Notes under the pieces: model-generated | What the model was told of the DNA's origin: nothing | Database searches by the model: none | Seen by the model: the letters and a program-made list of their open reading frames with translations, nothing else | Shown here: piece after piece, positions 1 to 40,691 of the stretch | Layout: each line of letters opens with the position of its first letter | Numbering within the stretch: the first letter of the stretch is position 1 | Source of the DNA: Lysobacterales bacterium | Lineage (GTDB): Bacteria > Pseudomonadota > Gammaproteobacteria > Xanthomonadales > SZUA-36 | Direction: 5' to 3' | DNA: 40,691 nt | Assembly: GCA_021648125.1 (NCBI GenBank) | Contig: JAKITK010000025.1 | Span: 1-40,691 of the forward strand | Made by a program: the position numbers and the translations under genes

Positions 1-133
1 TACGGGCTCGAGGGTTTCGCAATAAGGCGCGCTACCGGAATGCCATTTACTTCCATCTTGGCGGACTAAACCTTTACCCTGAAGGCCTCGATAGGTAAAT
101 ATTACCCACTCGATCTGATGAAGACCCAAAAAA

Positions 134-161
134 TGCAGCAGGCGAATCACCGCCTGCTGCA
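134..161 (-). terminator. Rho-independent terminator of the spondin-domain gene
   Basis: A perfect inverted repeat has arms GCAGCAGGCG (135-144) and CGCCTGCTGC (151-160) around a 6-nt loop, extended by one T-A pair. Read on the minus strand, the hairpin is followed by a run of six T, the classic intrinsic terminator layout. It lies just past the stop codon of the minus-strand gene at 169-822, so it most likely ends that transcript. Confidence 0.85.
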
Positions 162-168
162 GGACTTA

Positions 169-822
169 TTACTGCACTAAGTGAATAGATACACTTGCTA
201 TAGGGTTATTCCAGTTATACTCTTCCGAACTCAGGTCTGCATTGCCATGAATACCGTTGCTAACATAAACATAGCCTTCGGCCTGCCCTTCAGAGAACGG
301 TGTGCCGCCACAAGTTGGGCCAGGTATGCTGGCACATAATTCGTCATTAATTTCAGATCCAGCATCATAAGCTCTAGCAAAAGTGACGCTACCTGGGCCG
401 TGCCTTGGCAGGCGTATAGAATTAATAGCAACAAAAGCGTCATTGGTTGGTAACAACATGCTAGCTAGGCTGAATAGTCTATGGCTATTTCTTCCTTCGA
501 TTGTGAAAGTAACAGATTCACCCGGCCCTAATAAGCCGCTGGTGGTGGTGGTGTCATACACATTGGTAGAATTTGCAAGCATCATTTCGAGTGGAGCGGT
601 GTTACCGCCTTCGGCGAGATCGGCGAGTTCATCACTTGCAGGTTGGCCCAACTCGAATAGTCCGATGTTGCGATTGTGAACGACGCCTAACAGGGGGGTA
701 AAGTTAATCCCCTTGCTGAGATTGGTGACTGTCACTTCATAGGTTCTAGTGCCAGTATCACCGGCCCAGGCCATGCTGCTCAAGAGTAAACCGGCAGTTA
801 TTACTGTCAAAAGCTTTTTCAT
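169..822 (-). CDS. Secreted spondin-domain protein
   Basis: 217-residue protein with a clear Sec signal peptide (MKKLLTVITAGLLLSSMAWA, cleavage after AWA). The mature part reads TRTYEVTVTNLSKGINFTPLLGVVHN and continues through ELGQPASDELADLAEGG, LLGPGESVTFTIEG and a segment on 'LASMLLPTNDAFVAIN'. This is the usual order of the bacterial spondin_N family (secreted beta-sandwich, eukaryotic counterparts bind extracellular matrix). The mature chain carries only two Cys (in LCASIPGPTCGG), likely a disulfide. SD sequence GGAGAG sits 6 nt before the ATG, supporting this start. It is transcribed divergently from the two-component system at 1053 and ends at a strong hairpin terminator. Function in bacteria is not established; an exported adhesion or matrix role is inference. 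Confidence 0.85.
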   Translation of the reverse strand: MKKLLTVITAGLLLSSMAWAGDTGTRTYEVTVTNLSKGINFTPLLGVVHNRNIGLFELGQPASDELADLAEGGNTAPLEMMLANSTNVYDTTTTSGLLGPGESVTFTIEGRNSHRLFSLASMLLPTNDAFVAINSIRLPRHGPGSVTFARAYDAGSEINDELCASIPGPTCGGTPFSEGQAEGYVYVSNGIHGNADLSSEEYNWNNPIASVSIHLVQ

Positions 823-1052
823 TTTTTTCTCTCCATATAGGTTTTAAGTTAATCAGCAGCACAGCAGCTGTTGATGCAAACCATTATGTGCCCATAAAAT
901 CACACGAAGGTCACGCTTTAGACAAAAATTACGCATGCAAAATACCGTCTAAATCATTGAATGTATAGTCTAATAATTTAAATCGAAATTTTCTGTGATA
1001 CTTTCGTTAGATTTCAGGTCTATGTAGTGACGATAATTAACTGAGCGCACAG
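823..1052. promoter_or_regulatory. Divergent intergenic region (spondin gene / two-component system)
   Basis: 230 bp of AT-rich DNA separate the two divergent genes, so both promoters must lie here. GTCTAA occurs twice (around 948 and 967) and ATTTCAGGTCTA follows near 1011. These could be response-regulator sites, but I cannot show a clear repeat spacing or a convincing -35/-10 pair. Confidence 0.35.
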
Positions 1053-1811
1053 ATGAAAAAACATAATGTACTGGTAATTGAAGATGAACACGATATTGCA
1101 GAGTTAATTCAACTGCACCTTAAAGATATCGACTGCGAAGTGACCATAGCCCGTGACGGCCATCAGGGGATGCGACAGGCTTTATCGCGGCAATGGGACT
1201 TAATTATGCTGGACTTGCGTTTGCCGGGCCCGGATGGATTGAGCATTTGTCGAGCAATCCGTAGTGACCAAACCTATACACCGATTTTAATGCTGACCTC
1301 AAAGTCATCTGAATTAGACCGTGTCCTTGGGCTTGAACTAGGTGCCGATGACTATGTCACCAAGCCGTTTAGTGTTTCCGAGTTAATGGCTAGAGTTAAG
1401 GCGATTTTCCGGCGGGTAGAATCTCTGAACAAACGCTACTCTGAGGCTGAAGAAAACATAAATTTTGGGGCATTTATTGTTGATACAGCCGGCCGGGAAG
1501 TCTCAATGAACGGCCGATCTATTGCCTTGACGGCGCGAGAATTTGATTTGCTTCTGCACTTTCTACGACACCCCGGTCAGGTGTTTTCACGCTCACACCT
1601 ACTCGATAGCGTCTGGGGTTATGGCCATGATGGTTATGAGCACACGGTAAATTCCCATATTAACAGGCTGCGTGCCAAGATCGAATCCAATCCGTCTCAG
1701 CCGGAGTATATCGTCACGGTTTGGGGGGTAGGTTATAAACTGGATGCCAGACCGCAAGACATTGGTCATATGAGAGTGCAAAATTCTAATGTCGTGTCGT
1801 TGTATCAATGA
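1053..1811 (+). CDS. OmpR/PhoB-family response regulator
   Basis: 252-residue DNA-binding response regulator. The receiver domain occupies about residues 5-117: acidic pocket E10-D11, phospho-acceptor D54 in MLDLRLPGPDG, conserved Thr in MLTSKS and Lys in VTKPFS. The winged-helix Trans_reg_C domain (about 140-235) shows LTAREFDLLLHFLRHPGQVFSR and the terminal VWGVGYKL. About 16 residues follow the usual end. The start is the ATG at 1053, with only a weak SD (GAG). The stop overlaps the start of the histidine kinase by 4 nt, so the two are translationally coupled and form a cognate pair. The stimulus and regulon cannot be read from sequence; the divergent spondin gene is a possible target. Confidence 0.95.
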   Translation: MKKHNVLVIEDEHDIAELIQLHLKDIDCEVTIARDGHQGMRQALSRQWDLIMLDLRLPGPDGLSICRAIRSDQTYTPILMLTSKSSELDRVLGLELGADDYVTKPFSVSELMARVKAIFRRVESLNKRYSEAEENINFGAFIVDTAGREVSMNGRSIALTAREFDLLLHFLRHPGQVFSRSHLLDSVWGYGHDGYEHTVNSHINRLRAKIESNPSQPEYIVTVWGVGYKLDARPQDIGHMRVQNSNVVSLYQ

Positions 1812-3298
1812 AAACATTATTCGCCAAGCTTTCGCTAGCACTACTTGCCATTGTGGTATTAACAGGTAGTGCTTTTTTTCTAGTAGAGCGTTATAGCACA
1901 ATAAATTATTATGAGGAAATAACACAACGATTAAATGCATCAATTGCGATGTATGTGACCGGTGAGCGGCAGCTGATTCAAGCAGGTAGGGTGAACACAG
2001 AGGCTTTGGCTTTATTGGGCCAGCAGGCGATGGTCATTAACCCTACGGTGGAAATATATCTACTGGACCCTCAGGGGAAAATACTAGATCATGCGATGCC
2101 GCCTGAATCCGTGCAGACTGACCAAGTTCGGCTTGAGCCCTTATTGGAACTCATTAGCGGCAATGCACAAATGCCGCTGCGTAGTACCGACCCACGCAAC
2201 AATGCGCGTGAAAAAGTATTTTCGGCACATCCAGTTATGTACGAAGATAAGTTACAAGGCTATCTTTATGCCGTTCTTGGCGGTCAAAAATATGATGAGC
2301 TCGCCGATAGTATTCGGGATAGTTATGTTCAAAGAGTCAGCTTTAGCGCTTTAATAGCGATAGTAATTGCGGCCTTTTTAGTGGGCTTATTAGTCTTTAG
2401 TTTAATGACCCGGCGCTTGTCCCGCCTCACATTAGATGTGCGCCGCTATACTGATGCTGGATTTTCTCCAGAGGTGATTGCAGACCTCGAAAAAATCGAC
2501 ACTATGCCGCCCGATAATGACGATGAAATCAGTCAATTGCACCGGGCTTTCGGGCGCATGGCGAATAAAATTCGGGAACAGTTTGAACACTTAAAAGAAA
2601 CCGATCGCCTACGCCGCGAATTAGTGACCAATGTATCCCATGACTTGCGTACACCGCTGGCATCCATGCACGGATATGTAGAAACTCTGTTACTTAAAAA
2701 TGACATATTGAGCACCGAAGAGAGGCTGCATTACCTTAAAATCACCCGTAAGCACACCAAACGACTTGGTCAGTTGATTGGCGATTTGTTTGATTTAGCG
2801 CGACTGGAATCACATAGCATTCACCCGCAATTGGAAAACTTTTCGTTGGCTGAGTTGTTACAGGATGTAGCTCAGGATTTTTCACTTGAGGCTGAGGTAA
2901 AAAACATCAAGTTGAAACTGCACGGGGGCCAATCAGAGTCGGTAGTCTATGCCGATATTGGGTTGATCCAGCGGGTGCTGGAAAACCTGATTCGCAATGC
3001 CCTCAAGTTTACTCCCGTGGATGGTGAAATCAGCATTGATTTGAAACCGCAATCAGGGTCCATAGGTGTTGTGGTTGCCGACACGGGTTGTGGTATTGCC
3101 GAAGATGATTTGGAGCGGGTATTCGACCGGTATTATCACACTGACCAAAGTGAAGAAGGTGATTCAAATGCGGCAGGTCTGGGGCTTGCTATCGTCAATA
3201 AAATTTTGGATTTACATGGTAGTCGAATTACCGTCAGTAGTATTGTCAACCAGGGTACCCGCTTTGAATTTGATCTGCCAACCCGGGCAACGGCATGA
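1808..3298 (+). CDS. Membrane sensor histidine kinase
   Basis: 496-residue inner-membrane sensor kinase. TM1 is at about residues 8-26 and TM2 at about 178-200, bounding a periplasmic sensor of about 150 residues. A HAMP linker follows, then HisKA with the phospho-accepting His278 in NVSHDLRTPLASMHG. The HATPase domain has the N box (ENLIRNALKFTP), G1 box (ADTGCGIAEDDL), F box (VFDRYY) and G2 box (GLGLAIVNKIL). All catalytic motifs are intact. It overlaps the response regulator stop by 4 nt and should phosphorylate it. The periplasmic domain shows no motif I can name, so the signal is unknown. Confidence 0.95.
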   Translation: MKTLFAKLSLALLAIVVLTGSAFFLVERYSTINYYEEITQRLNASIAMYVTGERQLIQAGRVNTEALALLGQQAMVINPTVEIYLLDPQGKILDHAMPPESVQTDQVRLEPLLELISGNAQMPLRSTDPRNNAREKVFSAHPVMYEDKLQGYLYAVLGGQKYDELADSIRDSYVQRVSFSALIAIVIAAFLVGLLVFSLMTRRLSRLTLDVRRYTDAGFSPEVIADLEKIDTMPPDNDDEISQLHRAFGRMANKIREQFEHLKETDRLRRELVTNVSHDLRTPLASMHGYVETLLLKNDILSTEERLHYLKITRKHTKRLGQLIGDLFDLARLESHSIHPQLENFSLAELLQDVAQDFSLEAEVKNIKLKLHGGQSESVVYADIGLIQRVLENLIRNALKFTPVDGEISIDLKPQSGSIGVVVADTGCGIAEDDLERVFDRYYHTDQSEEGDSNAAGLGLAIVNKILDLHGSRITVSSIVNQGTRFEFDLPTRATA

Positions 3299-3493
3299 TA
3301 TATAACATCTAAAGCCTAGCCTGATAACCTTCTACCCAGCCCCAGCTCGTAGACTTCCTAGCCACGGCGATCCAGTGTAAGACTATTAATTGTAGGAATG
3401 TGTCCCTAGCAAAAAAATCAAATATCCTACGCGTATGTACAGCTCGGTAATTTATACTATACCCAGTAAATAATAAACAATTGAAACTCGTGT

Positions 3494-5293
3494 ATGAATA
3501 AAATTAAGGACACTCTCCAGCAGGTCTTCGGCCTGCAAGAATTCAGGCCCTATCAGCAGGAAATTATCGACTGCCTGATCGCCGGCGGGGATGCCTTTGT
3601 GCTGATGCCTACTGGCGGCGGCAAGTCACTGTGTTATCAGTTGCCGGCGCTTTGCCGTGAGGGTATGGCGATAGTAGTTACACCATTAATCTCATTGATG
3701 AAAGACCAGGTCGATGCATTACAGGCCAACGGCGTGAGCGCAGAATTATTTAACTCATCTTTGAGCGCTGCTGAAGCCTCTGCAGTGCTTTCGAAAGTTC
3801 ATACAGGCGCGCTTGATCTTTTGTATGTGGCCCCGGAAAGAATCATGAGTCCCGGTTTTATCCATTCTTTGCAATCTTTGCCAATTGCTCTGATCGCCAT
3901 TGATGAAGCTCATTGTGTTTCCCAGTGGGGACATAACTTCCGCCCCGATTATGCCGGGCTTGGGCAGTTGCGGGAACATTTCCCCGAAGTTCCACTAATT
4001 GCATTAACGGCCACAGCAGACCCGCATACCCGTGAAGATATCGTCCATGTATTGGGATTGCAAAATGCCGAACGCTTTATCACCAGCTTTGACCGCCCGA
4101 ATATCCGTTATACGGTATTAGAGAAACACCGACCGCAAAGCCAGTTGCTACAGTTTTTAAAACGCCAAACAGATGCTTCAGGTATTGTTTATGCGCTCTC
4201 ACGCAAACGGGTTGAGGAAGTTGCTTGTGCCTTGGAAGTCGAGGGGTTTTCAGTTGCACCCTATCATGCTGGCTTGCCGACAGAGCAACGCAAACAGGTA
4301 CAGGAAGATTTTATTCGAGATGAACTGGCAATCGTTGTCGCTACTGTTGCTTTTGGTATGGGCATAGACAAACCTAATGTGCGCTTTGTTGTGCATTATG
4401 ATTTACCTCGGCATCTTGAGGGCTACTATCAGGAAACCGGTCGCGCCGGTCGTGACGGTCTGGCAGCGGAAGCTTTGTTGCTGTTTGGCACAGCAGATGC
4501 CGCTACCGCGAGGTTTCAGATAGGGCAGGGTAATAACGAAAGCCAGAAACGCATCGAAACCCACAAACTCAATGCCATGATCGGCTTTGCTGAAAGCCTC
4601 ACTTGCCGTCGCCGGGTGTTATTGGGTTATCTGGGTGAAAATTTGGACAGTGATTGTGGTAATTGTGATATTTGCCTGAATCCACCGGAGAAATTCGATG
4701 CCACCGAGGCCGCCCGCAAAGTTTTATCTTGTGTATACCGTGTTGGGCAGTCCTTCGGCATAAAACATGTAGTCGATGTGTTACGCGGAGCAGATACCGA
4801 ATCTTTGCGGAAATTCAATCATGAGCAGTTAACCACCTATGGTATTGGGATGGAACATAGCCATGCAGAATGGATGTCGATAGTTCGTCAGCTCATTCAC
4901 CGTGGATTTTTATATCAGGATATTGCCGCCTATTCAGTGCTAAAACTAACACCACAGGCACGGGGTTTATTGCGAAATGAAACCTCTATCGCACTGGCAA
5001 GGCCTAGACTGAAAGAAAAGTTGACCAAAAAACCGCCACCGGCTGCCATCGACCTCAACGACGATGATCTCGAATTATTTGGCAGTTTACGCGATTTGCG
5101 TAAAAAACTGGCAAGCACTCAGGGTGTTCCACCCTATGTTATTTTCGGAGATGCTAGCTTGTTACAGATGTGCCGGGACAAACCCGTGAGCGCGGCGGAC
5201 TTCTTGTTAATCAACGGTGTGGGCGCTGTTAAACTCGAACGATTTGGCCAAGCTTTTATGGAAATTATTGAGCAGTGGAGAGGCAGATTCTGA
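3494..5293 (+). CDS. recQ: ATP-dependent DNA helicase RecQ
   Basis: 599 residues, full length for bacterial RecQ. 3'-5' SF2 helicase used in recombinational repair and fork processing. Walker A is MPTGGGKSLCYQ (about 38-49), the DEAH box is residues 137-140 with the RecQ aromatic-rich loop QWGHNFRPDY after it, motif V is FGMGIDKPNVRFV, and motif VI is QETGRAGRDG. The RQC region carries the four zinc-binding cysteines (CRRRVLL... then CGNCDIC), followed by a winged helix. A single C-terminal HRDC domain spans about 520-595. One mild deviation: the loop has Asn where Asp is commonest (QWGHNF versus QWGHDF). It is monocistronic, with 195 nt before it. Confidence 0.98.
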   Translation: MNKIKDTLQQVFGLQEFRPYQQEIIDCLIAGGDAFVLMPTGGGKSLCYQLPALCREGMAIVVTPLISLMKDQVDALQANGVSAELFNSSLSAAEASAVLSKVHTGALDLLYVAPERIMSPGFIHSLQSLPIALIAIDEAHCVSQWGHNFRPDYAGLGQLREHFPEVPLIALTATADPHTREDIVHVLGLQNAERFITSFDRPNIRYTVLEKHRPQSQLLQFLKRQTDASGIVYALSRKRVEEVACALEVEGFSVAPYHAGLPTEQRKQVQEDFIRDELAIVVATVAFGMGIDKPNVRFVVHYDLPRHLEGYYQETGRAGRDGLAAEALLLFGTADAATARFQIGQGNNESQKRIETHKLNAMIGFAESLTCRRRVLLGYLGENLDSDCGNCDICLNPPEKFDATEAARKVLSCVYRVGQSFGIKHVVDVLRGADTESLRKFNHEQLTTYGIGMEHSHAEWMSIVRQLIHRGFLYQDIAAYSVLKLTPQARGLLRNETSIALARPRLKEKLTKKPPPAAIDLNDDDLELFGSLRDLRKKLASTQGVPPYVIFGDASLLQMCRDKPVSAADFLLINGVGAVKLERFGQAFMEIIEQWRGRF

Positions 5294-5528
5294 ACAAGCC
5301 TTAATCTTGCAGGCGACATACAATCAAGTTACGATCAGCAATTCATGGGCAAAATTGTTAAAAAGTGGTTTATACCACTACCAATAAGTCTAACAGGGGT
5401 TCTACTGGCTACAAATAATGCTACCTGTGAACACTATTTCTCCCTGTTACTTTATGTTTGTTAGAATAACGAGTATTAAGTTACATTAATAACAGATAAA
5501 TTGGATATATCACATAGAAGAAAGCTAT
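5294..5528. promoter_or_regulatory. Region upstream of the LysR gene
   Basis: 235 bp without a gene. It holds a short hairpin (AGTGGT/ACCACT, 5364-5379) and, 35 nt before the LysR start, a dyad GTTA-N6-TAAC at 5480-5493. LysR proteins usually bind T-N11-A dyads in their own promoter, so the second element is a candidate autoregulatory site. This is inference only. Confidence 0.3.
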
Positions 5529-6407
5529 ATGAACTTACGACAAATCAAATATTTCCTCGCAGTTGTAGACAGTGGTACATTTTTATCGGCGGCAGAACGG
5601 GTACACGTTAGTCAGCCTACTTTGTCGGCTGGTATTAAAAAGCTAGAAGAGTCTCTTGGTGCACAACTACTTTATCGAGGCAGTAGAGAAGCAACATTAA
5701 CAGTTGAAGGTGAGTTTTTTCTACAACACGCTCGCCAAGCATATGAAAAACTTGAGCTTGCTAAGTCCAAACTCTCTAATTGTAGAGAAAGAGTTTCAAT
5801 AGGCCTTATCAATACCATTCCGGTAGAGTTTGGTGCTGGTATAATCCAGGCTTATAAGAATATTGCCCCTACTGTATTGCTTGAAGTAGAGGTTGGTGGA
5901 GCTGCGTATTTAGCTGACCTTTTTGCTTCAGAAAAAATTGATTTGCTATTCACGACTGAGTTAGGCCTGGAAGCGAATTTTACTCCGCTTTTTGATGAGC
6001 GTTTAAAACTGGTCGCTTCAAATCAGCACTCTTTGGCAAAATTTGAAAATATAGATATTAGAAGCTTAAAAGGGCACCCCTTTATTGAAAGAGCACGATG
6101 TGAGTCCTGGGGGGAAGTCCATAGGATATTTGATCGATATGATTTGAGCCTTTATGCTGTTTGTAAAGCAGAAAGTGACGAGACTATATTGTCTCTGGTC
6201 GCTGCTAATTTGGGAGTGGCGATTATGCCAGAAAGAAACACTCCTTATCCGGTTAAATTTATAAAGATAAAGCAGTTAGATGTATCCAGAACTGTGGGGA
6301 TATATACTCAGCCAAACAATGAAAGTGAAAGCCTGAAGTCTTTTTGTGAAGTGGCACTTGAGATGTACAATAAAGCACCTCTAATTTTATTACCAGAAGC
6401 ATGCTGA
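5529..6407 (+). CDS. LysR-family transcriptional regulator
   Basis: 292 residues. The N-terminal winged helix-turn-helix (about 1-60) has the standard LysR sequence: MNLRQIKYFLAVVDSGTFL, then AAERVHVSQPTLSAGIKKLEE. A periplasmic-binding-like effector domain follows (about 90-285; RVSIGLINTIP, DLLFTTELGLEANFTPLFDERLKLV). Length and architecture are normal. It does not sit divergently next to an obvious target operon, which is unusual for LysR regulators; RecQ lies upstream on the same strand and decayed DNA lies downstream. Effector and target genes are unknown, and loss of a formerly neighbouring target is possible. Confidence 0.93.
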   Translation: MNLRQIKYFLAVVDSGTFLSAAERVHVSQPTLSAGIKKLEESLGAQLLYRGSREATLTVEGEFFLQHARQAYEKLELAKSKLSNCRERVSIGLINTIPVEFGAGIIQAYKNIAPTVLLEVEVGGAAYLADLFASEKIDLLFTTELGLEANFTPLFDERLKLVASNQHSLAKFENIDIRSLKGHPFIERARCESWGEVHRIFDRYDLSLYAVCKAESDETILSLVAANLGVAIMPERNTPYPVKFIKIKQLDVSRTVGIYTQPNNESESLKSFCEVALEMYNKAPLILLPEAC

Positions 6408-6665
6408 GTTAGTTGTTGTTCATTTGGGGGTGCATCTGAATTGTGTCAACTGCGTTCTATGCTTGCATACGCCTATTCTTGCGCTTGTTTTCCCCGTAGC
6501 GTGAATATAGCACCCAAACCAAAGAAACCATAACAGAGTGTTGCAAAATTGGCTGGTCTTTAACAGGCATTCCGGCGCGCGGAATATCCGACCCAAAATC
6601 TAGCGCCTAGTTACATTCCATACGGCACAAAGTGGACTCCAACTTAATCCCTTCTTGCAAACAAA
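6408..6665. other. Intergenic decayed region
   Basis: About 260 bp without an intact gene. On the minus strand a short open stretch (6473-6562) encodes a peptide ending in GFFGLGAIFTLRGKQAQE, reminiscent of a PEP-CTERM-type tail (Gly-rich hydrophobic helix, then basic residues). Its upstream part is interrupted by a stop codon, so at most it is a remnant. An inverted GC-rich word (GGCGCGCGGAA area, about 6572) is also present. Confidence 0.3.
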
Positions 6666-6693
6666 AAAAGACCGGGCAATGGCCCGGTCTTTT
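6666..6693 (-). terminator. Strong (bidirectional) intrinsic terminator
   Basis: A 12-bp perfect stem, AAAAGACCGGGC / GCCCGGTCTTTT, with a 4-nt loop has an A-run on one side and a T-run on the other, so it can terminate on either strand. It lies 26 nt past the stop of the minus-strand gene 6720-8327, which it most likely serves. Confidence 0.92.
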
Positions 6694-6719
6694 AACTTGC
6701 GGTAGTTACTAACTCAAGA

Positions 6720-8327
6720 TTAGCTGGTTCGTCTAATTCCCAGACCACCAAGCCCCAACATCAGCAGGAGCATTGCTATCAGCCCTGTGGCCGAAAGCGT
6801 TGGTATTGCAATAGCTGGTAAAATTGGAGTATCAGTTACATCAATGCTAAAGCTAGCTTGTGGGGCTGGGTTGTAGTTCGCATCACCAGCCTGATCAGCA
6901 GTAAGGTCACACTGTCCCATGGCAATATAGGAGACTACATCTACAGCAACTGTACAAAAAGCTGGCGTGGTGCTGGCAAAGGTGACAGTCAATCCGGAGC
7001 TGGCTGTGGCACTTAGAGTTGAATTGCCGTCGATATTTCCAGATGCTGGGGCTGCACTAAATCCGCTAATAGTCTGCTCGCCCATACTTACGGTAATATC
7101 CAGAGTAACTTGCGGGGCAACATTAAAGCTTGCATCCCCAGCCTGATCAGCGGTAACGGTACAGGTGCCAACAGCTATATAGTTTACAGTCATTCCGCTA
7201 ACGGTACAGATACCCATAGTATTGCTGCCAAAAGTCACAGCCAGACCGGAATCTGCGGTCGCGCTCAGGGTTGAGCTATCACCTACATTGCCAGCAGCAG
7301 GAGCCGCAGTAAAGCCGGCTATGGTCTGGTCAGACAAGCCTACGCCTATATTTATAGTTACCTGTGTAGCGGCATTGAAGTCGGCATTACCGGCTTGGTT
7401 TGCTGCTACTATACAGTTTCCGCCAGTGGTAAGGCTTACAGTGCTGCCCGCAACACTACATACCGCAAGAGTAGTGCTGGTGAAAACAACCGCGTTACCA
7501 GAAGCACCACCGGTTGCAGCCAGGGCTAAGTCGTCCCCAATATCCCCAGAAGTAGGGGTGGCGGCAAAGCCAGTAATAACCTGATCTGCAGGATCAATAG
7601 TGATATTCATTGTTACCTGCGGGGCAGGGTTAAAGGTGCCATTACCTGCTTGATTAGCAGAAACAACACAAACACCAGCGCCACTAGCAGTAACAGTAGA
7701 GCCGGCTACTGAGCAAGGCCCGCTGATCACGCCAAAGGCAGTAACCGCAAGCCCGGAAGTAGCGGTTGCAGCCAGCGCACCATTGGTTCCTTGGAAGGTC
7801 AGCGGGTTTGGTGTGGAGGTGAAGCTGTCTATGGTTTGATCCATGAGTGGTGCTGCGGAAACTGTAAACGATCCATCTGTAGTACCCGGGAGTGGTGCTA
7901 AATCAGTCCCACCTGTATCACTCGCGCCAACCACATTAGCTACAAGTGGATCTACCATAGCGGTAGCTGCACCATCAATATCAACTGTGATATTAGCAAG
8001 CAATCCATCTACCCAAGTAGTTGCAGCAGTATCTGCTATTTGGATGCTGACAGTATTGCCAGCCACAGAGCATGAGGCAAAAAGGCTTGCTGAGACGGTA
8101 GCTGCACCGCAATCAACGCTAATACTGGAATATTGCGCGACGGTCGTAAAAGTAACTGTCATATCGATTCCCGCAATATCCGCTCCAGCAGTTAAGGTGA
8201 CTGGAACTACGATTCCTGTGCCCCCCGGTGTACCTGTGCCTGTGCCAACGGTGACTGCCTGACCCCAAGCGGTCATGGCGAGTGCCGAACCCGCCAGTAA
8301 AATTAAACTCTTTATCAATGATTTCAT
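6720..8327 (-). CDS. Surface protein: cohesin-like domain, four Ig-like repeats, IPTL-CTERM tail
   Basis: 535 residues. The signal peptide ends at TAWG-QA (about residue 22). Residues about 24-155 resemble a cohesin-type fold: VTVGTGTGTPGGTGIVVPVT, then ADIAGIDMTVTF and a terminal segment on G-LANITVDI. Four repeats of about 80 residues follow (about 160-495), each opening with (D/E)Q-x-I-x-x-F and closing with a C-x-V/L-x-A-(D/N)-QAG-(N/D) motif. Each has a conserved Cys pair. The C-terminus is IPTLSATGLIAMLLLMLGL, then GGLGIRRTS: an IPTL-CTERM tag, recognised by exosortase XrtH-type systems for surface anchoring. SD GGAGTG supports the start. The gene is 71 nt downstream of the dockerin gene on the same strand, probably one operon. 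No exosortase lies in the window. The cohesin call is by pattern only. Confidence 0.8.
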   Translation of the reverse strand: MKSLIKSLILLAGSALAMTAWGQAVTVGTGTGTPGGTGIVVPVTLTAGADIAGIDMTVTFTTVAQYSSISVDCGAATVSASLFASCSVAGNTVSIQIADTAATTWVDGLLANITVDIDGAATAMVDPLVANVVGASDTGGTDLAPLPGTTDGSFTVSAAPLMDQTIDSFTSTPNPLTFQGTNGALAATATSGLAVTAFGVISGPCSVAGSTVTASGAGVCVVSANQAGNGTFNPAPQVTMNITIDPADQVITGFAATPTSGDIGDDLALAATGGASGNAVVFTSTTLAVCSVAGSTVSLTTGGNCIVAANQAGNADFNAATQVTINIGVGLSDQTIAGFTAAPAAGNVGDSSTLSATADSGLAVTFGSNTMGICTVSGMTVNYIAVGTCTVTADQAGDASFNVAPQVTLDITVSMGEQTISGFSAAPASGNIDGNSTLSATASSGLTVTFASTTPAFCTVAVDVVSYIAMGQCDLTADQAGDANYNPAPQASFSIDVTDTPILPAIAIPTLSATGLIAMLLLMLGLGGLGIRRTS

Positions 8328-8398
8328 TTTCTCACTCCAAATTTATCAAATTAATTTTCTAATTTTATTTGTTTGCTTTATATATAGGATTACGATAA

Positions 8399-9220
8399 TT
8401 ATAAATTAAAATAACAAATTACATCGGCGATGGTAACGCTTCCATTAAGATTGCAGTCTGGTTGGCCAGATGCTAATACTGGTGCGCCAGCGTTCAACTC
8501 GTTGAACAGTGTAATTACATCAGCGATCGAAAGGTTTCCGTTACCGTTGGCATCACCAATCAGTAATGCCCCAACTGCCTGTGTCCGGTTGGAAACATAC
8601 TCATCAAAAAGCGATCTGCCAGTAAAACCGCCTAAACCATTAGGGGCACCAAGGCGCACGGCTTCAATGCTGCCGCTACCGGGGGTGAAGGTTGCACTAA
8701 CCGGATCGCTAGTTGCATCTGCATTTACCCAGAAATTACCAGTTGTTCCGCTTTCCCAGGCAAACTCGACCAGGTTCCAACCCGAAGCTGCTGCTACGGC
8801 AGCACTGCCACCGCCTATAGCACTAGCATCAATTGTGATATTGGTTCCATCGTAGCTAATAACAATAGCTTCGCTTGCCGCAGCAGTATCAGCGTAGGCA
8901 ACAAAAATATCAGTACTGCCAGTGCCGCTAAAGTCTGGAAGGAAATAGAAGTGCCCAACAAAACTGGTTTCAGCTGCCGGGCTATCATCCTGAACATGCC
9001 CGGTGCCGGTTACTTCCAGCCCGCAGAAGCCTTTGACTCTGGAAACTGAGTTACTTGGGTCATTGGGATTAATCGCACCAGTTGCGCCACCTAGCCATGC
9101 AGCTGTGTTACATGTAGTGCCGCTCGATGTGGCAAAGCCGGTGGATGCAAATAGCATTCCCAAGGTCAGTATAAAAGCGTTAATAAAGCCCATTTGTTGG
9201 GAGTTTGTCTTAGTCTTCAT
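8399..9220 (-). CDS. Secreted LamG-like protein with C-terminal dockerin domain
   Basis: 273 residues from the ATG at 9220, preferred over the upstream ATG at 9250 because AGGAAG lies 6-7 nt before it and the protein then begins directly with a signal peptide (MKTKTNSQQMGFINAFILTL... FATSS). The middle part (about 30-205) looks like a concanavalin/LamG-like beta-sandwich (FVGHFYFLPDFSG, NLVEFAWESG, GNFWVNADA). The last 54 residues are a type I dockerin-like module with two calcium-loop repeats, DANGNGNLSIAD and DCNLNGSVTIAD, each following D-x-N-x-x-G-x(5)-D. Placed immediately upstream of a cohesin-like surface protein, it is a plausible ligand of that protein. Binding target of the lectin-like part is unknown. 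Confidence 0.82.
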   Translation of the reverse strand: MKTKTNSQQMGFINAFILTLGMLFASTGFATSSGTTCNTAAWLGGATGAINPNDPSNSVSRVKGFCGLEVTGTGHVQDDSPAAETSFVGHFYFLPDFSGTGSTDIFVAYADTAAASEAIVISYDGTNITIDASAIGGGSAAVAAASGWNLVEFAWESGTTGNFWVNADATSDPVSATFTPGSGSIEAVRLGAPNGLGGFTGRSLFDEYVSNRTQAVGALLIGDANGNGNLSIADVITLFNELNAGAPVLASGQPDCNLNGSVTIADVICYFNL

Positions 9221-9250
9221 AAATTTTCTTCCTATTTGTGTTGTACACAT

Positions 9251-10008
9251 CCTTGTAGCGGCACTGTTACGCCTTAAAGCGTAATATATAATATCACATG
9301 CTTAAAGAAATTTATATTATCACATGCATGAAGAATTAAATACTGATAAAATCTATTTTATATTTTATAAGTGTCTTATAGTTGTCTTTATGTCTTTAGT
9401 CTTTGTCTTTGTCTTTATAAACGCCCTTACATTTTTATTTATTCAAAATTTATTCAAAACTATCTAGCAAATATAGGTTCGACAATAAATTCATATGCGC
9501 CTGCCTATATCCCAAGCTGATTAATGAAGGTCTTGGCACTCCATTAAAATCAACTCTGATGTCAAAACCATTATATATCCTGAAAAAGTTGATAAACACC
9601 TGACTCGATTCCACTATCAATAGCAGGTGACTGAACTGGTGCATTTTGTAATCGAAAATCAGTATTATTTAGTCTATGTAAGCAAGTTTTTTCCAACTAA
9701 TTAGTAGTATAGGTTGCGATGTGTCTTGGTGTATTCGTTATTGATGAACGGCGCACTCAGCCACCTAAACGGTATTTGTGATTCACATATTTTCACAATA
9801 TGGTTTAACGGCGGTACTACTTGCCTGCGGAGTCATGCGGTGCTCCAGCGTCATGAAGAATTTCATCCTCATTCAGACAACTACAGCTATGAATTTCTTT
9901 AGTTGTATCGAGCCAGCTTATGGTAGTATCATGCACGCGTTAATCCAGTCACACTTGTTTAGTTCTTGTTTAGTTTGTCAAACACTCAAAAAATATGGAG
10001 TTTTAAAT
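9251..10008. promoter_or_regulatory. 758-bp divergent intergenic region with short repeats
   Basis: No credible gene. Next to the dockerin gene, two imperfect tandem units (9273-9300 and 9301-9326) each start CTTAAAG and end ATCACATG, a candidate regulator-binding array. At 9383-9416 GTCTTT occurs five times. The segment from about 9840 to 10008 is homologous to the upstream regions of the next two DUF285 genes (ATGAAGAATTTxATCCTCA, then ACACTTGTTTAGT, then ACTCAAAAAATATGGAG), so it carries the shared promoter/leader of that gene family. Confidence 0.6.
9273..9326. repeat. Two imperfect 26-28 bp tandem units upstream of the dockerin gene
   Basis: Unit one (9273-9300) and unit two (9301-9326) share CTTAAAG at the start and ATCACATG at the end, with an AT-rich middle of differing length; a third, decayed start follows (CATGAAG). 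Lying 53-106 bp upstream of the dockerin start on the minus strand, it may be a promoter element or operator array. Confidence 0.55.
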
Positions 10009-11748
10009 ATGCCTAGGAAGACTCTTGCGATATTAATAAGCATATGCTTTATAAGCCAAGTATATGCGGCCTCTGATAATGATTTTGTCATCACCATCAA
10101 GTCCGACAATAGCGGAAATTCCCTCTCCACCCAGTTCACTATTCCAACCACAGGCGTTGGTTATAACTACAATGTCGACTGTAACGATGACGGAATATTC
10201 GAGGCAGCTGCTCAGACCGGAAATTACACTTGCGATTATGGTGGTGCTGGCACGTATACCATCAGAATTGAAGACAACAGCGGTATAGGCACCGGTTTCC
10301 CCAGAATCTATTTCAATAACACCGCAGACAGGCGAAAAATAACCGCTATACTGCAATGGGGAAATGGAGCTTGGACGAGCATGGAAAGTGCTTTTTATGG
10401 TGCTGAAAACATGACCGTTGTGGCCACCGACTCACCTAACCTATCTGCAGTAACAAATATGTCACGAATGTTCCAGGGAGCCAGCTTGGCTAATCCTAAT
10501 ACCAGTAACTGGAATACCACCACAGTTACCGATATGAGCCGGATGTTTATGCGTGCAACTGTTGCTAACCCCGATACTAGCAACTGGAATACAGCGGCGG
10601 TCACCAATATGGAAGCCATTTTCGTCGCAACTGCGGCTAACCCTAATACCAGCGGCTGGGATACCGCAAATGTCACTAATATGAGTAATATGTTCGCTGG
10701 GGCAACTATAGCTAATCCTGATACCAGCAACTGGAATACCGCTGCAGTTACCAATATGGCTGGCATGTTCAGCGGCGCGACTGTGGCCAACCCTGACACC
10801 AGCGGTTGGGATACCGCAAAGGTTACGCTAATGTGGTTTATGTTTCGCAATGCAGCCGTTGCTAATCCTAATACCAGTAACTGGAATACCGCCGCAGTTA
10901 CTAATATGCAAGCTATGTTTCACAACGCGGATATAGCTAACCCTGACACCAGTGGCTGGGATACCACAAAGGTCACTAATATGAGTCAAATGTTCAGTTT
11001 CGCGCCTTTGGCTAACCCCAATACTAGTGGCTGGGATACCTCTGCAGTTACAAATATGAGTGCCATGTTCGTTTTCGCAGCTGTGGCGAATCCCGATACT
11101 GCTAATTGGAATACCGCCGCAGTGACCAATATGACTCAAATGTTCGCTAACGCGCCCTTAGCAAACCCTGATACAAGTGGCTGGAATACTGCCGCGGTTA
11201 TCGGTATGGCTTCAATGTTCAGACGCGCAAGCTTAGCAAACCCTGATACAAGTGGCTGGAATACCGCCGCAGTTACACGCATGAACTCAATGTTCGCTGA
11301 TGCAACTTCGGCAAACCCTAATACCAGTAACTGGAATACAGCAGCAGTTACGCGCATGAATGTCATGTTTTTTAACGCAACTTCGGCAAATCCTGATACT
11401 AGCAGTTGGGATACCGCGGCAGTTACCACTATGGAATTAATGTTCGCCGAGGCAACTTCAGCCAACCCTGATACCAGTAACTGGAATATCTCGCTGGTAA
11501 CCGACATGGGTCTTATGTTTTCCGGGGTAGCACTACCATCGAGTGATTATGATGCACTGCTCATCGGATTTAATAATCAGGGCGTACAAAGCAGTGTTGT
11601 GTTTGATGGTGGTAGTAGCCAGGTATGTAGCACAGAGGGGAGGACTGCCAAGGATAGTTTAATCAGCTCGAATGGCTGGATAATTAGCGACGGGGGTATC
11701 TGTAGTGAGATAGACTTCATATTTAGCAGCAACTTTGAAAGCCTGTGA
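10009..11748 (+). CDS. DUF285/BspA-like repeat protein, copy 1 (14 repeats)
   Basis: 579 residues from the ATG at 10009, chosen over upstream starts because GGAG lies 8 nt before it, a signal peptide follows directly (MPRKTLAILISICFISQVYA), and both paralogues start at the matching place. A non-repeat head (about 21-160) has the acidic segment VDCNDDGIFEAAAQTGNY and YGAENMTVVATDSPNLSAVT. Then come 14 units of 25 residues (10489-11535; unit 2 has 24), pattern ANP(D/N)TS-x-W-(N/D)TAAVT-x-M-x-x-MF. This is the DUF285 'BspA/Mycoplasma lipoprotein' repeat, leucine-rich-repeat-like. The tail ends FIFSSNFESL. Flanks outside the repeats total 230 residues, as in copy 2. Probably an exported, surface-exposed binding protein; its ligand is unknown. 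Confidence 0.9.
   Translation: MPRKTLAILISICFISQVYAASDNDFVITIKSDNSGNSLSTQFTIPTTGVGYNYNVDCNDDGIFEAAAQTGNYTCDYGGAGTYTIRIEDNSGIGTGFPRIYFNNTADRRKITAILQWGNGAWTSMESAFYGAENMTVVATDSPNLSAVTNMSRMFQGASLANPNTSNWNTTTVTDMSRMFMRATVANPDTSNWNTAAVTNMEAIFVATAANPNTSGWDTANVTNMSNMFAGATIANPDTSNWNTAAVTNMAGMFSGATVANPDTSGWDTAKVTLMWFMFRNAAVANPNTSNWNTAAVTNMQAMFHNADIANPDTSGWDTTKVTNMSQMFSFAPLANPNTSGWDTSAVTNMSAMFVFAAVANPDTANWNTAAVTNMTQMFANAPLANPDTSGWNTAAVIGMASMFRRASLANPDTSGWNTAAVTRMNSMFADATSANPNTSNWNTAAVTRMNVMFFNATSANPDTSSWDTAAVTTMELMFAEATSANPDTSNWNISLVTDMGLMFSGVALPSSDYDALLIGFNNQGVQSSVVFDGGSSQVCSTEGRTAKDSLISSNGWIISDGGICSEIDFIFSSNFESL
10489..11535 (+). repeat. 75-bp coding tandem repeat array, 14 units
   Basis: Fourteen in-frame units, thirteen of 75 bp and one of 72 bp (1047 bp total), encode the DUF285 repeats of copy 1. 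Neighbouring units differ by many synonymous changes, so the array is not freshly homogenised overall, though shared words such as TGGAATACxGCxGCAGTTAC recur. Confidence 0.92.
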
Positions 11749-11932
11749 TTATGAAATCGTTAATCTCAATTTGGATCCGTACTCCAGCTTCATGAAGAAT
11801 TTTATCCTCACTCACTCAGACAGCTGCAGTTATGGGTTCTTTAACTGTACAATGCCAGCTTATGATGCGTCGCGCTAACCCAATCACACTTGTTTAGTTT
11901 GTCAAACACTCAAAAAATATGGAGTTTTAAAT
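11749..11932. promoter_or_regulatory. Duplicated spacer/leader before DUF285 copy 2
   Basis: 184 bp. The first part (TGATTATGAAATCGTTAATC) matches the DNA after copy 2. The rest (CTTCATGAAGAATTTTATCC, ACACTTGTTTAGTTTGTC, CAAAAAATATGGAGTTTTAA) matches the leader of copy 1 almost base for base near the start codon. The duplication unit is therefore gene plus about 150 bp of 5' DNA. Confidence 0.75.
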
Positions 11933-14047
11933 ATGCCTAGGATGACTCTTGCGGTATTAATAAGCATATGCTTTATAAGCCAAGTATATGCGGCATCTGA
12001 TAGTGATTTTGTCATCACCATCAAAACCGATAATGCTGGGACTTCTAACTCGACCCGATTCATTATTCCAACCACCGGCAGTGGTTACAACTACAATGTC
12101 GACTGTAACGATGACGGAATATTCGAGGCAGCTGCTCAGACCGGAAATTACACTTGCGATTATGGTGGTGCTGGCTCGTATACCATCAGAATTGCAGATA
12201 ACAGCGGTTTTGGCACTGGTTTTCCCAGAATCTATTTTAATAACACCGCAGACAGTCGCAAAATAACCGCTATACTGCAGTGGGGAAATGGGGCCTGGAC
12301 GAGTATGGAAAGGGCTTTTTATGGTGCTGAAAACATGACTGTTGTGGCCACCGACTCACCTGACCTATCTGCAGTAACCAGTATGTCACGAATGTTTCAG
12401 AGAGCCAGCCTGGCTAATCCTGATACTAGCAACTGGAATACCACCACAGTTATCGATATGAGCTCTTTATTCAGTGGTGCAACTGTGGCTAATCCTGATA
12501 CCAGTGGCTGGAGTACCGCAAATGTAACTAATATGAACAACATGTTCAGTGGTGCAACTGTGGCTAATCCTGATACCAGTGGCTGGAGTACCGCAAATGT
12601 CACAACAATGAGTAGTATGTTCAACGGCGCAATTGTGGCCAACCCGGACACCAGTGCTTGGAGCACCGCAATGGTTACGCAGATGGGGAGCATGTTTCGC
12701 AGGACAGACGCGGCTAACCCTAATACCAGCAACTGGAATACCGCTGCAGTTACCAGTATGGCTCAAATGTTCAGCGAGGCGGATGTGGCTAACCCGGATA
12801 CCAGTAGCTGGAATACCGTAAATGTCATTAATATGAGTCACATGTTCAGTTTCGCGCCCTTTGCTAATCCCGACACCAGTGGCTGGGATACAGCTGCAGT
12901 TACCAATATGGATAGCATGTTCAATTTTGCAACTGCGGCGAACCCTAATACCAGCGGCTGGAATACCGCCGCAACTACCAATATGACTAATCTGTTCAGG
13001 GGCGCGTCCTTAGCTAACCCCAATACCAGCAACTGGGATACTGCCGCAGTTACATCTATGGCTGCAATGTTCAGTGGCGCACTCCTAGCTAATCCCAATA
13101 CCAGCAACTGGAATACTGCCGCGGTTACCAACATGGCTGCAATGTTCAATGGCGCACTCCTAGCTAACCCGAACACCAGTAACTGGAACACTTCTGCAGT
13201 GACTAATATGAATCAAATGTTCGCTCGCATAACTTCAAACCCTGATACCAGCGGTTGGAATACAGCAGCAGTTACGCGTATGAGCGGAATGTTCTTTGAG
13301 GCAAGCTCAGTCAACCCTGATACCAGCAACTGGAATACAGCCGCAGTTACGCGTATGAACTCGATGTTCGAGGGTGCAACGGCGGCAAATCCTAATACCA
13401 GTAATTGGAATACAGCGGCAGTTACGCGTATGGACGAAATGTTCCGTTATGCAACTTCTGCAAATCCTACTACCAGCGGTTGGAATACAGCGGCAGTTAC
13501 CAACATGGATTTAATGTTCAGTGGCGCAACTTCAGCCAACCCGAATACCGGCGGTTGGGATACAGCGGCAGTTATCAGCATGAATCTAATGTTCAGTGGC
13601 GCAACTTCAGCCAACCCAAATACCAGCAACTGGAATACAGCGGCAGTTACGCGCATGACTGGCGTGTTCAATGAGGCAGCTTCAGCCAACCCTGATACCA
13701 GCAACTGGAATACAGCGGCAGTTACCAATATGCGGGGCATGTTTCGTAACGCAACTTCAGCCAACCCTGATACCAGTAACTGGAATATCTCGCTGGTAAC
13801 CGACATGGGTCTTATGTTTTCCGGGGTAGCGCTACCATCAAGCTCCTATGATGCACTGCTAATCGGATTTAGTAATCAGAGCGTACAAAGCAATGTTATG
13901 TTTGACGGTGGTAGTAGCCAGGTATGTAGCACAGAGGGGAGAGATGCCAAGGATAGTTTAATCAGCTCGAATAGCTGGGTAATTAGTGACGGGGGTATCT
14001 GTAGTGAGATAGACTTCATATTTAGCAGCAGCTTTGAAAACCTCTGA
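11933..14047 (+). CDS. DUF285/BspA-like repeat protein, copy 2 (19 repeats)
   Basis: 704 residues; the ATG has GGAG 8 nt before it. Signal peptide MPRMTLAVLISICFISQVYA. The head and tail are nearly identical to copy 1 (for example DCNDDGIFEAAAQTGNYTCD, WISLVTDM-type last unit, VCSTEGR, end FIFSSSFENL). Between them lie 19 repeats (12413-13834, 474 residues; unit 11 has 24). The sequence outside the repeats again totals 230 residues, so copies 1 and 2 differ in length by exactly five repeat units (125 residues). Individual units vary most at the positions after VT-x-M, the likely exposed face. Function as for copy 1: exported repeat protein, partner unknown. Confidence 0.9.
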   Translation: MPRMTLAVLISICFISQVYAASDSDFVITIKTDNAGTSNSTRFIIPTTGSGYNYNVDCNDDGIFEAAAQTGNYTCDYGGAGSYTIRIADNSGFGTGFPRIYFNNTADSRKITAILQWGNGAWTSMERAFYGAENMTVVATDSPDLSAVTSMSRMFQRASLANPDTSNWNTTTVIDMSSLFSGATVANPDTSGWSTANVTNMNNMFSGATVANPDTSGWSTANVTTMSSMFNGAIVANPDTSAWSTAMVTQMGSMFRRTDAANPNTSNWNTAAVTSMAQMFSEADVANPDTSSWNTVNVINMSHMFSFAPFANPDTSGWDTAAVTNMDSMFNFATAANPNTSGWNTAATTNMTNLFRGASLANPNTSNWDTAAVTSMAAMFSGALLANPNTSNWNTAAVTNMAAMFNGALLANPNTSNWNTSAVTNMNQMFARITSNPDTSGWNTAAVTRMSGMFFEASSVNPDTSNWNTAAVTRMNSMFEGATAANPNTSNWNTAAVTRMDEMFRYATSANPTTSGWNTAAVTNMDLMFSGATSANPNTGGWDTAAVISMNLMFSGATSANPNTSNWNTAAVTRMTGVFNEAASANPDTSNWNTAAVTNMRGMFRNATSANPDTSNWNISLVTDMGLMFSGVALPSSSYDALLIGFSNQSVQSNVMFDGGSSQVCSTEGRDAKDSLISSNSWVISDGGICSEIDFIFSSSFENL
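12413..13834 (+). repeat. 75-bp coding tandem repeat array, 19 units
   Basis: 1422 bp in frame: eighteen 75-bp units and one 72-bp unit. Units 2-3 (GWSTANVT) and units 9-10 (MFSGALL/MFNGALL) are close local pairs, and units 15-16 share MFSGATSANP, pointing to recent local duplications inside the array. Confidence 0.92.
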
Positions 14048-14259
14048 TTCTGAAACTGTTAATCTCGATTTGGATTCGTACTTCAGCTTCATGAAGAATT
14101 TTATCCTCATTCAGACAGCTGCAGTTAGGGTTCTTTAACTGTGTAGTGCCAGCTTATGGTAGTATCATGCACCGCGCTAGCCCAATCCCCAATCACACTC
14201 ATCACACTCAATCACACTTGTTTAGTTAGTCCAACTCTCAAGAAAGAATGGAATTTATT
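14048..14259. promoter_or_regulatory. Duplicated spacer/leader before DUF285 copy 3
   Basis: About 210 bp homologous to the two earlier leaders (TTCATGAAGAATTTTATCCT, GCCAGCTTATGGTAGTATCA, ACACTTGTTTAGTTAGTC). It is lengthened by a short expansion of an AATCACACTC-like word at about 14186-14216. The SD is weaker here (AATGGAATTT instead of ATGGAGTTTT), so copy 3 may be translated less. Confidence 0.7.
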
Positions 14260-15549
14260 ATGCTCAGAAAGACTCTGACGATACTAATCGGTATATGCGC
14301 TATAACCCAAGTATATGCGGCATCTGATAGTGATTTTGTCATCACCATCAAGTCCGATAATACTGGGGTTTCTACCTCCACCCAGTTCACTATTCCAACC
14401 ACCGGCAGTGGTTACAACTACAATGTCGACTGTGACGATGACGGAGTATTCGAGGCAACTGCTCTGGCCGGGAATTACACTTGCGATTATGGTGGTGCTG
14501 GCTCGTATACCATCAGAATTGCAGACAACAGCGGTTTAGGTACTGGCTTCCCCAGAATCTATTTCAATAACACCGCAGACAGGCAAAAAATCACCGCTAT
14601 ACTGCAGTGGGGAAATGGGGCTTGGACAAGCATGGAAAGAGCTTTTTATGGTGCTGAAAACATGACTGTTGTGGCCACCGACTCACCTGATCTATCTGCA
14701 GTAACACGTCTGTCACGGATGCTTCAGAGAGCCAGCCTGGCTAATCCTGATACTAGCAACTGGAATACAGCGGCAGTTACGCGTATGGATTACATGTTCG
14801 ATTTCGCAACCGCGGCAAACCCTGATACCAGCAACTGGAATACAGCGGCAGTTACGAATCTGGGCTTCATGTTCAGTTTCGCAACCGCGGCAAACCCAGA
14901 TACCAGTGGTTGGGATACCACAAATGTCACTAATATGAGTGGTATGTTCAATAGAGCAACCGCGGCAAACCCTGATACCAGCAACTGGAATACAGCGGCA
15001 GTTACGGGTATGAGCTTCATGTTCAGTTTCGCAACCGCGGCAAACCCTGATACCAGTGGTTGGGATACCACAAATGTCACTAATATGATTGGTATGTTCA
15101 GTTTCACAACCGCGGCAAACCCAGATACCAGTGATTGGGATATCGCAAATGTCACTGATATGAGAAATATGTTCAATAGAGCAACCGCGGCAAACCCTGA
15201 TACCAGTGGTTGGGATACCGCAAATGTCACTAGAATGAATAGTATGTTCAATGGCGCAACCGCGGCAAACCCTGATACCAGCAGCTGGAATATCTCGCTG
15301 GTAAGCAATATGGCTTTTATGTTTTCCGAGGTAACGCTACCATCGAGTGATTATGACGCCCTGCTCATCGGATTTAATAATCAGAGCGTACAAAGCAATG
15401 TCAATTTTGATGGCGGCAACAGCCGTGCATGTAGCACAGAGGGGAGGGATGCCAGGGATAGTTTAATCAGTTCGAATGGCTGGATAATTAGCGACGGGGG
15501 TATCGGTAACTGTAACCACATATTTAACAGCAGCTTTGAGAGCCTCTGA
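14260..15549 (+). CDS. DUF285/BspA-like repeat protein, copy 3 (8 repeats)
   Basis: 429 residues from the ATG at 14260, the position matching the starts of copies 1 and 2; an in-frame ATG at 14248 would add MEFI and lacks a better SD. Signal peptide MLRKTLTILIGICAITQVYA. Head and tail are conserved (VDCDDDGVFEATALAGNY; ACSTEGRDARDSLISSNGW) and total 229 residues. Eight exact 25-residue repeats occupy 14740-15339. Units 2-3 and 4-5 form a near-identical 50-residue pair alternating SNWNTAAVT and SGWDTTNVT. The C-terminus is HIFNSSFESL, the same end motif as the other copies but with GNCN replacing CSEID. Confidence 0.9.
   Translation: MLRKTLTILIGICAITQVYAASDSDFVITIKSDNTGVSTSTQFTIPTTGSGYNYNVDCDDDGVFEATALAGNYTCDYGGAGSYTIRIADNSGLGTGFPRIYFNNTADRQKITAILQWGNGAWTSMERAFYGAENMTVVATDSPDLSAVTRLSRMLQRASLANPDTSNWNTAAVTRMDYMFDFATAANPDTSNWNTAAVTNLGFMFSFATAANPDTSGWDTTNVTNMSGMFNRATAANPDTSNWNTAAVTGMSFMFSFATAANPDTSGWDTTNVTNMIGMFSFTTAANPDTSDWDIANVTDMRNMFNRATAANPDTSGWDTANVTRMNSMFNGATAANPDTSSWNISLVSNMAFMFSEVTLPSSDYDALLIGFNNQSVQSNVNFDGGNSRACSTEGRDARDSLISSNGWIISDGGIGNCNHIFNSSFESL
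14740..15339 (+). repeat. 75-bp coding tandem repeat array, 8 units
   Basis: Exactly 600 bp. The segment at about 14871-14945 recurs at about 15021-15095 with very few changes, so a 150-bp two-unit block has duplicated recently. Confidence 0.92.
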
Positions 15550-15583
15550 TTATGAAATAGTTAAGTGGCCAATATAACAACGC

Positions 15584-15635
15584 CACTACCGTAAAAAATT
15601 CCTATATGGTATCGATGCAGATATTTCAATCAAAT
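15584..15635 (+). pseudogene. Fragment of a second sulfotransferase-like gene
   Basis: The DNA encodes HYRKKFLYGIDADISI, clearly homologous to HYRQKVLYGIDEDISI of the intact gene at 16410-17315 (positions about 16602-16655). Third-codon bases differ at several sites, so this is an older paralogous remnant, not a fresh copy. A stop (TAA) lies three codons upstream in frame and similarity ends after about 17 codons. It sits 34 bp past the end of DUF285 copy 3, at the edge of the tandem duplication. Confidence 0.75.
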
Positions 15636-15750
15636 TAATTGGTGATGGTTTAGACTCAACTTGCAAATGTAGCGCATGCAGATCAGAATATAGCCCTAAG
15701 CAGCCTCATAAGCCTCCCAATCATTCTTAGCTCTTGCGTGGAACTAAAAT

Positions 15751-16357
15751 ATGAAAAACATACTAATTTTAAGCTTGATTCTACTACTGATATCCCCACC
15801 TACGGTGGCGCTAACATCTGACCCTGGATCTTTGCCCTTGGTGCAAATTGAGGTTCTGGAGTATCAGGGTGCCTTTATCATACCAAGTAGTCTATATGGA
15901 GAATCGCGGGCTGATGGTGCCGCCGGGCCAATGGAATATAACCCTGCCAATCACTCGCTTTTTTTCAGCGGCAATTTTACCCATGGTGCAGTGGCTGAAT
16001 TTTCGATTCCGGCGCTGGTCAATAGCACCGATGTAACGGCGCTGAATACCGGTGCTGTATTACAGAATTTCCGCAGAGTACTCCATCAAACTCCAGATTC
16101 AAACCCACAAAGAATTGACAGAGTAACCGGTCTGAAGCTATTTAACGGCAAGCTAATTGTAAATGGAGTGAGATTTTATGATGCTTCGGCTGACAATACC
16201 CATACTACCCTGGTAGTTGAAAATGCCAACGACCTAGCCAATAGCGCAATTTCAGGGTATTACCAATTACAGGGGGCGGCGCATATTGCTGGCTGGATAT
16301 AGGCTAACTAATGTTGTTCAAGACACACTGTTTTTGGATGGTTTTGAACCCAACTGA
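15751..16357 (+). pseudogene. Truncated/frameshifted secreted-protein gene
   Basis: The first 183 codons (15751-16302) are intact: signal peptide MKNILILSLILLLISPPTVA, then LEYQGAFIIPSSLYGES, MEYNPANHSLFFSGNF, VAEFSIPALVNS and YYQLQGAAHIAGWI. This pattern recalls a family of longer exported bacterial proteins of unknown function. After AGWI comes TAG. In the next reading frame the DNA encodes RLTNVVQDTLFLDGFEPN and stops at 16355-16357, i.e. a C-terminal LF-x-DGFE tag identical in type to that of the 939-residue protein. The simplest reading is an internal deletion with frameshift that joined the 5' part to the last codons. The N-terminal piece could still be expressed and exported. Confidence 0.7.
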
Positions 16358-16409
16358 TAATTATTCTAGTCTTGCGCCAACTCTAGCTGTTTTTGGAAGT
16401 TATTGAACA

Positions 16410-17315
16410 ATGGATGAACTATCAGTCGCAGGGTCAACGATTATCAGCGCTGAATCGACAACCGAAATGAATTTTTTGGAGTTGCGCGTCTGCGGACTTA
16501 TGCGCAGCGGGAATCACGCTATAATTGACTGGATCATCAACCAGCACGCCGGTCAGCCTGTGTGTTTTTTGAACAATGTTAAACACGGTGATAATGACCC
16601 TTATATCCACTACCGGCAAAAAGTTCTTTACGGCATCGATGAAGATATTTCAATTGAGGTGCTGCGCAGTTTGCCAAAACAGCTCTTGATTTGCTCATAT
16701 GAAGATCGTGAAGAACTAGAGTCAGCACGGCTCGACTTTTTAAATAGTGCAACACGACTTGGAATGGATGCCATCCGCAGGCGATATTTAGGCCGTAGCC
16801 AGCATTTTTTCGATATTTTAATTGTTCGTGATCCATTTAACTGTTTTGCCAGCCGGGTTAAATTGTTGCAAACCCGTGGGGCTATGCGCGGGGTAAAAAA
16901 CCTTGCGCTTATCCTACATAACTGGAAAGTCACAGCGAGGGCAGCCATTGCTTTGGAAAAATATCCTGAGGCAAATAAAATTGTTATCAACTTTAATCGT
17001 TGGGTGACAGATGTTGATTCTCGGCAGCAACTCTCAAAGCGGTTACTCGGGACATTCAGTGATGAGTCATTGTTGAGTGTTTCCAGTTTTGGTGGCGGTA
17101 GTTCATTTCAACAAGATCAGCAGACTGTAGACACTCCGGTGCAGAGTAATATCCTTGAACGGTGGCAGCTTATGGCAGCGGATAGAAACTATCTACGCAT
17201 GATCTGTGATCCGGAGGTTCTTGTGCTTTCAGAAAAGTTATTTGGTGAGCTACCCGGTACTAGAGCGCTGGTGAATGCGGCTAGGAACCATATGACAAGT
17301 CGGGAACTCACCTGA
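16410..17315 (+). CDS. Sulfotransferase-superfamily protein
   Basis: 301 residues. An early GLMRSGNHAIIDWI (about 30-43) matches the 5'-phosphosulfate-binding loop of PAPS-dependent sulfotransferases, and LIVRDPFNCFASRVKLL (about 139-155) matches the 3'-phosphate-binding RDPxxxxxSR motif. Other folds using such loops are less likely. No signal peptide or membrane segment, so cytoplasmic. GGAAG lies 10 nt before the chosen ATG; an in-frame ATG at 16467, closer to the first conserved motif, is an alternative start. Acceptor unknown. A remnant of a related gene lies at 15584 and surface-protein genes lie upstream, so a role in modifying exported polymers is possible but unproven. The next gene (ydbH) begins 86 nt later. 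Confidence 0.75.
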   Translation: MDELSVAGSTIISAESTTEMNFLELRVCGLMRSGNHAIIDWIINQHAGQPVCFLNNVKHGDNDPYIHYRQKVLYGIDEDISIEVLRSLPKQLLICSYEDREELESARLDFLNSATRLGMDAIRRRYLGRSQHFFDILIVRDPFNCFASRVKLLQTRGAMRGVKNLALILHNWKVTARAAIALEKYPEANKIVINFNRWVTDVDSRQQLSKRLLGTFSDESLLSVSSFGGGSSFQQDQQTVDTPVQSNILERWQLMAADRNYLRMICDPEVLVLSEKLFGELPGTRALVNAARNHMTSRELT

Positions 17316-17401
17316 ATTTGGGGTGGATTTGACAACTATTAAACAAGTAGTGGCCTGCCTTTTGTTATAGTGACAGCAGAGAAAACCGGATATTATTTTT
17401 A

Positions 17402-20107
17402 ATGAAAGTTTTGCTTAAATGGTTGTTAATCGCACTTGTATTGCTTGTCGGGATTTATGCCGCCGCGCCACTGTGGTTGCCCCAGGTGCTGAAAAGCCAA
17501 CTCCCTGAGGGTTGGGAAATTGCGCAACTGGATATTGGCTACCCCGGAATAAAGGGCATCCAAATTGCTAGTCTGAGCTTGCACGGAAATATGCCGATCG
17601 CTGATGTCGATTTAACGGTGAAACAAGTGCGTTTTAATTATCAGAGTAGCAAGCTTGAAATCAACACCCTGGTTCTGGATGTTGTATTAAACGCTGCAGC
17701 AGATGCCAGCGACCCATTTAGTTTCGATGATGTATCCCTGCCGCTTCTACAACTGCCAGATAACACCCCCTTACCCGAAATAGTAGTGCAAAAAATGCAG
17801 TTGCAGCTTCGTGGGGTGGTATCGCGTGCTCCGCTGCTACTGAATTTTGACAGCTTCAAATTGCTACCATCAGAACAACAGCGGCTTCAATTGCTAACGG
17901 CTGTAAATTTAAGCGCTTATCCTGAGGTTGGTGGGCAATTGGAGATTGAAATAAGCGGCTCAGCGTTGCGTGCCGATTTAGCCTTATCCTCGGCTGCTGC
18001 GACAAGCCCCTGGTTTAACATCAATCTGCAACAGGAATCTCATCCGCAGAAAAGCCGCAGCGAAATCAGTTTTCAATTCGACGCTAACGCTGCAGACCCG
18101 AAATGGCTTAACCCGCTAGTAGCTCAACTGAGTGGTGGGCAGGTACAGCAAATAAATGGGAAAGCACAGTTATTGGCCTCATTCAGTGGTGAAAACCACC
18201 CGGAAAGTCAGCAGGAAATTCAAAGCCTCAGACTTGAGTTGACCAAGATAGAACTGAAAACCCCGGATGAAAGCCTATATTTAGATGTTGAATTGCTGGG
18301 TTTGATCAAGTCTGGAAAATTGACGGTTTCTCAGGCGGATACCCTGCTGTTTCAGTATGTTAGCAGCAGTTCTGTGAGCTTGTTACAACGAATTCTTCCC
18401 GAATTTCAGCACCCAGATGCGGCCGATACAGCGATTGATATCCGTCTACATAAGCTACAGCTCGAACTCGCAGATATCACGCGCCTTGATCAGGCCAGTG
18501 CCAGTGCTCTGGTGGAAATAGGCTGGCAAGAGAGCACCGCTTTTGTTTATCAAACAGCAGATTTTAAGTTACAGGCCAACAGTTTGGAAGTCGGGGTAGT
18601 TGGGGCGCTTGATTTACTGCAGCAGCGAATCCGCTTCGAATCACAGGCTGAGCTTGGAATTAAAATGGATCAATTACAGCTGGATTTGATTTCAGAAGGC
18701 AGCCGGATTCAAATAAATGCCGATAGCAACGATATACTTGCAAAGTTGGATTTTAATTACCCATTGGCTAAACACGATGCACCAACTGAATTTACATTCG
18801 ATGGCAGTAGTCATAGTGAACAGGCAGTCATTAGCTTGATAGAAAAGGGCGAGGTGCAAACCATTATCCGCGCGCAGGCCTTACCGCTTACGGCTACAGT
18901 ATCCTCTAAGGCTAACCATATCCTCAGTAGTGGTCAGGCTCAGTTAGTAGACACTGAAATTACCTTGATAGGTGGTGCTGGTGAAACCATCACTGCGCAA
19001 AAACTGGATTTAGACTGGAATCAGCTGGATATCACCAATATGACGGGTCAGTTTGAGATCAATACCAAAGGTTTTCAATTCTCAGTTGAGGGTGAAAGCT
19101 GGCAGGGCTTTGAACTTGCCCTGAAAAATCATCTGCAAGCTCAGGCAAAGCTGAGTGGTTCCGGAAACATCTTATTCGCAAACGGCTCATCAGCCCCGCT
19201 GGAATATAAGGGGAACCTGGAAAGCGGCCAGTGGAAAATTATCATTCCGCCGACCAGTATAGAGACAAAGCGCCTGCCGGCTTTGCTAGCAATTGCCGGG
19301 ATTGAATGGCCTGTCAGCCTTGTAGCTGAGAGGGGTAGCATTGAAATTTTAGCTGAAATCACTGTTGCTGATGCCATTCGCAGCACTGCAACAATTAAAG
19401 GCAATGATCTTGGTTTTTCAGTGCTGGAAAATAACTTCCAGGGTGCTAGTGTTGATCTGCAGCTCGAACTGAGTGAGGATTTGGTCCTTAAAGGCTCGGT
19501 ATCTCTGGCTAGCCTGGAGGTTGCCGGTGGGCTCGGGGTTGATGATATCCGTACTGAGCTACAAATTATGAATACAGATTCGATACAGGCAGCTAAGTTA
19601 CAGCTTCAACTATTTGGTGGCCGTTTGCAGCCGGTAAACCTACAGTATTCTGCCGGCTTGCTTGCTGACAGTGTATTGGAATTTAATGATGTTGACCTGC
19701 AGCAGCTACTGTTGTTTGCAGATGTTGATGGCCTTGCAGGTTCCGGCAGCCTGGATATTAAGCTGCCGGTTGGTAGTGATGCTGGTGGCTTATATGTAAA
19801 AAATGCTACTTTCAGTTCCAGTACATTGGGGCATTTGGCTTATACAAGTGGAGCAGCGGGCGGTAATATTGGCCTGCAGGCATTGGAAAACTTCCAGTAC
19901 CAGTCACTTTCCGGCACGCTGGATTATCAATCCGATGGTAATTATCAGGTGTTAATCAGGCTTAGTGGTAGTAATCCGGATTTATACGGAGGTCATCCAA
20001 TTAGTTTTAACCTAACAATAAATGGCGTCTTACCGGAGCTTTTTGAAGCGCTTTTCATAACAGGCAGCTTTGAGGAAGGCATAATTAAACAAATCCGCAG
20101 CCAATAG
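17402..20107 (+). CDS. ydbH: YdbH-family AsmA-like envelope protein
   Basis: 901 residues with one N-terminal membrane anchor (WLLIALVLLVGIYAAAPLWL), then a long beta-rich periplasmic chain of AsmA type. The C-terminus has the YdbH signature GSNPDLYGGHPISFNLTING followed by LPELFEALF. In E. coli YdbH, TamB and YhdP are partly redundant AsmA-like bridges that move phospholipids from the inner to the outer membrane. Length is close to the E. coli protein. It is followed by ynbE (84 nt gap) and ydbL, the same order as in E. coli, which makes the assignment firm even though the sequence is divergent. All three probably share a transcript. Confidence 0.92.
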   Translation: MKVLLKWLLIALVLLVGIYAAAPLWLPQVLKSQLPEGWEIAQLDIGYPGIKGIQIASLSLHGNMPIADVDLTVKQVRFNYQSSKLEINTLVLDVVLNAAADASDPFSFDDVSLPLLQLPDNTPLPEIVVQKMQLQLRGVVSRAPLLLNFDSFKLLPSEQQRLQLLTAVNLSAYPEVGGQLEIEISGSALRADLALSSAAATSPWFNINLQQESHPQKSRSEISFQFDANAADPKWLNPLVAQLSGGQVQQINGKAQLLASFSGENHPESQQEIQSLRLELTKIELKTPDESLYLDVELLGLIKSGKLTVSQADTLLFQYVSSSSVSLLQRILPEFQHPDAADTAIDIRLHKLQLELADITRLDQASASALVEIGWQESTAFVYQTADFKLQANSLEVGVVGALDLLQQRIRFESQAELGIKMDQLQLDLISEGSRIQINADSNDILAKLDFNYPLAKHDAPTEFTFDGSSHSEQAVISLIEKGEVQTIIRAQALPLTATVSSKANHILSSGQAQLVDTEITLIGGAGETITAQKLDLDWNQLDITNMTGQFEINTKGFQFSVEGESWQGFELALKNHLQAQAKLSGSGNILFANGSSAPLEYKGNLESGQWKIIIPPTSIETKRLPALLAIAGIEWPVSLVAERGSIEILAEITVADAIRSTATIKGNDLGFSVLENNFQGASVDLQLELSEDLVLKGSVSLASLEVAGGLGVDDIRTELQIMNTDSIQAAKLQLQLFGGRLQPVNLQYSAGLLADSVLEFNDVDLQQLLLFADVDGLAGSGSLDIKLPVGSDAGGLYVKNATFSSSTLGHLAYTSGAAGGNIGLQALENFQYQSLSGTLDYQSDGNYQVLIRLSGSNPDLYGGHPISFNLTINGVLPELFEALFITGSFEEGIIKQIRSQ

Positions 20108-20191
20108 TTCAGTAAGTTCAGGTAGTATTCACACTGTATAATTTAGTATGTATGCAATTACAATGTAACTAACGACAGCAATGGTGATCAA

Positions 20192-20380
20192 ATGACGCGT
20201 TTAATAATACTGGTGTGGGTAATCTTAGTGGCTGCTATCGGTTGTACACCGACAGTAAAGGTGCAGGCACCGGACAAACCCATTGAAATTAATATGAATA
20301 TCAACATTAAACACGAAATTTTGGTAAAGGTTGAAAGAGATGTTGAGAAGCTACTGCTGGAAGATGAAGATCTGTTTTAA
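20192..20380 (+). CDS. ynbE: YnbE-family outer-membrane lipoprotein
   Basis: 62 residues. The signal sequence has a lipobox VAAIGC with the lipidated Cys at position 18. The mature part (TPTVKVQAPDKPIEINMNIN, then IKHEILVKVERDVEKLL) is the typical YnbE sequence. In E. coli YnbE is a small outer-membrane lipoprotein that pairs with the C-terminal end of YdbH in the lipid-transport bridge. It sits directly between ydbH and ydbL. Confidence 0.93.
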   Translation: MTRLIILVWVILVAAIGCTPTVKVQAPDKPIEINMNINIKHEILVKVERDVEKLLLEDEDLF

Positions 20381-20439
20381 TTCCAGTGTTCAGAAAACAG
20401 CAACAACTGCTTATTCAAAACAATGAACGGAACGAAATA

Positions 20440-20784
20440 ATGAAATTAAATAAATGGACCACAAAAGTTTTTCTAGCCCTGCTGATTGGCTTGTTATCGA
20501 TTTCGGCAGTACAAGCCAGCGCCCTTTCGGAGGCCAAAGCCAGCGGTCTTATTGGCGAACAACCGAACGGGTATCTAGGTCTGGTACAACAAAACGCCCC
20601 CGGTAATGTCAAAGCTTTGATTGCTGATGTTAATGCAAAGCGCAAGGCCGTTTATCAAAGAATTGCCGATCGCCAGGGCACCAGTCTGAAGGGTGTTGAG
20701 CGGGTGGGGGGGCAGTCAGCAATAGAGAAAACCTTGCAAGGTAACTATATCCGCAGCCCGGGTGGTAGTTGGCAGAAAAAATAA
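20440..20784 (+). CDS. ydbL: YdbL-family (DUF1318) periplasmic protein
   Basis: 114 residues from the ATG at 20440, which follows GGAACGAAA and begins a good signal peptide (KVFLALLIGLLSISAVQA-SA). The longer frame from 20386 adds 18 hydrophilic residues and would spoil export, so it was rejected. The mature part has the DUF1318 pattern: AKASGLIGEQPNGYLGLV, then VNAKRKAVYQRIADRQGTS and the end RSPGGSWQKK. In E. coli YdbL is the periplasmic partner that modulates the YdbH-YnbE interaction. Third gene of the operon. Confidence 0.93.
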   Translation: MKLNKWTTKVFLALLIGLLSISAVQASALSEAKASGLIGEQPNGYLGLVQQNAPGNVKALIADVNAKRKAVYQRIADRQGTSLKGVERVGGQSAIEKTLQGNYIRSPGGSWQKK

Positions 20785-20826
20785 GTTTTTCGGCGTTCAC
20801 AACAACCTATTACCGGTGAACTGAGA

Positions 20827-23013
20827 ATGACGACAAGTAATGTTAGAACACACTATCGCAGTTGTAATCTTTGTGAGGCGATTTGCGGGATAGAAATCCG
20901 GCTCCGTGGTGATGAAATTATTTCTATCAGAGGAGATAAAAAAGATCCTTTCAGTAAGGGACATATTTGCCCAAAGGCTGTAGCGCTGCAAGATTTGCAG
21001 AATGATCCGGATCGACTGCGCAAGCCGGTTAAAAAAACCCCGCAAGGCTGGCAGGAAATTAGCTGGTCTGAGGCATTCCGTGAAACTGCAAAAAAGTTGC
21101 GCGGTATTCAGGCTGAATTTGGCAGAGATTCGGTGGGGGTTTACCAAGGCAATCCTACAGTCCATAATCTTGATGCGATGATTTTTGGGGTGAGCTTTTT
21201 CCGCCAACTGAAAACCAAAAACCGGTATTCAGCAACTTCAGTTGATCAACTACCACACCATCTGGCGGCCATTTTAATGTTCGGCCATGCACTGCGATTG
21301 CCGATTCCGGATATAGACCGTACAGATTATATGCTGATTATGGGTGCCAATCCGGTGGTCTCCAATGGCAGCATTATGACCGCGCCCAATGTTAAAAAGC
21401 GTTTAAAGGCTATTCAGTCCCGCGGTGGGCAGTTTATTACTATCGATCCCCGCTTTACTGAAACTTCAAAAATTGCAGATCGACACTTATTTATTCGTCC
21501 GGGTACGGATGCACTCTTACTATTAGCTATGGTGAATTATTTGTTTTCCAATGGTTTGGTTGATTGCGGCCATTTGCACGAATATGTTGAACAGTTGGAG
21601 CAAATACCTGCCTTGGTAAAAGACTATTCGCCGGAATCTGTTGCCGAAGAAACCGGTATTCCAGCGCTGGATATTAAACTGTTGGTGAAAGAGTTTTGTG
21701 CGGCTGAAAAAGCTGTTTTATACGCCCGAATAGGTGTTTCAACCCACGAATTTGGTTCGCTGGTGAACTGGCTGGTGAATTTGTTTAATATCCTCACTGG
21801 TAATCTCGATACAAAGGGCGGGGCAATGTTTACCACCCCGGCTATTGACCTAATTGGTGATAAAAAACCTGCGGGTAAAAAACATGCCCGCTATCACAGC
21901 CGGGTAAGCCAATACCCTGAAACTATCAGCGAGTTTCCAGTGGCGGCCTTGGCTGAGGAAATCCTAACTCCGGGTAAAGGTCAGATAAAAGCCATGATTG
22001 TGGCCGCCGGTAACCCGCTGTTATCTACACCGAATAATACCCAACTTGAAAAGGCATTTAATAGTCTTGAGTTTGTTCTGAGTATTGATTTTTATATTAA
22101 CGAAACCAGCCGTCATGCCGATATTATTCTGCCACCACCATCACCGCTGGAACGCTCGCACTACGACCTGGCATTTAATCACTTCGCGGTACGCAACTAT
22201 GCCCGCTATTCACATGCCTTGTTTGAAAAGGCTAAAGGCAGTTTGTCGGAGGCGGAAATATACCTGGAACTCGCTTATTTAATGGCACCGGGCGGTTTCA
22301 CTGAGAAGGCCAAAGCTTGGGCAAAACTGAAGTTTCTGAAAACATTCAAAGCAGAAGGGTTTCTTGCCAAAGGTATTAAAAAAGGCCCCTATGCACAGCC
22401 TAAGAGTCAGAACAATCGAGATCTGAGTTTTAAACAGTTGGCGAAGCTAGAACACGGCATTGATTTGGGGCCACTGCAGTCTCGTTTCCCCGAAGGCATA
22501 TTAACTAAAAATGGAAAAATTCAGCTGGCACCGAAAAAGTTTGTTGCTGATCTTGCGCGCTTACAGCTTAAATTTCCAACAGAAATTACCGACTCACTTG
22601 CCGCTGCTAAACCCCGAGAAAAACATTCTTTCCTACTGATCGGTAGACGCGACCCTCGCACCTGTAACTCTTGGCTGCACAATAGCTATCGCATGGTCAA
22701 AGGAAAAAATCGCTGCACCGCACTGATTCATCCAGCCGATGCTGACTCGATTGGAATAGTACAAGGGCAGGCCGTTAAAGTAACATCCAGAGCTGGGTCG
22801 CTTGAATTAGAGGTGGCAATAAGCAATGAAATAATGCCCGGAGTGATCTCCATTCCCCACGGCTGGGGCCATGGTAAAGCCAACACCCGCCTGGATATCG
22901 CCAACCAGCATGCCGGGGTAAGCGCTAATCAACTAACCGATGAAAAACTAGTGGATGTCCTTAGCGGTAATGCCGTCCTAAACGGCGTGCCGGTCGAAGT
23001 CACTAGAATATAG
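20827..23013 (+). CDS. Molybdopterin (bis-MGD) oxidoreductase
   Basis: 728 residues of the DMSO-reductase superfamily. An N-terminal [4Fe-4S] site is formed by C13, C16, C20 and C48 (SCNLCEAICG ... GHICPKA). Core MGD-binding segments follow (ADYMLIMGANPVVSNGS-like; RGGQFITIDPRFTETSKIAD; IRPGTDALLLLAMVNYL), and a C-terminal Molydop_binding domain spans about 595-728 (LLIGRRDPRTCNSWLHNS, SIPHGWGHG, ANQLTD). No Tat signal, so probably cytoplasmic. I cannot assign the metal-ligand residue with confidence: the expected region reads ATSVDQLPHH. No iron-sulfur or membrane partner subunit is encoded next to it, so it acts alone or with a distant partner. Substrate unknown; formate or nitrate annotations would be guesses. 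It starts 42 nt after ydbL on the same strand. Confidence 0.9.
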   Translation: MTTSNVRTHYRSCNLCEAICGIEIRLRGDEIISIRGDKKDPFSKGHICPKAVALQDLQNDPDRLRKPVKKTPQGWQEISWSEAFRETAKKLRGIQAEFGRDSVGVYQGNPTVHNLDAMIFGVSFFRQLKTKNRYSATSVDQLPHHLAAILMFGHALRLPIPDIDRTDYMLIMGANPVVSNGSIMTAPNVKKRLKAIQSRGGQFITIDPRFTETSKIADRHLFIRPGTDALLLLAMVNYLFSNGLVDCGHLHEYVEQLEQIPALVKDYSPESVAEETGIPALDIKLLVKEFCAAEKAVLYARIGVSTHEFGSLVNWLVNLFNILTGNLDTKGGAMFTTPAIDLIGDKKPAGKKHARYHSRVSQYPETISEFPVAALAEEILTPGKGQIKAMIVAAGNPLLSTPNNTQLEKAFNSLEFVLSIDFYINETSRHADIILPPPSPLERSHYDLAFNHFAVRNYARYSHALFEKAKGSLSEAEIYLELAYLMAPGGFTEKAKAWAKLKFLKTFKAEGFLAKGIKKGPYAQPKSQNNRDLSFKQLAKLEHGIDLGPLQSRFPEGILTKNGKIQLAPKKFVADLARLQLKFPTEITDSLAAAKPREKHSFLLIGRRDPRTCNSWLHNSYRMVKGKNRCTALIHPADADSIGIVQGQAVKVTSRAGSLELEVAISNEIMPGVISIPHGWGHGKANTRLDIANQHAGVSANQLTDEKLVDVLSGNAVLNGVPVEVTRI

Positions 23014-23323
23014 GAAGCTTGAGCTCACTTTTCAAGTACAACACTCTTTAGATGAGTTTTTGAGGCGTTTGATAGGGGTCGTCCCGAATGGCACTAATAA
23101 GCTAAGCCTGTTTAGCATTCCATTTAAAGCTGTTTGATTACCCCTAAAATGAGATCGGGCTAATAGGTTTGTCTCCACTGGATTTTGCCGGGTAGGCTGG
23201 GCATTTATGCCCACGCAGCGAAGTTAAAATTATCCGAAAAACAGGTCGGGTTGACTGGCTTTTACGCGTGGGCATAAATGCCCACCACACGGTTACGGGG
23301 CTGATTGGTACCCAAAGTGACAC
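23014..23323. other. Intergenic region around the REP-like element
   Basis: 310 bp between the convergent ends of the oxidoreductase and beta-helix genes. Apart from the inverted repeat at 23198-23284 I see no gene. Short frames reading GINAHxT or GINAQPTRQNPVET come from the repeat itself and are not credible proteins. Confidence 0.6.
23198..23284. repeat. REP-like inverted repeat pair
   Basis: TGGGCATTTATGCCCACGC (23198-23216) and its exact reverse complement GCGTGGGCATAAATGCCCA (23266-23284) face each other across 49 bp. Each arm is itself palindromic at its core (GGGCA-TTTA-TGCCC). Such paired palindromes are typical of REP/BIME-type or MITE-type extragenic elements in gammaproteobacteria. 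It sits 40 bp from the broken 3' end of the beta-helix gene. Confidence 0.8.
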
Positions 23324-25171
23324 TCAAGGGACCGCATTATCAAAACTGACATTCTCAAGAGTCACGGTAGTACCGGTTATGATTTCCAGGGGCCGCAATC
23401 CAAAAGCTGCATTTATTGCAAAGCCCTGTCCATCAAATAACAGGGTGATGTTAGAATTGTTGTTATTAATAGATGGGCTGGTAATGCTGGGATTGATATT
23501 TTGCGTGATAGATATCTCGTAGCTACCGGCAAGCACTCGGGTGTTATAACAAAGGATGGCATCCAGAAGGTCATTTTCATCACTTACCAACCAGGGCTGC
23601 AAGTCGCAGTCATAAGTAAGAAAGGCTTCAAAAGCACCTATGTCGCATGCAATATCATCAGGGCGGCCCAAGCCACGCTGATCAGTCGTTATTAATGTAC
23701 CACAACCATTAGTGGCTAGTGGGATTTGATCAACAGCCAGGCTAGCTTCAATCAAGGCATGGGTTTGTGTTGGGCCACCATTATGCTGTAAATTGAGATC
23801 GATCACATCAGCAACAGCCACGCCCACGATGTTGTTATCCACAGCATTAATCAATCCGCCCGCAGTAATTGCATCGCCAATAATATTGTAAGAGCCCGAT
23901 AAACTACCACCGAAACCAGGATTAATTTCTATATCAGATGCCCCAGCAAGATCAGAATTATCGGCAACAATAGAACTATTCAACAGCACTGCACCCTGGA
24001 ATATATAAATGCCACCACCATCGCTATCAACCCCGGATACGCTATTTCCAGTAATGGTGCTATGGGTGATCTCAACCGAACCCACATCGTCACTAAAATA
24101 GATACCAGCACCATTGCTAGCGGCACTATTTCCACTGATGGTGGTATTCAATATGGTTGAGGCAGCATCAGAGCTTAAGCGAATCGCACCACCATTAGCA
24201 GCTAGAGTATAGTTGCCGGAAAAGGTACTATTGGCCACCGTAAGGACTCCACTACCACTCTGAGCAATAGCCCCACCATTGGAAGAAGCCCCTAGGGTTC
24301 GATTATTGCTGAATGTGCTGTTAGCAATTGATAAATTACCAAAACAATTTATTGCACCACCGTTAGAAGAATTACCTTCAGTCCAGTTATTAGATATCAG
24401 ACTATTGTAAATTAAAACATTAGTGTTGCTCCTGCAATGAATGCCACCACCATTGGCGTTACCCTCAGCATGATTACCCACGATAAAGCTATTGCTTACC
24501 AATAGATTACCGCCCGGGGCTATATGTATACCACCACCATCGTCATCCACGGCAACATTGTCTGAAATCATGCTGCCATTAGATATGGTAACGAAACCGC
24601 CATCAGAAAAAATGCCACCACCATCATTGGTGACACTGCTATTGCTCACAGTGCCAGCAGATATCTCAAATATACCTGCATTATAAATAGCACCGCCTTG
24701 ATCGGCGGGTTGGCTTCCCTCTGCACAACCATTACGTAGCGTTGCATTTCTAATCGTAAGAATTCCCGTGGCGGCAACATGAAAAATGCGAAATTCGGAG
24801 ACATCATTAATATCGTCAAGGTTACAACTAAGGTCGGCATCACGCTCAATAATGGAATTATTGCCAGTGATAGTGATGGTGCTGCTTATACTGGGCAGGC
24901 CATTAGAACCATCTGTTGCGTTATCCTCACCGGTTAAGGTAATAGTTGCTGCTGCGGGTAAGACGATAACATCAGCGCCATTGCCAGCGCTACAACCGCC
25001 CGAATTAGCATCGGTATTGGCCGCGGTGATCGCGTCACGGATGGTGCAGGTACCGCCCGTACCACCACTATTGGAGCTTACCGTAATGGTGCCTGCTATC
25101 GATGCCCCCGAGCTTAAGCCGACAAACAAAGCAAACATTATGATCAGTAAAATATTTTTTTTGAAGTGCAT
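23324..25171 (-). CDS. Secreted beta-helix protein with CSLREA-like and choice-of-anchor Q segments, apparently 3'-truncated
   Basis: 615 residues from the ATG at 25171, where a signal peptide begins (MHFKKNILLIIMFALFVGLS) with AGGAAC upstream; the frame extends 24 codons further but without support. The mature start carries TCTIRDAITAANTDAN, the CSLREA-type opening. A right-handed parallel beta-helix with many NSTFSNN/GGAI turns fills about 110-430. GRPDDIACDIGAFE (about 500) is the choice-of-anchor Q ending, where this family normally stops or begins a new cycle. Another 95 residues then start a second helix (LLFDGQGFAINAAF ... VTLENVSFDNA) and end abruptly with VP. The chain thus looks cut off mid-domain, 40 bp from a REP-like inverted repeat. 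Surface or extracellular location expected; function unknown. Confidence 0.8.
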   Translation of the reverse strand: MHFKKNILLIIMFALFVGLSSGASIAGTITVSSNSGGTGGTCTIRDAITAANTDANSGGCSAGNGADVIVLPAAATITLTGEDNATDGSNGLPSISSTITITGNNSIIERDADLSCNLDDINDVSEFRIFHVAATGILTIRNATLRNGCAEGSQPADQGGAIYNAGIFEISAGTVSNSSVTNDGGGIFSDGGFVTISNGSMISDNVAVDDDGGGIHIAPGGNLLVSNSFIVGNHAEGNANGGGIHCRSNTNVLIYNSLISNNWTEGNSSNGGAINCFGNLSIANSTFSNNRTLGASSNGGAIAQSGSGVLTVANSTFSGNYTLAANGGAIRLSSDAASTILNTTISGNSAASNGAGIYFSDDVGSVEITHSTITGNSVSGVDSDGGGIYIFQGAVLLNSSIVADNSDLAGASDIEINPGFGGSLSGSYNIIGDAITAGGLINAVDNNIVGVAVADVIDLNLQHNGGPTQTHALIEASLAVDQIPLATNGCGTLITTDQRGLGRPDDIACDIGAFEAFLTYDCDLQPWLVSDENDLLDAILCYNTRVLAGSYEISITQNINPSITSPSINNNNSNITLLFDGQGFAINAAFGLRPLEIITGTTVTLENVSFDNAVP

Positions 25172-25403
25172 GGCTGAATCGTTCCTGTGAGTCTTATGAG
25201 CTGGTTCAGAGGTAATAATGCCGTATAAGTTATAAAGCGTCAATCAGACTATATAAATACTGGTTTCCCGCCCCCCTCGCCTTGCGAGGGCAGGCTTCGC
25301 GGGAATGACGAATGGTTTTGTTTCACCATTCCACCCCACCACATCATCCCCGTCGAGGCGGGGACCCAGAAAATCTGGCACTAGGCTATCTATGTCTCGA
25401 TGG
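25172..25403. repeat. Intergenic region with REP-like hairpins
   Basis: At 25268-25310 a compound palindrome (outer CCCGC/GCGGG, inner CCTCGC/GCGAGG) ends in GCGGGAATGACGA. At 25349-25364 CCCCG-N6-CGGGG is followed by ACCCAG. The GCGGGAATGACG and GGCGGGGACCCAG words are those of widespread gammaproteobacterial extragenic repeats, here as an inverted pair. No gene is seen. Confidence 0.6.
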
Positions 25404-25994
25404 TTAGTAACCCCAAGGGGCATCAGGTGTTTTAATTGGGGTTTTTAGATCGAAATCCACCCGAAATTCACGCCCTTCTCGCACCATACGGTAGGTGAAT
25501 TGTTCCGGATAAACATACAGTTGCCAGGTATTACCGTTCGATTGCGGGATTCCATTTTTGACGAATAATTCTTTTGAATATTGATCGGCTGGAAATGATT
25601 GAACCTGAGCCCAACCGGCATCCACAGTGTGACCGCCATACATTGTTAGTGCATCACTACTACCGTCTGCATGCCGATGATCATGTTTTAGTGACAAACC
25701 TGAACCGGTTTTTGTAATTAGAAAAGTTCTAGAGTGATCATCTCCCACATGGAAAGGTATTTGTAACTGTTTGTCGTTACATTTGCGCACATGCAGAATC
25801 AGTTTTTTTCCGGCAAAGCTGCTGTCAGCGACATTATCAATGCTTACTTTTCCGACAAATGCCTTTCCGCATAACATTTTAATGCTGTTGAAGAAGGCAT
25901 CCTGACTGCTAATGGAGACCACCGATTGTGCTGCAAAGCCTGCAGTGCTAAACAAAAGGCAAAAAATTATGCTGTAACGGCAAAGATGTTTCAT
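25404..25994 (-). CDS. Secreted protein of unknown function
   Basis: 196 residues from the ATG at 25994, preceded by AAGGAG at ideal distance and starting a signal peptide (MKHLCRYSIIFCLLFSTAGFA-AQ). The frame continues 21 codons upstream but that start has no SD. The mature protein has a Cys pair (MLCGKAF, VRKCND), a His-rich stretch (LKHDHRHADGSSD) and a terminal beta-rich part (WQLYVYPEQFTYRMVREGRE, DFDLKTPI). I do not recognise a named domain; it looks like a complete, conserved exported protein. Acts in the periplasm or outside. The His cluster could bind metal, but nothing proves it. Confidence 0.75.
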   Translation of the reverse strand: MKHLCRYSIIFCLLFSTAGFAAQSVVSISSQDAFFNSIKMLCGKAFVGKVSIDNVADSSFAGKKLILHVRKCNDKQLQIPFHVGDDHSRTFLITKTGSGLSLKHDHRHADGSSDALTMYGGHTVDAGWAQVQSFPADQYSKELFVKNGIPQSNGNTWQLYVYPEQFTYRMVREGREFRVDFDLKTPIKTPDAPWGY

Positions 25995-26168
25995 TAAATT
26001 CTCCTTGTGGGTGAAGCTATTATAGTGTGAATTTCCAACAGGAAATAGTTCCTCCATGTTAGTTGGCTGGATAAAACACCATCAGGAATGAAAATCGCTT
26101 CAGATGCAGGCAGAAGGGCAGGGGATTTAGTCCTTGAAAGCCGTGCGCTAGTGAGGCACAATGCTTTT

Positions 26169-26205
26169 CCCGAAGTGTTGTGCTATGCACATTTTTCACT
26201 TCGGG
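26169..26205 (+). other. Nested inverted repeat upstream of the SRP RNA gene
   Basis: CCCGAAGTG (26169-26177) and CACTTCGGG (26197-26205) form a 9-bp stem whose loop contains a second stem, TGTGC-TAT-GCACA. It ends 6 nt before the predicted 5' end of 4.5S RNA. It may be a precursor-processing element or an upstream transcription attenuator. A possible promoter, TTGAAA (26134-26139)-17 nt-CACAAT (26157-26162), would start transcription right at this hairpin. Confidence 0.45.
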
Positions 26206-26210
26206 AATAT

Positions 26211-26322
26211 GGTGATCCTCGTCGGTCCCCTCGCAATGATATGTTGTCAACCCCGTCAGACCCGGAAGGGAGCAGCGGCAGCAGCAAACTCATGTGCCGG
26301 GGTGTGGCTGGCGGGGGTTGCC
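26211..26322 (+). ncRNA. ffs: 4.5S signal recognition particle RNA
   Basis: The apical core CCCGGAAGGGAGCAGC (about 26260-26280) is the conserved Ffh-binding loop of bacterial SRP RNA. The 5' end GGTGATCC pairs with 3' GGGTTGCC over eight positions including G-U pairs, closing one long hairpin of about 112 nt, the expected size. GTGCCGGGGTGTGGCTGGC matches the conserved 3' arm. The gene lies upstream of dnaX in the same direction. The transcript should end at the following CTCTTTT. It binds Ffh and targets nascent membrane proteins. Ends are accurate to a few bases only. Confidence 0.93.
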
Positions 26323-26404
26323 ACTCTTTTCAGCTTAGCCTCTATCTTAGGATTAGGGTATAGTTACCCTTCTGAATATTGTTGATGGAATCCAGCACCT
26401 AAAT

Positions 26405-28132
26405 ATGACTTATCAGGTTCTTGCCAGGAAATGGCGACCCAAAAATTTTTCCGAAATGGTAGGCCAAAGCCATGTAGTACAGGCATTGGTCAATGGTCTT
26501 GATCAAGACCGGCTACACCATGCCTTTTTATTGACCGGCACTCGCGGTGTTGGCAAAACAACCTTGGCAAGAATATTTGCCAAGTGTCTTAATTGCGAAG
26601 CGGGCGTTAGCTCAACCCCCTGTGGTGAGTGCGGCGCCTGTGTAGATATTGATGCCGGTTGCTTTGTGGATATGCTGGAAATCGATGCGGCATCCCGAAC
26701 CAAGGTCGATGATACCCGCGAAATGCTCGAAAATGTACAATATGCACCCACCCGTGGTCGTTATAAGGTTTACATTATTGATGAAGTTCACATGCTTTCC
26801 ACGGCTAGCTTTAATGCCTTATTAAAAACCCTGGAAGAACCGCCTCCGCATGTAAAATTTATACTCGCCACCACCGATCCGCAGAAAATTCCGGTTACAG
26901 TCCTGTCGCGGTGTTTGCGCTTTAATCTTACCCGCCTAAGCGCCACCGAAATACAAGAATATTTGCTCAAGTTGTTGCAAACAGAGTCTATCGAGGCAGA
27001 CGAACAAGCCGTTCTAGAAATTGCTCGGGCTGCCGACGGTAGCATGCGCGATAGTCTCTCGTTATTAGATCAGGCAATCGGCTTTGGTGGCGGCAAGGTA
27101 ATTAGCAGCGATGTTAATGATATGTTGGGCTCCTTGGCACACGATACTGTGGTCAATATGCTGGCATTGTTATTTGCCGGTGATGCTGCGGGGTTAATGG
27201 CAGCACTGGATGAACAGGTAGGGTATTCCGTCGATTTTGATCGCTTATTACAGCAACTCAGCGAATCCTTACACCGGATTGCTCTAATCCAGCAACTACC
27301 CGACTATCGCGATGAAAATCGCCCGGGCTGGGATGCCTTGCAGCAATTAAGTGGCCAAGTAGAGCCAGATGCAGTGCAGCTGTATTACCAGATTGCCATT
27401 CACGGGCGCCGTGATTTGAGTTTGGCTCCTGACCCGCAAAGTGGTGCGGAAATGACTTTCTTACGCCTGCTGGCGTTTCGGCCGAGCGCTACTGATGGTA
27501 GCGTGAATCCACCAACTAATAAGCCGTCTAAATCAGCAGAGCCGGCAAAACCTTTAAAGTCCGCTGAAGCCAAACCTTATAAGGGCGCTGAAGCCGCAGT
27601 TAAATCAGCAGTTGCTGAAACTGTTCCGGTGCCTACACAGCCACAAGTCAGCAAACCTACCGCAGAGCCGGTCAATGCACCAGTACTGGCTGCTGTTAGC
27701 ATTACTGGGGTGTTCGATAAGCCCTGGAATGAGCTGATTGATTTGCTCGATCTTCGAGGGGTTAACCTGGAGTTTGCGAGAAATATCCAGAATGTTTCAC
27801 GCGCCGAAGGCATATGGCAATTTATGATTGCCGATGAACTAGAATATATCATCAATAAACAATCGGTGGATGCACTGGCTGCAGCAATAAGCCGCTTGCT
27901 TGATGCTAAGACTTCAGTACAGATTGCGCTAAAAAGTGAAACCCGGAACGGCATCGGGACAGGTGAGCAAAAAATTGAAGGCCTGCAGACCCCGGCCGAA
28001 GTTATTGCCAGGCAGGCAACCGAAGTGTTGTCGCAGGCGGAAAAAGCCATCAAAGATGATCCAACAGTATTGTCGTTGCAAGCTGATATGGGCGCTAGCC
28101 TAATAGAAGGCTCTATAAAGCCACTGCAATAA
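26405..28132 (+). CDS. dnaX: DNA polymerase III subunit gamma/tau
   Basis: 575 residues. The clamp-loader ATPase opens with the near-universal [20 protein letters not shown]; Walker A is GTRGVGKTT (45-53). Four zinc-binding cysteines lie in KCLNCEAG ... PCGECGAC, Walker B is [10 protein letters not shown], and the sensor region is [10 protein letters not shown] Lys/Pro/Ala-rich linker (about 360-430) separates it from the C-terminal tau domain (about 435-540). It is somewhat shorter than the 643-residue E. coli tau. I found no A-AAA-AAG slippery heptamer at the domain junction, so a frameshift-made gamma form is not evident. Upstream ffs and downstream ybaB-recR are the usual neighbours. Confidence 0.98.
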
Positions 28133-28160
28133 GATAAATTTATTATTTAGGAGTAAATCA

Positions 28161-28481
28161 ATGAAACGCGGAATAGGCGGCCTGATGAAACAGGCACAAC
28201 AGATGCAGGAACAAATGGCTAAAGCCCAGGCAGAAATGGGAAATATGCGCGTTCATGGCGAGTCCGGCGGTGGCATGGTAAAAATTGAAATGAATGGCCG
28301 TCATGAAGTCAATAAAGTCAGCTTGGATCCTGCAGTGACTGACGATATAGAAATGCTGGAAGATCTGATTACCGCTGCGTTTAATGATGCGGTTAATAAG
28401 GTGGCGAAGAACTCCGAAGAGAAAATGCAAGGAATGACCGCCGGTTTGAATTTACCACCGGGTATGAAATTACCGTTCTGA
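28161..28481 (+). CDS. ybaB: YbaB/EbfC nucleoid-associated protein
   Basis: 106 residues, normal size. The N-terminal helix is Gln/Met-rich ([20 protein letters not shown]), then [18 protein letters not shown] and the ending [16 protein letters not shown], all typical. Small dimeric DNA-binding protein, here between dnaX and recR as in most gammaproteobacteria. TAGGAG lies 8 nt before the ATG. Confidence 0.97.
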
Positions 28482-28518
28482 GTCTTACCTGAATCTATTC
28501 ACTAGAGCCTGCAATGCA

Positions 28519-29124
28519 ATGTCTGATAATCGCCCTTTATTACAGCAGCTAATTGATGCCCTGCGCTGCTTGCCTGGTGTTGGCAATAAAAGCGCGCAAC
28601 GGATGGCGTTTTATATTCTCCAGCACAATCGTGACGGGGCCAAATTGCTAGCGGAAAAGTTAATAGAATCAGTCGAGAATATCGGTGAATGCTCGCAATG
28701 TCGAAATTTATCGGAAAGCGACATTTGCAATCTATGCATTAATCCTAAACGCGATAAAAGTTTGATCTGTGTGGTGGAGTCTCCTGCAAATGTGATTGCT
28801 TTGGAGCAGGCTACCGGTTATCAGGGGCTGTATTTTGTTCTCCATGGCCATCTTTCACCGCTTGATGGTATTGGGCCAGATGATTTAGGGCTTGAGAAAT
28901 TGGCAAGAATTATTCAAAACGGCAGCCTAAAAGAACTGATTATCGCCACCAACCCCACAGTTGAAGGTGAAGCAACTTCATACTATATTCAAACGCTGGC
29001 GAAAAAGCAGGGGCTTACCGTCAGTCGCATTGCCCACGGTGTACCCCTTGGAGGTGAGCTCGAATTTATCGACCAGGGCACGCTTGCACATGCATTTGGT
29101 GCGCGCCTTCCTCTTGAAGATTGA
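28519..29124 (+). CDS. recR: Recombination mediator RecR
   Basis: 201 residues, full length. Helix-hairpin-helix LRCLPGVGNKSAQRMAFYIL (about 16-35), a zinc finger with four Cys in CSQCRNLSESDICNLC (about 57-72), and a Toprim domain from LICVVESPANVIALE through IIATNPTVEGEAT. With RecF and RecO it loads RecA at single-strand gaps. The stop overlaps a possible TTG start of the next gene, hinting at coupling. Confidence 0.98.
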   Translation: MSDNRPLLQQLIDALRCLPGVGNKSAQRMAFYILQHNRDGAKLLAEKLIESVENIGECSQCRNLSESDICNLCINPKRDKSLICVVESPANVIALEQATGYQGLYFVLHGHLSPLDGIGPDDLGLEKLARIIQNGSLKELIIATNPTVEGEATSYYIQTLAKKQGLTVSRIAHGVPLGGELEFIDQGTLAHAFGARLPLED

Positions 29125-29150
29125 CTTCTTTGATCTGCAAAAATTTAAAC

Positions 29151-30191
29151 ATGAAAAATTTGAATAAATTACCGACCTTTGCAAACGGCTGCGACTCACT
29201 TTTAAGTAAGCACTTAACCGATACTGTTTTCGCCGAACTGAAAGATAAACACACCAGAAACGGTTTTGATTTGCAGCAGGTAATCAACTCAGGCCTTATA
29301 AATACTGATAGTAGTATCGGTGTGTATGCGGGAGATAAAGCTTCCTACAGCACATTCTCTGCACTGTTTGACCCGATTATTGAAAGCTACCATGGCTTTA
29401 AAAAAACTGAGCAACATCAAAGCAATTTCAATCCAAATGATCTCGACGCTCCGAATCCAGACCCCGAGAATAACTATATAATTTCCACCCGGATTCGTGT
29501 GGCGCGTAATCTATCGGCTTTGCCGCTCGGCTCGGCTATCTCAAAACGCCAGCGTAAGATTGTTGAACGACTGATCGTTGTGGCACTGAATAAACTGCAA
29601 GGAAAATTAGCAGGAACCTATTTTCCACTTCAAGGGATGATCGAAGCCGAAAGGGTGAAGTTAGTCGCGGATCATTTTTTATTCAAAGCGGGAGACCGTT
29701 TCCTCGAGGCCGCCGGTTTAAATCGGGAATGGCCAGAGGGCAGGGGAATCTTTCATAATGATGAAAAAACCTTTCTGGTTTGGGTCAACGAAGAAGATCA
29801 ATTACGGATGATTTCAATGCAAATGGGTGGTGATATTAAAGCCGTGTTTAGCCGATTGTCCACAGCAGTGGCTGAACTTGAGACTGCCCTGAGGTTTTCT
29901 AAATCCGATCACCTAGGTTACATTACCAGTTGTCCCAGTAATTTGGGTACGGCAATGCGCGCTAGTGTGCATATTAAACTGCCTAGGTTGTCGAAAAACA
30001 TGCCTGAATTTGAGAAAATAGCCAAACAGTATCAGCTGCAAATTCGGGGAATTCACGGCGAGCACTCAGAAAGCCAGGGCAGCACTTACGATATTAGCAA
30101 CCGCAGAAGGTTGGGAGTAACAGAAGTTGAATGTGTGCAGGTACTGCACGCCGGTGTATTGGCGTTAATTAACAGGGAAAAGCTTTTCTAA
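29151..30191 (+). CDS. Arginine kinase (phosphagen kinase)
   Basis: 346 residues, the size of single-domain arginine kinases. N-terminal domain: KLPTFANGCDSLLSKHLTDT, IGVYAGDKASYSTFSALFDP. Catalytic domain: ISTRIRVARNLS, GRGIFHNDEKTFLVWVNEED (E214/E215), the reactive Cys261 in TSCPSNLGTAMRAS, flexible-loop GIHGEHSES (E304, E307) and YDISNRRRLG. All signature residues of the ATP:guanidino phosphotransferase family are intact, and the GEHSES loop and overall similarity favour arginine over creatine. It makes phosphoarginine as an energy buffer. The family is common in invertebrates and sporadic in bacteria, so lateral acquisition is likely. Start: ATG 29151 matches the family's N-terminus; a TTG at 29121 overlapping the recR stop by 3 nt is an alternative. 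Neither has a strong SD. Confidence 0.93.
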   Translation: MKNLNKLPTFANGCDSLLSKHLTDTVFAELKDKHTRNGFDLQQVINSGLINTDSSIGVYAGDKASYSTFSALFDPIIESYHGFKKTEQHQSNFNPNDLDAPNPDPENNYIISTRIRVARNLSALPLGSAISKRQRKIVERLIVVALNKLQGKLAGTYFPLQGMIEAERVKLVADHFLFKAGDRFLEAAGLNREWPEGRGIFHNDEKTFLVWVNEEDQLRMISMQMGGDIKAVFSRLSTAVAELETALRFSKSDHLGYITSCPSNLGTAMRASVHIKLPRLSKNMPEFEKIAKQYQLQIRGIHGEHSESQGSTYDISNRRRLGVTEVECVQVLHAGVLALINREKLF

Positions 30192-30255
30192 AAATACGAC
30201 CGACAGTAGTTCTGAATATACTGCCCAATATTTACAGGCCTGTTTAAGGCAGCCT

Positions 30256-30648
30256 TTACCGCCTCAGGAGCGAGGCGGTAACCCATAGCACCAATAGTGC
30301 GGCGGCGATGATTGTCAATCCTGGAGTATGCATTGAGCTGAGACCGGCTAAAACCGGTAAAGCAACACCAGTTGCTGCCAGCGACCAGGCAAGCGTCGGT
30401 TTCTCGGCATCAACAGCAAGTGCCAAGAAAACGAATCCTGAAATTGCCAAAGTAGCGTGCAGTATTGGTGCTATAGATGGATTTGTCAGTGCCATAAACA
30501 CCGCCCCGTTTACGCCAATAGCAACCACTAAAATACTGAAAACTTTCGCAGCATAGCAGGCGCTATTTTTTGCTTTCCTTAGTGCCGGCAGTACGGGTTT
30601 TCGTTCAGTAGTATCGTTATTAATCCAATTAATTACATGTGTAGTCAT
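30256..30648 (-). CDS. Small integral membrane protein under TetR control
   Basis: 130 residues with a short polar N-terminus and four hydrophobic segments (about 33-54, 58-79, 86-106, 109-127; for example VFSILVVAIGVNGAVFMAL and GLTIIAAALLVLWVTASLL). No recognised family. GGAGAAG lies just before the ATG. It lies 54 bp downstream of the tetR gene on the same strand, with a TetR-type operator in the gap, so it is the most probable regulated target. Its last codons overlap a perfect 9-bp inverted repeat (30257-30280). Confidence 0.75.
   Translation of the reverse strand: MTTHVINWINNDTTERKPVLPALRKAKNSACYAAKVFSILVVAIGVNGAVFMALTNPSIAPILHATLAISGFVFLALAVDAEKPTLAWSLAATGVALPVLAGLSSMHTPGLTIIAAALLVLWVTASLLRR
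30257..30280 (-). other. Hairpin overlapping the stop codon of the small membrane protein
   Basis: TACCGCCTC and GAGGCGGTA form a perfect 9-bp stem with a 6-nt loop that includes the stop codon of the minus-strand gene. No T-run follows, so it is not a standard terminator; it may protect the 3' end of the mRNA. Confidence 0.5.
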
Positions 30649-30667
30649 TTTCTTCTCCGTTATAAAA

Positions 30668-30687
30668 TACTTACTAATAAGTAAGCG
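30668..30687. promoter_or_regulatory. Predicted TetR operator, site 1
   Basis: TACTTAC (30668-30674), six bases, then GTAAGCG (30681-30687). It lies between the tetR gene and the small membrane-protein gene. The half-site and the six-base spacing are the same as in the site upstream of tetR, which is why I read both as operators of the encoded regulator. Confidence 0.75.
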
Positions 30688-30702
30688 AATTAGGTAATTT
30701 TT

Positions 30703-31278
30703 TTAACTGCTTATTCCGAGATCAGTGCGAATCTGAGCAAATATACTGGTGAGGATATCCATGCTTTCGACCCGGGCCATTTGGCGTGCACCCTGGATGG
30801 TAGCAAGAATTGCCACGGCTTTACGCTTAGCAGGCCCTTCAAAGTGGAATTCATCTTGTTCGCGGCCTGTTTCCAGAACTTTTGTTAACCAGTTGAGCGA
30901 ATCATGAATGAAACTATCATTGGCTCGTTTGATGTTATCGCTGAGGTCTTTATAGTCCACCGCCAATGCGCCAACCATGCATATGGGTCGCCCGCATCCG
31001 CACTGGTCTAAGGTATAGTCGAACAGGCCTTCAAGCTGGGGGCGGGCAGGGCCTCCATAGGCCATAAATTCTGAGGTTGATTCTCTCAATAGTTGGTGGT
31101 TTTCAGCTATGAGTGCACTGAGTAAATCCATTTTGTTGGGAAAATGATAATGAATGGCAGCATTTTTGATTCCCAGTGGTTCGGAAATATCACGGTAACT
31201 AAAACCATTGAGCCCACGCTGAAGCATCAGCTGAAAGGCCTGGTTGATGATTTGCTCTCTTGTGGTTGCTGCTTGCAT
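30703..31278 (-). CDS. TetR-family transcriptional repressor
   Basis: 191 residues. N-terminal helix-turn-helix (about 5-55): REQIINQAFQLMLQRGLNGF, SYRDISEPLGIKNAAIHYHF, PNKMDLLSAL. The C-terminal ligand domain contains a cysteine group, DQCGCGRPICMVGALAVDY (C93, C95, C101 approximately), unusual density for this family and compatible with thiol or electrophile sensing. Two matching dyads, one in front of tetR and one in front of the downstream membrane-protein gene, imply autorepression and control of that gene. The inducer is unknown. Confidence 0.93.
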   Translation of the reverse strand: MQAATTREQIINQAFQLMLQRGLNGFSYRDISEPLGIKNAAIHYHFPNKMDLLSALIAENHQLLRESTSEFMAYGGPARPQLEGLFDYTLDQCGCGRPICMVGALAVDYKDLSDNIKRANDSFIHDSLNWLTKVLETGREQDEFHFEGPAKRKAVAILATIQGARQMARVESMDILTSIFAQIRTDLGISS

Positions 31279-31289
31279 TGATATTTTCC

Positions 31290-31309
31290 TACTTACTTAT
31301 AGGTAAGTA
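31290..31309. promoter_or_regulatory. Predicted TetR operator, site 2
   Basis: TACTTAC (31290-31296), six bases, then GTAAGTA (31303-31309), a perfect dyad immediately upstream of the tetR start codon. It shares sequence and spacing with the site at 30668-30687. Confidence 0.78.
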
Positions 31310-31421
31310 TACAGCAAATTTTTTAAAAAGCAATTATTTGGCAGTTGTAAGATTGGCAGTGAGGCGTTCCGAACCCAGCTTGATACCAAATGGGTTTAAA
31401 TTCCCCCCAAACAATTACTTC

Positions 31422-33884
31422 CTAGAACTCAATCGTTTGAAAAATTACCGTACTATCCGACCAAGTATAAGGTTTAGGCATGGAATCCAACGGCCGTTGA
31501 GGTGCATCTGCTGGCAGTCCATAATCAATCTCAACAATCTTTGCCTGCAAAGTTTTACCGAGTTTAAGCGTCAGTATAATATCAGCGCCATCATCCGGAA
31601 GGCCATACCAGCGCCAGCGCCACCAGTTATCAGCACGGGTTTTGTCTTTTTCCTTCATCGCGCTAACTTTTTCGGTCTGTTGGGTGTTTTTCGTCTGCTT
31701 GCTTGGTATTACTACTGGAAATCCGTTCACACTGGCAGCTGTAATACCCGCATCACTTGGGAACAGTAAATTAATATAGTCTGCAGAAGTTGGGGAGTGT
31801 AGCCGCAAGCTGACCTGCCGCATACCTCCAACCATTCGCTCGCCAGTAACTACTAGACTTGCAGCTTTAAAGGCAGGCAAGGGTGTAGCTTTAATATTAG
31901 TCTTGCGATCATAGCCGGGCATAATTCGCAAAAAGTTTTCTGCACGCGTATCCGTACCCATAAAATCAGTAAGCCAGGTGTTTGGGGTGGTATCAGAGCT
32001 GACCCAAAAACCTTCCTGCTGGTCAACATCGATAGCATAAAATAGCTCTTCCCCTAGTGGGTGGCGTTGATCAAAATCGCGATCAAACATGATGATGCCG
32101 GTTGTTAGCAAGCCGAGGAAAATAATCAGCAGCGGAGCCCTTGTCTTCAAAGCAGAACCAATAGATACAACTAGTGGCAAAATTAAAAGTAGTGCCAGGG
32201 TGCTAAAAATCATAATTCCCTGGGGCAGGGTAGAGCCCAGTGCGAGATAAGCCAAAATAATGATAGGTGACAATAGCAGCAACGGAATAATGCAGCTGAG
32301 AATAAATGCTGTGTCCTTGAGCCAACCAGCTATCAACTTCCGGCGTAAAACAAGCCCGAGCAGTACGGATGCTAATGGCCAGATAAATAGATAAGAAGCA
32401 TTCGGTGCTACATAAACCAGTGTTGCAGCTAGCAACCACCATAACATCAGCCCGGCTGTCCAAAGGTCTGCGGTGCTTTTACGCCTGCGGATGAACTCTA
32501 ATAGAGGAATCAACAGAAGTAAGCCTGCTGCCACAAGCCACGGCCGTCCCGCTAAAAGGCTCAGCAGTGCTAGGCCTACAACAAAAACTACAATTTCGAG
32601 GCTTCCCATGCCGCGCTTAATACCACCCGCAAACCAGGCAGTTATTCCCAGAGTCAGCACAAAATAAGCCAGCAATGGCCATTCCCCGAGTGATATCAAC
32701 CGACTAATACCGTTTTCTGAAGTGCGTTGGTAGTATATGAGGCCCTCAAAAGCACTATTGATGATCAGCAATAAAACCAGCAAACTGACAATGCCAGCAA
32801 GAAAATCGCCGGAATTAATAATCCCGCATTTTTTAGCCGAGAAGAATACCGCTAAGCCAAATAGTAGAACCAACACGCCGACAACTACGGCGCTAGTCTG
32901 GCTATAGCTAACAACTTCCCCCTGCCAGAGGTTAAAGTAGGTTTTGTCGCCCTCGGCTGACTCCCATTCCCCGAGATTAGAAAAATGGCGGGCGGTACCC
33001 AATACATAGTTAGCTTGTTGGGCGAGGCTGTTTTTATCCAGGTTTTCAGCGCTATCGGTGCGCGCATGATAATCTGCCAGTCCGGCGACAAAAGCAAAAT
33101 TCAGACCCGCAATACCTTCACCCTTGGTGATGCTCATGTCGGTATCATTTGGCATGCGTTTATAGATTTCATAGGATAATGAACTGGCAGCCAGATCCGG
33201 TGCCGACTCAATCAGCTGATCAATCAACCAGGCATTATTGCTGCTGGTTTCAAACATTGAGGAGACCCCATAACTGCCGCGGGCTTCAAAATTCAATATC
33301 AGCCCAGAATTAGCGGCCAGTGGGTGCTGGCGGAAATAGCCCTGCGCCCCTAACAACCCCACTTCCTCACCATCAGTAATCAGGAAAACCACATCGTGTA
33401 CCTGTGTTTGCCCGCTTGCCAAAATCCGCGCAACCTCCATAATCCCTGCGACATTCGCTGCAGCATCACCCGCCCCCGGGCCATCATAACGGGAGTCGTA
33501 GTGACTCATCAACACTAGATCATTGGCATCCCCTTTCAATCCGATTTCGGTTCCTGGTAATCTGGCGATAATATTTTCGACATTGCCGATCATCGTGGTT
33601 TTATTCGATCGGTGCGGCAGTTTATACACCACCGTAGTTTTTTGTACTTCAGTTTCAAGACCCAGTGATTCAAAATAATCGACGATATAATCCCTGACTT
33701 CCCGGTTTGCCGCACTACCCATCGGATGGGGTTTATCAGCGATAATTTCAACATGCCGGTCGAGCGCGGCATAATCAATATCGCTATTGCTGTCAGCTTC
33801 AGGCGCCAGCGTCTGCTGATAGCCAAAGCCCAGCATAAGTACTAAAAACAAAAAGCTAATAAGGGTCTTTTTCCAGTGAATCAT
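31422..33884 (-). CDS. Membrane-bound M28-family metallopeptidase
   Basis: 820 residues from the ATG at 33884; the frame starts 10 codons earlier but MIHWKKTLISFLFLVLML begins the signal anchor and follows CCGGAA. The M28 aminopeptidase-like domain (about 45-310) has zinc ligands in order: His in LMSHYDSRYDG, bridging Asp in GAGDAAANVAG, catalytic/ligand Glu pair in TDGEEVGLLGA, acidic ligand in LNFEARGS and His in DYHARTDSAENLD. About nine hydrophobic segments follow (about 340-620), then a 200-residue soluble C-terminal domain with TrpArg-rich DNWWRWRWYG. This is the layout of ER metallopeptidase-1/Pff1-like proteins. It cleaves peptides on the outer face of the inner membrane; the substrate is unknown. 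The gene stands alone, 144 bp from tetR. Confidence 0.93.
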   Translation of the reverse strand: MIHWKKTLISFLFLVLMLGFGYQQTLAPEADSNSDIDYAALDRHVEIIADKPHPMGSAANREVRDYIVDYFESLGLETEVQKTTVVYKLPHRSNKTTMIGNVENIIARLPGTEIGLKGDANDLVLMSHYDSRYDGPGAGDAAANVAGIMEVARILASGQTQVHDVVFLITDGEEVGLLGAQGYFRQHPLAANSGLILNFEARGSYGVSSMFETSSNNAWLIDQLIESAPDLAASSLSYEIYKRMPNDTDMSITKGEGIAGLNFAFVAGLADYHARTDSAENLDKNSLAQQANYVLGTARHFSNLGEWESAEGDKTYFNLWQGEVVSYSQTSAVVVGVLVLLFGLAVFFSAKKCGIINSGDFLAGIVSLLVLLLIINSAFEGLIYYQRTSENGISRLISLGEWPLLAYFVLTLGITAWFAGGIKRGMGSLEIVVFVVGLALLSLLAGRPWLVAAGLLLLIPLLEFIRRRKSTADLWTAGLMLWWLLAATLVYVAPNASYLFIWPLASVLLGLVLRRKLIAGWLKDTAFILSCIIPLLLLSPIIILAYLALGSTLPQGIMIFSTLALLLILPLVVSIGSALKTRAPLLIIFLGLLTTGIIMFDRDFDQRHPLGEELFYAIDVDQQEGFWVSSDTTPNTWLTDFMGTDTRAENFLRIMPGYDRKTNIKATPLPAFKAASLVVTGERMVGGMRQVSLRLHSPTSADYINLLFPSDAGITAASVNGFPVVIPSKQTKNTQQTEKVSAMKEKDKTRADNWWRWRWYGLPDDGADIILTLKLGKTLQAKIVEIDYGLPADAPQRPLDSMPKPYTWSDSTVIFQTIEF

Positions 33885-34017
33885 AAAAATTCCGGATTTA
33901 TTGATTAAGCACATATCTTACTTGTTTGGGTTCATATTTCAAAAAAAATATTTAACATTCCTATATTATAGCCTTTGAAGTAAATAATACTTTTAAAGCA
34001 TATCTGGGGGAATATTA

Positions 34018-34101
34018 GTGCGTTTCTGGTGGGTACACCAAAACCAAACCTTTCAGCAAGAAACTAAAGGTGGTTACCTGTGGTCGCCGAAACGCAAATC
34101 C
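34018..34101 (+). pseudogene. 5' relic of an HNH-type endonuclease gene
   Basis: From a GTG at 34018, with GGGGG 8 nt upstream, the DNA encodes RFWWVHQNQTFQQETKGGYL then WSPKRKS. This is the highly characteristic opening of a family of HNH restriction-type endonucleases (FWWVNQNQTYxxE-GGYLWSPK). The similarity stops after about 27 residues, where short GAGCTTTC repeats begin. Promoter and start are kept but the enzyme body is missing, so this is a remnant. The longer open frame to 34305 is not credible as a protein. Confidence 0.65.
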
Positions 34102-34178
34102 GAGCTTTCAAGCGAGCTTTCGAGCTTTCCAGCTTTCAAGGAGAGCTTTCAAGGACCGAGCTTTCAAGGACAGACGCT
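34101..34178. repeat. GAGCTTTC(AAGGA) short tandem repeats
   Basis: The word GAGCTTTC or its variant recurs six times in about 75 bp, several times as GAGCTTTCAAGGA, with irregular spacing of 8-20 bp. It starts exactly where the endonuclease similarity ends, so the repeat may mark the deletion joint. Confidence 0.8.
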
Positions 34179-34575
34179 CGCTAGAGGTATTCCCGTTTTT
34201 GCCACGAGAGAAAGTCTCACATTGCCGACAATAGTGCGGGTAAACTTACTTGGCTTTTATGAAAAACAGCTGTATTACCCCGAGGCTCGGAGGAACTTCA
34301 TCTGAAAGTGTCCCGTAAACAGGTACGCGGTAGTGGCACACCCAGGGTCTAACCAAAACCATCGGGGAAGTTTTTTATCCAATATCTGTAACCTTCGAAA
34401 AACCAATTGTTCCACAGAGCGCGTTTAAGCCTAGGGCGGGAACTCGGGGAAGGATTAATCATGCGTGCCAGTAAACTCAAACTTTATTCGGTTTGACTGC
34501 GTTGCGCACATGTCAACTATCCGGGACACATAGTGTACCCGGATAATTGCCGGTTAATTGCTCTGTCAAAGACAG
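34179..34575. other. Gene-free junction with a hairpin
   Basis: About 400 bp with no supportable gene. A hairpin TATCCGGG/CCCGGATA (34518-34545, 12-nt loop) lies 31 bp past the stop codon of the minus-strand 939-residue gene. It may help end that transcript, though no clear T-run follows. Confidence 0.5.
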
Positions 34576-37395
34576 TTAAAGTACCGCTTCAAAACCATCG
34601 CCGAAAATCATATCTGGCAGTTGCCCAGTGATAGCAATACATGCAGAAAGCTCGGATGTGTTTCCAGCCGTGTCAGTTGCGCTGGCAACCAAAAGCTGAC
34701 CCACGGGCGCATTAGCGGTTAAATCAATAACAAAACTCGCATCACCCGCAGCATCAGTTGTTATCTGTGCAGTACCCAAAGGGGTTTCAGCTTCTCCATA
34801 GCCTGATGAATCACAACTTGAGTTGGTAAAAAACTCCAGGCTTAGCGTTAAGTCAGCTTCCCCATTGTAAGTTCCGGTAACTTGAGTGCCAACGCCAAGA
34901 ATACTGTTGGCAACAGTCAACACCGGAAAATTAAGCAGGCTGTTAGCGCCAACATCCACATCACCAATATCATTAGCATTAACGCTGGTAACATCATCAC
35001 AACTAAATGTTCCAGCATTGTAGTCGACGCATAAATCTATCGCTAGATCAGCATTACTGAAGATAGAGTTACCCTGGATTGGCGAGGCTCCAATTCCGGT
35101 ATTGTAAAACACCCCATCACCGCCGTTATAGGCAATTATATTTCCGGCACCAGCTTCAGTGCCACCAACCTGAGTGCCCTGACTCAGAACTTGTTGCAGC
35201 AGAAAAACACCGTGCCCGGCGTTACCAAGATCACCACTACCGGTTTGGTCTGTACCAATTTTGTTACCTTGAACAATATTACCAACGGTAGAACCACCTA
35301 TTCGCAGACCATCCAGGCCACTGCTGGAAATAATATTTCCGGCACCAATTGCCGTACCTCCAATCAAGTTCTCGGTTGCCCCACCAGTTATAAATATTCC
35401 AACACTGGCATTACCCAAGCCAACCATCCCGGTAACATCTGTACCAATATAGTTACCCTGGAAAATGTTGCCGGTTGGGTTTGGGTTACCAGAAGTACCT
35501 CTACTAATTATAATATGCGGGTTGCTGACAGCCAAATTACCAGAAATTATATTTCTGGCCCCAGCAGCTAGACCACCAATAGTATTTTGGGATGCCCCAT
35601 TATCTATTTGGATGGTGGTGGTCTCATTCCCGATCACCACAGCACCAGTAAAATCAGTACCAAAATAATTGCCTTCTATGCGATTGCCAGTAGCCCCAGA
35701 GCCTCCAATAGACAGCGCTGAAAAGCCCTGACCCGAGATAATGTTACGCGCTGCAGCAACGGTTCCACCAATTAGATTATTGGAAGAGTTAAAAAGTTGC
35801 ACACCGTTACCACCACTCCCCATACTTAGAGTGCCACCAGGGTCAGTGCCAATATAATTGCCTTCTATGATACTGCCGCCGCTTCCGTTCAACAAAATAG
35901 CACTACCGCCGATACTCCCAAGCACAAAATTACTGATGACCAAGCCACGGATCATACTATCGCCACCCAAAATTCGCAGTGCAGTTATCCCCTCACCATC
36001 AGCCAGGTCATCATTCGCCCCATCAAGCTGGATCACCGGGGTAGAAACAAAACCCGGTTGAGTAGTACCGTCAATTACAATTGGGCTTCTTATGTCCGGG
36101 AATCTTTCTACCGGGCTGATCGTATGTGGGCCAGCGCCCGGGATGTCAAAGCTTATCTGGTCTAATTGAGCAAAAGCCGGGACATCCACAACCTGTGCTT
36201 GCTCAGCAGCATCCAGCGTGGCTAACGCCAGTGTACCCTCGGCAAGCAGTATGGCTTCACGAAATGTCACTACACCATCTCTACTATCTTCATCGCCAGT
36301 GTCGTTAACCGTGATAGTTGCAACCGGAACATTAAAGCTAATTGCTAGGGCATAAGGTGCCGTTTGTAATACCACCAAATCATCCACTGCATCTGCAGTA
36401 AGACGCATATATAAGGCATCTACAGCCGTATGTTTAGCTGTAATTTGTGACCATTGACTATTGGAAACCACCCTGTAATCGGCAGGAAACCACTGCGCTG
36501 AAGGAGCTGCTGACTTAACCGCCGAAACCATAGTTGTATCCAGAATATCGCTATCAGCTAATAAAACTGGAGCACTAGGCTGGGGTGAACTAATACCTAC
36601 GCTGGCAATTGAGTTTAGGCTTTCTCTTTTTCCAGATTCCAGCTTTACCGGGTCAATAAACCCGCTCCACTGGCGTAACTTAGCAGTGGCTGCGCCAGTT
36701 ACGCCTTGCAATAGATAAATCGTTGCTTGGTTCTCAATTTGCGTTTCTAGCAGTAAATCTGGCAAGCCATCTCGGGGCTGCCATTCACCCACTGCAATAT
36801 CTTTGAGCTGCCCACCTATCGGGTATTCAATGCTTTGGTTAAAGCTCCCAGTGCCAGTTCCGTGGGTAAAGTACAAATTCTCTGAGCCGATAGGCATTAA
36901 GGCCAAGTCGAGCTGCCCATCAGCGTTGAAATCGCCCGCAAGCAGCCGGTCAGGGAAGAAATCCAGGCTTTGTACTTTCTCAGGAGAAGAGAACAATCCA
37001 TCCCCATTAACAACTGCATTATTCTGCTCGTAAACACCCTGAGTCAAGCCCCGGAGCAGCACTATCGCACCTGCTTCAGCATCTGCATAACCGATGATCA
37101 AGTCACTAATGCCATCGCCATCAAAGTCACCCTTGGCGATTGAAATCGGAACTCCAAGGTCTGCCGGTAACGGTACAATTATCTCCTTGAGTCTGGTTTT
37201 TAACTTGCTTTCAGCTGGTGATTCAAATGCATCGCCAAGCGTAGCGCGTAATGTGCCACCCGCGCTTGGCAGGGCCGTTGCAAGACCAGCAAAACTCAAA
37301 AGGAAACCTATCAATACACATTGGTGCAAGGCAGGTATAGAAAAAATCCGTCTGTCAGAGAGCCTGACAACGGGAGACAAAATGTGAGCATCCAT
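34576..37395 (-). CDS. Large secreted FG-GAP / beta-helix protein with C-terminal GFE motif
   Basis: 939 residues. A long signal region ends near GLATALPSA (about 45). FG-GAP/VCBS-type calcium-binding repeats follow (KGDFDGDGISDLIIG, AGDFNADGQLDLALM; about 90-250). A CSLREA-like segment (VNDTGDEDSRDGVVTFREAI, about 365-385) opens a right-handed parallel beta-helix (about 440-790). The helix is built of NIISGN / GNYIGTD-x-TG / NxIGGT turns, a known beta-helix repeat class. A last beta-sandwich domain has SLEFFTNSSCD and ASATDTAGNTSELS. The protein ends QLPDMIFGDGFEAVL. AAGGA lies before the ATG. Extracellular or surface adhesin-like role is inferred; no enzymatic residues are evident. Confidence 0.88.
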   Translation of the reverse strand: MDAHILSPVVRLSDRRIFSIPALHQCVLIGFLLSFAGLATALPSAGGTLRATLGDAFESPAESKLKTRLKEIIVPLPADLGVPISIAKGDFDGDGISDLIIGYADAEAGAIVLLRGLTQGVYEQNNAVVNGDGLFSSPEKVQSLDFFPDRLLAGDFNADGQLDLALMPIGSENLYFTHGTGTGSFNQSIEYPIGGQLKDIAVGEWQPRDGLPDLLLETQIENQATIYLLQGVTGAATAKLRQWSGFIDPVKLESGKRESLNSIASVGISSPQPSAPVLLADSDILDTTMVSAVKSAAPSAQWFPADYRVVSNSQWSQITAKHTAVDALYMRLTADAVDDLVVLQTAPYALAISFNVPVATITVNDTGDEDSRDGVVTFREAILLAEGTLALATLDAAEQAQVVDVPAFAQLDQISFDIPGAGPHTISPVERFPDIRSPIVIDGTTQPGFVSTPVIQLDGANDDLADGEGITALRILGGDSMIRGLVISNFVLGSIGGSAILLNGSGGSIIEGNYIGTDPGGTLSMGSGGNGVQLFNSSNNLIGGTVAAARNIISGQGFSALSIGGSGATGNRIEGNYFGTDFTGAVVIGNETTTIQIDNGASQNTIGGLAAGARNIISGNLAVSNPHIIISRGTSGNPNPTGNIFQGNYIGTDVTGMVGLGNASVGIFITGGATENLIGGTAIGAGNIISSSGLDGLRIGGSTVGNIVQGNKIGTDQTGSGDLGNAGHGVFLLQQVLSQGTQVGGTEAGAGNIIAYNGGDGVFYNTGIGASPIQGNSIFSNADLAIDLCVDYNAGTFSCDDVTSVNANDIGDVDVGANSLLNFPVLTVANSILGVGTQVTGTYNGEADLTLSLEFFTNSSCDSSGYGEAETPLGTAQITTDAAGDASFVIDLTANAPVGQLLVASATDTAGNTSELSACIAITGQLPDMIFGDGFEAVL

Positions 37396-37818
37396 TGCTA
37401 TTCCTTTACATCATCCGTAATTTACGCCGTGATTCCCTAACCAAATAAACCCAATTTTATTTAGATCACGGCAAAAATAGTTGCCCGTCCTGGGCGATAA
37501 TGGCGATAATAGCTAATAGAATCAACATATCTACTGTTTGGTTCCATGTCCGGTAGGTCGGTTAGTGGATTCTAAACGGCAACCGAAAACTATAGCTTAT
37601 CTTCGATATATTAAAATATGAGCAAATTTCAATATACAGGAGTTTCTTATAAGTATCAACATTAAAACCTGATGACAGCTTAAATATCTATTTTAGACGG
37701 CAATTAAATAAGGTAAGGTTATCCATTAATTCAGCTACTATTCATAGTTCGTACTATAAGGTAGTAACTGAGACAGATAATTTCGGTATGGTTAGGGTCT
37801 CATTTTGGAGTGGTTACT
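37396..37818. promoter_or_regulatory. Divergent AT-rich intergenic region
   Basis: 423 bp between two divergent secreted-protein genes. Nothing codes convincingly. GGCGATAAT occurs twice in tandem (about 37493-37511), and an imperfect dyad AGTTCGTACTA / TAGTAACT lies at 37747-37770, about 50 bp before the small secreted-protein gene. Either could be regulatory. Confidence 0.35.
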
Positions 37819-38226
37819 ATGAAAATCAGATTTTCTTTCAGCATTTTTATTATTTTGATGAGTATTTCTTTTCTATCTGTTGCGGCTAGTGAACAGCAGG
37901 GCAGGATTGTAACTAATATTGGCAAGCCGGTTTCAGAGGCCTGTCTGCTTGAGGTTGAAGTGGATAATATTGATGGTAATAATGTGGTTCGACCGCCTTA
38001 TTCATTTGCTATCGAGCCAGGTTCGCACACTATTAAAACCCGTTATGCCAAAAAGCTTGTTAATCGAGGCAACTGCCTGAACAGTAATGTTTCAAGAAAT
38101 ATCAATCGCTACCGCATTGAACCGCTGGAGCTTGAGGTTGAAGCGGGTAAAAGTTACTACATTGCATTAGATGCGACAGATCGTGATGCTAGAAATTGGA
38201 AGCTGGTGGTTTGGAAGGTTGAGTGA
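37819..38226 (+). CDS. Small secreted protein of unknown function
   Basis: 135 residues from the ATG at 37819, with TTGGAG 8 nt before it; the GTG at 37810 overlaps that SD and was rejected. Signal peptide KIRFSFSIFIILMSISFLSV-AAS. The mature chain has two Cys (EACLLEV, RGNCLNS) and a pattern seen in small periplasmic proteins with a PEGA-like beta fold: PYSFAIEPGSHTIKTRYAKK and LELEVEAGKSYYIALDATDR. Complete and probably expressed. Function unknown. Confidence 0.75.
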   Translation: MKIRFSFSIFIILMSISFLSVAASEQQGRIVTNIGKPVSEACLLEVEVDNIDGNNVVRPPYSFAIEPGSHTIKTRYAKKLVNRGNCLNSNVSRNINRYRIEPLELEVEAGKSYYIALDATDRDARNWKLVVWKVE

Positions 38227-38295
38227 TTTTGGTGATTGCTAAGTCTGAAATCAGGTAAAGGAATTAGAGCATGATCAGTGCCTTAGGCAGCATGA

Positions 38296-38694
38296 CTAGC
38301 AAATGGTTGTGACATGCAGGTATGCATTAATTTTCCTGTCTGCAGTTATTAATACAGCTGCATGCTGCCGTGCCAGTGCGGTGATGATGCGATCAGCTGG
38401 ATCACTATGGAATTTACCTGGTAGGTTGACTGATTGAATAGCCAGCTGGTTATTTACTGGGATAAAGCGAACAGTCTTAATTTTTTCAATTAATTTGAAC
38501 CAGTCATCAATATTGATGCTCAGGGTCAACCTATCTTTTTTAACTAGCAAGGCGATTTCCCAACTACTTATAGATGAAATTAAAATATCACCATTGGTTG
38601 TCAGTTCATGTTCAATCGCCTGCCTGGCGGCTTTCGAAAGTGCCACATCATCATTAACCCACCAAACCAAAATGTGGGTATCCAGAACTATCAC
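38296..38694 (-). CDS. PIN-domain toxin (type II toxin-antitoxin)
   Basis: 132 residues, the size of PIN/VapC-type ribonuclease toxins. The metal-binding acidic residues are present: D5 (MIVLDTHILVWW), E46 (SSWEIALL), D98/D101 (HSDPADRIITA) and D119 (ITADRKI). The protein is expected to cleave RNA with Mg2+. Its start overlaps the stop of the antitoxin gene by 4 nt, the usual arrangement for coupled synthesis. Confidence 0.93.
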   Translation of the reverse strand: MIVLDTHILVWWVNDDVALSKAARQAIEHELTTNGDILISSISSWEIALLVKKDRLTLSINIDDWFKLIEKIKTVRFIPVNNQLAIQSVNLPGKFHSDPADRIITALARQHAAVLITADRKINAYLHVTTIC

Positions 38695-38927
38695 TTGAGT
38701 GCAATCCAGTCATCTCCGCCAACGGGTTCGAGGGGATCAATATAGTCGCTCACACTGCCTTTGAGAATATCCAGAGGGTTTTGGTCTTGCTGATGATATG
38801 GTCGAACCTCTATGGTAGGGCGACCATGATCGGTAATAATGACCGTATTCCCGCTGGCTTCAACCTGACGAAATATCTCTAGGGCTTTGGCTTTGAATTG
38901 AGATTTTGAAACTCTATTTTCCATCAT
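38691..38927 (-). CDS. Phd/YefM-family antitoxin
   Basis: 78 residues. The N-terminal dimer/DNA-binding part reads SKSQFKAKALEIFRQVEASG, NTVIITDHGRPTIEVRPY, the standard Phd/YefM pattern. The C-terminal tail (DPLEPVGGDDWIALK) is the likely toxin-binding segment. Two ATG codons lie in tandem (38927, 38924), and neither has a strong SD. It should neutralise the PIN toxin and repress the operon through the dyad at 38966-38990. Confidence 0.92.
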   Translation of the reverse strand: MMENRVSKSQFKAKALEIFRQVEASGNTVIITDHGRPTIEVRPYHQQDQNPLDILKGSVSDYIDPLEPVGGDDWIALK

Positions 38928-38953
38928 TCGGCCGTGTTCATGGGATTGATTCT

Positions 38954-38990
38954 ATTATATCAGAAATATGACCACTATTTATAGTCATAT
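38954..38990 (-). promoter_or_regulatory. Toxin-antitoxin promoter and operator
   Basis: On the minus strand a perfect TATAAT -10 lies at 38954-38959, about 27 bp before the antitoxin start. A dyad ATATGAC (38966-38972) / GTCATAT (38984-38990) with 11 nt between covers the position of the -35. This fits autorepression by the antitoxin complex. Confidence 0.65.
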
Positions 38991-39009
38991 ATTTATCTGT
39001 TGTATTGAT

Positions 39010-39043
39010 AAAAAAACCCCGACTGGTATTCAACCGGCCGGGG
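39010..39043 (-). terminator. Intrinsic terminator of the ComEA-like gene
   Basis: CCCCG (39017-39021) pairs with CGGGG (39039-39043), and CTGGT pairs with ACCGG inside with one mismatch between them. On the minus strand seven T follow. It lies 25 nt past the stop of the gene at 39068-39349. Confidence 0.88.
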
Positions 39044-39067
39044 TGTTCCCCCTGTTTGTGTTGGTGT

Positions 39068-39349
39068 TCAGCTTTTTTTAGCTAAAGTTTTGCTGACCTG
39101 AATATTCTGAATATTCTTTTCAACGGTTTTCAGACCAACGCCTTTTACATTTACCAGTTCATCGGCATGCTTGAAAGGGCCGTTTAGGTTGCGGTATTCA
39201 ACAATGGCTTGAGCCTTGCTGAGACCGATTCCCGTGAGGTTTTCGGCCATCATTTCTGCGCTGGCTGAATTGATATTAACCGGTGCAGAAATCACATTAC
39301 CTGCCATTAACATCAGGGCCAGAGTTGTAACCATTAGTAATTTTTTCAT
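39068..39349 (-). CDS. ComEA-family helix-hairpin-helix protein
   Basis: 93 residues from the ATG at 39349, which has the strongest SD in the window (AAAGGAGGA). The frame extends 33 codons upstream but that part lacks support. Signal peptide KKLLMVTTLALMLMAGNVIS-A. The mature protein is a double HhH domain: VNINSASAEMMAENLTGIGL, SKAQAIVEYRNLNGPF, ELVNVKGVGLKTVEKN. Such small exported ComEA proteins bind double-stranded DNA in the periplasm and retain incoming DNA during natural transformation. It is a stand-alone gene, as usual in gammaproteobacteria. Confidence 0.93.
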   Translation of the reverse strand: MKKLLMVTTLALMLMAGNVISAPVNINSASAEMMAENLTGIGLSKAQAIVEYRNLNGPFKHADELVNVKGVGLKTVEKNIQNIQVSKTLAKKS

Positions 39350-39606
39350 TGTGTCCTCCTTTAAGGATCTGTTGTGTGCTTCCGTAATTGGAGCAGGTTT
39401 AGAATAGCCCAGCAGGGCAGTTGCGCAACAGAGGTGATGTATGCACAAAGCTGTAGGAGTTGAGCGGATAGTTTTATCAGCAAATGTGCTTTTTAAGTCG
39501 CAGGATATTTTAGATGCTGAGTGTATTTGTATTATTTATCCCATTCTCATGTTTTGAGAGGCTGCCAGTGTTTAATGCACTTGAAGAAAACAAAAGGATA
39601 TTGAAA

Positions 39607-39876
39607 ATGGCATTTGACCCGCAAAACATAGTTGGAAAAACAGTAAATTCCTACATCTCCCGCCCGGGGCCCGGTAAGACTAGGATCTACATGATGATGT
39701 TCACTGATGGCAGCTGTTGCGAATTTGTCTCGGGCAAAAACAATGCCTTTGCAAACCGCCGCAAGGCGCTGGAAACCCAAGTGAAAAGCGTAAAACAACG
39801 GGCTGGCGGTGTTATTGAGCCGGTTTTAAATTCGGCACAACCAGGGGTTCAGCAAATGGCATTAAGTGGCTTTTAG
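39607..39876 (+). CDS. Small cytoplasmic protein of unknown function
   Basis: 89 residues from the ATG at 39607, with AAAGGA 7 nt upstream; the 31-codon extension to 39514 has no SD and was not used. No signal peptide or membrane segment. The sequence has an N-terminal beta-rich part (VGKTVNSYISRPGPGKTRIY, MMMFTDGSCCEFV) with a CC pair and a basic helix (ANRRKALETQVKSVKQRAGG). I recognise no family. It looks like a real gene because of the SD and normal composition. A DnaA-box cluster begins 22 bp past its stop. Confidence 0.65.
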   Translation: MAFDPQNIVGKTVNSYISRPGPGKTRIYMMMFTDGSCCEFVSGKNNAFANRRKALETQVKSVKQRAGGVIEPVLNSAQPGVQQMALSGF

Positions 39877-39897
39877 GCGATAGGCCAAAAAGTCATG

Positions 39898-39933
39898 GTT
39901 ATCCACAATGCCTGTGGATAACTATGTGAATAA
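39898..39933. promoter_or_regulatory. Cluster of three DnaA boxes
   Basis: Two perfect consensus boxes face each other, TTATCCACA (39899-39907) and TGTGGATAA (39913-39921), five bases apart. A third, TGTGAATAA (39925-39933; TTATTCACA on the other strand), also fits the relaxed consensus TTWTNCACA. The inverted pair also gives a 10-bp hairpin, but no T-run follows it, so a DnaA-binding role seems likelier than termination. Confidence 0.7.
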
Positions 39934-39972
39934 CTGTTTTTGGGGCTTGCTGTAGTAACGAAATCTTTACAT

Positions 39973-39989
39973 TGGTCAATAATTGACCA
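39973..39989. promoter_or_regulatory. Perfect 17-bp palindrome, candidate operator
   Basis: TGGTCAAT-A-ATTGACCA is a perfect dyad about 50 bp after the DnaA-box cluster. The TGGTC half-site is reminiscent of GntR-class operators, but no regulator or target gene is adjacent, so its owner is unknown. Confidence 0.5.
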
Positions 39990-40373
39990 GCTTGCCATCT
40001 ATAATTAAAAATCAATGACTTAGCGTTGATATAATTAATGTTAGGACTAGTTTATTTTTGAAATCAGGGAAAAAAATCGTAATCAATCACTTGTGTATTA
40101 CTTTTTGAAGTTGATTGTAGATTGTGGGCGTAAGCTCTTGATATATTCTTTGTGGTGGTGGTTCGCACATCCGTGTGCTCCCTCGGCATTCGTGGCTCCT
40201 GCACAGCAAATGCGAATAGCATTGTCCGGTATCTATTCAAGCCCACTAGATTCCGGGTTCAGCTATTCGCTGCCCCGAAAGGACGAGTGTGGGGGGTCAG
40301 CTAATCGCTGTCTCGGAAGGACGTGTGTGTGGCATTTCTGGATAGGCAGGTTTGTGATCGCTGAGTGGGTTGA
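39990..40373. repeat. Gene-free region with an imperfect 36-38 bp tandem repeat
   Basis: About 380 bp without a supportable gene. At about 40256-40291 and 40294-40330 two imperfect copies occur of a unit beginning GGxTCAGCTAxTCGCTG and ending GGACGxGTGTG. It looks like a small extragenic repeat. The open frame on the plus strand through it has no SD or recognisable sequence. Confidence 0.5.
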
Positions 40374-40691
40374 TCAGGGGTTAATTCCAATCTCCAAAGG
40401 CCAGACTTCAAGTTTGTCCATCAGCGCCAGTTTTTCCTGATGGTCGCCTTCTGTTTGGTTGATTTCCTGCCGGAGTTCGGTAATCCGTTGCAGGTAATCT
40501 TTATGCGTCATCTGGTTGCCCATGTCGCCCTGTAGAATTCGTTTTGTTCTGAAAGCATCCCAGATTTCTTTTTCTTCTGGGTTGAGGGTTTCGGGATAAT
40601 TTCTGGCGCGGTAGCGAAACAGCATTTCGCTGAGTCGTTTGTCCTGGAAACTAAAATTGTTTTTAGCTAGCTCTTCGGGTGAAAGGTGATG
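40374..40691 (-). CDS. sbcB: Exodeoxyribonuclease I, C-terminal part (cut by window edge)
   Basis: The frame is open to the window edge and reads HHLSPEELAKNNFSFQDKRL, SEMLFRYRARNYPETLNPEE, followed by an alpha-helical tail. The MLFRYRARN(Y/F)P segment and helical end are characteristic of the C-terminal domain of bacterial exonuclease I (SbcB), a 3'-5' single-strand DNA exonuclease that binds SSB. About 105 residues are visible; the DnaQ-like catalytic part lies beyond the window. An internal ATG at 40625 is not the start. Confidence 0.92.
   Translation of the reverse strand, partial: HHLSPEELAKNNFSFQDKRLSEMLFRYRARNYPETLNPEEKEIWDAFRTKRILQGDMGNQMTHKDYLQRITELRQEINQTEGDHQEKLALMDKLEVWPLEIGINP

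Follow-up and report, generated by a model that had tools for sequence, protein, structure and literature searches.

The stretch of DNA analysed (the window) spans 40,691 nucleotides and holds several genes for exported proteins that share a short motif close to the C-terminus. Three tandem genes on the forward strand (10009-15549, +) encode exported DUF285 (PARCEL-repeat) proteins with a mutual identity of 75-78%; DUF285/PARCEL is a repeat family whose Pfam and NCBIfam matches are named after Mycoplasma and Listeria models. The first (10009..11748, +) was listed as an open reading frame (ORF) from 9778, and 10009, picked by eye, is its likely start, with a signal peptide. Its C-terminal tag reads IFSSNFE (11719..11739, +), that of the second protein (11933..14047, +; 704 aa) IFSSSFE (14018..14038, +), and that of the third (14248..15549, +; 433 aa) IFNSSFE (15520..15540, +). 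All three are loose forms of the tag, variants of which are enriched at C-terminal ends, and these three in the window compare with 0.02 expected. A structure model of the third protein has a mean pLDDT of 59.8, which is low confidence from a 3-row alignment, with nearly all of residues 365-433 below 50, and tells us only that the tail is modelled without confidence.

A broken gene follows on the same strand, with a body of 183 codons (15751..16302, +) that has a signal-peptide-like start and stops ahead of the tag. The strict tag LFLDGFE (16328..16348, +) begins about 25 bases beyond this stop in a different frame, which continues with PN to a stop at 16357 (+). On the opposite strand, an FG-GAP protein of 939 aa with beta-helix-like repeats, recognized by eye (34576..37395, -), carries the strict C-terminal tag IFGDGFE (34588..34608, -), followed by AVL and a stop. 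The first-pass annotation had described all five motifs as tags of exported proteins of unrelated architecture. Each motif is present, with coordinates that needed correction by up to 6 bases, and signal-peptide-like N-termini can be seen by eye on all five proteins. The broken gene does retain a strict tag at its 3′ end, as had been claimed, though not in the frame of its body. Given their identity, the three DUF285 proteins count as one case, so that the claim of unrelated architecture stands on three independent cases in the window, namely the DUF285 set, the FG-GAP protein and the broken gene.

Two other exported proteins are encoded at lower coordinates on the reverse strand. The product of 6720-8327 (-) has an IPTL-CTERM-like C-terminus that scores 15.3 bits against a cut-off of 20.5, and the same genome encodes a short EpsH-family protein (G000:C67:54480-54941), which we take to be a possible partner of it. 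The IPTL-CTERM-like tag and the present tag may be two tag systems coexisting in the genome of the window. The product of 8399-9250 (-) is untagged and ends in two dockerin-like repeats, seen by eye and matched by no Pfam or NCBIfam model.

The core of the tag is [IVL]-F-x-D-G-F-E, usually placed 0-5 residues ahead of the stop in exported proteins of unrelated fold. The consensus of 75 C-terminally tagged ORFs is D-x-[IVL]-F-[A]-D-G-F-E, often with x-P trailing, in which F, D, G, F and E are fixed by the search pattern; position -2 is D in 43 and E in 11 of the 75. Between 0 and 18 residues follow the FE (0-5 in 63/75). This leaves no room for a hydrophobic helix or basic tail behind the tag, and none is seen in front of it by eye, in agreement with the first-pass annotation. 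In the genome of the window (3.23 Mb, 111 contigs), the DNA pattern for [FLIMV]F.DGFE has 16 matches and the reversed pattern none; ten of the 16, the tag of the broken gene among them, lie 0-3 residues ahead of a stop. Across four genomes sampled around their tags, 57 of 74 matches are at most 5 residues from the stop.

Controls with mechanically called ORFs on both strands place the motif far above expectation at C-termini, and thus the earlier proviso that it might be no more frequent there than chance would give does not apply. At loci of genomes that have a particular type II secretion system (T2SS-A, defined below) and the tag with G at heptamer position 5 (the G-form), 59 of 3146 ORFs of at least 200 aa end in a strict tag against 0.14 expected from the rate within ORFs, a count that is enriched by choice since many of these loci were fetched for holding a tag. 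Loose C-terminal variants at the same loci number 23 against 0.90 expected; such variants beyond those in the window read DGFD, SGFE, DSFE and DDFE. Loci with the alternative R-form yielded 11 strict C-terminal tags against 0.02 expected, and at loci of genomes without T2SS-A, none of 495 ORFs ends in a strict or loose tag. A chance origin of the tag is excluded.

The first-pass annotation held the motif to be strictly C-terminal. Most copies are indeed near the stop, but some lie directly behind the signal peptide (by eye or heuristic, G-form copies in L081, L103, L119, L002 and L016; R-form copies in L375 and one in L403), so that "terminal" is the better word. This placement fits a docking tag and argues against C-terminal processing. 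Two loci (L030, L033) show degenerate tag copies in tandem at one C-terminus, as would be expected of a binding peptide and not of a cleavage site. None of 51 C-terminal tag peptides matches any NCBIfam model at E up to 10 (at 20-25 residues the peptides limit the sensitivity), which supports the earlier suggestion of a sorting, secretion or processing signal beyond the known tag families. In Pfam, one of the 51 matches weakly (E 0.25), and no convincing model covers the tag. The alignment holds 51 of the 75 tagged C-termini, 24 having been dropped by hand under no fixed rule. When the tag profile was run against the PDB, only five weak matches came up; every one is to a subunit of a pertussis-like toxin (best E 0.065), and we treat them as chance. 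Among open-access articles, judged by title and the start of the abstract, no paper on the tag was found.

Proteins that carry the tag are predominantly exported and otherwise diverse. By a home-made heuristic, used in place of a trained predictor, signal-peptide-like starts are found in 59 of the 75 C-terminally tagged ORFs and in 221 of 1437 untagged ORFs of at least 300 aa. The 48 tagged proteins that have such a start and a length of 150-900 aa match 52 Pfam families, none of them in more than six members, and hence the motif does not sit inside a domain shared by its carriers, the other outcome that the first-pass annotation had allowed for. Among the 25 families listed of these 52 are beta-helix, DUF5122, S8, M14 and M28 peptidases, GSDH, Kelch, FG-GAP and DUF11. 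NCBIfam matches, taken at E up to 0.001 with cut-offs not applied, include rhombosortase-, myxosortase- and T9SS-dependent M36 peptidases and rhombotarget A, which are enzyme kinds that bear other sorting tags elsewhere. When the ORFs of 60 stretches around tagged genes were clustered (20 from G110, 20 from G031, 15 from G005 and 5 from G128), no recurring partner gene stood out in the neighbourhood; longest-ORF calling is poor in such G+C-rich genomes.

The tag is concentrated in one order, Lysobacterales by record titles. At least one match is found in 102 of 151 genomes of the order, with up to 70 per genome, against 0-2 for the reversed pattern. In a sample of 276 genomes of the class, which includes the genome of the window and three more of the order, 51 have a match, and none has more than two except the genome of the window. 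Placement differs as well: within the order, 25 of 32 in-frame matches at 30 loci are at most 5 residues from the stop, whereas none of 30 matches at 30 loci in the rest of the class is C-terminal (one of them, L071, has a stop within the motif). Outside the order but within the class, the motif is background.

A stricter pattern, with an acid at -2 and a stop right behind FE, was run over named genomes and matched at least 119 stretches. Among those listed, 81 are titled Lysobacterales or its families and genera (counted by hand), including Marinicella, Dokdonella, Chiayiivirga, Pseudofulvimonas, Pseudomarimonas, Tahibacter and others; 26 are titled only Gammaproteobacteria, Proteobacteria or Pseudomonadota, and 12 something else. 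An ORF of at least 150 aa ending exactly in the tag is present in 101 of the listed stretches and in 6 of these last 12. Two of the genomes labelled Alcanivoracaceae behind these ORFs are, as identical secretin coordinates show, the order genomes G008 and G113. Outside the order, single tag-ended ORFs of 254 aa (a Pseudomonas record) and 215 aa (a Planctomycetota record) are possibly chance cases. IFSDGFE-like heptamers at two loci outside the order (L050, L065) resemble, by eye, the first strand of a jelly-roll-type domain, and such a strand is a possible evolutionary source of the tag.

The distribution within the order follows a secretion locus. The secretin GspD exceeds its cut-off in 52 of 54 panel genomes, tagged or not, so that having a T2SS as such fails to explain the pattern. 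Of the 28 tag-bearing genomes of this panel, 27 have two secretins over the cut-off, with G063 as the exception. A tree of 40 secretins divides into sides A and B at 100/100. Side A is a second secretin clade, GspD-A, which is far removed from side B and accompanies the tags; without one long-branched secretin of family f2, the rest of side A forms a branch with 85/98. Side B includes an Xps-like operon of the genome of the window that runs, by order, from F to N plus D, with several parts below their cut-offs and no match at the place of L. In T2SS-A, gspC, gspD and gspE lie together. In 23 of 35 fetched stretches gspF and ftsE lie alongside, as they also do in the genome of the window, where rpoH follows, and in G036; in the other 12, one of which is only 3.6 kb long, they were not seen beside gspCDE. 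At L256 the order is gspC-gspD-gspE-gspF, ftsE, ftsX, rpoH, and in some of the genomes T2SS-A adjoins ftsE-ftsX, which are cell-division genes (also at L263).

Core parts of T2SS-A match curated models of T2SS components. In one locus of the genome of the window, GspC (105.5 bits against an NCBIfam cut-off of 101.6), GspD (499.1 against 351.35), GspE (663 against 630.25) and GspF (434.5 against 424) all score over their cut-offs. At two T2SS-A loci, ten ORFs each were annotated, and no pseudopilin, GspL or GspM is among them; T2SS-A may share these parts with T2SS-B. A profile of GspD-A separates the 151 genomes into full-length matches of at least 735 bits, an f2 group at about 440-519 and the rest at 225 or less as listed, with a few partial matches falling in between. 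The source genomes of the GspD-A alignment (11 GspD) and of the GspC-A alignment (16 GspC) are found by construction.

At least five G- or R-tags are found in 79 of 84 genomes with T2SS-A and in 4 of 67 without (Fisher p 3e-31, kinship ignored), the R counts coming from 38 chosen genomes of the 151; put the other way, T2SS-A is present in 79 of the 83 genomes with at least five tags. For G-tags alone the figures are 64/84 and 4/67. T2SS-A status was set by hand from the GspD-A and GspC-A profile results, with partial matches (G052, G114, G118, G128) and a genome recognized by its GspC match (G123) counted as present and two incomplete genomes (G048, 90% complete; G059, 77%) as absent. GspC-A is found in 24 of 25 panel genomes counted as having T2SS-A and in none of 38 counted as lacking it, where the status of G123 rests on the GspC match itself and 12 panel genomes are in the profile. 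The test proposed in the first-pass annotation, correlation with one secretion gene, thus has a positive outcome: tag presence follows one secretion gene set.

The same association recurs within families. In family f12, GspD-A is present in all four tag-rich genomes and absent from 20 others (0-2 matches), and in f2 it is present only in the tag-rich genome (59 matches) and absent from 23 others (0-2 matches). Of 11 genomes reached via named loci, six have GspD-A in full length, Chiayiivirga flava, Tahibacter soli, Dokdonella fugitiva and Marinicella pacifica among them; one has it in pieces and four lack it. Metagenome-assembled genomes of L159 and L188 are without GspD-A though tagged at a C-terminus, and the Pseudomonas and Planctomycetota records with a tag-ended ORF are without full-length GspD-A. 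Of the four tag-rich genomes without T2SS-A, two are the less complete G048 and G059, and G063 (12 matches, several of them plainly C-terminal) and G097 (7) are real exceptions, being 97-98% complete members of the window's own family, f1, that lack both GspD-A and GspC-A. Six more f1 genomes have 2-4 matches without T2SS-A. Conversely, G064, G143, G082, G089 and G127 have T2SS-A and almost no matches of either form.

Genus g19 keeps T2SS-A but has only 0-2 G-tags per genome, and here the tag has changed. Only two of eight distinct complete FG-GAP ORFs of this genus end in the changed form, with the C-termini VFNDRFQAP and IIFSNRFE. The corresponding R pattern, [FLIMV]F.[DN]RF[EQ], was searched in 38 chosen genomes and has 13-91 matches in 14 of the 15 g19 genomes, 1 in the remaining one (G089) and 41 in G139 (genus g62); each of the 22 further panel genomes has 0-3, and the reversed control gives 0-4. 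At g19 and g62 loci, 12 of 17 in-frame matches are at most 6 residues from the stop, whereas 1 of 14 is so placed in other genomes; the share is 16 of 18 in stretches that were selected in part for carrying tags. In the R-form, the preference for D at -2 is less marked (4/16). No clean residue change in GspC, GspD or GspE matches the shift from G to R: 0, 5 and 3 columns discriminate, none with a clean charge swap. Acidic gains in the R-type occur in columns of GspC, GspD and GspE alike and may be a salt adaptation.

Taken together, the tag is probably a short linear recruitment signal for T2SS-A that is read by GspC and GspD. The tag and where it sits, the excess of exported proteins among its carriers, its co-occurrence with gspC and gspD of T2SS-A and the change from G to R in genomes that retain T2SS-A are all observed; we infer both the physical recognition by these proteins and the dependence of secretion on the tag. 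Tagged proteins would cross the inner membrane by means of their signal peptide and fold in the periplasm, where the tag would be exposed at one terminus of the mature chain, as a rule the C-terminal one and in some proteins the N-terminal one. The substrate-facing parts of T2SS-A, namely the PDZ-containing GspC and the secretin GspD, would then bind the tag, and T2SS-A would pass the folded protein out of the cell. In one sub-lineage, heptamer position 5 has changed from G to R. We consider the evidence evenly balanced on the broader proposal that this is a portable linear T2SS signal, an order-wide code of 7-9 residues that works at either end of the cargo and has G and R spellings read by matching GspC and GspD. 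Of the functions offered by the first-pass annotation, secretion fits better than sorting or processing; surface retention is the further possibility to be weighed.

Under surface retention or docking, carriers would be exported via T2SS-A or by a different path and then be bound through the tag to a receptor in the outer membrane or matrix, one that disappeared along with T2SS-A. We regard this as unlikely, if worth serious attention. Either-end placement and the tandem degenerate copies at L030 and L033 fit a binding peptide, and carriers match the M36 peptidase and rhombotarget A models, from families that have other sorting tags elsewhere. The authors of the Wenzhouxiangella AB-CW3 study detected no excretion of proteolytic activity and took it to be anchored to the outer membrane (PMC7691419). 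Still, among the gene sets tested, the one that co-varies with the tag is the secretion complex itself.

A link by shared ancestry only, in which the same few clades happened to lose both an ancestral T2SS-A and an ancestral tag for separate reasons, seems improbable. The GspD-A tree broadly follows families (no species tree was used), the losses fall in few families, and f1 retains some tags without T2SS-A. Because the losses are so confined, other co-lost genes could give the same pattern, and the partner genes compared with the tag distribution were T2SS parts and exosortase. On the other hand, f2 and f12 agree in the direction of the association, as does f1 less strongly, and the tag is changed where T2SS-A is kept.

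Sortase-like C-terminal processing, in which a dedicated enzyme such as an exosortase would cut or join the tag, is very unlikely. The short EpsH-family protein (PF09721) is found in 44 of 83 genomes with at least five tags and in 19 of 68 with fewer, mostly near the cut-off, so that misses are uncertain. The link is a weak one, and in the window's family most of the tag-poor genomes have an EpsH-family match too; exosortase fits worse as a partner than T2SS-A. Moreover, the tag lacks both a membrane helix and a basic tail and also occurs N-terminally, and the short exosortase may serve IPTL-CTERM instead, a pairing that we presume. Finally, it is hardly credible that the motif is a structural relic without a function of its own, the first beta-strand of a jelly-roll-type domain with an opening that can read like IFSDGFE. 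Outside the order, L050 and, behind a signal peptide, L065 do look by eye like such a domain start. Within the order, however, what comes after the motif is mostly a stop and not a domain, in many unrelated proteins of each genome, and G has given way to R in most of one genus.

As a recruitment signal for T2SS-A, the tag can be set beside several known export signals. The C-terminal domain of Type IX secretion substrates is folded and tens of residues long. Like the tag, it marks one end of a protein for a secretion machine of the outer membrane (such a role with T2SS-A being the proposal made here), but the tag has 7-9 conserved residues in place of a folded domain and occurs in different organisms. 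Type I secretion substrates have C-terminal signals and no N-terminal signal peptide, unlike most tag carriers, which have signal-peptide-like starts. Xcs is the second T2SS of Xanthomonas. If g23 is Xanthomonas, Xcs may be related to the system described here: one g23 secretin (G023) joins the GspD-A side (100/100), yet on a long separate branch and with about 515 bits against at least 735 for full-length matches. The G023 genome has no G-tag match and 1 R-tag match.

Tag carriers show two features of T2SS substrates, an N-terminal signal peptide (59/75, by the heuristic) and a T2SS in the same genome. Two papers on T2SS describe no linear signal common to its substrates (PMC7949064; PMC10128026). 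A 9-residue loop of PelI is described as a specific secretion signal (PMC7949064), and the Ig fold of VesB as transferable and dependent on the PDZ domain of EpsC, a GspC whose PDZ domain selects this one cargo by way of the fold (PMC12369372). Known determinants such as the PelI and Pel3 loops and the VesB Ig fold are like the tag in that exposed flexible segments are read by GspC and GspD; they are described as structural and substrate-specific, whereas the tag is one linear sequence across many unrelated proteins. GlyGly-CTERM with rhombosortase, PEP-CTERM, IPTL-CTERM and MYXO-CTERM are, like the tag, short C-terminal homologies on many unrelated exported proteins, and some genomes have dozens of carriers. 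VesB of Vibrio, which has a GlyGly-CTERM tag, is itself a T2SS substrate (PMC12369372). Unlike these CTERM tags, the present tag lacks a hydrophobic helix and basic tail, may sit N-terminally and has no NCBIfam match.

These results speak for a new family of terminal tags that belongs to a single bacterial order and goes with a second T2SS, and the tag may be the linear address label that T2SS machines have seemed to lack. If this is true, T2SS cargo would be predictable from sequence across a whole order. Since the tag is tied to one T2SS and has changed in a lineage that keeps it, the signal question becomes open to experiment. The tag would also offer a small label for exporting folded proteins in harmless environmental bacteria, and it would allow an inventory of exported proteins in an order with poorly known secretomes.
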